From Dacryopinax spathularia (taxonomy: Eukaryota; Basidiomycota; Dacrymycetes; Dacrymycetales; Dacrymycetaceae), in NCBI GenBank assembly GCA_037974965.1, contig JBBPFI010000007.1, positions 1,302,001 to 1,366,000 on the forward strand: a stretch of DNA of 64,000 bases, read 5' to 3'. The notes below the pieces were generated by a model. That model ran no database searches, had not been told where the DNA came from, and saw only the letters and a list, made by a program, of their open reading frames with translations. Position numbers and translations under genes: made by a program. Below are positions 1-64,000 of the stretch, in pieces. Numbering within the stretch: position 1 is the stretch's first letter; each line of letters opens with the position of its first letter.

Positions 1-3000
1 AAGTTAAACTGGCGGCATGGATTCTCCAGACACATGAAATGGCCTTCTCGTGGGAAGAAGTGGAAATCGGTCGCTTCAGAGACGACTATTTCGACCCTGT
101 GGTGTTCCCCATGATCGAACATACCCCCTGGCAAGACCGCAACTTACCGATACCGCCCGCGTTAGTTGAAAAAGTGATCTCTACGATCCGTGAAAAGATC
201 CAGGCCGGTGCATATGAACCAGCACAGTCAGCGTACCGCTCAACGTGGTTTGTGGTGCTAAAGAAGAATGGAGACTTGCGCCCGGTCATTAATCTACAGC
301 CTCTGAACGGAGTCATGATCAAGAGCTCTTCGGTACCGCCTCTTACCGAACATCTTATCGAATCCTATGGGGGCCGTGCTTGTTACTCCCTCATCGACTT
401 CTTCCGCGGTTTTGAACAGCACAAGTTGGCTCCATCTTCCCGGGATCTTACCACTTTTCAGTCCCCTCTCGGCCCACTCCGTTACTGCGTCGCGCCCATG
501 GGAGCACATAATATGCCAGGCATCATGCAGGATAACGTCACATTCATACTCGAACCAGAGATACCGCACATCACAACACCTTTCATTGACGACGGCGGTA
601 TCAAAGGACCACCAACGCAATATGAGCGGGCCGACGGTACTTATGAAACTACCGCCCATAACGCCGGAATCCGCCGCTTTATCTGGGAGCATCTGGGGGA
701 CGTTCATCGCATTCTCACACGCATCGAACATTCTGGCGCAACACTGTCCGGTGCAAAGGTTGAGATTGCTGTGCCGGAAATCATTCTCCTTGGTCACCGC
801 TGCTCCTACGCCGGTCGCCAACCCGACCCTTCCAAAATTCAAAAGATCCTGGACTGGAAACTCCCTTGTGAGAACATCTCGGAAGTTCGTTCTTTCCTTG
901 GTACTGTCGGGATTATGAGGACGTTCATCCGCAATTACGCACATATCGCACGCCCCCTTGAGGATCTCAAAAAGAAAAACGTGCCGTTTCACTTTAACGA
1001 CATCCATCTTACCGCGGTCCGCACCCTCCAAGCGGCGGCTCAGCAGGCGTTAGAGAATAACGTTCTCCGCCCAATCGATTACGCCTCCCCTAATCGCGTT
1101 ATCTTCGCGGTCGACTCCTCGTCTATCGCAGTCGGTTTTGTCTTATATCAACTTGACGACACTGGGCGCCGACGACCCTCCCGATTCGGTTCCATTACGT
1201 GGAATGATCGAGAGAGCCGCTATTCTCAAGCGAAGCTGGAATGCTACGGACTTTTCCGTGCCTTAAAAGCTTACCGCGTTTGGCTCATCGGCCTCTCTAC
1301 TTTCACTCTAGAGGTTGATGCCCAATATCTGAAAGGCATGATTCGTCACCCTGATATCCAGCCTAATACTACCATCAATCGTTGGCTGGCCTACATTGCC
1401 CTGTTTAACTTCGACCTCGTTCACGTGCCTGCGGAAAAGCATACCGCCCCGGATGGTCTCTCCCGCCGCCCACCTACCACCACTGATCCCACTCAAGAGG
1501 ATGTTCCTGAATATGACGAAGACACCCTCAACCTATCAACGACACCTGTTCTTTTCCTTTACCTATCGTTGACCTTTCCCCGCCGTCCCCCCCTTCCCAG
1601 GCCTGGAGTGCCTGTCTTTTTTTGGCCCGAAGAGGGAGACCTGCCGCACGAAAAGCCGAATAACGCACCGTTATCGCCGCTTACGACACCCCCTCAATCA
1701 CCAACGAGTGAAACTCCCTCCTTACCAGACCAGCGCCTGCACAAGGTGGATGAGGGCCATTATATATCGTCCCCATTAACCACGCCGCCGGATAGCCCAG
1801 TAACGTGGCAGGAACGAGAACTGCCCTGGGCCACAGAGGGTCACTTATCGGAAGTACCGATGGCGGTACCTGAACAGGGCCCACCGGAGTGGAACGATAC
1901 AATAACGCCGAGTTTGTCCTTCTTACCGCGTTCCTCTAACGCCGCCAAGATGGACACGGATATTCAGAAGATCATCAAATACCAGCGTACATTGAAGCGA
2001 CCTGGGGACACGTCTGACAAGGAATGGCGAAGAATACTGAAAATATCGGCGCGATTCTTCATAGGAAATAATGGTGAATTATACAAGAGGGACGACAACG
2101 GTAACCACCTCTTATACCTACCGTACGAGCGGCGGTACCGGGCGTTACGCATGGCCCATGACGAGCTAGGGCATAAAGGACTAAGGACGATCCGAGCACA
2201 TCTTATGCTACGATTTTGGTGGCCACGGATGGCGGAGGACATCGCCTGGTATATCAAAACTTGTCTATCATGTCAACAACAGCAAACAACGAGGATCCTC
2301 CTCCCCCCAACTGTCCAGACGCCCGCGAAACTGTTCGGAAAAGCATACTGTGATACCATGCTTATGCCCATTTCGAAAACGCCGAAAGCGGGGTACCGAT
2401 ACATTGCATAAGCCCGATGTTCATTAACGCACTATCCAGAATGGTGTATGTTACGGAATGAAAGTGGAAAAAACCTGGCCGATTTCATTTTCAATACGCT
2501 CCTATGCAGGTGGGGAACTGTATATGAAATCGTCACCGACAACGGTACTCCATGGGTTAACGCGCTTTCGACGCTAACGCAAAAATACGCGATATCCCAC
2601 ATCCGCATATCGGGTTACAACTCCCGAGCAAACGGGTTGGTCGAACAATCCCACCGCGGAGTACGAGAAAGTATTGTACGGGCGGCACAGGGCAACATAG
2701 GGGGTTGGCCGGCGATCCTCCCTACCATATTCTGGGCCGAACGCGTAATGCTCAGCAGCGTTACTGGGCTAACGCCATATTATATGGCACACGGGACGCA
2801 CCCAACATTGCCTATAGACCTGGTCGAAGCTACCTTCCTTGTCGAAACTCCCTCGGAACTATGTTCACGAGAGGAACTAATCACCAGACGCGCGAGACAA
2901 TTAGAGCGAAGACCGGAGGACCTCGCCCGCATTCATGAGAAAATACTCCTGGCTCGAGAACACTCAGCGGAAAGGTTCCGCAAGAAGTATGCAAACCTCA

Positions 3001-3338
3001 TTAGTGACGCATCGTATGATCCGGGTTCCTTGGTTCTACTGCGCAACTCCCGAAATGACGGAGACCTTCGGGACAAAACGTTACCGCGTTATATCGGCCC
3101 TTTTGTTGTGATCAAACGGAATCGTGGAGGAGCATATACCATAGCTGAGTTGGACGGTACGATCGGACGCCAAGCCGTCGCAGGATTCAGATTGGTGCCT
3201 TTTCACACCAGGGTGGAGTTCAAAGCGCAAGTGGATGAGCTTATGAAACGCTTACAAGACCTCCCGTATCGTCTCACGGCAGAGGATACCGATGACAATA
3301 CCGATGCGTTACCCGAACCGACTTCGGGGAATCCGTAG
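1..3338 (+). pseudogene. Element 1 pol (RT, RNase H, integrase), 5'-truncated by the window, broken
   Basis: The reading frame is already open at the first bases. Domains in order are: reverse transcriptase with the catalytic motif FIDD (the family YxDD box), RNase H with AVDSSSIAVG, a long proline-rich linker not seen in element 2, an integrase zinc-binding region (HDELGHKG, then CLSCQQQ), the integrase core with SDNG-like TDNGTPW and a downstream glutamate in LVEQSHRG, and a GPF-type C-terminal module. It is a relict of a Ty3/gypsy polyprotein and appears to carry about one break. No chromodomain is visible after the integrase. Confidence 0.85.
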
Positions 3339-3339
3339 A

Positions 3340-3639
3340 CGGTTAACAAAGTAGCGGGGCAACTAGGACACGATACCCATACCACTGTCTAGACCATACC
3401 AACCGGCAGACCGGATACAGAAGGGACACCTGCCTACAGCAAGAAACTCAACTTCGCCAAGAAAACATAACACGAAACCTTCCCAAATTCTATCCCCTTT
3501 TCGATCAGTCTTCACACACGCGCATCGGTGGTTTTTTCACACTATTTCTTTCCTCCGCACGGTATCCTACACATACACCATGGGGTAATTCTAACTACAC
3601 CCCCGCTCCGAAGAAAAGAAATACTGCGCCTAACGACGG
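3340..3639. other. Element 1 post-pol non-coding stretch
   Basis: No convincing coding sequence. Around 3527-3560 it shares the string TTTTTCACACT.TTTCTTTCC with element 2 at about 10496-10517. This marks a conserved spot between the pol end and the opposite-strand gene, probably where the two converging transcripts end. The termination role is inference. Confidence 0.5.
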
Positions 3640-3932
3640 CGTTATATTTCCTCCTCTCCTTCCTCCTCACGCGCGTCATCCGTACCTGGAGGAGGCACCT
3701 CGTAGTCGCTATCAGAGTCATCAACGGATGACTCCTCCTCCAGAGCAGCGTCCACCTGCTGCTCTTCATCCCCCTCCCTCGCTTCCTTGGCCGCGATAAT
3801 CGGGTCGGTAGGGTTACCATAACGCTCTACCGACTTTTTCGCCCTCTTGGGGCGAGCACTCTCTTCCTGAAGTTCTTCCGCCTCTTCTCCTTCGGCACCG
3901 AGCTCGGGCGAGACACGCTTCCTCTTCGTACC
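3640..3932 (-). pseudogene. Element 1 opposite-strand ORF, C-terminal part, cut by element 2
   Basis: Read on the minus strand this piece is open to its stop near 3640. It begins with a basic KRKR patch and continues into a highly acidic tail (DDSDSDYEVPPPG, then EEEGEEE). The composition suggests a nuclear, chromatin-type protein tail. Element 2 lies immediately beside it. More opposite-strand coding-like sequence lies on the far side of element 2. No family was recognised for this piece by itself. Confidence 0.5.
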
Positions 3933-3934
3933 GA

Positions 3935-4279
3935 TGAGCTGCTTATCGGAATTTCGGCCATTATCGCGACTTCGATATAGGGACCGGACGCACGGGGAGG
4001 ACCGCTGGGCTGGATCCGCGATCCGAAACCTGCGTTTCGGATACGAAAAGGGTGGCGGACGAGCCCGAACTCATTACTTAGACTCATATATAAGCAAAGA
4101 TCTGTACCAGACATTCGTTATCGATTCCGTTTTACCCCTTTCTAGCTCTACCTATCACTTCGACTTGACTACACGCCAGATCACTCTTTTCGACTCCGAA
4201 ATACGTACGGGACACCACCGAAAAGCCATATCGACGCTATCCCTTGATGCTTTGGGTCTAACCTAACAGTATCTATTCA
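3935..4279 (+). repeat. 5' LTR of element 2
   Basis: Starts TGAGCTGCTTATCGG and ends TATCTATTCA. It matches 13516-13860 at all but one position (A at 4086 against G at 13667). It contains a TATA-like motif near 4087. Confidence 0.95.
4085..4095 (+). promoter_or_regulatory. TATA-like box inside the 5' LTR
   Basis: The sequence TCATATATAAG lies in the middle of the LTR, where the U3 promoter of LTR elements normally sits. It would drive transcription of gag-pol. The 3' LTR has TCGTATATAAG at the same place. Confidence 0.55.
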
Positions 4280-4518
4280 TTTGGAGGTCGATTTGGGATA
4301 CTTCGACTTGGCTTTCGACGTCCACTCGCCGATATAACGATACGCACGCCGCCAACCTGTCCACTCGTAGTGGAAAGCCGTACTCGACGGTTTCCTCTCG
4401 TCTACCGATTCGCGCTACAACTTCGAACCATACCGTACGATCTCGCTCCGCTCCGGTCTCGTCCCGGAGTATCGAAAAACTTTCTATCCGACACACCGTT
4501 ACTTCCGAAATATCCGAA

Positions 4519-6783
4519 ATGCCCACAGTAGACCCTGTTGTCTCAGCGCCACGCGGGAGCATGCCTCTCCGTACGGCCCGGCCGTATCTCGACAGTGTTG
4601 CACCCGAAACAGTGGTACGGTACTTCGAGGATGTGGAGCAGTGTGCCGAAAATGCTGGGCTACCCCCGAGAGACTGTATCAAGTGGGCACTTCGGTACGC
4701 GCCCACCGATGTTGCCGAAACCTGGAAAACCTTTCCATCCGCAGAGGGCGACGATTACCCGGCGTTCAAACGGGATGTCCTAGGACTCTACCCCGGCGCG
4801 GTCGAAGACGACTCCCTCTATACGCGAAGCGATCTTGAACAGGTCGTTAGCATGAGCGCCGGTATCCAAATGCTTAACCGTGCCCAGCTCGCGGAATACC
4901 GCCGTGTGTTCCTTCGTATTTCGACGTGGCTCAGCAAGAAGAAGCGAATTTCGGACTACGAGAGAAATGCGCTGTTCATGCGGGGATTTCATTACGAATT
5001 CCAGGACAAACTCCGGAACCGCCTGCTTATTAAAAAGCCTGACCAGCGCCCGGACGACCCATACGACATGGAGGACGTGATCGCGGCGGCTGAATTCCTG
5101 TTAGCAGGGACGTCTACAAGCGGTCCATATGTTCCGCTCACGACGGCGAGCTCGATACCTGCCGTACCGTCGCCGCCATCCGGTGGACATCAGTCCGGAC
5201 CGGCTCCCAATCCTCCGGTGAAGACCGAAACGGAAGCCGGTCTAATGACCGCTATTTCGACTCTTATGACAACCGTCGAAACGCTCCTGCGACGCGATAT
5301 GGAACGCGGCGCGTTGCCACCAGCTGCAAGCGGGAATTTCGGTCAAGGGTACCCGACACAGGCGGCGCGACCTGCGATGAACCCGAACCCATCCAATAAC
5401 GGAGGGTGTCTGTGGTGCGGACAGTCCGGACACATGATGAGGGAGTGTAACGACCTCGAAGATCATCTTCGACGGGGCCTCGTGATCCGAAATGCTACTA
5501 CGAACCGTCTCACGCTACCGAACGGCATGTTGTTGCCACGCGTAATGGGTGCGAACATGAAAGAGAATGTGATTTCCTGGCATAGTCGCAATCCGAATCA
5601 GACGGTTGCAGACCTAAATGCTCGGGCAAACATTCCGAACCGTGGGAACGCCCCAGTAAACCTCGTCTCCGTTGTATCGGACGTTCCGCCCTTCACCATA
5701 GACGTACCCAACGACGCCTTGCCCTTTTCGGTCGCCGATGTGCACTTGGCCCCGGCCGCGGACGAAGACGACGTGAGGGATCTGGAACGAACACTAGCGG
5801 TGCTTCAAACACAGCTGCACCGGGCCCGCAACCGAAGGCAACAGGAAGGAAGGCCGCTCCCCATACGCCGCGAACGTCCGGCCGAACCACCGAGAGCTAA
5901 GGAGGTGCCGAATCGTCGCGGACGAGAAACAACACCGGAAGAAATTATCGAACGCTCGGTCGAGGAGCGGGAGATGGTCGATAAGCCAGTCGAAAACACC
6001 GAAATCAAAGAGCCGACTCGTACTCATCTCAGAGCTCCGGTAGAGGATGATAGTCGAGCGGAAAAAGTTATTTCGTCGATAATGGCCAGCGAGTTGACTG
6101 TGTCGGTCCGGGATATGCTCGCCATTTCTCCTCAAATCCGAAAGTATTTTTGTCAGCAAACCACCACTAAGCGGCTGCCCAAGCCCAATACAGTCTTATC
6201 GGCAGAACCTACGGCACCCCTGGAGGTCGTCTCGGAAGACATCGAAAAACAGCTCCTGCCGGAGGCGCGAAGCGATATTTACGACTATGTGATGCATGTG
6301 TCCGGAAATCCGAAGGCGCCTAAAGGAGCCATTGTGGCTCCATCGATGGTCGAGCTTCGAACCATAAACGTGCTGGTTGGAGATGACGATGTAGCCGTCG
6401 CTGGCACGCTGGATTCCGGCGCATCGGTGGTTCTTATGAACCACGATATCTGGAAGAAGTTGCACATCGTCTACGAACAGACTCCGGGACACATCCGTTC
6501 GGCCAACGGAGCGACTACGGCCACCGAAGGTCTTATCCGAAATCTTCGTTTATCGGTCGGGCCGGTCACCGGGTTGTTTCAGGTTCACGTTATAAAGAAT
6601 CTTCCGGTTCTACTGCTTTTGGGCAGGCCGTTCCTGACACTATTCAACGCCGAAATGAAGGACTTCGGTAATGGCGAATCGGAACTGACCATAACATGCC
6701 CGAATACTGGGGTTACTGTTGTCCTCGCGACTCACGCAGCCGGAAATCATTCCGAACCGGCTGCGATAGAGGAGGATTTTTAG
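4519..6783 (+). CDS. Element 2 gag-protease polyprotein
   Basis: A 754-residue ORF with an ATG start, about 240 nt after the 5' LTR. The N-terminal half is the capsid-like gag region. Around residues 297-310 there is a CCHC zinc knuckle, CLWCGQSGHMMREC, for RNA binding. Near residue 640 the motif TLDSGASVVL is the active site of a retropepsin-type aspartic protease, followed by LLLLGRPFL, the second conserved strand of that fold. The order gag-knuckle-protease is typical of Ty3/gypsy. Its 3' end overlaps the pol ORF in another frame, as in families that use frameshifting to make the fusion protein. Confidence 0.9.
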   Translation: MPTVDPVVSAPRGSMPLRTARPYLDSVAPETVVRYFEDVEQCAENAGLPPRDCIKWALRYAPTDVAETWKTFPSAEGDDYPAFKRDVLGLYPGAVEDDSLYTRSDLEQVVSMSAGIQMLNRAQLAEYRRVFLRISTWLSKKKRISDYERNALFMRGFHYEFQDKLRNRLLIKKPDQRPDDPYDMEDVIAAAEFLLAGTSTSGPYVPLTTASSIPAVPSPPSGGHQSGPAPNPPVKTETEAGLMTAISTLMTTVETLLRRDMERGALPPAASGNFGQGYPTQAARPAMNPNPSNNGGCLWCGQSGHMMRECNDLEDHLRRGLVIRNATTNRLTLPNGMLLPRVMGANMKENVISWHSRNPNQTVADLNARANIPNRGNAPVNLVSVVSDVPPFTIDVPNDALPFSVADVHLAPAADEDDVRDLERTLAVLQTQLHRARNRRQQEGRPLPIRRERPAEPPRAKEVPNRRGRETTPEEIIERSVEEREMVDKPVENTEIKEPTRTHLRAPVEDDSRAEKVISSIMASELTVSVRDMLAISPQIRKYFCQQTTTKRLPKPNTVLSAEPTAPLEVVSEDIEKQLLPEARSDIYDYVMHVSGNPKAPKGAIVAPSMVELRTINVLVGDDDVAVAGTLDSGASVVLMNHDIWKKLHIVYEQTPGHIRSANGATTATEGLIRNLRLSVGPVTGLFQVHVIKNLPVLLLLGRPFLTLFNAEMKDFGNGESELTITCPNTGVTVVLATHAAGNHSEPAAIEEDF

Positions 6784-9700
6784 GAGTCAAGGACCCGGTA
6801 AACCTACGGCGAGACGACCAGATGATATCGACATTAGCTCTTCTTATTCCACGAATAGACATTATCGATCGCGAAACCTTATCTCAACATTATTTCTTCG
6901 ATACCATCCAACATGCCCTCGCGATCCGAAAATACAAGAAAGTCGACGAGCGCGTGAAGCCCGTCCCGGCACCACATCCGGAGCACCTAAAAATACGACG
7001 TCGTTTCCCTTCAAATCCTCTCGAGCACATGAAGGCTTTACCGAAACATCCGCCCGAGTTTTCTCCGGGCTTTCGACTTACCCAGGAACGGTTCGATGCC
7101 TTGAATATCAACCGACATAACTTCCTTTGGCCGGAAGAGGAGAAACTGGTGGCGTGGATTTATCGCGAACACGAAAATGCTTTTTCTTGGACAGAGTCCG
7201 AAATTGGGCGCTTTCGTGATGACTACTTCGATCCAGTCGTTTTTCCCACAGTCGAACACACTCCATGGCAGGAGCGAAATATACCGATCCCTCCTGGTAT
7301 CCTCGAGAGCGTCCTCGACATGCTTCGCGAGAAGGTGAAGGCCGGAACGTATGAGCCCTCCCAATCGGCGTACAGGTCGAAGTGGTTCGTCGTACCGAAA
7401 AAGAGTGGGGAGCACCGATTGGTTATCGATGCACGGCCGCTCAATGGCGTCATGATCCGAAGCACATCGGTCCCACCTATTACGGAACATCTTCTGGAAA
7501 GTTACGGCGGACGCGCATGTTATGGACTCCTAGACTTCTATCGCGGTTTCGAGCAGCATTCGCTCGCACCAGAATCGCGGGATCTGACGTCCTTTCAAAC
7601 GCTCATCGGGCCTCTTCGCTATACTGTCGCCCCTATGGGAGCTCACAATATGCCTGGTATCATGCAGGATAATGTGAATTTCTTGTTTAGCGACGAAATT
7701 CCTCATATCACAACGCCCTTTATCGACGACTTAGGCATTAAAGGACCTACGACTCGTTACGAGACTAGAGGCGGGTACGAAACGATTCGCGAGAACAACG
7801 GCATACGCCGCTTTGTGTTCGAACACCTCACGAATGTTCACCGGATCATTACCCGCGCGGAGCATGCTGGAGCGACCTTCTCCGGGCCAAAGGCGGAGTT
7901 ATGCTCTCCCGAAATTATCCTTTTGGGGCATCGATGCTCATACGAAGGGCGACACCCTGATCCAGCGAAGGTGCAAAAGATAATCGAATGGAAACTACCT
8001 TGCGAAAACATTTCGGAGGTACGAGCCTTCTTGGGAACTGTTGGTATCATGCGAATTTTCATTCGCGATTTCGCCCGCATTGCTCGACCCCTGGAGAACC
8101 TCAAACGAAAGGACGTAGAGTTCCGTTTCGGCGATCGCGAATGGAACGCGGTACGCCAGCTCCAGGCAGCGGCCCTCGAAGCGGAACGCAATCACGTTCT
8201 GACCCCGATCGATTACAAATGTGGACGCCGCGTCATCCTTGCTGTGGACTCTTCGAACATCGCGGTAGGTTTCGTACTATATCAAGAGGATGAAAAGGGG
8301 CGGCGGCGTCCATGTCGATTTGGCTCGGTCGCATGGAACGACAGAGAATCGAAATACTCTCAGCCTAAACTCGAACTGTACGGAGTGTATCAGGCACTTC
8401 GACATTACCGTATCTGGCTGGTCGGCTTGCCCGAGTTCACGCTCGAAGTGGACGCGAAATATATCAAAGGAATGCTGAACAATCCCGACGCATGCCCAAC
8501 TACGGTGCTTAACCGATGGGTCTCCTGGATTCACCTATTCCCATTCAAACTTGTACACGTACCGGCGGACCGACACGTTGCTCCGGACGGGTTATCGCGG
8601 CGGCCACCAGCCGATATTACCGAAATTCAGGACCGACTTCCAGACGAATTTGAAGATGATACGCTCAACCTGTCTCAGGTGTTCACACTAGAACTCGCGT
8701 CGCAGCCGCGAGTTCCGGTCCTTTTGGCCCAGGGGGGGGATGATCCCGGCGCAGAGGCGGAGATACCCCGTGACGCCAAGACCGTGAAGCAGGACGAGAC
8801 GATCGAAAAGGTGATTCGATACCTTCGGTCCTTCCGCCGGCCTCCGCGTATGCTCGACAAGGAGTTCAAAGCGTTCTTACGGTATACTACGAAATTCTTC
8901 CTGCGGGGCGAAGACGATTTGTACAAGAGAGACAGCAACGGAAAGCACCGGCTTTACGTTTCATATCCAGATCGATTCGAGATACTAGAGGCAATGCATG
9001 ACGACCTTGGTCACCGCGGGTTCAGGACGGTACACGCTCACATCCGGCTCCGGTATTGGTGGCCCAGTCTTACACAAGACGTTAAGTGGTTTCTCAAGAC
9101 GTGCGACCAATGCCAGGCGCAACAAATGAAGCATGTACACATTCCACCGACTGCACAAATGCCGCAGAACCTCTTCTATAGAGCCCACTGCGACACGATG
9201 TTCATGCCAGTATCGCGAGGCAAGCAACGGGGTTATCGGTACATATTTCAGGCCCGCTGCTCTCTTACACATTATCCGGAGTTCGCGATCTCGAAAACCG
9301 AAAATGCCGAAAATATCGCGGAGTTCCTGTATAGTTCCGTGCTATGCCGCTGGGGTGCTATTGCCGAAATCGTCAGCGACAACGGTACGCCTTGGGTCCG
9401 CGCGTTGGAACAGCTCGCAGAAAAGTATAGCATAACGCATATCCGAATTTCGGGGTACAACTCGCGCGCGAATGGGACGGTCGAACAGAGTCATCGGAAC
9501 GTTCGCGAATCTATCGTCAAGGTCTGTAAAGGAAATACAGCCGACTGGCCAGCTTCTGTACCAGCCGTCTTCTGGGCGGAACGCATTTCGGTGCATACGG
9601 CAACCGGCATGAGTCCATATTACATGGCGCATGGGACTCATCCTACGTTACCAATGGATATTGTTCAAGCAACCTGGTTGGTTCCACCTCCGGAGAAGAT

Positions 9701-10361
9701 ATTCAGCCGAGCAGAACTCATAGCCTACCGTGCAAGACAATTGCTCAAACGCGAGACGGATTTGAATGAGATCCGGCGTCGAATCCTGCAGGCCCGACAA
9801 GTATCGGCCGAGCGGTTTCGCAGAAAGTTCGAAAATATAATATCGGACGAGACGTTTGAACCGGGTCGCCTGGTATTGATTCGAAATACTGCAAACGACG
9901 GACCGATGCGAGACAAAACACTTCCGAGATATCTCGGTCCCTTCGTTGTTGTCAAACGCACACGCGGTGGAGCATATGTGGTCGCAGACCTTGACGGCAC
10001 GCCTTTTCGAAATTCCATCGCGGCCTTCAGGATTATTCCGTACTATGCTCGCTTGGATTTGAGGACGCACATCGACGCAATACTGCGTAAGCTTCGGGAA
10101 GCGCCATACGCGGTCGATGTGGACTCGCAGGCACGGCGGCCGAGAGAAGAACGGGAAGCCGCAGAAGACGACGAAGACGAAGATGAACAAGAGGAAGAAG
10201 AAGAAGACGAAGAAGACGAAGAAGAAGAAGAAGAAGAAGAAGAAGAAGAAGAAGAAGAAGAAGAAGAAGGAGAAGGAGAAGAAGAAGAAGCAGAAGAAGA
10301 AGAAGGAGAAGAAGACGAGGACGAAGACGAAGGAGAGGACGACGATGCGGGAAACATATAA
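6696..10361 (+). CDS. Element 2 pol polyprotein (RT, RNase H, integrase)
   Basis: A 1221-residue ORF overlapping gag-pro by 88 nt. Visible domains in order are: reverse transcriptase with FIDDLGIKG as the metal-binding box, RNase H with ILAVDSSNIAVGFVLY, an integrase zinc-binding region (HDDLGHRG, then CDQCQ), the integrase core with D in AHCDTMF, D in VSDNGTPW and E in TVEQSHRN, then a GPF-type module (YLGPFVVVKR). The last 80 or so residues are almost all Glu and Asp, encoded by a GAA-rich repeat, and have no counterpart in element 1. No chromodomain is seen. The phenylalanine in place of tyrosine in the RT box is shared by both copies, so it is a family trait. Confidence 0.92.
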   Translation: MPEYWGYCCPRDSRSRKSFRTGCDRGGFLGVKDPVNLRRDDQMISTLALLIPRIDIIDRETLSQHYFFDTIQHALAIRKYKKVDERVKPVPAPHPEHLKIRRRFPSNPLEHMKALPKHPPEFSPGFRLTQERFDALNINRHNFLWPEEEKLVAWIYREHENAFSWTESEIGRFRDDYFDPVVFPTVEHTPWQERNIPIPPGILESVLDMLREKVKAGTYEPSQSAYRSKWFVVPKKSGEHRLVIDARPLNGVMIRSTSVPPITEHLLESYGGRACYGLLDFYRGFEQHSLAPESRDLTSFQTLIGPLRYTVAPMGAHNMPGIMQDNVNFLFSDEIPHITTPFIDDLGIKGPTTRYETRGGYETIRENNGIRRFVFEHLTNVHRIITRAEHAGATFSGPKAELCSPEIILLGHRCSYEGRHPDPAKVQKIIEWKLPCENISEVRAFLGTVGIMRIFIRDFARIARPLENLKRKDVEFRFGDREWNAVRQLQAAALEAERNHVLTPIDYKCGRRVILAVDSSNIAVGFVLYQEDEKGRRRPCRFGSVAWNDRESKYSQPKLELYGVYQALRHYRIWLVGLPEFTLEVDAKYIKGMLNNPDACPTTVLNRWVSWIHLFPFKLVHVPADRHVAPDGLSRRPPADITEIQDRLPDEFEDDTLNLSQVFTLELASQPRVPVLLAQGGDDPGAEAEIPRDAKTVKQDETIEKVIRYLRSFRRPPRMLDKEFKAFLRYTTKFFLRGEDDLYKRDSNGKHRLYVSYPDRFEILEAMHDDLGHRGFRTVHAHIRLRYWWPSLTQDVKWFLKTCDQCQAQQMKHVHIPPTAQMPQNLFYRAHCDTMFMPVSRGKQRGYRYIFQARCSLTHYPEFAISKTENAENIAEFLYSSVLCRWGAIAEIVSDNGTPWVRALEQLAEKYSITHIRISGYNSRANGTVEQSHRNVRESIVKVCKGNTADWPASVPAVFWAERISVHTATGMSPYYMAHGTHPTLPMDIVQATWLVPPPEKIFSRAELIAYRARQLLKRETDLNEIRRRILQARQVSAERFRRKFENIISDETFEPGRLVLIRNTANDGPMRDKTLPRYLGPFVVVKRTRGGAYVVADLDGTPFRNSIAAFRIIPYYARLDLRTHIDAILRKLREAPYAVDVDSQARRPREEREAAEDDEDEDEQEEEEEDEEDEEEEEEEEEEEEEEEEEGEGEEEEAEEEEGEEDEDEDEGEDDDAGNI
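10183..10352 (+). repeat. GAA-rich microsatellite encoding the acidic pol tail
   Basis: Long uninterrupted and interrupted runs of GAA/GAC/GAG in frame with pol. They give a tail of dozens of acidic residues. The complementary poly-Leu, poly-Ser and poly-Phe ORFs are shadows of this repeat. Confidence 0.95.
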
Positions 10362-10614
10362 AAGCCGGAAAAATCCGAAATACCATTTCGAACCTAGACG
10401 ACATAGACTTAGACGTCGCAAGCCTGCATACCAGACACCATAGGCCAAATACCTTAAAGTCCTTCGATCCGAAATTACCGAAATTCACGCGATTGGTTTT
10501 TCACACTGTTTCTTTCCACCGCACTATCTATCGTACAGCAAAAAACTACCTGGAGCATTTCTAACTACCGCTCCCTCCATTTCGACCCGCTGCCGAAACC
10601 CTCCGGACTCCGCT

Positions 10615-13013
10615 TTACTCCTCGTCGGACTCGACGCGCTCCATGTCGTCGTCCTTGGGGACAACACGGACGAGGCGCGACTCGTCGAACGTCTTGCCGT
10701 CGCGCAGAATCGCGTAGACCGTCGCGTGGGTCTTCTTGTCCTCGAGCGCGTCCTGCAGGTTGCCGAGGGAGTGCGACATCATCGCGACGAGCGAGGCGGC
10801 TAGTTCGACCTCGTCGCGCAAGATGTCGACCGCTTTATCTATACCAAAGGTCAATCGAAATATCCGAAATAAACGAAATGAACTTACGGAGGGGGAGCCG
10901 GAGCGCAGCAGCGACGGGACAGTTCTCCGTCTTCGGGTTCGGCTCCGCCATGATCGCGACCTTCGCCCGCTTGCTGGAGGGGCCGGGCGCCGCGTCGTCG
11001 ACTTCGCCGATATCGCGTTTGACGCCGACACGATGACGGCGGGCGGCTACAATCACAGATTAGCGATGTCCGAAATAAACCGAAAAAGCGAAAACACTCA
11101 CTGGCCTGGGCGAAGTCACATCCGCCACGATCGCGATGCTTCAGGCACTGGTCGCAGATCCGACCACGGCGCAGGAGAATGTCGTCCGACGTCGGATCGA
11201 AGCGGTAGCCGCCCGAGCAGGCTCGGCCCCGCTCAGAGCACTGGTTGCACTAAAATCGAGTCAGCATTCTATATAACGTCAAGTAGCAACGAAAAACATA
11301 CCGGATCGTCGTTGGGAAGTCCGGGAGTCCGCTATCGAACCGACATTAGCTCACCTGCGTCCCCTGCATATCGCGAATACGTACCTCCTTCTTCTTCTCC
11401 TTTCCCTTCCCCTTCCCTTTCGGCTTCGGCTTCGGCTTCGCCTTGGCGGCAGTCGCAACGGACGGGAGCGACTCGACATCCTACGTATGATGTCAGTACG
11501 TTTCGCGATGGTGACTCGAAGACACTCACCGACTCCGGCACAATCGCGGCCGACTTGACCTTACGGCGGCGAGGGCCCCTTGCCGCGGCCGACTCCTTTT
11601 CCTATCGCACCGGTCAGAAGCAGTTCGCGAACGCTGTCGAGACCAAACGTACCGTGTCCGACAGGACAACGACCACCTCTTCCCTCGTCCGCGGTTTCGC
11701 GACCTCCTTCTTCTCCTTCTTCACCTCCTTCGCCGGCTCCGGCGTCTTCGCGATCGACCGCTTGGCGGTCTCGACCTTCTTCACGACGGGCGCCGGATCG
11801 CGCGCCGTCACCCTTGCCTTAGCCGCGACCTACAACAATGTATTAGCAATCGGACCTACCGAAAACGTCGAAATGCGTACCTGTGCCGGGCTCGGCGCGA
11901 TATCTTCACCCTCCTCGATGGGAGGGCCGCGTACACCGATCGCGAAGTCAGGAACTCCCTACCAAGTGCAAGTCAGTGATCGAAAAGAATATCGAAGCTA
12001 CCGAAAAACGTACCTTGGCCTTTTTCCAGGCCGCCTGCGTAGCAGGACCAAAGTAACGGACGCGGACCTTGTCCACGTCCGCAATCGAACCGTTCTTCGC
12101 TGCCAGAGCAGCTATCAAATCGCGCTACACATTCGTATCAGCAATGAACGAACCGAAAAGAAAAGAGAAAACGTACACGGACGGCGCGAACGTTATCGTC
12201 GTTCGCCGCCCACACCGTTCTGTCTTCCGGCTTGGCCGGGATGGTCTGGACGACCTCCCGGACGCTTCGCACGACCGGGACGATCTCCGCGATCTCCTCC
12301 TCCGACTCGATCGCCTCCTCCTCCGACTCCACCGCCTCCTCGAACGACTCCTCCGCATCGACGTAGTCGATAACGGCCGGAGCCGCAACGATCTTCTTGG
12401 GCGCGGTGACGGGCCTTGCCGCGATCTTCTTGGCCGGTTCGGCAGCCGGCGTCTTCTCCTCCGTCGCGATGGCCTTCGGCGTAGCTGACCTCCGGACGGA
12501 GGTCGACTTCGCCTTTTCGGCGACCTTCGGCGCAGCGGCGGTCTTCGCGACCTTCGGCGCAGGCGCGGGCACTTCGGCTTCCTCCATCGGCTCGTCCTCG
12601 CCGATCGCGACGTTGTCCGCAGTCGGGACAACGTCCTCTTCAGCCGGGACAGCGCTGTCCACGACCATGTCGTCCGCCTCCTCAGCCTGATCGGCCGGCG
12701 CGACCGCTTCGCCTTGGTTGTCGGCGGGCGCAGCGATATCGGCTGCCTCCGCTTCACTATCGACCTCCTATAAAAGTGTCAGCAGCAAGCTCCATTCGAA
12801 AAACAATACCGGGCGCACCTGTTCGACTTCCCCTACTTCTCCTTCTTCTTTCTCCTCCTCCTCCGCCGCCTTCGAAGTCGTCTCGGCGGGCGTCGTCGAC
12901 TTGCGCGCCGCCGTACGCTTTGCGCGTTCTTCCTGCTGGGCGCGAATCCCAGCGAGCTCCATTTCGGCCTTGCGAAGCCGTTCTTCGGGCTGCATGCGGG
13001 GCGCCATAGACAT
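10615..13013 (-). CDS. Opposite-strand, multi-exon cysteine-cluster gene carried inside element 2
   Basis: Minus-strand coding sequence starts at ATG 13013 (MSMAPRMQPEERLRKAEMEL) and ends at a TAA at 10615-10617, with several short introns between (GT..AG, roughly 50-75 nt). The N-terminal exon is a charged helix-like region. The middle is Ala/Lys/Glu/Pro-rich. Between about 11100 and 11250 there is a cysteine cluster (NQCSERGRACSGG, then CDQCLKHRDRGGCDF) that resembles the Cys-rich modules of many Agaricomycete nuclear proteins. The C-terminus (GIDKAVDILRDEVELA onwards) is helical and ends acidic. No named family was recognised. Element 1 has an equivalent region, so the gene is part of this retroelement lineage and not a chance insertion. 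A DNA- or chromatin-binding role is inference. Confidence 0.6.
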
Positions 13014-13323
13014 TTGAAGTAAGCGAATTAAAAAGTTGAGATGTCGGTGGTGACGAAGGTGGAGAAAAGAGAGAGACAACGAAATGGGCGGCGTCAGAGA
13101 CAAACATAATGAGTCGAAATTTTGGTTCCGCACGCGGATGCCGACACGTGCTTCTCTTTCGGCAAAGACCCTGGCAAGGACCGACGCAAATTTGGCCAAG
13201 TCGCCATTCGAAATAGTCACCCTGCTCAAAATCGACTGTAACGGTTGGATAGGACTGCCGCCAATACGCCGGGCCTCTCTAGTGTACATCCCCGCAGCAT
13301 CTCGGTTGGTGCCAAACATCCGC

Positions 13324-13380
13324 GAACGCCTCTCTCTCTTTCTCTCTCTCTCTCTCTTTCTCTCTCTCCTTCTCTCCTTC
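13324..13380. repeat. CT-rich microsatellite in element 2
   Basis: Runs of CTCTCT broken by occasional TTT and CCTT, lying between the start of the opposite-strand gene and the 3' LTR. This would be the promoter side of the opposite-strand gene. Confidence 0.85.
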
Positions 13381-13496
13381 TATCTCTTCCTCTCGTCCCT
13401 CCAACCGTTCTTGCCCTCCTTATTCGAATCCTTTCCTTCCCTTCGCTTCCACCCCAACGCGACGCCCTAGAAGCCAGTTGACTGGGGACAGTCAAG

Positions 13497-13515
13497 ATCT
13501 AAGGTGGGGCGTGGA
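13497..13515 (+). other. Probable polypurine tract of element 2
   Basis: TCTAAGGTGGGGCGTGGA directly precedes the TG of the 3' LTR, the position where plus-strand priming occurs in LTR elements. A related context (GGACAGTCA..GTCTAAAAG) precedes the probable 3' LTR of element 1. Confidence 0.6.
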
Positions 13516-13860
13516 TGAGCTGCTTATCGGAATTTCGGCCATTATCGCGACTTCGATATAGGGACCGGACGCACGGGGAGGACCGCTGGGCTGGATCCGC
13601 GATCCGAAACCTGCGTTTCGGATACGAAAAGGGTGGCGGACGAGCCCGAACTCATTACTTAGACTCGTATATAAGCAAAGATCTGTACCAGACATTCGTT
13701 ATCGATTCCGTTTTACCCCTTTCTAGCTCTACCTATCACTTCGACTTGACTACACGCCAGATCACTCTTTTCGACTCCGAAATACGTACGGGACACCACC
13801 GAAAAGCCATATCGACGCTATCCCTTGATGCTTTGGGTCTAACCTAACAGTATCTATTCA
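13516..13860 (+). repeat. 3' LTR of element 2
   Basis: 345 bp, TG...CA, with one difference from the 5' LTR. It is followed directly by opposite-strand sequence that belongs to element 1. Confidence 0.95.
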
Positions 13861-16131
13861 CCACTCGTGGAGGGTCGGACCTCTCGGACGCGGTCCGAAG
13901 CGCTGGCGGCGTTACCGGCGGTATCGTTGTCGGTGAGGTCCAATTCGAGATCGGCCTCGCTGGTGGTCGGAACCTTAACGGAGTCGGCAAGGAGCTCCCT
14001 CCACGTTTTCTTCTCGTCTTCCGCGGTGAGAATACGGAAGGGGAAGCTTGTCGGCTCCAAGACAAACCTCCTCCTGGTCAATTCCGCCCCGGAAATCTCT
14101 TCCTCCGTGGCGCTGAGCATGAGCACCGTATCCAAGCGTTCGTTGTTCGCCGCGTTGAGCCGACGCATGTTGGCGGACAGCAACATATCAACACCTGTTG
14201 GTGATGTACCAACCAGTTGATATTAGCGATTGCTGCCTCTATAAACGCGTTAGAAGGCAAGGTTACTACCGCGGCATACCGCTTACCGGGCGACGCAGCA
14301 TACTCGAACGCTTCCACCTCCTCGTTCAGCGTTCCTTCACGGAACCTCTCCGTGACGATGGTCACTGCCTCGGACGTCTCACGTTTGGCGGCAGCACCTC
14401 CCTTCTCACCACGAACACGACCGCGGCGTTCTATCATATCGCGAACGAATCGTTAGCAAGCGGTAGCGGCGTTACGGAATGAAACACATACCGTCGGGCT
14501 TCGCAATCGAACAAGTCTTACGACGTGTGTGGCAGGCAGTGCACTGCCCTCCCTCATGCGAAATGAGGCAATCCTGCTTGCGGTCCGTGCAAAAGTCACA
14601 CTATAGGTCACTGTTCAGCAATGTTCCATCAGCAGTAAATACCGCTCTTACCGCCTTTACCGCCTTCGTAACGAACCAAGGCGTCCCTTGGATCATCCAG
14701 AATAGTTCATAGCCGGACGGCGGGCGCAGGATCTGCAACACATATCAGTCACCATTCCAGTCCCCACAAAATTGTCGAGCGAACCTTGCCACCCCACGTT
14801 TCCTCCCCACCTGGAGTTGTCCCTTGCACCGGCTTCTCTTGGCCTCGCCCACGCGGCGCGCGCACCTCGATCGGGTTGGAAATGATGGGCAGCGGCCTCG
14901 CAGTCGGTTGTACGGGCTTCCTGGCCGGCGTGACCGTCTTCTTGACGGGCGGCGCAGCGACCGGAGCAACCTCTGGAGCGGGAACCGGTGCCGCAGTCTT
15001 CGCCGGAGTACCGCTTTTACTGCTCTTGTTGGCGGACTAACGATGATCAATACCGGTTATAACGCACATGTGAAGGAGAGGGTGCTCACCCTTTTGCCGG
15101 GCGTGCCCGAGCCCAACGCAGGCGGCGCCCTGGCGCTCTCCACTGCTGCCTCCTCCCTCCGCTTCTTCAGCAGCTCGTTACGCCGCTTCTCATCCGCCTC
15201 GGCGGTCACATCCGCTACCGCCTTCAGGGACGCCCGAGTTTGGCGTTTCTTCGCCACCTCCTCATCCGCGACTCCCTTTTCTTTCTCCTTCTCTACCTCC
15301 TTCTCCTTCTCTTTCTCCTTCCCTGCTTCCTTCGTCAGCGCGACCTCCCTTCCCTTGCCTTTAGCGGGCGCTTTCTTCGTCACAGGCGCCTCTTCTCCGG
15401 CGGGCGCCTGTTGCGTAGCCGCCTTCTTACCGCCGGACGGTTCGGTCGGTATCGCGGATACCGCTCCCTCCGTGGGAGAGGCTGGCGTGTCGTCCACGGG
15501 GACGTTGTCTTCCTTATCGAGGTCTGGAACCTTGAAATCGTCCAGCGTCTCTTCCTCAACCCAATCGAACTCCTCGCCAGGCGTCGCTGCACCCTTTACA
15601 CCCAACTTGAACTTATCGATCTATAACGCATCGTTAGGAAGCGGTATATATCGCGGACGAGTGTGCTTACCTTTTTATCATTGGCCTTGGCGTACTCCAG
15701 CCAGATCCGCTGGGTAACCTCGCCCAGCAACATCGCACGGTACTGGTCGATCGCAGCTAACGTGTAGGGGTGCTTCCGCAAAATTGCCGTTACGTCGCGC
15801 TGCCGATGCATTAGCCTCGGGTTCCATGGGCCTGTGAATTACGCACCCGCAGAGACTCGGCGTTCTCCTTAACGCCCATCCACGCCACTATGCTTGACCA
15901 CTTCTTCTCCTTGGGATAGGCGAGGACAATCTTCATCGCATCCATTGCCGGCCCCACTGCCTTCGACGTCGCCCGCACACGCGCGCGATCCACGCAGCTC
16001 TTCACCCACGCGTCGACGTTCGCTTTCTGCGCCAGTACCGCCGTTTGCCAACGTTGCTCGCGCTGTACCGATGGCGGTACCATCTCGTTGTCGGGCAGGA
16101 CCTTACAGTCAAGTACGGAATCACGAGTCAA
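13861..16131 (-). pseudogene. Element 1 opposite-strand cysteine-cluster gene, larger part, cut by element 2
   Basis: Minus-strand coding-like exons separated by short introns. A likely start is ATG 16083 (MVPPSVQREQRWQ), though an upstream start cannot be excluded. Around 14510-14600 there is a cysteine cluster, CDFCTDRKQDC followed by CTACHTRRKTC, analogous to the one in element 2. Other pieces are rich in Lys/Glu/Ala (15057-15605), or helical (14080-14186). The reading region runs up to the end of the element 2 LTR, so the inserted element interrupts it. Function unknown. The overall layout, not the sequence detail, matches the opposite-strand gene of element 2. Confidence 0.55.
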
Positions 16132-16512
16132 GTGGAGAGGAGGAGTCGAACAATATGGTCAGAGACAAGCTGTGAGACCCTCCGAGACGCGTCTAAACTC
16201 GGTTTAAAAACCTTTTTCGCCGTCACTGCCACTACCGCGCCGTTAACAAATGCTTCCGGACGCCGTCTTTTTCTGTCAACCAGGAGGTTGACTCTCCAAA
16301 AAGTCCCCCACGGAGAAAAGGCTTCAATGCAATGCATAACGCTCAAAAACGACACCCGGCGGTCAAATACAAGGTATAGCAAAGAACAAACGAGGGAATG
16401 GCAAGACCCCAGGAAATTCGAATCGCTACCAACATCGAAGTCTATTGGCTAGCTACGGCAGTGCATCCAACGGATGACTGAGGACAGTCATTGTCTAAAA
16501 GTCCCCCGCGGA

Positions 16513-16940
16513 TGTACTGTTCGTAGTTAGTTAACAAATAACAATCAATGACATTCGATATCGCCAATTCCGAATACCGCCGATAGGGCGTTACCGGCGC
16601 GCGTTATCCCTCGCCGAACGCGCCGAGCAAGCGTTACCGCATGGCGTTAACCGTTGCCGAGGCGCCACGGTGGATGCACCTGAGACGTGGGACTGTGCCT
16701 GTGCCTGTGCCTGGCAGATTTGCGCAGGCAACGATTTCATACCCTTCGGCTGTTCTTGCTCTCTCTCTCTCTCTCTCTTCCCCCCCCCCCCTTCCTCTCT
16801 ATCGTCGTGTTAGCGTTACCCGCGTTACCCTCGATCGTTAACTACCACTACTATTCATTACGGTTCTATGAACACCACACTCCTTTTGAAAGAATCATTA
16901 ACGATATCCCATTAAAAAAGAGCTACTGGTACTATCTACA
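16513..16940 (+). repeat. Probable 3' LTR of element 1
   Basis: It begins TGTACTGTTCG right after a tract homologous in position to the polypurine tract of element 2, and could end at ...TACTATCTACA (16940), echoing the TATCTATTCA end of element 2. It contains a CT microsatellite and a poly-C run near 16759-16793. Its last bases form a hairpin-like inverted pair (GGTACTA..TAGTACC). The 5' LTR is outside the window, so the limits are provisional. Confidence 0.5.
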
Positions 16941-17643
16941 GTAGTACCGGACAGTTCACCTGTTCGGGCAGAAGATCCGGTGAGAGGCTCCAAAAGAAGC
17001 TCCTGCTAAACAAGTAACGTAGCAGAGGACCTTCGTCCAGTCCATGACGTGATTGTATAGGCGCCTCTATGCCAGCTCAGCACTCGCCATCAGAGGGGAC
17101 AGGAAGCCAAGATGTGATCTTTTGTTCTTGATATCGATGGCTGAGCGCTGTCAAGGGTACTTACGCGGGGCAGACGCGTATCAGACGCGCCACACGTGCC
17201 GTTCGGAAGACGCGCGCCGGAAAGGAGCCGAGCGAAAGAACCCGTTGCCACATTCTCAGGCTTTCTTGCTTCTTTCTGCTGGTCTCCATCGTCGCTCAAG
17301 GTCGAAGAGGCGGATCCCCTGTAACTGGACGTTGAATAGCTCGCCCTGAATCCATCAGGTAGCATATATATGAAGGAAATGACTCTTTCAAGATGATAGG
17401 GCTCTTGCAAAACCTGGCTTTGATAGAGGGGATGTTGTCTGGAATGTTCACAAGGCAGCTTAGGCCCGAGTCGAGCACCGTACGCGGGCGAAACGGCGCT
17501 TGCTCACAGCCTCACGTCTACTTGCTGGCATCCGCTTGCCGAGTTCCATAACGGTTAAAACCCGGACTGTCAATGCAACGCAATCTCGATACCCTGCTGG
17601 AGATTGCAGCCCCGCCGCGTTGCCCCAGTCGTCGCCGCAAACA
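16941..17643. other. Spacer between element 1 and the first host gene
   Basis: No supported gene. The short ORFs here lack recognisable motifs. The right half must hold the promoter of the gene starting at 17644. No clear TATA box is seen. Confidence 0.5.
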
Positions 17644-18955
17644 ATGGTGCTCGCTCTCTACGCTCTTTCCTCTGTTCTGGTCTTGTACCCCTTGACTACG
17701 TTAGCGCAGGGCTTGGGTGGTAGCTCGAACGTTTCAGTCTGCGTCGGTGATGCCAAATGGGAGCTGAACGACGAGAACTATACGCCTTGCTTGGTCTGGG
17801 CTCAACTGCAAGCGCATTGTGTCCCAGGCATCGAGGTGCCAGAACTGCCAGACAAGTACGTCCACCCCAGCTCTAGTCTTGGGTGCTGCTGATTATGAGT
17901 GCCTCCTGTCGCCGTATGTTCACAGTGACTCGTACGAAACACCGAGCACCACTGGCCAGCCTGCTGTGAACGACTGCAATTGTAACGTCGTTTCGTACAA
18001 CCTAATGGCCGCCTGTACGTGGTGCCAGCCGAATGGTGGTCCTGTATGTCTATACTTCTATCCTATCCATTCCCCTGCTTCTGGGGCCGTCACGCCTCAT
18101 CGAATGCGAAAACTGACCCATGTCTAGTGGGTGAACGAAACCGTCTGGAGGCAAGCTTGCCCGTCGTACGACTCGACTGGCATATCGAACGTCTCGGTCA
18201 CTACCTTGAACATCCCCGCGTGGGCGTATCTACCCGATAACGGCAATTCATGGAATCCCGTAACCGCGGAGAACTACTATGATGCGTCCATTGCACAGAG
18301 CTCTGGGGCGTCGGGCAGTGCGACGCCTTCGAATACCCCTACGAGCTCGTTACCTGATACCACGAGTCCGATCAGCAATCCGAGTGCGAGTGGATCTGCC
18401 ACCGGTTCTAATGCCAGCCCGTCTGGCTCTAGCAGTCCATCAGTAGCACCTGGGCAAGGTGCGGCCGCCACGAACAGCCGGCCGAGATCGAACAACGCTG
18501 CCCTCATTGGCGGAGTTGTCGGAGGAGTGGGTGGCGCCATCCTTCTAGGCGCCGTCATCCTTGGTTTCGTCTGCATGAGGCGAAGAAGAGCTCGAGCGTC
18601 CTCCGGCACGGGCAGTGGTGCAGATGCTATCGGCTCCGCTCGAAGTACAGGACATTGGTCACTCTTTTCGAAAGAAGGCGACCGGGCTATGTCACAATAC
18701 AGCGCTGTCGACCTCGGCTCGCCTCCAGCCTCACCACTCCCGGTTGGCGCAACCCCTGTGCCTTACTCGTATCAGCCGTTCTCGTATCCATACCAGCCTA
18801 TCCCGACCTCCCAAGCAGGGCACCATTCGGCCTCACTGTCCATGGATGGAGGCAATCCCACCACGCAGCCTGGCTTCTACGTACCGCCTGTGCACGGGGA
18901 GCCCTATGGAAGCGGCATGCCTGTAGGCGGTTACTCCGGATTGCCCGAGGCGTAG
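17644..18955 (+). CDS. Membrane-family paralogue A: secreted Cys-rich ectodomain, one TM segment, YSGLPEA tail
   Basis: Spliced model: 17644-17855, 17926-18043, 18128-18955 (385 aa, frames consistent). It starts with a signal peptide (MVLALYALSSVLVLYPLTTL). The ectodomain holds NVSVCVGDAKWELN, then exon 2 with the conserved CNCNVVSYNLMAACTWCQ, then exon 3 opening with WVNETVWRQACPSYDSTGI and IPAWAYLP. A Ser/Thr-rich stalk follows, then one TM helix (GGAILLGAVILGFVC) with a basic RRRR stop, and a cytoplasmic tail with MSQYS and a final GGYSGLPEA. Exon 2 is 118 nt, as in paralogues B and D. No enzymatic domain is seen. A cell-surface or wall-sensing role is inference from the layout. Family membership is strongly supported by the four other copies in this window. 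Confidence 0.85.
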
Positions 18956-19548
18956 CTCTCTCTACGTCCTCCGAATACATGCTGTGCAAGGTTTGGAAGA
19001 AATGTTGTAGAACGAAGGTGTGTGAACCTAGTGATGCTCCTCACTCAGGCGTTGCCCTCTCAACCGGTATCCTGAAGACGTACAAACTGCTGCAGAAAGA
19101 GACAGGTGGAACGAACTACATTTTCGTTGTTATGTTGTATTCTCTAAGAAATGTGATGAAATGATATGGCAAATGATGATGCAGGAAGGTTTCCTAGGAA
19201 CCACGAGCTCGCGAGATCCAGACATCGAGGGCCGTGATCGCCAATGACGGTGAGTCAACGACTGTATTGATCGAGGTGGCTTGGCGCGAGAGCAAATCGG
19301 GGTTGTGATTCCGACCGTTCACAGAATGTGGAGGTCATCAACATGTTCGCTGATATTGATATTCCATAAAAAGCGACATCTGCGCCTATTATCATCTTTC
19401 CATTTGTAGCCAGCAGCTTTCGGGAGAAGAAGACGGCCCGAACGCGGGTTATCTGGGCGCGTGCCAGCGAGAGCACCCGCGAGTGACCACCCTTCGTGCG
19501 CTATCCCCTACGCAGTTGGATTCCTGTAGGATCCCCTAATCGTCGATC
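18956..19548. other. Spacer
   Basis: 3' flank of paralogue A and 5' flank of the transporter gene. No coding sequence supported. Confidence 0.5.
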
Positions 19549-21780
19549 ATGTTATCCAGAGACAGTGTTGATCCTCCTCCTGACTCGCCCGACACGCCCC
19601 TGAGCGAGACAAAGACCTGGCACAGGAGACCGGTCTACGACCACCACCACCCTGCTGACGACGACGACGAGCAGGACGGGCTGGAGAACAAGCCCAATAT
19701 GGCCAGGCATAGCTCGAAGGACGGGGAGGATGAGCCGGGAGAGCGGGCACCGTTTCTTGATAGGGAGGAGCGGTTCGTGGAGAGGGACGATGGTGCAGAG
19801 GACGAGTTCCTCGCCCCGGTCGATACGACACCGGCATGGAAGAGACCATCAATCCATTGGTGCGCACAAGTCGTTCAGATCATCAGAGCGTGGGCTTATC
19901 AAAGTTCCCATATATAGGCTGGCACCATTCTCGTTATTTGCTGCTATATGCGTGCGTCCTATGTTGAATTCCGTTGATCTATCTGACTCTCTTGTTCAGC
20001 GGGGGATGACTTTGGCCCCACGAGTCGAGGTATACACGGCGTTAACGTGTCTTGCACTTCAGCCTGAAGCCACCTTCCCAAATGCGAGCATCACCCCCGA
20101 TCCCACATCCTTATCAGCACGAAGTCTATCCTACTCGTTCGACGTCTTCCCACCCCTATACCTGCGCGATATTGAAGACTATGGCGACTACAGCGCGGAC
20201 GACGTTTCCGCTTTGGAGGTAGAGATACCGGAGGACGTCGACCCTTCCCACCTGCCCGAACCGACCAAAGCATGTTCCAAGTCGCCGGAGGTCCAGTCAT
20301 CAGCCGCACGTCTGCAAACGGCAATCTCGATCACCATGGGGCTCTTATCCGCCTTGACGACGCCGCATTGGGGTTCATTGGCAGACACGCTCGGCAGGAC
20401 GCGAATCATGACGTTCTGCGCCTTAGGGCTGCTAACGACTGATCTCGTCTTCCTCCTCGCTTGCCGATTCCGGTTCTCCATCTCGCGCTGGGTGCTCGTC
20501 CTCGGTCCTACGATCGAAGGTCTCATGGGAGGATGGACAACCATGCAAGCTGCCATCAACGCTTATGCGAGCGATACAATCGAGCCTCAGAACAGAGCCA
20601 AGATCTTTTCCCGCTTCTTTGGCCTTATCTACGTCGGTGTCGCCCTCGGTCCGACTGTCTCCGGTTTCCTGGTCAAGATGACAGGCAACCTCATCAGCGT
20701 GTTCTACCTCAGCGCAAGCAGCTGGCTGTTACTGGCCGTCTTGTGCGGTACTGCGCTGCCGGAGAGCCTATCGATAGAGACGAGAGATAAGAAGCGGAGC
20801 GAGCGGGAGGACAAGCGGAAGACGAGGACGGGGAAGTGGTGGAACTTCGCTGCGCCGTTGGCTATCTTTGTGCCTCGCAGGCGCGTAGGACGATCGCGCC
20901 GAGATTGGAATTTGCTTGCTGTGGGCACGGCAGCGTTCTGTATGCTGCTTGTCTATGTGCGTACTCGCTCTTTGGCTCGCAGGATGAGACCTGATGAGGA
21001 TTCCAGGGAATATACCACATGAAGTTCCAGTATGCCATCGTAGGTCTATCCCATAAGACGGTTGTACCAGATGCTGACCAAGTGACAGTTTGTCTATGCA
21101 TGGGGCTCAGAACAGCTCGGCTACTATCTCGCCTTCATCGGCTCAGCTCGAGCGATCCACCTACTTCTCCTCCTGCCCGCTCTCATCCGCCTCATCCGGT
21201 ACTACTACGGCTCCAAGTCCCTTGCCACCGACCATTGCCTCGCAACCATGTCCGTCACACTCGACGTTCTCGCATACACGCTCACGTCCACTTCCCCACC
21301 ATCGGCAATGTGGGCCTTCGTCGTCTTCACATCCATGTCGAGCTTTGCGGGAGGCGCGCTGCCGGCTATGCATGCGCTCGCGTTGGGTATCTTGACTGCG
21401 CAGGAGAAGGAGGCCGCGGAGGCTGAAGGAGCAGAGGGAAGTGCGGCGGACGCCAACCATGCCGGGAAGCTATTTGGCGCATTTGGGCTCGTGCAGGCCA
21501 CTTCGCAGATCTTGATTGGAGTGCGTACTACGTCCTTCCACCCATCCGTCTACTCTCATTTTCGGGAAACTCACATATATGACAGCCGTTGATGTTCGGC
21601 GCATTGTATAGCGTTACGGTGTACAGTTTTCCGAAAGCGATATTCGTCGTCGCTGCTTGTCTACTGGCAATTTCGTTCGTCTGCCTAACGGCTGTAAGGC
21701 TGAGCGAGGAGGACAAGCATCGGGCCGAGGAAGGGCTGGCCGAGCGGGAAAGGGAACGAGGAGGCGGTGGAGGGCATTGA
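19549..21780 (+). CDS. Major facilitator superfamily transporter
   Basis: Spliced model: 19549-19859, 19918-19951, 20000-20956, 21089-21520, 21586-21780 (642 aa, all phases consistent). A long charged, Asp-rich cytosolic N-terminus of about 100 residues (PDSPDTPLSETK, DDDDEQDG) precedes the first helix WLAPFSLFAAIC. The MFS loop signature is visible as HWGSLADTLGRTRIMTF between helices 2 and 3. Helices 5-6 follow (VGVALGPTVSGFLVKM), then a basic cytosolic loop (KKRSEREDKRKTRTGK) and the second helical bundle. It ends in a Glu/Arg/Gly-rich tail. A lumenal/extracellular loop of about 90 residues lies between helix 1 and 2. The layout resembles SLC46/TetA-like MFS proteins of basidiomycetes. The substrate cannot be told from sequence. 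Confidence 0.85.
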
Positions 21781-22808
21781 TGGAGTGTAATATTTTGTTT
21801 GGATAGTTATGTTTTGTTGGGTGCGGACGATGGGAGGTTTAGGTGTATAATATGGGTAGACTTTTTGCGTTTGTGGTAGAATGAGGGACAGAGGAGGTGT
21901 AATTACGCATTCGACTAGCTGTTTTATCAACCATGTTCTGGTGATATCAGTGTGATCGGGAAGCCCCCTTCCTAAGGAGATGTCGAGGAAGCGGAGCGCC
22001 AAGCACAGCGTGTGGGGGATGTGTAGGAAGACTTGCTATCTTTGCAGAAAGTGGAATCTCGCCCGCAGTGTGACACCACACCACCGTCAAGACGGCGCTG
22101 CAAGCTTTTCACCTTCCCCAGCTGTGTTGGGAGCAGTCGAAGGTTAAGGATGATTCCGATCTGGACGGGTGACAACACTAGTGTTTGGCGGAATGTGGCA
22201 CACAAAAGCGGCGGCATTTGGCAGCGTGAGACATTGAGACATCTGGCGAACGTCGTTGAGGCTCGAGGCTCTTCCGGTCGCTGGCCATGGCTCCACTTCA
22301 TCCACAGCCTCTCGATAGATGAGCATCATCTGGGCCTTATCATTGACAAGCACAATGAGCAAAGCGGACAGGATTGATGTTCTGGTAAACCCGGAGGCGC
22401 AGCCCCACATCAAATGGAAGCTGATGTATTCACATGCAGGCACAGCGTCCGTACCCCGCTGTCAAAGAAGGGTTTGCGGACGTTGTTTAGACGCTTCAAT
22501 GTTGACCAACCACCCGTCGTGCCTTGCACCGCATTTCCGAACGGATCAGAAGACGACGACATACTCAGGGCACCGTGGCTGCCTCGCTGGCAACGAAAGG
22601 GGAGGATGGCCCGTAGGGGATTGCCAGATAGGGAAGGCGCCCCCTTGTTCCCGCCATGACTAGTCCAAGTCCCGGTGCTCCCGCTTTAACCCTTCTATTC
22701 GGCGTCAATATGTCTGCTTCTCATGGTAGACGGAGGCCTTTTAAAGCGTCTTAGCCTTTGCGAGCGCCGCCTCCATCCCTTTCCCCGACGACGTCCGCCC
22801 GCTTCAAC
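21781..22808. other. Spacer of about 1 kb
   Basis: No supported gene. A TTTTAAAG motif near 22739 lies about 70 nt before the ATG of paralogue B and could be its TATA-like element. Confidence 0.45.
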
Positions 22809-23966
22809 ATGTTCTTCCTCGCCCTCGTCCTCCTCCAGGCACTTATCCAGTCTCCGGCAGTTCAGGGGCAGACATCGAATGTTACCTGCACTGCGCAGAC
22901 GGAATGGGAATTCAATTCACGGGGAGAGTCGCCCTGCTTGGTATGGGTGCAGCTACAGAGTCTCTGCACGACCGGGGGTGTGGGTGTGGACGGATTGCCG
23001 GATGGGTGCGTCATTTCCGTCTTATTAGGTCTCCGCATACGGAGCGCTTATATACGCGTTAGATATCACTATAACGCTCCGAGCGCTAGTGGGGAACCAT
23101 CCATCGATAACTGCAACTGCAATGTCGTCTGCTACAATCTCATGGCGGCGTGCTCTTACTGCCAACCCACGGCCCTCTCGGTATGTATCTCTCAATCATC
23201 ACCTATTTGCCGCCGAGGGTTCGATCCTTCACCTTCACCGCGTGAGATCATTTGGGCATGCATGCTGATACTTGTTGTTCTCGCGCAGTGGCTGAACGAA
23301 ACGCAATGGGCTGCACCTTGCACCTCCTACGATCCGACCGGTATCTCGGGTGTTTCGGGTCTCCAGACTCTGGATATCCCCAGTTGGGCCTATCTACCCG
23401 ATAACGGCGGACCCTGGAGCGCAGCGAACGCACTTGCAGCGTACCGAGCCGCCCAAACCTCTTCGGCTACCCCCACACCTGCGAGTACGACGAGCAGTAC
23501 GTCTACTTCGAGCAGCTCGTCGACCAGCACTAGCAGTCCGGCTGGTACCACCTCTACTACTAGCCCAGCAGCGGCATCCACCTCTCCAGGAGGCCAAGGC
23601 GGCGGAACAAACAACACGAACGGCACGAACCACACGGGCGCCATCGTGGGCGGCGTCGTCGGCGGCGTAGCAGCAATAGCGATCATCGCCGGTCTCCTCT
23701 TCTACCTCATGCGGCGGAATCGTACTCCAGCCGCCCAACCGGCATACGCGCCAGCAGCGGTCGAAGCACCCGGCTCTCCGGGAATCCCGACCCTTACGGG
23801 ATCTCCAACTGTGTTCGGGAGCGAGCAAGGCCGGCCGATGTCCCAGTTCTCGGGTGCTGCACCTGCTTTTGCGACCGGGGGGATGTACGGCCAGCCGGCG
23901 TTTGGAGATCCGTATGCGAGTGATGTGAATATGGGGAAGTACACGGGTCTCCCGGAGGCGTCGTAG
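22809..23966 (+). CDS. Membrane-family paralogue B: Cys-rich ectodomain, one TM segment, YTGLPEA tail
   Basis: Spliced model: 22809-23005, 23063-23180, 23289-23966 (330 aa). Signal peptide MFFLALVLLQALIQSPAVQG; ectodomain with NVTCTAQTEWEFNSRGESPC; exon 2 (118 nt) with CNCNVVCYNLMAACSYCQP; exon 3 opening WLNETQWAAPCTSYDPTGI and IPSWAYLP. A Ser/Thr stalk follows, then a Gly-rich entry to one TM helix (VAAIAIIAGLLFYLM) with RRNR, and a tail with MSQFSGAAPA and a final KYTGLPEAS. The start was chosen at the ATG before the signal peptide. Both introns (57 and 108 nt) are multiples of three and lack an in-frame stop, so unspliced RNA would still read through. Confidence 0.88.
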   Translation: MFFLALVLLQALIQSPAVQGQTSNVTCTAQTEWEFNSRGESPCLVWVQLQSLCTTGGVGVDGLPDGCVISVLLGLRIRSAYIRVRYHYNAPSASGEPSIDNCNCNVVCYNLMAACSYCQPTALSVCISQSSPICRRGFDPSPSPREIIWACMLILVVLAQWLNETQWAAPCTSYDPTGISGVSGLQTLDIPSWAYLPDNGGPWSAANALAAYRAAQTSSATPTPASTTSSTSTSSSSSTSTSSPAGTTSTTSPAAASTSPGGQGGGTNNTNGTNHTGAIVGGVVGGVAAIAIIAGLLFYLMRRNRTPAAQPAYAPAAVEAPGSPGIPTLTGSPTVFGSEQGRPMSQFSGAAPAFATGGMYGQPAFGDPYASDVNMGKYTGLPEAS

Positions 23967-24634
23967 GCTAGTATGGACCTCGTGGTGCGGTGCGATCCTT
24001 GAATGTGTGGATGGACTGCCTATGGCCAATGCGGCGCGGGATACCTGCTGGTAGGGACGGTAGGAAGCCTCGTAACGCTTGTTCTTTCTGTATTGTAACT
24101 TTATTTCCCGAATCGAGGTATTATGCTCTGCAATGCCTACTTCTTTCATGAATGATGTCCTCGCCCAGTAACGTTTGCATACTATTGAATCATTAAGGTT
24201 AGGCAGTCTCATATTCTTAGATGTTGCCTGCAAGCACTCCACTCTCACACTCGACTTAACTGATCGATCGCTCCTGTCCATCGACTAGCGCCGGAATTGC
24301 ACATCCCTGTGACGCGATCGCCCAGGCTCGTATCTCTGCGCAGCTGATTACAAAGTACAGCAGCTTCCTGTATACCTTGCGGGCAAGGGGAGTACAAATA
24401 TCGCTCTGTCCAGACAGGGCAATTGATGGCTTGGCGGGAGAGGATCGTCGACAGCTGATCAACCATGCAGTCCCGGATGATGAGAGCAGTACGGGACAAC
24501 AGGTATATATGCAGACCGTCCTTCCTGCTTGTTGGGTTCAAGGGGTACTCCCTTTAGCGCTACTTCGTCAGACGACGCCTTACCGCGGTAGAAGACTACA
24601 GTATCGTCTCCGTTTGCCGATTATACTGTACAAC
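23967..24634. other. Spacer
   Basis: 3' flank of paralogue B and 5' flank of the small ORF at 24635. Nothing else supported. Confidence 0.45.
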
Positions 24635-25090
24635 ATGTTCTCCGCGCTTATCGACCTTGCCACGAGCTGGACAACGGGGACGAAGACGACAACCACCGTG
24701 TCCACCACCACGTCTACGACCACCACGACCACCACTACGAAGTCCACTGTCCGGGAGAAAGCGACTGCTGCCAGCGTCGGCGCTGCGGTGCAAGCTCAGA
24801 GCGAGTCGGTCCTGAGCAGCGACTCCGAAGCGCTCGTCGGCGCGTTGATCATCGCCGCGGCTGTGACGGCTGTCGGCGCTGCCGTCTACTACGTGGTGAA
24901 GAGACACAAGAAAGAAGGAGACGAGGAGATGGTCCTCGAGGGCGGGAACGCAAGTGTGAAGGACTCTTCCGGTACGATACCTTTCGCGATCAACATGCCC
25001 TCAGCGCAAGCTGACACGGCGCTAGAAACCAGTTCTTTTGCCACTTTCGTCAGTGTTGTGGAGAAAGTCGACTACCTTTTCAGCTCCTGA
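24635..25090 (+). CDS. Small Thr-rich single-pass membrane protein, hypothetical
   Basis: Uninterrupted 151-codon ORF from ATG 24635. The N-terminus has a threonine run (TTTVSTTTSTTTTTTTTKST), then an Ala-rich segment and a convincing TM helix (ALIIAAAVTAVGAAVYYVV) followed by KRHKK as a stop-transfer signal. The remaining 55 residues are a polar, acidic tail. It lacks a signal peptide and the CNCN motif of the neighbouring family, so it is not a paralogue, though the stalk-TM-tail plan is similar. No family recognised. The TM plus basic-residue pattern argues that the ORF is real. Confidence 0.5.
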   Translation: MFSALIDLATSWTTGTKTTTTVSTTTSTTTTTTTTKSTVREKATAASVGAAVQAQSESVLSSDSEALVGALIIAAAVTAVGAAVYYVVKRHKKEGDEEMVLEGGNASVKDSSGTIPFAINMPSAQADTALETSSFATFVSVVEKVDYLFSS

Positions 25091-25842
25091 GTGCCTTCCA
25101 GAGGTAATAGTCGTCGTCCAGATCAGAGTCGGAGCGCCCCAGGTGTCAGCTCTACAGAGGGACTTTCCCAGAATGTTATCCTTGTTAGTAACCGCACAAA
25201 TGATCCTCCGAAAGAGCCCGAGCAGGTGTCCAACGGCTTCTTGCGTTGAGAGGCGTTACAGTGTCACAATATGGTCATAGCGCAGGATATCAGAGACTGA
25301 CGATGAAACCGCTAACATTCCGGGAAGATCCAAAGGATCGACAAGACAACCGTGATCTTTACGTGAAACACGCGGAAGCAGTCTACTACAGGACCGGCCC
25401 TGAAGAATTCGCAACCTCCAGTCCCGGCGCCTGTTTACTTCGCCTGCCAAATCTCAGCATCCAATTCTATCTCTAACTGTGTTTACTCGCTCGCTGAATC
25501 TTGAGGCGTGGGATGCGTGGTCCGGCAATGTCACGCAGGCATAGATGTGCGGGACGGCTCATGCGGTCGGCTCGCGCCGAATAGAGCAGCTATCGCAGCT
25601 CCCACAGTCGCAGCCTGAATATACCCTCACCTGGAGATCGACCGCATGGACGTGCATCAAATTGGCCGCTCGCCCTTGATAGGCAAGAGAACCCTGGCTA
25701 CAAAGCTGGGACCGTGGGAAAGGTCCCATCCTCGGCGTCTACGACTAGGGACGACGTTCTCGATATTTAAGCAGCTTTGACATCGGTCTTAGGCGCCTTG
25801 CAATGGTGACCTGCAGAATCCCCCGCATTTCACTGTGACAGA
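25091..25842. other. Spacer with the promoter of paralogue C
   Basis: No supported gene. A GATATTTAAG motif near 25761 lies about 80 nt before ATG 25843 and is a plausible TATA-like element. Confidence 0.45.
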
Positions 25843-26968
25843 ATGCTCTTCCGGATTTTCTTTATTGGATCCTTACCCTTTCTTATCCGGTTCTCTTCGG
25901 TCAGCGCTCAGAATGTTAACGTGACTTGCACTTCCGCGAATATGTACTGGTCGTACAACTGGCAAGGACGATCTCCTTGCGATGTGTTTGCAGAGGTGAT
26001 GGCCTTGTGCTCGCCTAGCGGTTGGACCTTGCAGCCCTTGCCGAACGGGTGAGCCTGCTCCTCCATTTCGTGGCGTCCAAGTAATGCTAAGGAGATCGCA
26101 CTTCCAAACCGCAGTGGCGCATACTATCGTCCCGGCTTGAATACTACTCCTTCGGAAGCTTTCACCTACGCCAACGACTGTACTTGTAACATGGTCTGCT
26201 ATAACCTCATGGCGGCCTGCTCTAATTGCCAGAGCGCTGCGACGAATGTGAGTCTCTTGTCTTCCCTACACTTCCTACTTCGCGCCTCGAGAAGGACAAG
26301 TTGGAAGGCAGTCCGTGAACATCTTAACATTGACATTACTGACTGTGCCTCTTTCTCTCCCTCAGTGGTTGAACGAATCGCAATGGAGGCAGGGTTGTCC
26401 GTCATACAACACACTCGGTATCTCGGTACCAGGTTCGGCTGCGCTGAATATCTCCACCTGGACGTTCTGGTCCGCCCAAGGTGGGGCATGGAACGCTGAA
26501 GACGCATACAAGTACCTTCAAGGCGCGTCTAGTACGCCTGGTGGCACAACCAGCACGACCGCAAGCACGACCGGAGGCGAGAACACTGGCGCCATTGCTG
26601 GCGGGGTCATTGGAGGCCTTGTACTTCTCGCTGCTCTTGGTGCGATTGCGATCTTCTGGAGAAAGCGGAGGCGCAACTTGCCGAACACGTCGCCCGCATC
26701 AGACACCCTTGTCACCACGGAAATGCCCACCTTCGACAACGAGCATCCCACCGCGACTGGTGGCGCTCATCCGTCCCATATGTCGCAGTTTTCGGGGACA
26801 TTCCCTAGCGATCAGGATTCGCGCTTATCACAATTCTCGGGCGCTGCTCCAGCCTCTCCTCCTCCCAGCTCTCCTCCCGGTCATGTGTACTGGCCACGTG
26901 GTTGGACCAGTGCCACGACGAACATCATGGGGCTTGCAAAGTATACGGGTTTGCCCGAGGCCACTTGA
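25843..26968 (+). CDS. Membrane-family paralogue C: Cys-rich ectodomain, one TM segment, YTGLPEA tail
   Basis: Spliced model: 25843-26048, 26115-26247, 26366-26968 (313 aa). Signal peptide MLFRIFFIGSLPFLIRFSSV; NVNVTCTSANMYWSYN; exon 2 of 133 nt with CTCNMVCYNLMAACSNCQ; exon 3 opening WLNESQWRQGCPSYNTLGI. The stalk is short and Thr-rich, the TM helix is GGLVLLAALGAIAIFW with RKRRR, and the tail carries MSQFSG twice (MSQFSGTFP and LSQFSGAAPAS) before the final KYTGLPEAT. Compared with A and B it has a shorter stalk and a 15-nt longer exon 2. The role is unknown, as for the family. Confidence 0.87.
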
Positions 26969-27768
26969 CCCCTTCTATGCCTTGTTGTGCGTCTTTCATA
27001 TTTGCACTATATATTGCTCCTTGTCCGATGCAGAGCACTAACTCGTCTCTAAGGTGATGATACGAAGACCCGTGTTGACTGTTCACTGTTACAGACATTG
27101 GCGTCGTCGCGAAAGATAGTCACAATTGTAGACCAAACTCCATTTTGCGAAGCACTAACGCCGGAATGACGTACTGCTTGGAAAATTGCAGCCCGATTAA
27201 AATCACACCTCGAACGGTGCCCAACATGACGGAGGGCCGATTGGCCGTGCTATGCTGCGAGGAGAGTCTCCTGCGCCGAGCGGGATCTACATTGAGCCCA
27301 GATACATATCATCAGTAAGATTGCATGGACAAGCGTTCTCTAAGCAACAGCGCACCAGTTCGAGAAGTTGCGCAGAGGACCGTGCGCGATACGACCCTAG
27401 TTTCCTCATAATGACGGAGCGATGCAGCCGTGTACAAGAGGAGGCATCGAACACTCTCCAGTCCCGAGCTACGCAGAGATTCCGCAGCAGTGGACATGGT
27501 GTTGTGCTCTCGGCGCTTGACATAGATCAGGTAGGTTAGTTCCAGCCATACGGGAGACAGCGACTCACTCGGACTGGCTGGTTTGTAACAGTGAAACAAT
27601 AACAACAATACGGCCCCGCACGGTACAGCTCATTCTCAACAGTGGGTGGGGAGATAATATATAATCCCCGCCCGCCCTTCTGTGTAAGCGACTGCACTCA
27701 GCATCTTCCCCACCTCACAGCCGTTGACGCCCTAGAAGCTAGTCAATCCTCCGGTCCGCTGGAACCCC
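26969..27768. other. Spacer with a TATA-like box
   Basis: No supported gene in most of it. ATAATATATAATCC near 27654-27667 is a strong TATA-like motif about 100 nt upstream of the small ORF at 27769. Confidence 0.45.
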
Positions 27769-28056
27769 ATGCGTGCTTCGTACACCACTTATCGCGAAGC
27801 TCCCAGCGAAGGAAGCAACGCACATGCCGCGGGAGGAACAACGGGACCATCCACAGGCGCTATGGTTTCCGAACCCACATACCGGCGGGGAACGACTAGG
27901 ACACGCGAAGCATCTCGTATGCAGATGGAGACGGGCGAGATGAGCGAGGTGACCGTGGTCAGCCTCATTGGCACCGCAGCAACTACGGCTATTGTCGCAA
28001 TTGGATCCGCCTTCGAACACTTCGCTGGAAAGGAGGAGAAGTCGAAAATGAAGTAG
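27769..28056 (+). CDS. Small hypothetical protein with a hydrophobic segment
   Basis: A 95-aa ORF from ATG 27769. The first 60 residues are polar (Thr/Gly/Arg-rich). Then comes a hydrophobic stretch (VTVVSLIGTAATTAIVAIG) and a short basic tail (KEEKSKMK). No family recognised. A TATA-like motif about 100 nt upstream and the hydrophobic-then-basic ending favour a real gene, but its small size leaves doubt. Confidence 0.35.
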   Translation: MRASYTTYREAPSEGSNAHAAGGTTGPSTGAMVSEPTYRRGTTRTREASRMQMETGEMSEVTVVSLIGTAATTAIVAIGSAFEHFAGKEEKSKMK

Positions 28057-28709
28057 GCCAGGGAACGAGAGGGCATGAATGACCCGCGTGTACGGTTTCT
28101 GTCGCTGATCGTCTGGGTCCCCATGCTGACTGTGTGTTCCCGTAGTACATCGCCTGAATCGTACGCAATTCGAGATCGCCCGAACTTTTTTGTTGCTCCA
28201 GCAGAGCTATCTTCTCTTCACCCTTCGAACGTGTCGAACAGTCTGGGTAGCCACATTCCTTTGTCTCACTTCGTGACGACTCGAGTCACCGCTCAGCCAG
28301 TTCCTGTTGAATCAGCGTGGATCTCTCGACGTTGCTCGTTCCTGTAATTCCATGATACTCCGGAAACAGGCCTTTTTCGAGATCAATCAGATTCAGAAAG
28401 CAATAAGGGCAACTACAACAAGAAAAGGCAGTTTCAACCGTCTCTGTCGAAGGGAACGGGAGAGACCAACAAGAACTCGCGCTCGGAAGCCCGATCGGCG
28501 GGTAGGAATGCTTCCGTGCATGTGATTCTGCAAGAACGTGATTACCCGTAATTGCCGTTCCCTTCCCCGGATCCGGTCACCGTGAGAGCCCAAACATCCC
28601 CCGCCCAACTCTAGCTGGGGCCCCTCGCACACCTCTGGCACTGCTCCAACTGCCATCCCCTTCTTGCCCTACGATATCCCTCCTCGTCTTGCAACCATAA
28701 CCTGTAGCA
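28057..28709. other. Spacer, 5' flank of the beta-oxidation gene
   Basis: No supported gene. Contains pyrimidine-rich stretches near 28590-28680, usual before fungal start codons. Confidence 0.4.
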
Positions 28710-31700
28710 ATGGCTTTATCTTTCAAGGACCAGACATTCATCATCACCGGAGCGGGCGGCGGGATCGGCCATGCGTAAGGGATCGTCTCCTAACCAGCGT
28801 GTGACAAGCACTGATCGCAGACTAGCTACTCTCTCTTCTTCGCTTCTCGAGGGGCGAATGTCGTGGTAAACGACCTGAGCAAGGATGCAGCCCAGAAGGT
28901 CGTGGGTGAGATCGCGAGAGCGGGCGGGAAGGCCGTCGCGGATACCCATAATGTGCTCGATGGAGAGGGGATTGTCAAGACGGCCTTGGATACATTTGGA
29001 AAGGTCCATGTCCTGATCAACAACGCTGGTCTATTAAGGTGAGCACCAATACTCTCGGGAGAGCTTCATGATCTCACGCAAATATCAGGGATAAGAGGTA
29101 CTGCCAATATGCCTTCACAAGCGCGTCCGATTGACACGTCCACAGCTTCAAGAACATGACCGACGCTGAGTGGGACCTGGTCATAGCCGTGCACCTGACT
29201 GGCGCGTTCTCGTGCTCGAAAGCCGTATGGCCGCACTTCCGAGCACAAAAGTACGGCAGGATCATTAACACTGCCTCTGCCGCTGGGCTGTACGGAAACC
29301 TTGGTCAGGCGAACTACAGTGCTGCCAAGATGGGCTTGGTTGCTTTCACCAAGGTGCGCATATATGTCATGAAATATAGTGAATCGTACCGACCAATGTC
29401 CAGACTCTCGCCATCGAGGGTGCGAAGTACAACATCCGCGCATCATGTATCGCACCTGTATGCGCTTCTGCTCTAGACGGCTGTCTACGTCTGCTGATGA
29501 GGTTGTAGATGGCTGCCTCCGCTATGACCGAAACAATCATGCCGCCTGAGATGCTCAAGTACCTGAATCCCTCCTTCATCGCCCCTCTTATCGCCGTCCT
29601 CACGCACCCAGAAGGACCGAACGCATCGGGCAGCGTGTTCGAAGCTGGCGCTGGTTGGATGGGCGAGATCAGGTGGGAGAGGAGTAAGGGCGCAGTATTC
29701 AAGACGGATGAGACGTTTACGCCCAGCGCCGTGAGCACATGCCATTCTACAAATGCTGACTAGTTGCTAATAGACCTGGCTTAGGTGAAAGAGAGGTGGC
29801 ACGAGGTCACTTCTTTCGATAAGGTCGACTACCCGAAGACGATGGGTGACACGGACATGATGGGCGTTCTCGAGCTCTCCAAAACCCTCCCTCCGAACAA
29901 GCAGTCCGACCCGCCCGTTCGCTTCGACGGCAAAGTCTGCATTATCACCGGCGCCGGTGGCGGACTCGGGCGCGCATATGCGCTCATGTTCGGCAAGCTT
30001 GGCGGCCAAGTCGTTGTGAACGACGTGAACGAGCAAGCGGCACAGAAGGTCGTGGACGAGATCAAGAACACGGGTGGCAAGGCTATCTCTGTGGCTTGTT
30101 CAGCTGAGGACGGCCAGAAGATAGCCAAGGTGGCTCTTGATGCTTTTGGCAGAATCGACGTACTCATCGCTAACGCTGGAATCCTCCGGTGAGTTGCTTC
30201 CTACCCTAAAAAACACCTTTCGGAGGCTGACTGAGAAACAGTGACAAGAGCTTCACTGCTATGACCCAGAAGGAATGGGACGACGTTATTAGGGTTCATT
30301 TGAAGGGGACGTATGCATGCGCGAAGGCGGTTTGGCCTGTCTTCCAGAAGCAAAAATACGGCCGGATCGTCACAACTGCTTCACAAGTTGGTATCTGTAT
30401 GTCTAGTCCTTCACACACGGATACCGCCATTCTCACAGATCCATAGACGGAAACTTCGGTCAAGCGAACTACTCAGCTGCCAAAGCAGCCATTCTGGGCT
30501 TCACTCGTACGCTTGCTATCGAAGGCTCGAAGTACAACATTATTTGCAACACCCTTGCTCCCTCCGCGGGCACAGCAATGACAAGCACTGTCTGGCCGCC
30601 CGAGATGGTACAGATGTTCAAGCCAGACTTCGTCGCTCCTGTTGTCGGATACCTGGTTAGCGAAGACAACACAGACACTACCGGATGTCTCTTCGAGGTT
30701 TTCGGCGGCTGCGCGACCCAGACGCGTTGGCAACGGTCTGGGGGTCATGGCTTCCCTTCGAACAAAACCCTCACTCCTGAAGACGTCCTCTCGAAATGGG
30801 ATGTGACCACCAACTTCACGGACGGACGAGCCACCCATCCTACTAGCACGCAAGAGGCGATCCAGCAGATTGTCGACAACTTCAATAACACCGCCGACTC
30901 GAGCTCAAGCACCTCTACCTCCGATGATGCAGACCCCGGGATCGTTCGGGAAGCGAAGAAAGCCGTCTCCGATCCTGCAGAGTACAGCTATACCGAGCGC
31001 GATGTCATCTTGTACAACCTAGGCATTGGCGCTACGGCTGAGGAACTCAAGTGGACATTCGAAGGCGACGATGAGTTCCAGGCACTGCCTACGTTCGGTG
31101 TAATCCCTGGATTCGCCTCAAGCGCTGGGATGTCACTCGACTGGCTGCCGAACTTCAACCCCGCTAAGCTGCTGCACGGCGAACAGTACCTCTCGATCAA
31201 GGCTCCTATCCCTACGAGCGGCAAGCTGGTCAGCACGACGCGCTTGCTCGAGGCACTCGACAAGGGCAAGCAAGCCATGCTTACCACCGTCACTGAGACT
31301 AAGGACGCCAACACGGGCAAACTGATCTTCGAAACCCAAAGCACGGTCGTCATCCGCGGTTCGGGTGGCTTCGGCGGTCAGAAAAAGGGTAAAGACCGAG
31401 GGGCGGCCACAGCGGCCAACACGCCTCCCAAGCGGCAACCGGATGCCGTCGTGGAGGAGCCGACCTCGCCGAACCAAGCTGCGCTCTACCGCCTATCAGG
31501 GGACTACAACCCTCTCCATATCCAGCCCGAGTTCGCCGCTATTGGCGGGTTTGACCGACCGATCCTGCACGGCCTGTGTTTCTTCGGTATTTCTGGCAAG
31601 CACGTGCTGAAGACCTTTGGTCCGTACAAGGATATCAAGGGCCGGTTCTCGGGCTCTGTGTACCCGGGTGAGACGCTCGTTACGGAGATGTGGAAGGAAG

Positions 31701-31804
31701 GGGATAAGGTTATCTTCCAGACGAAGGTTAAGGAACGCGGGACAACGGTGATGAGCGCTGCAGGTGCTACGCTTGTGAGCGGAGAGCTCAAGGCAAAGCT
31801 TTAG
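28710..31804 (+). CDS. FOX2: Peroxisomal multifunctional beta-oxidation enzyme (hydroxyacyl-CoA dehydrogenase x2 plus enoyl-CoA hydratase 2)
   Basis: Nine-exon model: 28710-28774, 28826-29038, 29089-29097, 29146-29353, 29404-29457, 29509-29730, 29785-30188, 30242-30390, 30447-31804 (893 aa; yeast Fox2 is 900). There are two short-chain dehydrogenase domains in tandem, each with a Gly-rich NAD site ([11 protein letters not shown] and [11 protein letters not shown]), a V.NDL/V.NDV second-strand acidic residue, NAG and a catalytic YSAAK. The C-terminal half is a hydratase-2 hot-dog domain with [15 protein letters not shown] and [11 protein letters not shown]. The last residues are AKL, a type 1 peroxisomal signal. 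It catalyses the second and third steps of peroxisomal fatty-acid breakdown by the D-3-hydroxyacyl route. Exon 3 is only 9 nt. It is complete and apparently intact. Confidence 0.95.
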
Positions 31805-32030
31805 TGGAGTTGTATTGTAACAGAGCATAGTACCGGTTGCCACCGCAGAACGCAGACGGATATTGAACAGCTCAACTTGCGATGCGATACTGACAAACCA
31901 GAGCAGTTGCGTTCCAACAATCATTGCATGACGAACCGCCCAATCGACAAAGAAAAACTGAACTAGAGTAGAACAAATGAAAGAGAAACGACGTGCACAG
32001 GGAGCCTGTGCCCTAAACACCGGAGACAGG

Positions 32031-33457
32031 CTAAGATGCCTCGGGCAAACCCGTATACCTCCCCGCAGTGCTCATCGCGCCTCCCTGTCCATACGGCTCC
32101 CCATACGCCGGCTGCTGATAATACCCACCCGGCGGCGGGCTAGCCGTATACTGCGTCGGCGGAGCACTCCCATCATACGCCGTCCCGTGCCCGCTTCCAT
32201 ACGCCGTCCCCGTGCTAGCACCATACGTCGATGTAGGCCCCGTAGACGTGGGAGCCTGGTACGGATATGGGCTGGGAGTTGAGCCAGGCGGCAGAGGGCT
32301 GCCAGGAGGGTTGGGAACACCGTGATATCCCACTTCAGGAGCGTTGTACCCCATCCCCCCGACAGGAGCTTTAGCCTCCGTACCGTACCCTCCTGATCCT
32401 GCGCTCCACTGCCCGCCTCCGTTCGAGCTTGCAGCGAGGGGTGCGTTGGCGCTGGCACGCCGGTTCCGCCGTACGAGGAAGAAGATGAGCGCTGCGATGA
32501 GTGCGAGGCCCACCACCCCGCCGACGACACCGCCCGCGATCGCGCCCGTGTTCGTCTTGCTCCCTCCTCCGCTGGTCGACCCGGAGCCTCCTCCTCCAGC
32601 AGCAGCAGTACCCGTCGCAGCCGGCGAGCTTCCGCCTCCAGCAGCAGCACTAGTCGTACCCGCCGCAGCAGGGCTCGAAGTCGTTCCCGCCGCACTGGCA
32701 CTGGCGACGCTCGCCGAGCTCAGGGAGGCGGCGGAGGACGTGCTGGCGTTATAGGCTACTTCGGCTGTTTCGGGATTCCAGGAGGCGCCGTTGTCGGGTA
32801 GGTAGGCCCAGGCGGGGATTGTGAGGCCCTGGAGGCCGGTGATGGAGGGGAGACCGGTGGCATCGTACGAGGAACAACCTTGTTTCCATTGGGCTTCTGT
32901 GACCCACTGCGCGGGGGTGTTAGTATGGAAGGCACGTGCGGGGAGGAGAAGGGAAACGGAGAGAATTTAAGGGCAGGAAGGGGGGAAGGGGGGTGGGGAG
33001 GAAGGACGTGGTGCTGGACGAACAGGGAAGGGGCAAGAAGGGTGGAGGACGTACGTTGCTCGTCAAGATCCCCGGCTGACACCACGAGCACGCAGCCATC
33101 AAGTTGTATGAGACAACATTACAGTTACACTCGTTCGCCTGTCCACTCAAGCTCGGCGGAGAGTACTGATAACTAACCTCCGATCAGCGGCCATTTCTCG
33201 CAGGAAGGGAGGGAGGATGGGACGCACCTTGCGTTGAGCAAAGGAGTGACGGTGAGCCCGTTGGTCGTACACAGACTCTGGAGCTGGCCCCAGACGGTGC
33301 AGGGCGAGTCGCCCACGGCGTTGAATTCCCAGAAGGCATAGGTGCAAGTCACGTTTGACCCTCCGGCCGTTTGTGCACTGGCTTTTGGGAGAGCGAGAGC
33401 GAGGAGAGAAAGGAGAGGGAGGGAGAGGGAGGTGCCGGTGCTGGATGACCGCATCAT
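32031..33457 (-). CDS. Membrane-family paralogue D: Cys-rich ectodomain, one TM segment, YTGLPEA tail
   Basis: Minus-strand model: 33457-33228, 33172-33055, 32906-32031 (407 aa). The start is the first of two adjacent ATGs (MMRSSSTGTS), followed by a signal peptide (LSLPLLSLLALALPKASAQ). Ectodomain NVTCTYAFWEFNAVGDSPC; exon 2 (118 nt) with CNCNVVSYNLMAACSWCQ; exon 3 opening WVTEAQWKQGCSSYDATGL and IPAWAYLP. A long Ala/Ser/Gly stalk follows, then a TM helix (VGLALIAALIFFLVRR) and a Pro/Tyr/Gly-rich tail ending RYTGLPEAS. It converges with the FOX2-type gene, the two stop codons being about 230 nt apart. Confidence 0.88.
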
Positions 33458-33599
33458 TGTCGTTCTCTGCACCTGCTCTTGCTGCAGTGGTACCAATATA
33501 CCCTCGTAGACAATGGGAGACAGACCTTCGTTATACGAAGACAACGACAACGAAGGTGAAGGAGACGCCCGTTCCCCTTTGGATCGTCCTGACCGTCGG

Positions 33600-33612
33600 A
33601 GCAATATAAACG
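33600..33612 (-). promoter_or_regulatory. Possible TATA box of paralogue D
   Basis: TTTATATTGC on the minus strand, about 145 nt before the ATG. Position and sequence fit, but nothing else supports it. Confidence 0.3.
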
Positions 33613-33809
33613 ACTCTCAGACCACCTCTCCTTCTTGCAGATCTGCGCTCTGATTGGCTGAGATTGGCCGGCGATCACTCGGCGATTCACACTTTGGCCT
33701 TGGCTGACTAGGGGACACGTGCGGGGGCAGTGCCACAGCTCAGGGTTCATAGGCGCGGATATGGTTGGTTCCACTGGACAAAAGTCAGTTCTGTGCCGGT
33801 TTGGTAGTC

Positions 33810-33965
33810 AGGCTGCGGCCACAGCTACCCTGGCCGCGGCTAAAGCTACCCTGGCTGCGGCCATTGGACCTCGGCTTCAGCAGCGAGGCCTTTGGCCGCA
33901 GCTCAAGCCGAAGTCTTCTTGGCCGCAGCCCAAGCCTGGCCAGATGACTCGGCACTGCCACAGCC
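33810..33965. repeat. GC-rich degenerate repeat at the left flank of the block
   Basis: Imperfect repeats of GGCTGCGGCC / GGCCGCAGC and GGCTTCAGC. Similar motifs, in the other orientation, occur near 57380-57500 at the other side of the block. The match is short and degenerate. Confidence 0.4.
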
Positions 33966-34147
33966 GGAGCCAGTTCCGTGAGGGTCCCTCGAAAATGTCT
34001 GCAGGACCCTAGGGCCCTGAAGGATGTCTCCGGGGTCCATGAATGGCTCATAGCCATGGTCCTGATCCAGCACATGTGAATGATCGTGTTGGGACTCCCA
34101 CGCACACTTGACTTTCTCCTACTCCCCACAACAGCACACCTTCGGAG

Positions 34148-37100
34148 ATGGAGCAACCTATATACTCAGGAAACTGCTTTGCTTATGCAACACCAAGCAT
34201 CAATACAGACCGTTGCCCCTGCCCCAAGTTCCGCTTTCCACCCCATGAAGTCTCCCCACAGCTCACTGCATATGGGTTGCCGCGCGAGGAGGAACTTTGT
34301 CGATGTCTTCATAGGTTTCGGGATCATGAGGAGGCTCCTGCTCGTGGTAAGCATCATGTTATCAACATCTTGAGAAGCTCTCTAACGGAGGTTGGTCCAG
34401 GACAGAGACCTGGACTACAGATGTCTGGTATCCACTCAGGGGTTGGCGGACCTCCTCGGACGCCTCTTCGTCAAGGAGATGGACTAAGACGGTCCCTATT
34501 GGAGGCTTCATCTCCTGTTTCTCGGTCTCCCAGAGGTGGACTAGGTCCAATCATTCCTTTTTCTGGCCGACAATCACTCTCTCCTGCTGGAATGCTGGCA
34601 GCAAATAACAATCGGGCAGCTAGTGCCGCACGTCATTTCTCCAGAGGAGCCCAACTTCCATCCATTAGGCCAGCTCGTGGCCGTGGAAGACTTCAGCCAC
34701 CCGATATCACTCTAAACATCATAATACGACTGTTCCCACCTGCTTCCAATGGCTCTGGTGAGGTGAGCGCTCTACTGGCTGCTTCTTGCCAGTTTGGCCG
34801 TAATCGACTTCCCAGGCAGGTCAACAGAATCGTGTTTATAGGATTGCTCGGGACCTCTTCATATCAAGGTATGTCGACCCTCCCCCTAATCCATGATGCA
34901 CATCCTGACGCAGAGTAGGTGCAGAGAGTATGGCCTCACATTCACTATCACACTCCCTCGCCAAGCCAGTCTCATGGAGCTGGATACCCAACTGCAACCT
35001 CTCATGGCGCATCTATATTTCCCCCCCCCATATCCCGCCCACTGCCATTCACGGTCCACATATCCATCTCTTTCCTGGCTCCCTGCCAAGGGCCGGGGTG
35101 GAGGAAAGCACGTGATGCTTATCCCGATTGAAAATCAGCCTTACAAGAAGGCTTTTGATTTGTGGAAGGACTGCGGGGGCAGGGATGATCGTGATGTGCC
35201 TGACTTGCACATATGTATGCTCTTCAACACCAAGTCTTCCTGTTTTCTTCTAAACTTAGAACTAGTACCTCGAAATGGTAACCTCCAGCGAATGGTGCAG
35301 GGGCAGCCAGTGGCCGCAGGATTCCGGTTGCTAGCAGAGATGCGCAACGATACCCTAGGAAGCATAGAGTTGGATCGCCTATCCGAGGAGTCTGAGGAGG
35401 TGCGTGAGCTAGATCATTGCCAAGGTACTTGGGCTCATTCTCTTTTACAGGATCGGGAAACCTCCCACCCTTCGTCCCCCCAGAGCGCCGCAGTCCTTGT
35501 GCCTAACCGGGCTCACCACTCTCTTCCTAATGGCTCACAAGAGGAGCACCATGGTCGTCTTCATGGTGCTCCGCCTGGTCACAACACTGTTCCAGGTCAT
35601 GCTCAGCTGCCCAACCCACCAACTCATGGCGCTATTCCTCATGGGTCAGAAATAGGGAGGCCTGCTTCAGCACTTGGAGAAACTGATACCATATTTCGTC
35701 CACTTGGCATGACACCTTCTTCCTGGCCCTCCACGGGTAGGCACTTGGGCGCTCTTAACTCCCAGCCCTTCCCTAGGCAGGACTTGGTGAGGTGGCAGCC
35801 CTCCAACATGACTCGTCATATTGTTTCCGGTACCCCTTCCGAGATCTGCTCCATCAATGGCTTGATCTCAATCTTGCGGGAGAAATCGCACCTGGATCAA
35901 ATGGCGCCAGATACCCCGGACATCCGTGGCAGCACCACACTGGAAGCAGCACAAAATCTTGAGACCTGGATCCGATCTGCTCTCCGTCCTGTGATAGCAG
36001 AGCAGGGTAGTCTCCCTGTATCTGATCTCAAACATTTCCTGGCAGTTCGGCACTGGATAACTGTGTAAGCCATTATGAACTTTCTGTAAATTGCTCTTAC
36101 TTACTATTAACAGGGGCCCCGCCAGCCGAGGTCAAGGCACAACCCGAGATGTGCTATCCTGTCTTCTTCAAACCTTCATTGAACAAGCCTGGTTAATCCC
36201 CACTGGAGCTGCAGGGTATATGACTCTCAAGACAAGGAACTACAACAGCAGCATCCCTTTGCCGGTCTTGTCAGAGGAGGAGAAGCTCAATTTTGCTGTA
36301 TTAGGAGCCATCACCCTCGCATACATCTGTCTGGCGGGACATGGACCCTACCAGATCAGTCCGCTGCTCATCGAGAGAGTGGCCTTGAAGGAATTCAAGC
36401 CTTCTATGCGAACCATGCGTCAATTCGAGCCAGAAATTTATGATGCATTGCTCATCTGGGAGTCAATTGGAACCGAGGGTAAACTAATGGACCCACAACA
36501 GTCGATGGTATGTCACTTTACTCTTCTGACTGGGCCAATACATGCTCATCCTGTTGTAGGAGAAGAATCATCCGCAGTACAAGCTAGCACTATATGCCTA
36601 TCAACGGCTGGGACTGCTTGTAAGCCAATCTCCTTTGTTTGGTTTGCGTCCTCTAAAGAATCTTTCAGCCAGCTCATTTTCACTTTCCTCTGGATAAAGA
36701 CATGCACCAACGTTGGCATACTTATCTGATCGCTCAAGCAAGCCTACCAGCCCCATTCGACATGCCGGAACCGGAAGAACTTCGATATTTCCGCAAGGGC
36801 TTCGACTTTTCCTTCCCTGACGGTAGCACAATGATCCAGGTGAGAATGGCCTACTATATCTGGGCATCCACTGATTTCAAGGAGTAGATTATCAGAATGC
36901 AATACAAGCAAGGTCTTCGAGGTTTCCTGAAGGATGCATGGGGAGAGGAGCGGCTGGATACACCTGCTCAGATCTTACCCAGGTTGAAATGGGTCTTCGA
37001 CTCTGAAGCCTCTGAGATGTTGCAGAAACGTATCAAAGACATGATCGAGAACTTTTTGCAAGGCTCTGGCCTGCCTCCTCGTCTGGACGAAGCAATCATT

Positions 37101-37468
37101 GGAGGAAGGTTCTCTTGGGCAGATGGTCTTCTGCCCCGACATGCTGAGGACCCCCTTTTCCGAGTTCGGCGGTTCTTGGTCATGGCAGCCGGAGAGGCGA
37201 GGCTGCCGCCTCGAGGCACCTCGGGGGCTTGGATATCCGTGAGTGAGAGCCCTTTTCCCCCCTGCTTTCTTGCTGACCATGGTCTCAGATCAGATTGGAT
37301 AGATCCGCAGCAGGCATCAAGTGGACCACATGCTACCCGCAAGTCATTATACCGGTACTTCCGTCCCATGACGACCTTTTGCAACCAGGTGATTACGGGG
37401 TTGGGCTGCCATTTGACACTGCTCTGTTCATGGAGATTGCGGGGAGAAGAGATCACACTACTGTATAG
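34148..37468 (+). CDS. HECT-like E3 ubiquitin ligase, multi-exon
   Basis: Exons that splice cleanly are 34148-34346, 34401-34868 and, for the catalytic part, a region ending 36064, then 36114-36507, 36560-36619, 36669-36839, 36888-37238 and 37289-37468. The middle (34870-36064) is coding but I could not fix its introns. The N-terminal two thirds are low-complexity and Pro/Ser-rich. The C-terminal part follows a HECT plan: GQGTTRDVLSCLLQTF, NFAVLGAITLAYICLAGHG (N-lobe), FRVRRFLVMAAGEARLPP, then IKWTTCYPQVIIPVLPS with a cysteine (codon at 37331) at the place of the catalytic residue. HECT ligases pass ubiquitin from E2 to substrate through that cysteine. The similarity is by motif only, so this could be a distant relative with altered activity. 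Confidence 0.5.
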
Positions 37469-37910
37469 TTTTAAGGACAGGTAGAATTCCTCTCTTGATA
37501 CATCTCCATCATGACAGAATTGGCAACATCCTTCATTACCATATGGAAGGGGCTAACGTCGCCTAAATCAAGCTGTCTGAGAGGCCGACCGCGATATACA
37601 CGCTTACTATAACTGAGCAGGTTTACACTGATCAAAGCAGGCTTGCCAGACTTTGACTCTATAGCAATGAGCAAGTGGCTTCCCATGATCCCGCCCCCGG
37701 GCCTGCGGGGCCAGCGGATAGGATAACTCCGAAGACAGACTCCAGACTCGGCCACCCCCGCGTTACCAACGCCCAAGAAGGCGGAGAACAGGGTTCCTAC
37801 TGGCTATTCACTACGGACCACCTCAAATCTCCCATTGTAGCTCCTTGCCCTGCTGCTTCTCCTGTTCTTGATCTTTTGGTCCTTCCCTCCCTTTTTCTGG
37901 CCCAGTCCAC
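37469..37910. other. Spacer between the HECT-like and integrase genes
   Basis: The tail of a minus-strand ORF (37471-37776) is open here and not obviously a shadow, but it has no recognisable motif. The right half is pyrimidine-rich before ATG 37911. Confidence 0.3.
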
Positions 37911-39732
37911 ATGGATGAAGCAGTTGGTGAAGCCATTGAAAGCTGGTATGCACGCTGGCATACCATCCTGAACCGCTTGAACCGGTCGGCGCACCAAAAC
38001 AAGGGAGATTACTCCATGTTAACTCGTGTGGAGGAGCAAGGGCAACAGTTTTTGCATGACACTCAAGAAGTAAGCTCAGTCTACCTGTCCTCAGTGGACC
38101 AGTGCTGATGTTGCACAGATAAGGGCGCTCCTGCCCTTGGAAGACGTGGAGGCTGCCTTGAGTTCGGTGAGGCAAGCTCTTCAAGCTGTTCAAGGGGCCC
38201 AGAAGGAGGAGGATAACTCGATAACATCTACTATTATCCCTGCTGTCTGGCAGGGGACAGGGGGTTGTCCTCGATTGCTCTTCAACGCCTCATGGCTGCA
38301 GGCCGCCCTCTCGTTGGCCACACCTACCGCCATTGCGCGTGTCCTCGGAGTCGATCGCCGTACGATTCGCCGCAGGCTGCTGGATCTGGGTCTCAAGGAG
38401 CCATGCAAGCCTGTCTTTCATAGACAAGAGACTGCCCAAGGCTGGACCATGGTGCCCACATTGGAGAGCTACCAGGATCAGGCCAACCGCCCCACCGATG
38501 AAGATGTGGACGATCAGGTCCGGGCTGCCACACATCTGTTCGATTTTGGTCGTCCAATGATGCAATCATTCCTTCGAGTCCAAGGGCTAGCTGCCACACA
38601 GAGGCAGGTGAGGGCATCCCTGCAGCGGGTGTCCCCATACCGAAAGTTTGGAGAGCGTCGGCTACTGAAGAGACGGGTCTACTCTGTAGTTGGTCCTAAT
38701 GCGCTTTGGCACATTGATGCCCAATTAGGTGAGCGTGGCCCACTTCCTTGCTCTTAGTCTTGAGCTCCTTCAGGACTTCGAAGATACGGCATTGTCTTTC
38801 ACGGCATAATTGACGGCTACTCTCGTCTGTGCGTCGGCCTAGGCGCTCACACAAACAATCGAAAGGATACATTCTTCCGTCTGTTTGAACAGTCTGTCGC
38901 CCAGTACGGTACACCATCTAGAGTACGGGGGGATCATGGACGTGAGAATCTGGATATCGCCAGTTGGATGGAAGAAAACCAGGGTTTGGATCGGGGTTCT
39001 TTCCTTTGGGGCAGGTAAACAAGTCTCTTCGCTCGACCCATTCCTCACAGGAACTTCGAGGCAGCGCGCTGAATTTGGTTTACTTTTAGATCTGTGCACA
39101 ACATTCGCATTGAACGGCTTTGGGTGGACGTTACTCGTGGAGTTGGCGCTCGCTGGAAAGACTTCTTTGCCCGGCTGGAGATCTATCACCATCTTGACGC
39201 TTCGGATGAAACCCATCTTTGGCTCCTTCACCGTGTTTTCCTTGACCGCCTCCGTCAAGACGTCGAAGTATGGCGGAACGTGTGGAATGAGCACAGTTTA
39301 CGCCTGCCGGAAGGTGGGCTTAGCTCTCCGGCAGCTTTGTGGTACTTTGGACACCTGGAGAAAGGCGGCCGAGGATTGGACTTTCCCGGCCTCAATCAGG
39401 AGCCGGAACAGTCTGACGAGGAACCCGAGCTGGAGGTCGACAGGTATGACCCCGTCTATGATTTACCTCCTGAACGAGGAGGCGGCCACATGTATGGAGT
39501 AGACTGGCAGGATATGGAAAACAGGATGCTACAAAGTCACCGAGTGGGCGGAGGTCAGCCCCGGAACCTTGCTGAAGCCGCTGTTGATGACCCCGGCTCC
39601 CCCTTGAGCGAAGAGGAATGTTTGTTGCTGGATCAATCATTGCCCGCCATTGGAGAAACACTGGACGTGGAAAGCATGGCAGAGCTTTGGGAGCGGGCCC
39701 TTACAACTTACGAGCATATTGTTAGTCAATAA
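37911..39732 (+). CDS. D,D,E integrase/transposase with retroviral-integrase fold
   Basis: Spliced model: 37911-38069, 38119-38728, 38774-39014, 39090-39732 (550 aa, phases consistent, intact). Residues about 110-140 form a helix-turn-helix (IARVLGVDRRTIRRRL) that likely binds DNA. The catalytic core has the first D in ALWHIDAQLG, then VFHGIIDGYSR, the second D in SRVRGDHGREN and the catalytic E in HNIRIERLWVDV, which is the rve-type D,D,E triad. The C-terminal 100 residues are acidic and variable. This type of core is known from many fish and fungal genomes as the eukaryotic integrase-core family linked to DNA transposons. Its place between HECT and JmjC genes marks the block as mobile or derived from a mobile element. 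Confidence 0.85.
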
Positions 39733-39784
39733 TTTAGAATAGTAATGCGAATGCACGGGATGGGATTTCCGAGGTGCCTCAGGG

Positions 39785-40000
39785 AGCAAAAGGTTCCGGG
39801 CCAAACTCGAGTTTGGAGCGGACCCTATCTGATGCGGACCCTATCTGATGGGACAAAAGGTTCCGCTCCAAACTCGAGTTTGGCCCGGACCCTTATTTGT
39901 GGACCGCAAAAGGTTCCGGGTCAAACTCGAGTTTGGAGCGGACCCTATCTGATGGGAGCAAAAGGTTCCGTTCCAAACTCGAGTTTGGCCCGGAGCCTTT
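39785..40000. repeat. Four-unit array of a CTCGAG-centred palindrome
   Basis: The core CCAAACTCGAGTTTGG occurs at 39801-39816, 39868-39883, 39921-39936 (one mismatch) and 39973-39988, spaced 67, 53 and 52 bp. The flanks alternate: units 1 and 3 read CCGG(G) on the left and GAGCGG on the right, units 2 and 4 the reverse, so neighbours are in opposite orientation. AAAAGGTTCCG and GGACCCTATCTGATG recur between cores. The array sits between the integrase stop (39732) and the JmjC gene ATG (40094), the position of a promoter or operator. Confidence 0.95.
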
Positions 40001-40093
40001 GGCCTTCTATTCACTCCTCTTCTACATACCACTTCTTCTCTGCGGCGAAGGCAGACTAGTAGTTGGCTTGCTTAACTTGCTGCTACTGTGGGG

Positions 40094-43000
40094 ATGCTCA
40101 CTGCTCTTTCAGAAGCAGTCTACCAGCTCCATCCTGGACTCTGGCAAAAGTTTCTCCAGCCCCTCGCCCTTCGATGGACCGCAAGCATCCAGTTGGACGC
40201 TTTGCCAGAACCTTTGGAGCGAGGCATCGACCATGCCGAGCGCGAAGTCTTTCGATGGATCTGTAGTGTGGTCCAGAATCCTGATCTACTACAGAACTCA
40301 CTGGGTATTGATGCCTGCTCGGTCCTTGGCGGACAACGCCTCCATGACGGATGGCGATATGTGCAGATGATCATCCTCACCTGCGATCGCCTCAAACACT
40401 GCTTTGAACTGGAGCCCCGGCCTGACCAAACCCTAGTTCAGCCTTCCCTGACAGCAGAAGTCGACCCACCCTCTGTACAGCCCGCTCCCGTGTCATTTCC
40501 AAGGTACCTCAACCTAGAGGACATGTACTTCTACCACCCTGGCCGACATTCGGCCACGACCTCCCGCACCAAGACCCTCGTGGAAGTCACGAACACAGCA
40601 CTAGACCGTCTACTAGACATCTACGCTCGATTGAATCAAGACGTCGAAGAAGACGGAGAGAACGAAGGGGAGGAAGAGGGCCCGGTAGCCCTCATGACAG
40701 CGGCATTGCGCGAAGGAGAAGAAGGGGACGTGGGCTACTTCATGGCCAATTTGCAAATGTTGGCTTCTACAATCGGACTCTATTCGGTATGTCGCCCACG
40801 GCTCTGCTTTGCTTCAGCTAACGTCCCTTTAGAATCTGGCGCTTGATACTCATGGAGCGCCTATCCTGCCGGAGGACTTCAAAACTGCCATGCTGCAGAG
40901 GTCCAAAGGGACAACCAAGTTGTCTAACTCCAAGCTCTTGACGCCCAACGTCCTCGCCGCCTTCTTCAGTATTGCAACCATCTTGGCCGAGGTCAAGCTC
41001 TATTACCATGACATTGGGATACATGTCCCCGCCCAGGTACGGTCCAGTCTTTATTTTCCACCTATAACTTACGGCCACTTAGAGGCATGTTGTCTACGGT
41101 GACATCGTTCCATGCCATCGTGCAGATCCGACCACGTATGCCTTCCGCCGACTGGAACAGATCCTGTGGAAGGTGATCGCGGCGCTGCCCTTCCAAAAGT
41201 TTCCTTGCAAGAAAGGACTCGCTCGCCTCGCCCGTCGTAAATTCGTCAGAGATGCCTTGGCCGATGTCGTAGAGTTGGAGATGCTGCTGACCCCCAGGGG
41301 CGAGATCTACTACCCGATGTCGCAAGCTCTGGGCACCGTGCCTCGTCTGTATCTGGAACCAGCTGGGGCCATCTCCCCATACTATGAGCCGGCCCCGGCC
41401 ACAGAGGATAATCCGCCCAACGATTGTCCGGATGAGGAGAGGCAGGAAAGCGGGCAAGAAGGGCCAGGCGACCAGAGCCCGATGGATATGGACATCGACA
41501 ACGACATCAACATCGATCCTGCTCTCAGAAGCAACGACCCCCCGGTACCAGCCGACGGTGTGGCCGCCCATGTCACTAGGGAAAATGGGTCGGTTCAGGA
41601 ACATGACATATCTTTTCCTCCCCCTGGGGCTGACCAACCAAGCTCCCCAAATCCCTCCTCGATTGCTGGTGGTTTGGCCGCCCATGTCACTGGGGAAGAT
41701 GGGTCGGTTCAGGAACACGATATTCCTTCTCCTCCTCCTGGGGCTGACCAACAAAGCTCCCCAAATCCCTCCTCAATTGCCGACTCTCCATCGGAGGACA
41801 GGCTGTCCCGTTCCATACCAAACGGCGCATCCTCCGACTCCTCCTTACATTTGTTCCATTCGCCAGGCGAGGATGGGCATACCCCAGCGGTCTTGGACGA
41901 CGAACCCTCACATGATACCCAAACTGTCAAGCGGTCGGAGCGCCTCAAAGCCCTAGCCGAGAAAAACGCCGGTTTGCCACCTGCTCCCGAAACCCCCTCC
42001 TTCGCAAGGCCTCCTAAGCGCCCGAAACCCCCTAAGCGCCCCAAGCCAGATAATTCGGACGCTTCTTCAAGGAGCCACAAGCGACCTCGTCTCTCGTCGC
42101 AGGATCTGGGCGGGGAAGGAGGCCGGCTCGATGGGGAACAGGGGCCCACTGTGGGTGAAGACCCGGAGTCTGAGGAAGGGGAATCTAGCGAGGACGAAGA
42201 GCAGGAGTCCGAGGAAGAGAGTGATGGGCTCAACAAGGAGCCTTCTGCTCCAGCCAACCGCTTGGCTGGAGATGCGCCATCCCAGGAGGATGACCGGGTC
42301 CCTGCAGCCCTTCAGGATGCAGCCGTCCACACTCCAATTCGGCTCCTCCCTGGAGGCAAGCCGCCATTGGGAACAAAGGAGGATACTGTTCCTTCCCCTC
42401 TGCGAGTCCTTGGCCGGCACAAGCTCTCACTTCTGGCTGGTCTCCATCTTTCCAAGCTGGCGCCCAAGGAAAGGCAAGCGGCTCTGATGAAGCATATCAA
42501 GGCGTTTGCCACCCCCACCCACGAGGTACAGTCCCCTTGTGGCGAAACAACTTGTACTCATTCTCTTTCCAGGTAGGCTCTTTTTCTCAAAAGGTCAAGA
42601 AAGAAGCAGAGATAATCCGCTTAAAAATGCTGAACCATCTGGAACAAACGGGACGAGTTGTCCAGCCTCAGCTGAGGCTCGAATTCGTTGCCAATGAGGA
42701 ACCCCGGGGGAATGTCCGTCATGACATCCTGCAAGAAGAGGTAAGTCCCATGGGCAAGTAGTTCAATCCTCCTCGCATTCAATATCTACACAGGAAGCCG
42801 AGTATGAGCTCTTCCACTTCAAGACACGAGACCCTAATCAGGTCATACCGGTGCCATTCCCTGTTCGGCCCGACCCTCGAAGCCGAATTCTAGGACTGTC
42901 TTGCCTCAATCCCTGCAACAATGTAAGCCCTTATGGATTCCGAAGATGGTCATTGACATCCCAGTCAGAAAGGGGCGCGAGAAGATCTACGGCATTTGAT

Positions 43001-44698
43001 TCCCCACCTCACCCTGCTGACGCCGCCAGCCCCGTCCCCGGAGGAAGATAAATGGCCCCATGTGCCTGCCCTTCTGGAAGGAGAACCAGTTGCCTGGTTG
43101 ACGGAGAAGCATATGGCCGAACTGCCCGCCTGGGAGCTCCAAGACCTCTATGCCACACGCCACGTGTATGTAGTGGGCCAGCGCAATGAACAGCCGCCAG
43201 TGGCATGGACGAAGGAGAGCGTAGGGGAGTGGCATGACTTGGATCTGAAGCTGCAGGCTCTACGTGCGCTGGCCATGTTTCCTTCCCACTTTGCCGTGCT
43301 CACATGTGATGTAGTTCAATCTCGATTAGAGCAAGCGCTTTTCTACTCCGAACTCGAGGTCCAATGCACACCTGCCGCTTGGTATACCGATGTGACACTA
43401 GGCGATATATTGGAGCTCTCTATCCGCTACCCTGCTTCGGCACCTGCCCTGAACGTCCTCTCTCTGCCAGAAGAGAAGAAGCATGCGAAGCCCGTTCCTG
43501 GATACAAGTCCGTCTATTGCACCCGAGCATATCCTGTTGCTGATCATGAACAGGAAAATGGCCGCTCACCCTGTCGCAGTGGAACAGACTAGGGGTGCAG
43601 GAAATGTTTATCGTGGCTCAGCTCGCTTTCAGGAAGATTGGTCCATGGGGAACACCGCCGGGGCCTACAGTCGCATGCACAGCGATTCGGGGGGGCTGTC
43701 AGTTGCGGTGAGCCCTCTAAGCGGCCTTCCTCTCCACATCCCAGCAACTCGGAATGCGTTGGAGTTCAAGACACCGGGATGCAAGCTGTGGGTCTTCTGG
43801 GATGGGGAATTTGACAATGTCGCCCGTCCCGGTCATATCGCGTCTGAATGGGTGGAAGAGCTGAGCAAGAAGGGGGTCAAGGTATGGGGGGTTCTTGTGC
43901 ATGTGGGAGATACCTGGTGAGTATAGCCTCTATCACCATCCAACCTGGGGCGGTCGGTTCATATCTGGCTCAGGTATCAAAAGGCGGGTACTCTGCATGC
44001 AGTCTGGTCCCCTACCCCAGTGATTACCACAGGCCACTCCTTTGTAGTGTCCACTCAGCTGGACCAGATGCTGAGGGCTCGCCTTCTGCAAGCGTATCTG
44101 GGCCCAAACTTGTACAATGATGAGGTCATGTCCGTTTTCATCTGGATCAATCGCCTGGCCATCTTCACTTGGGACCACATGCGCAAGATTAAGGCCGCAG
44201 GGAAGCTGGAGTTCTGGACTGCCTCAGAGCGCCCTCCAGAACTTTGCACAGGGTCCGGTCAGTCATTTGGATCTCTCCTGGGTTTGTGATCCTACTAATC
44301 CATGTATTTTAGCCCAATATGTACCCTGGCCCATGAAGCAGCTGCTGGCGCTTCTTTACATGGTCAAGGATCACCTCAGACTCATCCCCCAAGATGAGGA
44401 TTATCAGAAGCTATGGAATGAACTCAAAAGTCAAGAGTCCTTCGTCAACGAGTGCAAGAAGGCAGATGCGACCGCGGACTCCATTATTCAGGAGCTTTTC
44501 AAGACTTCAGACAATTATCATCTGGCACTCTTTCTATGTCTCCCGGAAATTGTCTCCATCATAGCTCGGTTTGAGTCAGCCGATTTGAAGAAGGAGGAGA
44601 GGATGTCTGAAAAACGATTATCGGGTAAGAGGCCGCCCGTCCAGTTACCGGAGGGTTCCGTGACCAGTTATACCTGGCGTCGTCCAAATTTGGAATAG
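40094..44698 (+). CDS. Large protein with C-terminal JmjC-like 2OG-Fe(II) dioxygenase domain
   Basis: Nine-exon model: 40094-40786, 40833-41036, 41083-42525, 42573-42740, 42794-42922, 42969-43507, 43554-43916, 43974-44257, 44313-44698 (1402 aa, every phase consistent, no break). The N-terminal 300 residues are helical and unknown. Residues about 400-770 are disordered, acidic and include two near-identical repeats (GSVQEHDI..PPPGADQ) and a basic PPKRPKPPKRPKP nuclear-type patch. The C-terminal JmjC-like fold shows H-x-D in RMHSDSGGL (near residue 1100), CKLWVFWDGEF, and GDTWYQKAGTLHAVWSP with the second metal histidine. JmjC enzymes demethylate histone lysines using 2-oxoglutarate. The residues to bind iron are present. 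Substrate is unknown. Confidence 0.7.
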
Positions 44699-45431
44699 AA
44701 TAGTCAGACAATGTTCACTCTTAGCTTCCTGTAATAAGAGATCGGTGTGTTCCAGGGCAGCTTGATATTCACTTGCAAATCTCCAGCCACCCCAAATCGC
44801 CCCCCCCCCCCTCCCCGCCCCCGCGAGCAATAGGCTTCTTCGGGAACAGTCTGATGCAGAAGCGGGATCCTGTTCGAGCTTGTCCGTTTCTTTTCATTAG
44901 GAATCATGCCGCCCTCATTACCAGAGAGAAGAATTGAGGCAGCATCTCACCTGTTGCTGGTGCTACTCCAATCAGCGGTGCAAGGGGACATACCATATCG
45001 AGCCCGGGCCCTTTTCACTGCAGGTATAACAACGGGTTGCTGGCCTAGTCCCTTGTCCCTGACGCGCTCATCCCTTGTCCTTCTTCTCCCTCCCCATCGG
45101 CGCCCAAACCCCGACCTTCACCTCCATTCGAGTAGCGATTGTTTCGCTCGGCTACCTCTGTCGGTTGTTCCGGATAAAGGGGCACCTGCGCTCGATTAAC
45201 CAGCGCGGTCGTTCCGTGTTCCATCATCCGTCGGCGGTGCCGGTTAAGGGTGATTGGCTTCTCCCTTCAAGTTACCTTTGCAAGCAAACCCTGTATCTCT
45301 CAACTCTCCAAATCTTTTGTCCTGGCAAGAACGGATCAATTGCAGTTACCATACCCCTGCTCTTCTCTGCTCAGTTACTGCTTCAGTACTCATGGGTTCT
45401 CTCTAGGCGCGTACACGACCACAAGTACAGG
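44699..45431. other. Spacer with a poly-C tract
   Basis: A run of cytosines near 44797-44811. A short ORF from 44906 has no recognisable motif. The rest is 5' flank of the next gene. Confidence 0.45.
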
Positions 45432-47075
45432 ATGGGAAAGGCTCAGAGGAAACCGAACACACGTCGTAAGAGGAGCTCGTCCATGACTTCTGTGAGCAGC
45501 ATCCGAGGTTTGTTGGCATGGACCTAATGCGGCTGATCACCGTTTCTAGGTGTATAAGGAACGTCTCAAAGACCTCCAAGGTTTCGCGGCCGACCGACCC
45601 GCTAAGGTAGCTGCTGTCGATCCTACCATCCCATATCGTCCACTTTCCAAAGCCTGTCTCGACCGGACTCGAAGTCCTGCCAATGCGGAGAAGCGACTTG
45701 CCCGCACCCTCTACCGATACTACGAGCAGATGGTCAAGCATACCCAAACTTATAGAGCCAACTTCCCCCTCCAGCAGCTGAAGAATCGTCAACTGGCCTC
45801 CGAGTCTCTACTTGCGAAGGCTAAGCGACAGATTGCAGCCCTTGATGAGCAGCCGGCGATTGCCCAGTCAGCAGTGTACACGGATTGCGACGGCAAACTG
45901 CTTCTAGTGTATTTTGCAAGGAGATTGGTCAGTCTGGTGGCCTGTTTCATCGTCTGCCATGAACTCACCGCCATGCAGCAGACCGATGATTTGGAGAAGG
46001 AAGGAGTCCCACTGTACAAGCAGTACGAAGGCAGAACAGAGGATGACATCGAAAGAAAGGAGTTGGCAGGGTTCCATGTTTATAGGGATGGGCTAAGCGT
46101 GAGTGATCTTGTTCTTGGAGATTGTGCCGGCCATTGTGACCAGGATACTGGCCAGGTCGAGGAGCAGTTCAATTATCATCGGGCAGTTCAGGACTATCGG
46201 GCTCGTGTCCATCCCAACTTCCCTAAAGGGGACTCTCGACACCGCGACGACATGCCGTGGATGGTTTATCAGGACGCAGGGAATCGGGAAGGCATGTGGG
46301 AAGGGGCGGGATCCGACTCTGAGTTACATATGGAACCAACCGGGGTCTCTCACTTAATGCATGCATGGCCTGAGCAAGGTCATCCCAATAAGGTGAGCAC
46401 CCAACTGTATTGTCATTATCATAGGCTTCCTAACAAGAGAGCCGGGCTGTTTCAGGTACCGGGTATATCGAAGGACATGCGGGGGGAAACGAATGAAGGG
46501 GCTCGAGCCGTTGCCCAGTTCTTCCTGAACACGAAAAGCGTTGCACTGCGCCTGGCAATGATGTTCAAAGCCACTTGGCCTGCCGCATATGAACGCTACC
46601 AAGCAGCATTTGAAGCTGGTCGGTGGCATGTCCAAGATCCTGGCCCATGGCTGGGCAGGGCAATCGTCTATAAGCTGCAAGTCGCCTTGCATGCAGATCG
46701 CCAAGACGGGACCAAGGAACAGGACGATTTTGATGGACCTACGGCTTGCTTCTGCGTGGGTCGATTCAAGGGGGGTGCGGCGTACTATCCTGACTTGAAT
46801 GCCAAGTTTCTGTAAGGTCCTTCCTCCGCTCAAGGCTTTGTCTCACATTCTTCAACAGGTACAGACCTGGTGAAGTCATTCTTTGTCTTGCGGCTTTCCT
46901 GCTGCATGAAATCGGGGACTGGGAGCCGGAGATAGGGGTGAGGGACGGTTTAACTCCAGGGAGGATTGGTAACGTCTTCTTCTCCCCTGTCTCCTGCGTG
47001 AAGCTATTATGGGATAAGGAGGCTGGCTGGCTACATAACACATCGGGAGGGGGGTATGCCCAGGTAAAGATGTGA
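45432..47075 (+). CDS. TET/JBP-like 2OG-Fe(II) dioxygenase (putative DNA base oxidase)
   Basis: Model: 45432-45491, 45550-45927, 45979-46098, 46156-46392, 46456-46811, 46859-47075 (455 aa). It starts with a short basic leader (MGKAQRKPNTRRKR). The catalytic half has VPGISKDMRGETNEG, LGRAIVYKLQVALHADRQD with the H-x-D iron pair, CFCVGRFKGGAAYYPDL, YRPGEVILCLAAFLLHEIG with the distal histidine, and LTPGRIGNVFF whose arginine fits the 2-oxoglutarate site. This order is characteristic of the fungal TET/JBP family, which is greatly expanded in basidiomycetes and known to travel with transposons. The family oxidises 5-methylcytosine or thymine in DNA. Three introns are multiples of three, so their exact use needs RNA support. 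The most 5' exon is the least certain. Confidence 0.75.
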
Positions 47076-47382
47076 AGGAGACCACCGGGGGAGGGACCTG
47101 TGTAGATAGCCAGGCGCGTATCAAGATAGATCAGATGTCGGGTTTGAGGCGCCTGTTTCCCCGTAAGACCCGGTAGTGTAGCGCGATACGTGTTGATAAC
47201 GGAAGCATCAATCGAAGTTGATGGAAGTGGTTCTGCCGACCCACCTGCCCAAAGAAGGGGATACCGTTCCAGGCGACGGTGGACCAGGGGAGGGGACGGG
47301 ACGAATTGTGTGGTGAAAAAAGCTGGGATGAGTCAACAAGGGGATGCCAGTCTTCCTTTTCCATTTTCATTCCTCTCCCACC

Positions 47383-49790
47383 ATGCCTTCGTCTCCTACT
47401 CATGGGAAGGCCGCATGTGACGATCTCTTCTCCTGTGGCATGCATTTGCGAACAAGGACTCTTCCCCCTCCCAGCCTTCTACCGGTCAGAGGAACTGGGC
47501 GCCGTGGCAAAGGTCGAAAGCTTTTGCAGAGTGGCGCTGGGGCCAACGAAGGGCAGGGAAAAGCGCAAGTCAGCGCAAAGTCAGCGCTTGGGAATGTGGT
47601 TGATGTGACCCTGCCCCACCAGGGTGGCATGAGCACGGAGGGTCAGCATCAAGAAGAGGTAAGCATTCTTCTCGTCAAGGGATGCCAGGTAGCCACAGTC
47701 AGACTGATGGCCATGGCTAGGCTGAGATTGAGGCTCTGTTGCGCCTTTCACCGACCCAGCATGGCGGCATGGCACAGCAGGAGGGTGAATTGGCCTTGGG
47801 GAGTGTTTGTGTTCCACTGCAAGACCACCAACAGGCAAGTCTTTCTTCTTTCAGTTGACAAGCTTTGGGGCTTGATGACATGCGGCAGGTACCGGGAGCG
47901 GCCCCAGCTCGTCCCTCATCTCGGCCGTCCAAGCGACCTCCGGCTCACAGACCATCACACAGTCCAGACAGCCCTCGTAACCAAAGGCGGAAAATCCTTG
48001 CAGAGGCAGCTCAGAGACGGGTCGCCCGCCAAGCGTTAGAGCCCGAAGCAAACTCAGAGGGCACCACAATACTCCCCACAGCGGGCGAAACTGTGTACCT
48101 CATCGGGAGGCCAGTCGCAATGGTTGAACACGAGCTGAGCGGAGGATCAGCCGACACCGCTGTTGGAGAAGCCCCAGAGCAGGGGCGTCAGGACGGCAGG
48201 GAGGCAAGCCAGGAGACGCAGGGAGTCGAGCCAAACAGTTTGGAGCACGGTAAGTCCGCCAGACGCCATGTCCTGCAGAAGCTGCTTGACTTACTACAAA
48301 GGATGCATAGGCGCAACGCTGGCTACAAGGATGATGTCTCGCGATACTCCGGCATTGAAGAGCCCCGGGCTGAACGGGAACCTTCCCTTAATGGTCCCCG
48401 CCTCTGACATCACCAGGGTCGGGGCCCTGAGCCCGCCCACGCGGTATGTGACGGTCTTGCTCATCGTGCAAACATCAGGCAGCCCCAGCAAGCATTTGGT
48501 ACTGCAGAATATACCCCTTCCCTCCTCAGATGCCAATGAATACGACGGCGTCATTGTCCGAACCGAGCTCGGCGTTCTATGGCCTGCGGTGATGGCATCC
48601 ACCGAAGTGGACTGGAACCAGTATGCAACCCATCACCTATGGTTATCCCGCATTCCGGATTCGCTCAAGCAGCTCCATCTCAGCCAACTTGGCGGGTGGC
48701 ACCTGGCAAAGTTTGACCAGGTCTTAGAAAAGAAGGGCAAAGCTCTAGCAGCCAAGCTTACAAGTGCGGTGCCCAATGACCCTTCGGGGAAGTTAGCCCG
48801 GTTCTACGCTGCAAATGGACTGGCGCTCGACAGCAAGTTGTTTGTGCTGGAGCTTGTCTGTCTGAAGGTGAATTCCAGTATCTGTGCCCCAACCTCTGGC
48901 TGACAATTTTCCTTCAGCCATCACCCTACAGCGGTGCTGAACCCATTCCGTATGATCCGGCCTTGGAGATAGGGTCAGATCTTTCCAGCGACGAGTCTAC
49001 TTTGATTCTCTCCGATGCCTCATCAAGCAGCGATCCGGATGATGACAGGCAACTTTTGGAGCCAATTCCAGGACGTCATTCCCACACCCCGACTCTGAAC
49101 CTCAGGGCTCAAGAAGGCTTGCCGAGGGACAGGCAGATAGACCATCCGCCCGTGTCCCTGGGTCCAGCAGCCGCCTTACAAGTCAGGCGACATGATGAGA
49201 ATCACAACTTGCTGCCTGATCGCACAGGAGCAACCTCCATCACCCCGACTATCCATAACCTTCTCCAAAGCGAAGTGGAACGGATTTTAGGCTCTGGCTC
49301 TGGTCGGTGCATCTCCGTGGCTCGGACAGCACCCAAGAATCCCCAGAATCAGCCGGCTTACGTGCTGTACCAGCGCTGGGCCGCCGCACGGCTCATCCTA
49401 CAGAAACTCGGCCTCCTGGATAACTACACTGTGTCTATAAGAGGGCAGGAGATCCGATCTGCTGAAGTGACCCAGTGGCTGAACTTTGCCGATTCCACCT
49501 GGCGCCATAACAACGCGCGCTTCCGGACCCTTCAAATCGCACATGAACAGCTCCTGCAGGAAGAGGCACTTACGGACCGTGCCCAGGCTGCCCTTCAGGT
49601 CCTGGCCCATTTCACTAGCCAGGCAGTGGGGCAGAGTTCTCCACCCAGAGAGGTGGAACGCCTCCGCATACCAGAACTCCTCAAGCTGGTCAACGAAGCT
49701 TTGCCAGATTCCGTGGCACTCAAGCAAGCTCAGAGCAGGGAGCGGTCAGCAGCTCAGAAAAAAGTAAAGTCCGCAATGAGAGGGCGCTGA
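47383..49790 (+). CDS. Unrecognised 726-aa protein
   Basis: Spliced model: 47383-47658, 47721-47834, 47889-48249, 48311-48867, 48918-49790, with consistent phases. The second intron begins GCAAGT, a GC-AG intron. The first third is basic and Pro/Arg-rich (SSRPSKRPPAHRPSH), nuclear-like. The middle (RYVTVLLIVQTSGSPSKHLV onwards) looks like a folded domain. Then there is an acidic Ser/Asp linker (SSDESTLILSDASSSSDPDD) and a helical C-terminus ending AQKKVKSAMRGR. I do not recognise any family. Co-orientation and short spacing place it with the TET/JBP-like and F-box genes. Confidence 0.6.
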
Positions 49791-50077
49791 GAAAGGATGG
49801 TTGGTAGCAAAAGATCGAAACATGTTTCCTTCCATGCTGTCATCCTCCCAAACTCATGTATACAGCAATATAACCCCCTGATTCCCTAAGCAGCGAGGGT
49901 GACAAGCGGGCCGTCCCCTGGGGTATGACGGATGAAGGGTCTACCTGCCCCTTGCTTCCGCTGGAAGTGAGGTGGCGCTACGAGAACGTCATCCGTCATA
50001 TGCCAGTGGGCTCCTGTAGTATTAATGGTCTTATGATTTCGCAAGCTGGCTTCAGTCCCATCCCTTAATCCTGCCAT

Positions 50078-52395
50078 ATGCAAAGCAAGACTCAGACCAC
50101 AGCTCCTGCACCCAAGATGAACCACTGGCTACAGATGGCCAGAGGACACCATCCAAATATTACTGCCAAGCTTTTTGTTCTACCTACAGAACTCTGGTGG
50201 ATGATATGTGATAAGCTGCAGTTGGCAGACCTCCTCAGAGTATCCCAAGTTCGTTCAGTTTCCCCTCCTCCAGCACAGATTGATCTGATAGTTGCTCTAG
50301 GTCAACCGCCGACTCCGTTCACTAGCACGGGATCCCATCTTAGCCCGGTTCAAGCAACTCGCTGCTCAAGGCGTCCTACCTCTCCCGGCTTATGGCCTTC
50401 CTCTGAGTGCAATGAGCGACTTCCAGCTCCATGAGCATGCCTGGCAGATGACACGGGCCTGGTCGAGACTTGCGCCGCCGCAGGATGGGTCCTGCTCTCG
50501 GTTGCTTGCCAGCTCCATTTCGTTGGAGGGAGAGCAGGTTGAGTGGTGCCGCATGCTTCGTGGGATTCTATTCATCGGAACTCGACAAGGCGAAGTCTGG
50601 TGCTTCAAATACAGAGGAAAAGAAGCAGAACTCCTCATGCGCATCCCAGTGCGCCCGAATGGCCATATTCCTAGGCCAGTTGTCGCCGAAGGCATGCTCC
50701 TTGTCGAGGCGCAAGACGGAACTCACTTTGATCTCCTTTTCGAGATGGTGCCGCAAACAAAGAGCATCGAGGCTGCCGTCACGGAGGTCTTGGCAATCAA
50801 CATATCCGGACACTCAGTCGAAATCACCAGAAACCTCCTCATGTGCCGCAGCAGCGGCGTGATAGCCTTCACTTCCAGCTGGATATGCGCTACGAAATGG
50901 AACGGACAACCCCGCATGCATCTTTACCAGTGGAAAGAGCTGTGGATGGTAGACCTAGATGTTCCTGCCATGGTATGAAAACCTGCTGCCCTTATCCCAG
51001 CCTAGAGGCTAACCCGCGGAACAGTGTACCCCCTTGGCCGCCGCATTTCTGCACCAGTATCTGGTAGTGATCATGGACAGGTGCATATTGGTTTATGAGA
51101 TGCAGCCTCTCCAAGAAGAAGGGCATCCAGCAACCGATGTGTCTGACCGCATGGAGAAGAAACAAGTCCCTGAGCTACATCAAGAAGGACCTCCGCGCCA
51201 CACCCGAAAGGCACCGCACATTGTGCAGTTACCGCACCTGCTCTGGCAGGCCACCGTGTGGGATCAGCAAGCTGCTGCTTCGTTCTCAAAACACCAGCCC
51301 AACCAAGCCCCGGGAGGAACCGGAGATAAGGATGTCAGCATCTCAGTAGGAGTCCTGGGACGGACCCGACTCGGCATACAGGAATTACAAGTAACGATCC
51401 GAATGACCACATCTGGGGTCCAGGTTGATCTGGGCATGCGAACAGTGTTCCACATTCCTGATGAGGAGAGGATTTGCGGTCTGACCGTGGGCCGCTCTGG
51501 TCTTGATGCCTTTTGGACGCAGGGAGGCGCTCTGGTCCGGGCCGTTTGCTCATCAACCAAGCGTATGTGGCAGCATGGCATAATATGGCATGCCCATGAT
51601 GACCTCACGCACGCCCGCCCTTTGGCGTTCGACGACGTGTGCCCTGCTCTTGTCCTTGGGGCGCCTGGGGCCACTCGCTTGGTTCTCCTCCTTGCGGCAA
51701 GCGGGAACAGCGTTCAACGGAGTTTCGGAGCTACTCCGCAGCAGGACTATCTTCCTGTTGTGGAGGATCTGAGGCAATGCGAGGTACCTCGTCACTGGTC
51801 CATACCCCAATTGCAAGGTGTTTTGGTAAGTCCCATCAGTCGAAAGGCGATTTGATTCTCACTTGTTTTGTAGATGGAGATGCGAGATCGGCGCATTCAA
51901 AGGCAATTGCCCCAGTTGGGCAAGACTTGGAAGGAATCCTGCCCAACAAAACTACCTTCTGAGTACATGGCGCTAGAGAAGATGGAGTCCAGATGGAGGT
52001 CCTATCCGCAAGGTTACCTTCACCTGGCTATCCGGGGTCTCCACTTCCCGGCTGGGGCCCAGCCAATTGTCCTTGGCCCGCCCGACGAGCTCCTCTTCTA
52101 TCTACCTGGTTACGGGTACTTGGCTTTCATCGAGGTAGGGTTGGATGACAGAGAGTACGCCTGGTTCGGTTGGAGGACATCGCTTCCTCTTCCTGATTTC
52201 TTGGAGAGCCGTAGAAGGAACTCCATACCAATAGTGAGGCCATCCTGCCATTGCTGCGCAATTGATTGGGACGCGTTGGGGGAGGATCGAACGTGGCATG
52301 AAGACTGGGAGATGGCCTGGCAGGGGCTGCAGGAGAAGGGAAACTCAGTATCTTTTGTGGCCGTGGGATGTTTGCGTCGTTTGGGGGCGCTCTGA
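50078..52395 (+). CDS. F-box protein
   Basis: Spliced model: 50078-50248, 50301-50972, 51025-51825, 51874-52395 (721 aa, phases consistent). Residues about 30-60 are a clear F-box, FVLPTELWWMICDKLQLADL followed by LRVSQVNRRLR across the first intron. F-box proteins dock on Skp1 and present substrates to an SCF ubiquitin ligase. The long C-terminal part has alternating hydrophobic strands (GILFIGTRQGEVWCF, YLVVIMDRCILVYEM) that suggest a beta-propeller or similar substrate-binding fold, though no WD motif is seen. In its setting beside an integrase and a HECT-like ligase, it may recruit a host protein for degradation. That is inference. Confidence 0.7.
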
Positions 52396-52563
52396 TTGGG
52401 GACCGTTATTCCGAAATTGAGCATTATTGTACCAGTTAATTAGCACAGTGAATGGCAATCCTCTAAAGATGGACTCTGCAACATCGATGATCATTAAGCG
52501 GACTGAGGGCTACAGCACTGGATCACAGGCTACACCAAAGGCCCATGCCCGGAACTTGATAGG

Positions 52564-54270
52564 TCATTCAAAACCAACGCCGAGCTCTTCAGCAACCTGG
52601 TCTATGGAGAACTCTGCAATCTTCTCCCATTGACCTTTGACCAGCTGGAAAAACTGATGGTTGTGCGAGTCTGCAAATTGATTTCGAGCCCATGTGAGAG
52701 TTAGCAGGCAGAGCAGACAAAGTCGAACCGTGGCACTTTTCAGGAAGTCCTCGATATGGCTTTCATCCAGATGAGGCCTGGACCGGGGGAACCACCGTGG
52801 GGCATCAACAATGTCTGAAAAACGGGGGCCAATCGCCGCTGCAGCTTTCACGTTGCAGGTGGCAAAGTGAAAGCTGCTGCCCTCGGGTAGCTCATGAGGG
52901 GGGTCCTTGAGGATGTTTGCAACCCTGCTAAGGAGTAAGTGCCAAGAGAATGAGTGATTCTTTTTGGATGTCACTTACATGATCCAGTTGGAAGTCTCAG
53001 CGCAGTGCGCCTCGAGGATGCCCTTGCCCAACTGTGAGAGGCCCAACAGCTCCGTCTGGTCATAAGGTCGCGTGTTCTCCATACTCCTTGGCCAGAAATC
53101 AGGATTGCCCCCAACCCTCGCCTCTATGGCGTCACGAATTAGAGTGAGACGATTGAGGCCGCCCCCAAGCGCGGCATTGAGAGTGTGCCTTAACACGGTC
53201 CTTGCCATAGGCTTAGGACGCCTGGATGTTGCCGGCGCGCCCTGATTGACTGACGGGCTGATGGTAGTGCCTGCTCCCACCTGATACGGTTCGCCAGCAT
53301 GACGGAGAGGGCGATTTCCGAACCAAGAACTTGGACCGTGGGAGTTTGGCGCCAAGGTGGGTTGGGTGGGTTGGTCAGGGTCGGTAGGAGACGCTGCCGA
53401 TCCAGCCGTGATCGCGCCAGGTCCATCGCCCACGATATCCGAATCCGGGTCTTCCCCCGCAGCTTGCACCATATGGACCCTCAGGCTCTGGTCAGAGCCG
53501 GCCCGACGGCCCAAAGGGCTCCGACGTCTGGGTTTGGCGATAACCATAACATTGAGCATGCGCGGGACGTCGTCTCGGTGTGGACGAGGAGAAAATCGCA
53601 CGAAAAGCCGACAGGTGACCATCATTGAGAGATAGAGCTCGTTCCAGCTCTTCACCGTGAACAGAGAGGATATGAGCAGAGCTGGTGCAAGCGTAAGTAG
53701 GAATAAAAGTCCACCGGACATGGACTTACCGAGAGCGGTGTAGAAGTTCGTCACCAGGAGGACATCGTACTTGGTAACGATGATTTCGTCTTCCAATTCC
53801 CTGTTTGCCTTGCCGGTGACTGGAATCTCCTTCATGCTGTTGTGCAAATCCTTGAATTTAGAATCGCACGCTTTCGCTTGTGCCATGGTGTAATAAGGGA
53901 TGCCAGGAATGACACCTTCGTAGTTCTCGCTGTCACAGAGTCAGTTCCAAGCCAGGGCTAGGACAGGATGGGAGAGGAGGGAAGTAGATGGCGTACCTAG
54001 CCAGATACATGAGCGGAAGCTCGACATGATTTCGGAAGACTGTCCACAAGGCATCCCGGGGACCTATGTGCATGCGAAAAAACTCCAGAATCTAGGAAAC
54101 AATGTGAGTATAACATAGCATGCTGGGGGCTACAGACATACCCTACTGGCCGGCCAAGCATCCAAATTCAACAGATCGCGGGCAGTGAGCTCCCTGTGGG
54201 CCCAGTACAGGCGTCCCACTCGCTGGAGGAAGCCCCCCGGTCGTCTGTCGTCATCAGGAAGACGGAGCAT
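52564..54270 (-). CDS. Unrecognised minus-strand 496-aa protein
   Basis: Minus-strand model: 54270-54142, 54091-53997, 53929-53730, 53681-52979, 52927-52564, phases consistent. It begins MLRLPDDDRRPGGFLQRVGR, then LEFFRMHIGPRDALWTVF and ENYEGVIPGIPYY. The middle holds a hydrophobic stretch (ALLISSLFTV) and a disordered Pro/Ser/Gly linker, the end is helical (FLKSATVRLCLLCLLTLTW). The third intron (48 nt) can also be read in frame. If kept, it lengthens the hydrophobic stretch into a possible TM helix. It is the only gene of the block on this strand and converges on the F-box gene. No family recognised. A perfect palindrome lies about 190 nt upstream of its ATG. Confidence 0.55.
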
Positions 54271-54458
54271 AATGATGGAACGAACCACACCGCAGAGGGT
54301 GGTTCCAAGGATGGGAGACGCAGCTGAGGAGACCTTGATCAAGGGGTTGGAAAAGGGAAGGGAAAGCTGAGGGCAGAGAGAATGGGGCGGAACTGGAGGG
54401 GCAATGAATGACTTCGGAGGAGGGCGAGGTAGAGTCGACCAAGGGACCCTTACCGCTA

Positions 54459-54498
54459 TTTGCTTCCGGGCCAAACTCGAGTTTGGCCCGGAAGCAAA
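54459..54498. promoter_or_regulatory. Perfect 40-bp palindrome centred on CTCGAG
   Basis: Left half TTTGCTTCCGGGCCAAACTC is followed directly by its exact reverse complement. The central 16 bp are the same as in the array at 39785-40000, and the shared block extends to TTCCGGGCCAAACTCGAGTT. It lies upstream of the minus-strand gene (ATG 54270) and upstream of the plus-strand gene at 55137, so it could serve a divergent promoter. Confidence 0.85.
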
Positions 54499-54499
54499 G

Positions 54500-55136
54500 A
54501 GCCACTCGGCTCCGACCGGACTCCGCGGTCCTAGTCCATTGTCGAGGGTCCAGCCAACATGACAATGACTTGTTTCGCTTCTTCTTCGCTTCCCACGCCC
54601 TCTGACTCACATCAAAGTGGTTTCTTCTCCTATTTCTGCCAAAAATAGACGAACCTACCTCCTTTTTCGGTGAGTTCCCGTGGAAACTCGCCACAAACAA
54701 CTGAAGAATGACTAGGGCCGTTAGGAGCGCATACACGAGCATTTCGGAGGTCCGTGCATGCCCCACTGACTTATTTAAACTGACTGCAGCCAGAGTCCGC
54801 CGCATACATCTTGCTTCTCACCGTCCACTTCCTACCTAACCGCCACTATCAATCCTCTACAAACGCTTCTTGTCTAGCCAACTCCCCCTTGCCTCTACCC
54901 AACGCTGGCTTCTCAGCTTGTCGAACTGTGTCTCCTGGTGACTGAACTCGCCGTGCTCACTGTCGACCTCATCCTGGTCATTGCCAACCAAGTGGAGTCC
55001 CAGAAGAAGGCTTCTCGCTTGACCATCCGCCTCTTCCGACTACTCGAGAACCTTGTGCTTGTTCTTGATCTTCTCGTCCCTGTCATCGAAGAAAGGTCCT
55101 TTCTTTAAACTTCCTGTGCGCATATATCCCACGAAA
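54500..55136. other. Divergent intergenic region
   Basis: A stretch at about 54930-55100 is open in one plus frame without an ATG (DLILVIANQVESQKKASRLT), which might be an upstream exon of the next gene. No motif supports it. Confidence 0.3.
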
Positions 55137-56761
55137 ATGGCGACGAACCCTACCCTCAACCCTAATAAGAAGCGAAACATGGAGCTGGACGGCGACTACT
55201 CTGCCGCTGAAGAGCCCCTCGATCTTAAGTCCCTTCCTGACCTGTTGGCGGAGAAAAAGAAGCTGGCCGAAGGAGAAATCCCGGACGATCTCGAGGACAA
55301 TGACAAGAGATATTGGCCGATGAAGCTCACGTTCAAGGGAAAGTTCCTTCCTACCAGCGACAGGGCCAGGTTGGCGCCCCTGTGCAACCACATTAAGTGG
55401 GCGCAAGACATAACATCCAAGGACGGCCGTCGCTGCTGGGGTGAGTGGCTTTGTCTGGATCACTTGCGGTAGACGTTAACCTTTTCTTTCAGTCTGCCCG
55501 TGCCCTAAGGCGCAGAACGGCTGTGGAATGTTTGGTAAGTCATCTTGTCTCCCTCAAGAGGTTGGACCTGGCTGATCAGATGAGTTAGAGGATATGAAGG
55601 CGGCACGACTACGTTTGCATGGGGATCCGTCCTTTGTTCCCATGGAAGCCACTTATGGCCCGCTCGAAACACCAGATATCGACGTTCCCCTGTGGAATAT
55701 AAGCAAGGCAGTCCGGATCAATCCTATCAAGCTTCGCGAGCTCCAGGTGAAGGCAGTTGAGCAGAAGCAACGCGAGCTGCGAGATCTTCTGCGCAAGGAG
55801 GAGGAACGTAGGCAAAAGCTCGAGGCTGAGGAACAGGCCAAGGCTCGGTCTAAGGCTCGGACTCGGGCTGAGGCTGAGGCTCTGGCTCGGGCTGAGGCTG
55901 AGGCTGAGGCTCAGGAGCAGGCTTGGGCGGCTCGGGTTCGGGCTCAGGAGCAGGCTGAGGCTGAGGCTCGGGCTCGGGCTGAGGCTCAGGCTCGGGCTCA
56001 GGCTAAGGGTAAGGCTAAGGCTGTTTCTGTGCCCGAGAAGGATGTCCCGCAGAATAAGGCCAAGCCGAAGTATCCGCCCTTTGTGCCGCCCACGATCACC
56101 AATCGAGATGCCCTACAATTGGCAACTACATCGAGTTCTACGACCACCAAACGCACAAGTGGACAAGCAGGACTTACTGACAAGGACAAGGTGAAGAAGC
56201 AAAAGGTCAGTAATTAACTCTTTCCTTGTCCCAATATCCAGGCGCTGATGGGGGAACCAGAAGGCGGTGGGCGGGGCTATGGTTATCACGCAAGGAATGC
56301 AGACGACGGCCAGGAAGGACAAGGACAAGCTAAAGGTCCATTTCGCCGGACAAGCTGAGGTGCAGGGCTATTCTGATCAGGAGGAAGAACAGGAGGGTCA
56401 GGGAGACGTAGAAGAGGAAGAACAGGTTGTGGCAGCAAGCCTGGTCGTGGAGAGCGATGACTCCGATGAGAGTGACGAGGAAATGGACATTGAACTCCTC
56501 GAGGTGCGAGCGCTTTGCTTTGGTCAAGAACTCTACTGACTGGCGTGATGCTAGAATCCAGACGAGGCAGCAGAGGAGGCAAATGAGCTGTTGAAAAAGA
56601 CGGTCAAGCTCCTCGAAAAGTCGAACAGTCCTGACATGTTCCTGGATCACCTCCGTGGCGTCTTGAACCTCGATATCCGAAACATCAACCCTCATTGGCG
56701 AAGTAAGATGAGTCGCATTTTGGGAAAGGAGGAACATCGCTTTGCGGTTAAGGACAAGTGA
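55137..56761 (+). CDS. Lys/Glu/Ala-rich coiled-coil protein, unrecognised
   Basis: Model: 55137-55440, 55493-55534, 55580-56205, 56261-56503, 56555-56761 (473 aa, phases consistent). The N-terminal part has KRYWPMKLTFKGKFLP and a small cysteine patch (CWVCPCPKAQNGCGMF) across two introns. Residues about 170-270 form a long helix, first VEQKQRELRDLLRKEEERRQ, then an Ala/Glu/Arg repeat (ARAEAEAEAQEQ) encoded by a GCTGAGGCTCGG minisatellite. A basic segment, an acidic segment (EEEQEGQGDVEEEEQ) and a short helical end follow. A nuclear structural or adaptor role is possible. No family recognised. Confidence 0.6.
55840..56010 (+). repeat. GCTGAGGCTCGG minisatellite in the coding sequence
   Basis: Six-base-step repeats of GCTGAG, GCTCGG and GCTCAG encode alternating Ala with Glu, Arg or Gln in the coiled coil of the gene above. 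The Leu/Arg-rich ORF in another frame is its shadow. Confidence 0.9.
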
Positions 56762-56903
56762 CTACAGATTAATTGTATGTGGAATATGTTCTTCTCCCTG
56801 GGAATAACCTGCTCACACATTCTCTAGAAGTTCCCTCTCTCACTGAGCCAGCTTGGCCATGGTTCCTAACCATCATGCACCTCGGTAGAAGACTTGGCGC
56901 ATT

Positions 56904-57194
56904 CTCCCTCTTATCACTGCTTGTTTCCTTGCTCTTCTCATGATCCTGGTCTTGCTCCTTTTCATTCATAGGTTACCCCACATGCTCATTGTCTTGACTA
57001 TACTTTCATTGTCAATTGTACTACAGTGATACCTATCTCTCAGGCTGCATTGCCGCTTTTCCCCTCTTATCACTCACTGTTTTCTTGCTGTTCTCACAAT
57101 CCTGGTCTTGCTGCTTGTCATTAAAAGGTTACCCTACATGCTCATTGTCTGAACTATCCTTTTTCATTGTCAATTAAACTACTGCGATACCTAT
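56904..57194. repeat. Diverged tandem duplication of about 135 bp
   Basis: 56904-57036 and 57059-57194 share CTCTTATCACT, CCTGGTCTTGCT, GGTTACCC.ACATGCTCATT, CATTGTCAATT and GATACCTAT in the same order, with scattered differences. They lie 3' of the coiled-coil gene, in its 3' UTR or the right flank of the block. Confidence 0.85.
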
Positions 57195-57221
57195 AATGAC
57201 AATAACATTATCCCGCTTACG

Positions 57222-57250
57222 GAAAAAACAAAAAAAAAAAGGGGGGGGGA
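57222..57250. repeat. Poly-A then poly-G tract
   Basis: About 18 A (one C) followed by nine G. A homopolymer junction, possibly a slippage site. No poly-A-tailed element is recognisable beside it. Confidence 0.8.
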
Positions 57251-57379
57251 GGCTGTGCTTGTTTATGGGGACCCCAGAAAGTTCCCAAATTGACAATTAG
57301 AACGTGTAAAAAATGTTTTTGCCATGGAGGCAAAGAAGCTGGAGCGGAAGCAAGGGCCACATGGCTAGCTCCTGCCGCA

Positions 57380-57500
57380 GCAACCTACTTCGGCTGAAGC
57401 ATTGGCGGCTTTTGCCGCAGCCAAGGGCTCTGGCCGCAGCAACAGAGCTGTTGCCTCGGCAAAAGCCTCTCCTGCTGCAGCATTTGGGGTTTTGTCCGAT
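57380..57500. repeat. GC-rich degenerate repeat at the right flank of the block
   Basis: Imperfect GCCGCAGC / TTCGGCTGAAGC motifs that resemble, in reverse orientation, those at 33810-33965. Confidence 0.4.
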
Positions 57501-57600
57501 AAAACCAGCCATACGCGGAAGAAGCCGGAAATGCGGAGCATGAGGGGATTTCAGGCACACCACAGCTTGTCAGCATCGACATCACTTTGCAAATGTAGGC

Positions 57601-57986
57601 TACTGTACTCGCCAGTGTAGGTGCGCAATCCCGATTTGGTAATTACTTCCGCGGAGTCAATCGGTGATAAGGTCCAAGTGCGCGCGTCCGAGAAAAAGTG
57701 GTGACAGTGCGCAGATTCAGGTCTTCAGCCAAGCAATTTCTACTTGTCCGGGAGAGGAGCAGGGCCAGAATAGGTGAGATTGAGGAAAATTTGGTGCAAG
57801 AATAGTCAGTATATGGCAGTGGAAGAGTCCAGCGTGAAAATGGGTGAATTATCCCCGAAACCGTGATTGCCCCCGTTCTCGGGCCAAGTGCGCGGTCCCA
57901 ACCCAACCCTGGTGACAGGCCGAAAAGTGCGCAGGCAGATCGGGTGGTGACGGTGACGCCGCGCACCTACACTGGCGAGTACAGTA
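57601..57986. mobile_element. MITE with 26-bp perfect terminal inverted repeats
   Basis: 57601-57626 (beginning TACTGTACTCGCCAGTGTAG) is the exact reverse complement of 57961-57986. The outermost bases at both ends are TA, as expected for a TA-targeting Tc1/mariner-type element, leaving a 24-bp inverted repeat. The 334-bp interior has no coding sequence, so this is a non-autonomous element. The perfect ends suggest recent movement. It lies at the right border of the large block but is a separate element. Confidence 0.85.
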
Positions 57987-58303
57987 TGCTACTCTTCTTC
58001 ATCCCTCAGAGGTGATGTTGCACAGCGATTAACTACGAGAGGACCTGCGAGAGCTGAGACAACGCTCCCGGTCCAGTGCATAGCAACGGAAACCGACATC
58101 GTATCGGCCGACAGCGGAAGCAAGGTGCATTTCCGGAGCCGAGTTTCGGAAGCCGGTGGGGAAGGGCCATCCGGGCGTCTATCCTGAGTGCGCACCCGTC
58201 GAGCACCGTAGTTTTACAACCGTCGCGCACAACACCTGCGAAAATAGTCGAAAATCGATAAGAGTATACAATGGATATACTACAGAAAGCATAAGAGTCG
58301 TGA

Positions 58304-59914
58304 TCAAGACAAGCGCCTGCTGGATTTCTCCCTCATACCCTCCAGTACAGGCCGGCTATTCCCACCAGCACCAGCAGCAGCCCGCGCTTGCTCATAAGTC
58401 GGCAACCCAGGAGTCGTCCACCCTCCCAAGCCCTCTGCGTCCCGGCGCGGGTCTGGACCGTGCTGGGCCTGGGAGAACTGGGACGTGGTTGCTCCTGCGC
58501 TGCTGAAGGAGGTGGGTGGGGAGGCACTCGTTGCTGGTTGTGTGAAGGGGAACGAGTTCGAGTTTGATGAAGCAGCTTGTCCGCCATAGGGCGCAGGTGC
58601 GTATCCCGGACGCAGCGCGGGCGCAGGAGGTGAAGGCGGCGCGCTCGTCGGTACCGGCAGGCCCAAACCAAGCTGCCCGTTCTCCCCATTCTCCCCGCTC
58701 ATCCCGGTCCACCCGGCCGACCCAGGCGTGCCCGGAAACTTCGTCCCTTCTTCTCCCTGGCTCAGCCTGCTCCCCGGGCTACCGGGGTGGAGCGTCGGCC
58801 GCAGCGCAGGCAAGAAGTAGGGACTGAGCTCTGGTGTCGGGGTACCCGGTTCCGCGTCTGCAGCACCATCACCAGCCAGGTCGACCCTCTCCCTTTTCTC
58901 CTGCGTGCGCTTCCGTCGAAGGAGGAACCATACCACAAACCCAAGCAGCGCGAGCGCCAGCACACCGCCCACCACTCCACCTGCAACAGCTCCCACTGGC
59001 GTCCCTCCTCCTCCACCGCCATGCGTCTGCCCATCTCCCGGCGCACCGCCCGGCCCACCAGTTGGAGAGCTGCTTGCCGTTCCCGTCGAACTGGCTGTTC
59101 CCGTTGGCGAGCCGGTGCTGCTGGCGAAAGATGCGACGGCCGCTGCGCCCTGAGGGACCCAGACGCTCCCGTTTGAGGGTATGTACGCCCAGCTAGGTAT
59201 GTCGATCCCCTGCGTGTTTACGCTGGAGGGGATGCCGGTGCTGTCGTATGACGGACAGCCGGAGGACCAGGTAGATTCCGGCACCCACTGTGCCCTGTCA
59301 GTATGCGATAACGAATAAAGCTCATGGATGAAGGGGCTTCAAAGCCACCCAAGGGAAGGAGGGGGACGCACGTTATTGGAAAGGATGTCGGTCTGACACC
59401 AGCTGCACGCAGCCATAAGGTTGTACGAGACGGCATTACAGTTACAGTCGTCTATCTGTCCCGAAAGTGATGGCTATTTCCACACGAATCGCCGTCAGTG
59501 AGACACAGCGAAGGCTATACGGGGGGGGGGAGAGAGAGAGAAACGTACGGGGTAGTATTGATACCCGGTGTTCTGAAGCGGCGTGACCACTATCTCTGTT
59601 CCCTCACTTCAATACCCACTCACTCCAAGCAAGACATGGAGAGACGTACGTTTTAAACAGACCGCCTGCAGTTGCGCCCAGACGAGGCAGGGCGACTGAC
59701 CTTGGTCGTTGTATTCCCTTCACAGGTCTCTCTTGTCAGCGCCTATTGATAGGAATCGCGAGCGAAGGCGGAAGGAGAGGGAGGGGACGGACCAGAAATT
59801 ACGGGTGCAGGTCGCGTTGGTCGTGCCTTGTGCCCTTGCCCGATTGGCGAGCAAGAAGAGTGAAAGGAGCGCAGACGGCGAGCGTCTGTGCGTGAGGGAC
59901 GGGAGGGAAGACAT
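58304..59914 (-). CDS. Membrane-family paralogue E: diverged, with extra introns and no GLPEA tail
   Basis: Minus-strand model: 59914-59793, 59717-59650, 59589-59549, 59473-59372, 59287-58304 (438 aa, phases consistent). N-terminal MSSLPSLTHRRSPSALLSLF; NATCTRNFW then EYNDQGQSPCLVWAQLQAVC across an intron; TPLQNTGYQYYP; CNCNAVSYNLMAACSWCQ; last exon opening WVPESTWSSGCPSYDSTGI and IPSWAYIP. The stalk is Ser/Thr/Gly-rich, the TM helix is GVLALALLGFVVWFLL with RRKR, and the tail is Pro-rich. It has five exons where A-D have three, and it ends REKSSRRLS in place of the Y(S/T)GLPEA motif shared by A-D, so it may couple to different partners. Confidence 0.85.
59521..59541. repeat. Poly-G plus AG microsatellite within an intron of paralogue E
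   Basis: Ten or more G followed by (AG)n, inside the intron between 59473 and 59549. On the coding strand it forms the pyrimidine-rich tract. Confidence 0.9.
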
Positions 59915-60796
59915 GGTCTTTTGCAGGGAAGGGTATGGCAGGAATGCAAGGGGTAGAAGTATCTCAGGTGCTCTTCTCCCAGGGGGAAGACGAATCCGTG
60001 GTAAGCAGAGAGGATCCCGCAGAGCAGCGCCTTCAGCAGAGGTTGAGCTAGTCCCCGCATCGCGCTATCTCCCCCATCCCACGACCTCAGGGCAAAAGCA
60101 CGCTACCCACTTCCTCGATCCAAGAAGGCGCGGGCCGTCAACCCTGACTTCCATCCATCCATACCCAAACCGTGGCCAATGTGTGCAGGCACAGCAGACC
60201 CCAGAGGATGTGAGACCGATCAGACTATCAAGGTAGACGAAGGACCGAAGACAGCTAGCGCGGGCTTGGCATGTCACCTCCGTCCAAGGGTGTTCAGGGT
60301 GTGACAGCTCCAGAAGTTGATCTCGGTGACAGGGTCTCGTCTGAGACCATTCCGGTGAGGGGTTTCGGATTTGTTGGGCTTTGGGGGCCTTTTTGGCTTG
60401 GTGACGTAGGGGGGCATGTGATGCTCGCGGGTTTGGCTGTGGCTTTCTGACGTAGGGCACGGCAATTTCTTTACTAGCACAGAGTGCACGTCCTCGGGAC
60501 GGCATTCAGAGGCAGGAGGGCAGTGATGGAGTGATCGCTATGTGTGCAGAGGCATGAGGAAGAGCGAGAGGGGCATCTATTTTTGGCTTGGGGGCTTGGC
60601 AGTCGGACCCTTTCACTAGCGTCCGGAAGCGAGGGCAGCGTTCTGAGACGAAGGGCGATGACTAGGCTTGCTAGATTACCGATCGCAATGAACGATGATG
60701 ACGATCTTGGACTAATACATTCAGCACATTGCTAGCATAAAATACACGTTACTTCTTTATCTTATCCGTCCATCTCCCACCCAAATGATCGCACAC
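59915..60796. other. Spacer of about 0.9 kb
   Basis: 5' flank of paralogue E and 3' flank of the DJ-1-type gene. The ORFs here are short and unsupported. Confidence 0.45.
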
Positions 60797-61698
60797 TCAA
60801 TACCCAGCCGTAAGCGCCTCCAAGAACTCCTGCCCGAGCGTCGTAGCGCCCGTAGGGTTGCTAGCCGTGATAAGCTCCCTGTCATGCGTGATCTGACCCG
60901 CGACCTTATGCCCCGCCTCGCTCACAAACTCAGCTCCGGCCTGCTTGAGCGCATCCTCGACCTTGGGGATCATACCGCCTTTCATGGTCTCGATTAGCTT
61001 CTCTTCTGCGTTCGACCAGGAGGTGATCTTGTAGCCTTTGTAGGCGAAGCCTTGGGAGCCGGGGGCGTGGATGGTGGACAGGAGCGCGTAGGGTCCGTGG
61101 CAGAGGGCAGCTATATGCACGTCGTTAACCAATGTGCTATACTCCTTTCCGGTACGAGATTTGACTCACCAGTCGGCTTGCTAGCGTTGTGGAAGTGCCA
61201 GAGGATCCGGCCCAAGTCCGGGTTATCACCCAAGTCAGTCAGCGGCGCATGCCCACCGGGGATGAACACCCCGCTGAATGACCTGAGCTCCTCGTCCGAG
61301 ATAGTCGAGAATGGACGCGGGTTGTTGAAGTTGTTCTCCGTCTTCATCTTCTCCAGCAGCTCAAAGTCTTTCTTCTTGGACCAGTAGTTGCCCATGTATG
61401 CCATGAGGGACGTCGAGAGTGGGTCGAGGTTCGGGCCTTTGCCGGTAGGGGAGGCGAACTGCGTTGGTTCAGAGTAAGTATGGTTGACCATGGGATGGTG
61501 AAGAAAGAGAGGACGTACCGTAACCTCGTACCCGGCATCCAAAAGCTTCTCGAGCGGCTTTGCGAGCTCAGCAACGAACACGCCCGACTCCTCCTGCGCG
61601 ACCGTGCCGTCTTTCTTCTCGACCGGGAAGGTCGACGCGTCCGAGAGGATGATCAAGATCTTCCCGGTGGGGGGTGCAGAAGTAGTAGTAGCAGACAT
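60797..61698 (-). CDS. DJ-1/PfpI (ThiJ, Hsp31-like) family protein
   Basis: Minus-strand model: 61698-61519, 61458-61170, 61110-60797 (260 aa, phases consistent). The class I glutamine-amidotransferase-like fold is visible as ILIILSDAST, GYEVTFASPTGKGPNLDPLS (across intron 1), FSGVFIPGGHAPLTDL and the nucleophile elbow AALCHGPYALL, whose cysteine is catalytic, with TSWSNAEEKLIE and HKVAGQITHDRELIT following. Length and spacing fit the Hsp31 group, which detoxifies methylglyoxal as a glutathione-independent glyoxalase and helps in stress. A soluble, cytosolic enzyme with no signal peptide. Appears complete. Confidence 0.9.
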
Positions 61699-62384
61699 TA
61701 TGATTTAAGTCGTAGGTAGTTGAGTTTGATTGGGTTCAGTCTTGGATGTTTGCGTGTATGCGGTGGTATCGGAGTAGGCGATTGAGATCTCGCCTGGAAA
61801 GCCCAGTATTTATGGCCCGTCATGATGGCGCCGACCGAGACGGTCATCCTGCTCCTCGCCGAACGTGGTGTGAAGGCTACGCAAAAGCGAGCTGGGCGAG
61901 GTGGCGCTCCCCGAAAGCCTTGACGTCATGTCGTAAAAGTGGGCCGAGGCGACGACGTTCGCGAATTCTGCCGACAGACTGGGATGCTGTAACCTGTCGT
62001 CGTTGGATTGGGACCGCTGAGACCGCCAGGAATCTCGTGCTGAGGTGGAGACGCTGATAACTGAGTGACGGCCATCGGGCGATGACGACAAACAACGGAA
62101 GCGTCGGCTTGCGCGGCGGCTCCATCGGAGATAGGGAGTTCTCGTAGCGCCGAAGCAAGCGGCACCTGGAATCGCCAACGAACGGTCTCAAGCCACCAAT
62201 CCGATGTATTACCACAAAATGAAGACCCATGCAGGGGTATAATACAGTCCATGCGAGCACAACCGAGAGAAACACAGAAGTCAAAGGACGAGGAAGAGGA
62301 AGAAAAGGGAGAAGAATGTGTGGATATACCGGCAAAAAACCCATCGAGGTATATCAGTGTACGTGTCGAACTATCATGAGAGGA
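61699..62384. other. Spacer with the promoter of the DJ-1-type gene
   Basis: No coding sequence supported. Separates two minus-strand genes. Confidence 0.45.
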
Positions 62385-64000
62385 TCAGACATCCGGATCG
62401 GGCTCTCCTTCCGCATCTTCGTCCTCCGTCTCTCCTTCCGCATCTAGCATGTCGTCGTCTTCCTCATCCATGACCTGCGGTGTGGCCTCAACGATCATCG
62501 CAGGCGAGGCCGCAGGGGCAGGAGCAGAAGCAGGAGCAGCTGGTTTCGCGGGCGAGCGAGTCGATGCACGCGTTGTACGCTTGTTGCTGGCTTGCTCCGT
62601 GCGCAGCATGTCAATCTCGTCGTCGTCCTTGTCGTCCAGCACCATCGGTTCCACTGCACCAGCACCCATACTTCTCGTTCTTCTACCAGGGCCAGAGCGA
62701 GGCGTCACAGCAGGTGCGGCAGAAGAAGCCTTGTACGGTGAAACACTCCCCCGCCCGGCCTCACTCGTGCGCAGTCGGGCACCACTCCGAGTCTGACGTT
62801 CGGAGACCGCGATAGATTGCCGACGGCTAGGCGTGCCGAGGCGCGAACCCAAACCGTTCCTCGCCGCTGCGGGAGGACGACCCCGTCTACGACGTACCGA
62901 GCCCGAAGTGGAGGAAGCGGGCGCATCCAGTTCCAGATCAGGAGCAACCATCTCGAGAGCGCGTTTCTCGGGAGAAGATTTGGGGGCGGTCTCGAGCCCC
63001 AGTTCGGGCGACAAGGGGGTAACGATCCCAGTAGGTTCGATCACGCCCAGTTCGGGCGACTCGGGCGGGTTCTCCGCCGTGCGGCGTTTTTTCGTTGGGC
63101 TGCGACGCGGTTGTGGTTCTTCCTCTTGCTCGAGGTATGAGTCGCGCGGCGGTGTTGGTTGGGTGGAATCAGGGACGATCTCGCCTTGTCCAGCCGTTAC
63201 GGATTCGGCTTCTTCTTCCTCCTCGCGTTCGTGGAAAGGCAAGGAGCGTTTCCTCCGCCTCTCGCGCTGCGGAGGAGACGGCAACCTCTGGAACAGCGTC
63301 TCACCATGTACGTTCCCCGCTGAAGCTCTCGTTCGGCGGAACGACACAGGAGTGGGCGTCGGCTCGCCCCAGTCAATCCGGCGCTTCAACGGAGTCACAG
63401 AGTCACGCGTTTCCCGCCGGGCGAGCGCTTTGCTCGGTCCTGGAGTAGGCGAAGGGGAGGAGAGCTCGCGGATCTCCTGTTCGGCATGGGTGAGCACGCT
63501 CTCTAGCGCTCGTTCGGCTTCGTCCACCGTATGTGGCCTGGATCTCGCACGTGGCGGCTCTAGTTCCTTGATCTCCTCGTCCTCGTCTTCCTCCTCCTCG
63601 TCCTCCTTCCGCATGCTCGGCTCGGCCGAATGTGAGCCAGGAGAAGCGATCTCATTCTGCATGTTCCCATTAAGGACCGGCTGGTTAGCCGCGCTGAGGT
63701 TTGTCGCCCCTAGCCCACCTAAGCCGACCGCTTCCGTCTTCCTCGTTCGGGCCATGATGAACGGACTCCACTTAAGCTTCTCCGGTTGCAGCTTCAGGTA
63801 CCCTTTACTCTCCCACTTCTCCAGAGCCTCACGCACTTGGGCAGGGTCCCACCGGATAGTGTAGTTGCGCGGGATCCGGGGCTCGTCCGCTTCCCGTCTT
63901 GATGCTGAGGCGGCGTTTCGATGAAGTGGAGGTCTCCCACGGCCCTTCTTGTGGATCTTGCCGCGGCCTTTTCCAGCATGATACGGGCTCGGAGCGCCGA
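62385..64000 (-). CDS. Acidic, proline-rich nuclear-type protein, 5' part outside the window
   Basis: The minus-strand frame is open from the right edge to the stop at 62385, at least 537 codons, with no intron needed. The first part is very basic (GKGRGKIHKKGRGRPPLHRN), followed by a short conserved-looking stretch, WDPAQVREALEKWESKGYLK, and then a long disordered region rich in Pro, Ser, Glu and Arg with several PELG and TPL motifs (SPELGVIEPTGIVTPLSPEL). The end is acidic (DEEDDDMLDAEGETEDEDA). The AT-hook-like RGRPP occurs twice (GRGRPPLH and RRGRPPAA), which suggests DNA binding in the nucleus. The family is not recognised. Confidence 0.7.
   Translation of the reverse strand, partial: GAPSPYHAGKGRGKIHKKGRGRPPLHRNAASASRREADEPRIPRNYTIRWDPAQVREALEKWESKGYLKLQPEKLKWSPFIMARTRKTEAVGLGGLGATNLSAANQPVLNGNMQNEIASPGSHSAEPSMRKEDEEEEDEDEEIKELEPPRARSRPHTVDEAERALESVLTHAEQEIRELSSPSPTPGPSKALARRETRDSVTPLKRRIDWGEPTPTPVSFRRTRASAGNVHGETLFQRLPSPPQRERRRKRSLPFHEREEEEEAESVTAGQGEIVPDSTQPTPPRDSYLEQEEEPQPRRSPTKKRRTAENPPESPELGVIEPTGIVTPLSPELGLETAPKSSPEKRALEMVAPDLELDAPASSTSGSVRRRRGRPPAAARNGLGSRLGTPSRRQSIAVSERQTRSGARLRTSEAGRGSVSPYKASSAAPAVTPRSGPGRRTRSMGAGAVEPMVLDDKDDDEIDMLRTEQASNKRTTRASTRSPAKPAAPASAPAPAASPAMIVEATPQVMDEEDDDMLDAEGETEDEDAEGEPDPDV

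Follow-up and report, generated by a model that had tools for sequence, protein, structure and literature searches.

The window, which is the whole 64,000-nucleotide stretch of Dacryopinax spathularia DNA that was analyzed, contains eight gene models enclosed by short terminal inverted repeats and an exactly repeated 6-bp sequence. The first-pass annotation had placed a block of eight genes at 33650-57600, which is nearly exact, and had read the flanking host genes as membrane proteins, which is also what they look like from their gene models. Its description of the block as wholly co-directional does not hold, as gene 7 lies on the minus strand. Copies are named below after contigs of the same genome: C7 carries the copy in the window, and further copies lie on C12, on C8 (C8a and C8b) and on C11.

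33754-33759, unstranded: left target duplication CGCGGA, exact repeat of 57514-57519
33760-57513, plus strand: whole element, supported by the full-length C12 copy with sharp shared ends
33760-33783, plus strand: left terminal inverted repeat, 24 bp, imperfect (19/24)
34148-37468, plus strand: gene 1, HECT-like at the level of motifs, 959 aa, 9 exons
37911-39732, plus strand: gene 2, D,D,E integrase (PF24764), 550 aa, 4 exons
40094-44698, plus strand: gene 3, probable KDM2/7-like JmjC protein, 1369 aa, 9 exons
45432-47075, plus strand: gene 4, probable TET/JBP-like dioxygenase, 491 aa, 4 exons
48120-49790, plus strand: gene 5, no Pfam match, 519 aa, 3 exons
50000-52395, plus strand: gene 6, F-box protein, 717 aa, 5 exons
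52564-53886, minus strand: gene 7, no Pfam match, 423 aa, 2 exons, opposite in orientation to the others
54905-57513, plus strand: right-end module, with ~90% DNA identity to the C8 copies that the rest of the element does not share
55137-56761, plus strand: gene 8, no Pfam match, 473 aa, charged, with a Glu/Ala/Arg-rich stretch
57372-57483, unstranded: five subterminal TTGCYGCRGCAA-like motifs (at most 2 mismatches)
57490-57513, minus strand: right terminal inverted repeat, 24 bp, imperfect
57514-57519, unstranded: right target duplication CGCGGA, exact repeat of 33754-33759

All eight models are open in both C7 and C12. Treating gene 3 as two genes (the JmjC part and the part preceding it) was rejected after comparison with C11, which indicates a single gene. 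The HECT-like gene, one region of which the first-pass annotation could not resolve, gives an open model in the window; in C11 its model is broken into three pieces.

The block is confirmed as a mobile element. It measures 23,754 bp in the window, and a second full-length copy of ~24 kb is found at C12:232829-256554; the two differ by 0.61% substitutions, share sharp ends, and are flanked by 6-bp target duplications that differ from site to site. Exact 6-bp duplications bound all seven elements examined, five long and two miniature, although the right end of the C11 copy is decayed and was located with the help of its target duplication; because each of the five long and two miniature copies has such an exact duplication, the pattern is more than chance. 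The termini read TATGG..CCATA in C7, C12, C8a and C8b, whereas C11 and both miniature elements (420-475 bp, with C11-type ends) have TAAGG at one end. In addition to the five subterminal copies near the right end, the TTGCYGCRGCAA-like motif occurs at 33831 and 33852 and five times in the interior, and these motifs are putative integrase binding sites. At the eight 3.5-kb loci with a single-exon integrase, a search for TATGG-type ends found none with a target duplication. The ends, the duplications and the copies together thus document past movement at the sequence level, and whole-block copies at different loci with sharp common ends, which had been proposed as a check, support the reading of a multi-gene mobile element with an rve-type integrase.

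The integrase and F-box identities are firmly supported by profile matches. The window integrase matches PF24764 with E=2.7e-60 and carries the triad D253, D310 and E345, the same motifs being present in C8b and C11, while the region before the integrase core gives weak helix-turn-helix matches only. Gene 6 has an F-box-like Pfam match (E=1.4e-7, 31.6 bits against a cut-off of 24.3), and its C11 counterpart, at 21.6 bits, falls below the cut-off. Both assignments had been made from the letters alone and are borne out.

For genes 3 and 4, profile and active-site evidence supports assignment to KDM2/7-like JmjC and TET/JBP-like proteins, respectively, as had been suggested. PF12851 (TET/JBP) is matched by 8 of the 11 aligned members of the gene 4 family (best 5e-5), the window protein itself having no match, and the elements were not listed in a search of the genome with PF12851. 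TET relatives occur in Suillus, Lyophyllum, Mycena, Pluteus and Trametes. A PDB profile search with gene 4 nevertheless placed TET enzymes in the top four positions (E 0.006 to 0.11), its HxD...H iron site is kept in C7, C8b and C11, and the H and D of the HxD are invariant in 11/11 aligned proteins. Viral contigs scanned with the TET alignment yielded 15 stretches that fit a pattern, of which none was a relative. For gene 3, the JmjC reading draws on a best PDB profile match to a KDM7 homologue (E=0.0076, followed by an unrelated ribosomal protein at 0.15 and KDM2A at 0.6) and on an HxD...H iron site kept in C7, C8b and C11, which represent three lineages; the two proteins tested gave no JmjC Pfam match.

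The earlier assignment of gene 1 to the HECT family was not borne out by profiles and stays at the level of motifs. Pfam (PF00632), NCBIfam and PDB profiles did not find HECT in it, and the best PDB profile matches were unrelated (eIF2 gamma at 0.022, others at 0.92 and above). A genome search with PF00632 gave 13 exon matches at five other loci and none in the elements. What gene 1 does have, judged by the C-lobe pattern TG..LP..G followed by a catalytic TC, is a set of short HECT-like motifs and an invariant Cys, the TC being invariant in three lineages; alignment to HECT by hhalign was weak (2.4% for the whole, 7.0% for the C-terminal part, against at most 1.2% in 40 shuffles of the whole sequence). 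Querying protein databases with the JmjC region and with the HECT-like region, with 8000 candidates scored for each, gave no match at E 0.001 or better.

The long copies fall into three lineages, one formed by C7 and C12 and two further ones by the two C8 copies and the C11 copy. The same eight genes are present in all three in the same order and orientation, with protein identity mostly 27-56%. Gene 8 is unlike the others in being 87% identical between two lineages, which, together with the right-end module, suggests exchange between lineages. When five genes (the HECT-like part, the JmjC domain, the TET part, gene 5 and gene 7) were searched through the whole genome, 66 of 69 exon matches fell inside the five elements, which marks the genes as a conserved set and not chance neighbors. 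The seven genes besides the integrase belong to the conserved makeup of the element.

Comparison of C7 with C12 gives a pooled dN/dS of 0.35 over the eight models (p=4e-7). The JmjC gene has a dN/dS of 0.63, and gene 8 shows 1 synonymous against 8 nonsynonymous changes. Purifying selection between such young copies fits use of the genes by the element. Recent transitions are concentrated at CpG (50/91 and 187/305, compared with 18% and 17% expected), and the CpG observed/expected ratio is 0.65-0.78 in the elements versus 0.87-1.15 in their flanks. If methylation is the cause of this CpG decay, then it would not be fully prevented in the elements.

Several known classes of mobile element resemble the present one in part. 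Polinton/Maverick elements are similar in size and share the rve-type integrase and 6-bp duplications, but the eight proteins have no DNA polymerase B, packaging ATPase, protease or capsid Pfam match and the terminal repeats are short, so a Polinton was rejected. The Starship elements of Ascomycota are likewise large, multi-gene fungal mobile elements, which use a tyrosine recombinase; the present element has a D,D,E integrase and target duplications, with no captain Pfam match in the eight proteins, and membership was rejected. The ends, the duplications and the rve-type integrase agree in fitting an IS3EU-type element, with 6-bp target duplications, TA..TA termini and an rve-like D,D,E transposase.

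TET-bearing IS3EU elements have been reported in rusts and one truffle, Tuber indicum, in a 2025 paper (PMC12730594), with 6-bp duplications, termini TAYGG..CCRTA, and a transposase together with a TET/JBP gene. In those elements TET lies between the transposase and an alpha-kinase gene, and the inverted repeats of the rust families exceed 30 bp, whereas the present element has 24-bp imperfect repeats and eight genes, with JmjC and F-box genes in addition and no alpha-kinase seen. That paper lists no TET-bearing IS3EU for Agaricomycetes, its main text makes no mention of JmjC, HECT or F-box, and it proposes that TET genes of fungal transposons serve escape from methylation silencing. Kyakuja and other KDZ elements of Agaricomycetes are also fungal DNA transposons with TET/JBP genes (PMC12730594), but they have a KDZ-type transposase and 7-8-bp duplications in place of a PF24764 integrase and 6 bp, and the present TET is far from CcTET (profile E ~0.1). 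KDZ membership was rejected on the 6-bp duplications and the lack of a KDZ Pfam match among the eight proteins, in agreement with the first-pass annotation, which saw no such transposase. Among the matches listed in a search of the mostly open-access literature for the combination of genes, only PMC12730594 was directly relevant. The annotation had regarded such a cargo-bearing element as new; it is the gene combination that is new, rather than the principle.

We consider it probable that the block is a 24-kb IS3EU-type DNA transposon whose conserved genes are directed against host silencing. The sequence itself shows the conserved gene set, the intact reading frames of the two youngest copies, the retained catalytic residues and the CpG decay signature; the transposition chemistry, each enzyme activity and substrate, and the anti-silencing purpose are inferred. 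The D,D,E integrase would recognize the subterminal motifs as well as the short terminal repeats, and would insert the element into target DNA at positions staggered by 6 bp. Two of the other products would counter silencing marks: the TET/JBP-like enzyme by oxidizing the element's 5-methylcytosine, and the KDM2/7-like JmjC protein by erasing repressive histone methylation. Host silencing factors would be tagged for degradation by the F-box protein, perhaps acting with the HECT-like protein. Together these activities would keep the element expressed and mobile.

The additional genes could instead be passengers of a transposon, with a role in general gene regulation or for the host, a reading that we find unlikely but deserving of some weight. 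The fast change of gene 8 and of parts of the JmjC gene speaks for it. Against it, the eight genes have stayed linked in each of the three deep lineages, five are nearly exclusive to the elements within this genome, and the purifying selection between very young copies fits the element's own use. It is very improbable that this is old cargo in which at least one gene no longer matters and copies move by chance or in trans: the 99.4% likeness of C7 and C12 by substitutions, with eight open models in both, speaks against decay, whereas C8b (with an internal stop in the TET frame and another in the F-box frame, as taken from C8a), the decayed right end and broken HECT-like model of C11, and the existence of miniature elements speak for this reading. 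Segmental duplication of a host gene cluster would account for the large size and for several genes that match no known transposon protein, but not for exact common ends, inverted repeats, miniature derivatives and different 6-bp duplications at unrelated sites; the ends and target duplications rule it out.

Beyond the anti-silencing transposon itself, we see an even chance that it represents a class of large basidiomycete transposon not described before, marked by a durable link between an IS3EU-type integrase and seven genes that would reverse DNA and histone methylation and redirect host ubiquitin ligases against silencing factors. Such a class would have been conserved since before the three deep lineages split, would swap end modules, and would mobilize miniature derivatives in trans.

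TET genes on fungal transposons are known. This fungus harbors an integrase-driven, many-gene element, and within its single genome three diverged lineages have all kept a TET-like and a JmjC-like enzyme alongside an F-box gene and further genes. The shared gene set and the CpG decay signature of these elements make the idea of escape from silencing directly testable.

The block served as a DNA query against the source genome (29.2 Mb in 24 contigs) and returned, besides the window's own copy on contig C7, a second, nearly identical copy on C12 and three weaker relatives, two on C8 (C8a and C8b) and one on C11. Window 33760-57513 aligns end to end with C12:232829-256554, and in the alignment the similarity stops sharply at both ends. 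The termini form a 24-bp imperfect inverted repeat beginning TATGG (19/24 in the C7 copy), and outside each of the C7, C12, C8a and C8b copies lies a 6-bp direct repeat that differs from copy to copy. The decayed right end of the C11 copy was located via its 6-bp string, which occurs three times in the first 8 kb of the C11 sequence retrieved, after which the terminus was recognised; this end is hence less independent.

Long copies of the element and their 6-bp target duplications
C7 copy, window 33760-57513: 23,754 bp, CGCGGA
C12 copy, C12:232829-256554: 23,726 bp, AGAAAC
C8a copy: 23,408 bp, GGTTTA
C8b copy: 24,079 bp, CATCCC
C11 copy, C11:1113677-1144928: 31,252 bp, TGAAAC on both sides, right end decayed

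Gene models come from our own splice-aware program, guided by conservation hints, and exon borders are predictions made without RNA support. There are eight predicted genes, and the C8 and C11 copies have the same gene set, order and orientation as the C7 copy. The model of gene 8 was taken from earlier prediction runs, the hint-guided run having yielded it in pieces only, and the HECT-like model in the C11 copy is split into three pieces. A protein comparison between C11 and C8b covered seven genes, i.e., all but the HECT-like one.

Predicted genes, left to right, with protein identity of C7 to C8b and to C11
1, HECT-like: 38.8%, 37.2%
2, integrase: 38.1%, 45.1%
3, JmjC: 30.3%, 30.6%
4, TET/JBP: 56.3%, 51.8%
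5, unknown: 37.6%, 34.5%
6, F-box: 31.3%, 28.6%
7, unknown, minus strand: 27.6%, 31.2%
8, unknown: 87.0%, 26.8% (the latter over 36% of its length)

Over the last 2.6 kb of the element the DNA of the C7 and C8 copies is about 90% identical, so this right-end module seems, from the sequences compared, to have been exchanged between the two lineages. The C11 copy carries about 8 kb of additional sequence between genes 6 and 7, where four predicted proteins gave no convincing Pfam match.

The integrase matches PF24764 (E=2.7e-60) and falls just under the cut-off for rve (E=1.5e-7; 32.1 bits against 32.6); it has D253, D310 and E345, with the surrounding motifs kept in C8b and C11. The integrase and the ends explain the element's movement. 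Gene 6 gives an F-box-like match (E=1.4e-7). For the TET/JBP protein, nine relatives were found among 8000 candidates scored, the seven named being from Suillus (2), Lyophyllum, Mycena (2), Pluteus and Trametes, a range that suggests a host among the Agaricomycetes; PF12851 is matched by 8 of 11 aligned family members, and a PDB profile search ranked two Naegleria TET entries (0.006, 0.0075), a JBP1/TET domain protein (0.096) and CcTet (0.11). Its motif is HxD, whereas the PE type according to PMC12730594 has HxE. The JmjC protein had no JmjC Pfam match; its best PDB profile match is a KDM7 homologue (0.0076), with an unrelated ribosomal protein at 0.15 and KDM2A at 0.6, and HxD...H is retained in all three lineages (C7/C12, C8a/C8b and C11).

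Profile searches with the HECT-like protein gave no support, the best PDB matches being unrelated (eIF2 gamma at 0.022 in one search; 0.92 or weaker in another), and a PF00632 genome search found five genes at other places and none of the elements' HECT-like genes. Aligned by hhalign with the HECT domains of those five genes, the whole protein reached 2.4% and its C-terminal part 7.0%, with a TG..P..G stretch aligned; controls gave at most 1.2% (40 column shuffles of the whole), 0.1% (reversed), 0.1% (TET) and 0.3% (JmjC), and a second collinear piece, at 0.4%, lies inside the shuffle range. A TC pair is invariant in the three lineages. On this evidence from sequence we treat the HECT-like identity of gene 1 as a lead only.

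An exon-level genome search covered five genes. All matches to the TET part, gene 5 and gene 7 (10/10 each) lie inside the five long elements, as do 22/23 for the HECT-like part (the remaining one, on C10, is 26% identical) and 14/16 for the JmjC domain (outside matches on C4 and C3, 27-31%). PF24764 has 32 exon-level matches, 10 of them within the elements; five of eight other integrase loci read have an open frame by our own script. Scattered loci L001, L002, L005, L006 and L007 form a second integrase clade, 34-37% identical to the element integrase and closer to one another. PF12851 hit seven places in the genome, none above cut-off and none in the elements; sub-cut-off matches include C8:998044, C13:1016521, C8:499943 and C8:761543. 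Within 28 kb at C10:833941-861611 an integrase (856192) is accompanied by a weak HECT-like match (833941) and by a match to the terminal repeat (861588-861611), possibly a fourth lineage.

A terminal pattern derived from the C7, C12, C8a and C8b copies themselves gave 14 genome matches at up to two mismatches (reversed-pattern control: 1): the eight exact ones coincide with the termini of those copies, three have one mismatch (C4, C11, C14) and three have two. Searching with the C11 end, and reading two sites, revealed short elements with both ends and duplications.

Miniature elements
C4:1860061-1860535: 475 bp, both ends, duplication CAGATG
C14:249322-249741: 420 bp, both ends, duplication ATTTTA

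Both are too short for the eight genes and were presumably mobilised in trans.

In the surroundings, two 347-bp direct repeats with one mismatch (window 3933-4279 and 13514-13860) flank a long reading frame that reads as pol-like, probably a young LTR retrotransposon (3933-13860). The element's neighbours (32031-33457 and 58304-59914, both minus strand) look, by reading, like related serine/glycine-rich membrane proteins, and the element begins about 300 bp before the modelled start of the left one. A repeat at 57601-57986, 87 bp to the right of the element, shares 95% identity with C5:271125-271507 and 85% with C10:830520-830902, and is perhaps a solo LTR.

Over 23,726 aligned bases the C7 and C12 copies show 145 substitutions, and C8a and C8b show 425 over 23,351. 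All eight models are open in both C7 and C12, and the pooled 46 synonymous and 52 nonsynonymous changes give dN/dS 0.35 (binomial p=4e-7, a test that ignores mutational bias). The values are uneven, gene 8 having 1 synonymous and 8 nonsynonymous changes and JmjC a dN/dS of 0.63. Comparison of C8a with C8b over six genes or gene parts gives dN/dS 0.47, with 1.57 for the F-box part, and C8b has one internal stop in each of the TET and F-box frames. Transitions are enriched at CpG (50/91 for C7-C12 and 187/305 for C8a-C8b, where the expectation among C/G sites is 18% and 17%). Four elements have CpG observed/expected ratios of 0.65-0.67 and the C11 element, last bases left out, has 0.78; the flanks read lie at 0.87-1.15. 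Such a pattern would be expected if methylated CpG were deaminated.

In complete IS3EU families of DNA transposons the termini read TA..TA and the duplications are usually 6 bp long (PMC10045372). TET-bearing IS3EU elements are reported from seven rust species and Tuber indicum, and the Agaricomycotina elements given are Kyakuja, Zisupton, EnSpm, Plavaka and Helitron2 (PMC12730594); the main text of that paper contains no occurrence of JmjC, HECT, F-box or ubiquitin. For comparison we take the 11-kb KDZ element of PMC12810828. By its sequence characters we provisionally class the present element with the IS3EU type, as a far larger form.

The constant association of the genes argues that the set may work together. 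The TET-like enzyme would act on 5mC and the JmjC protein on repressive histone marks, while the F-box protein, possibly together with the product of gene 1, would direct ubiquitin onto host silencing factors.
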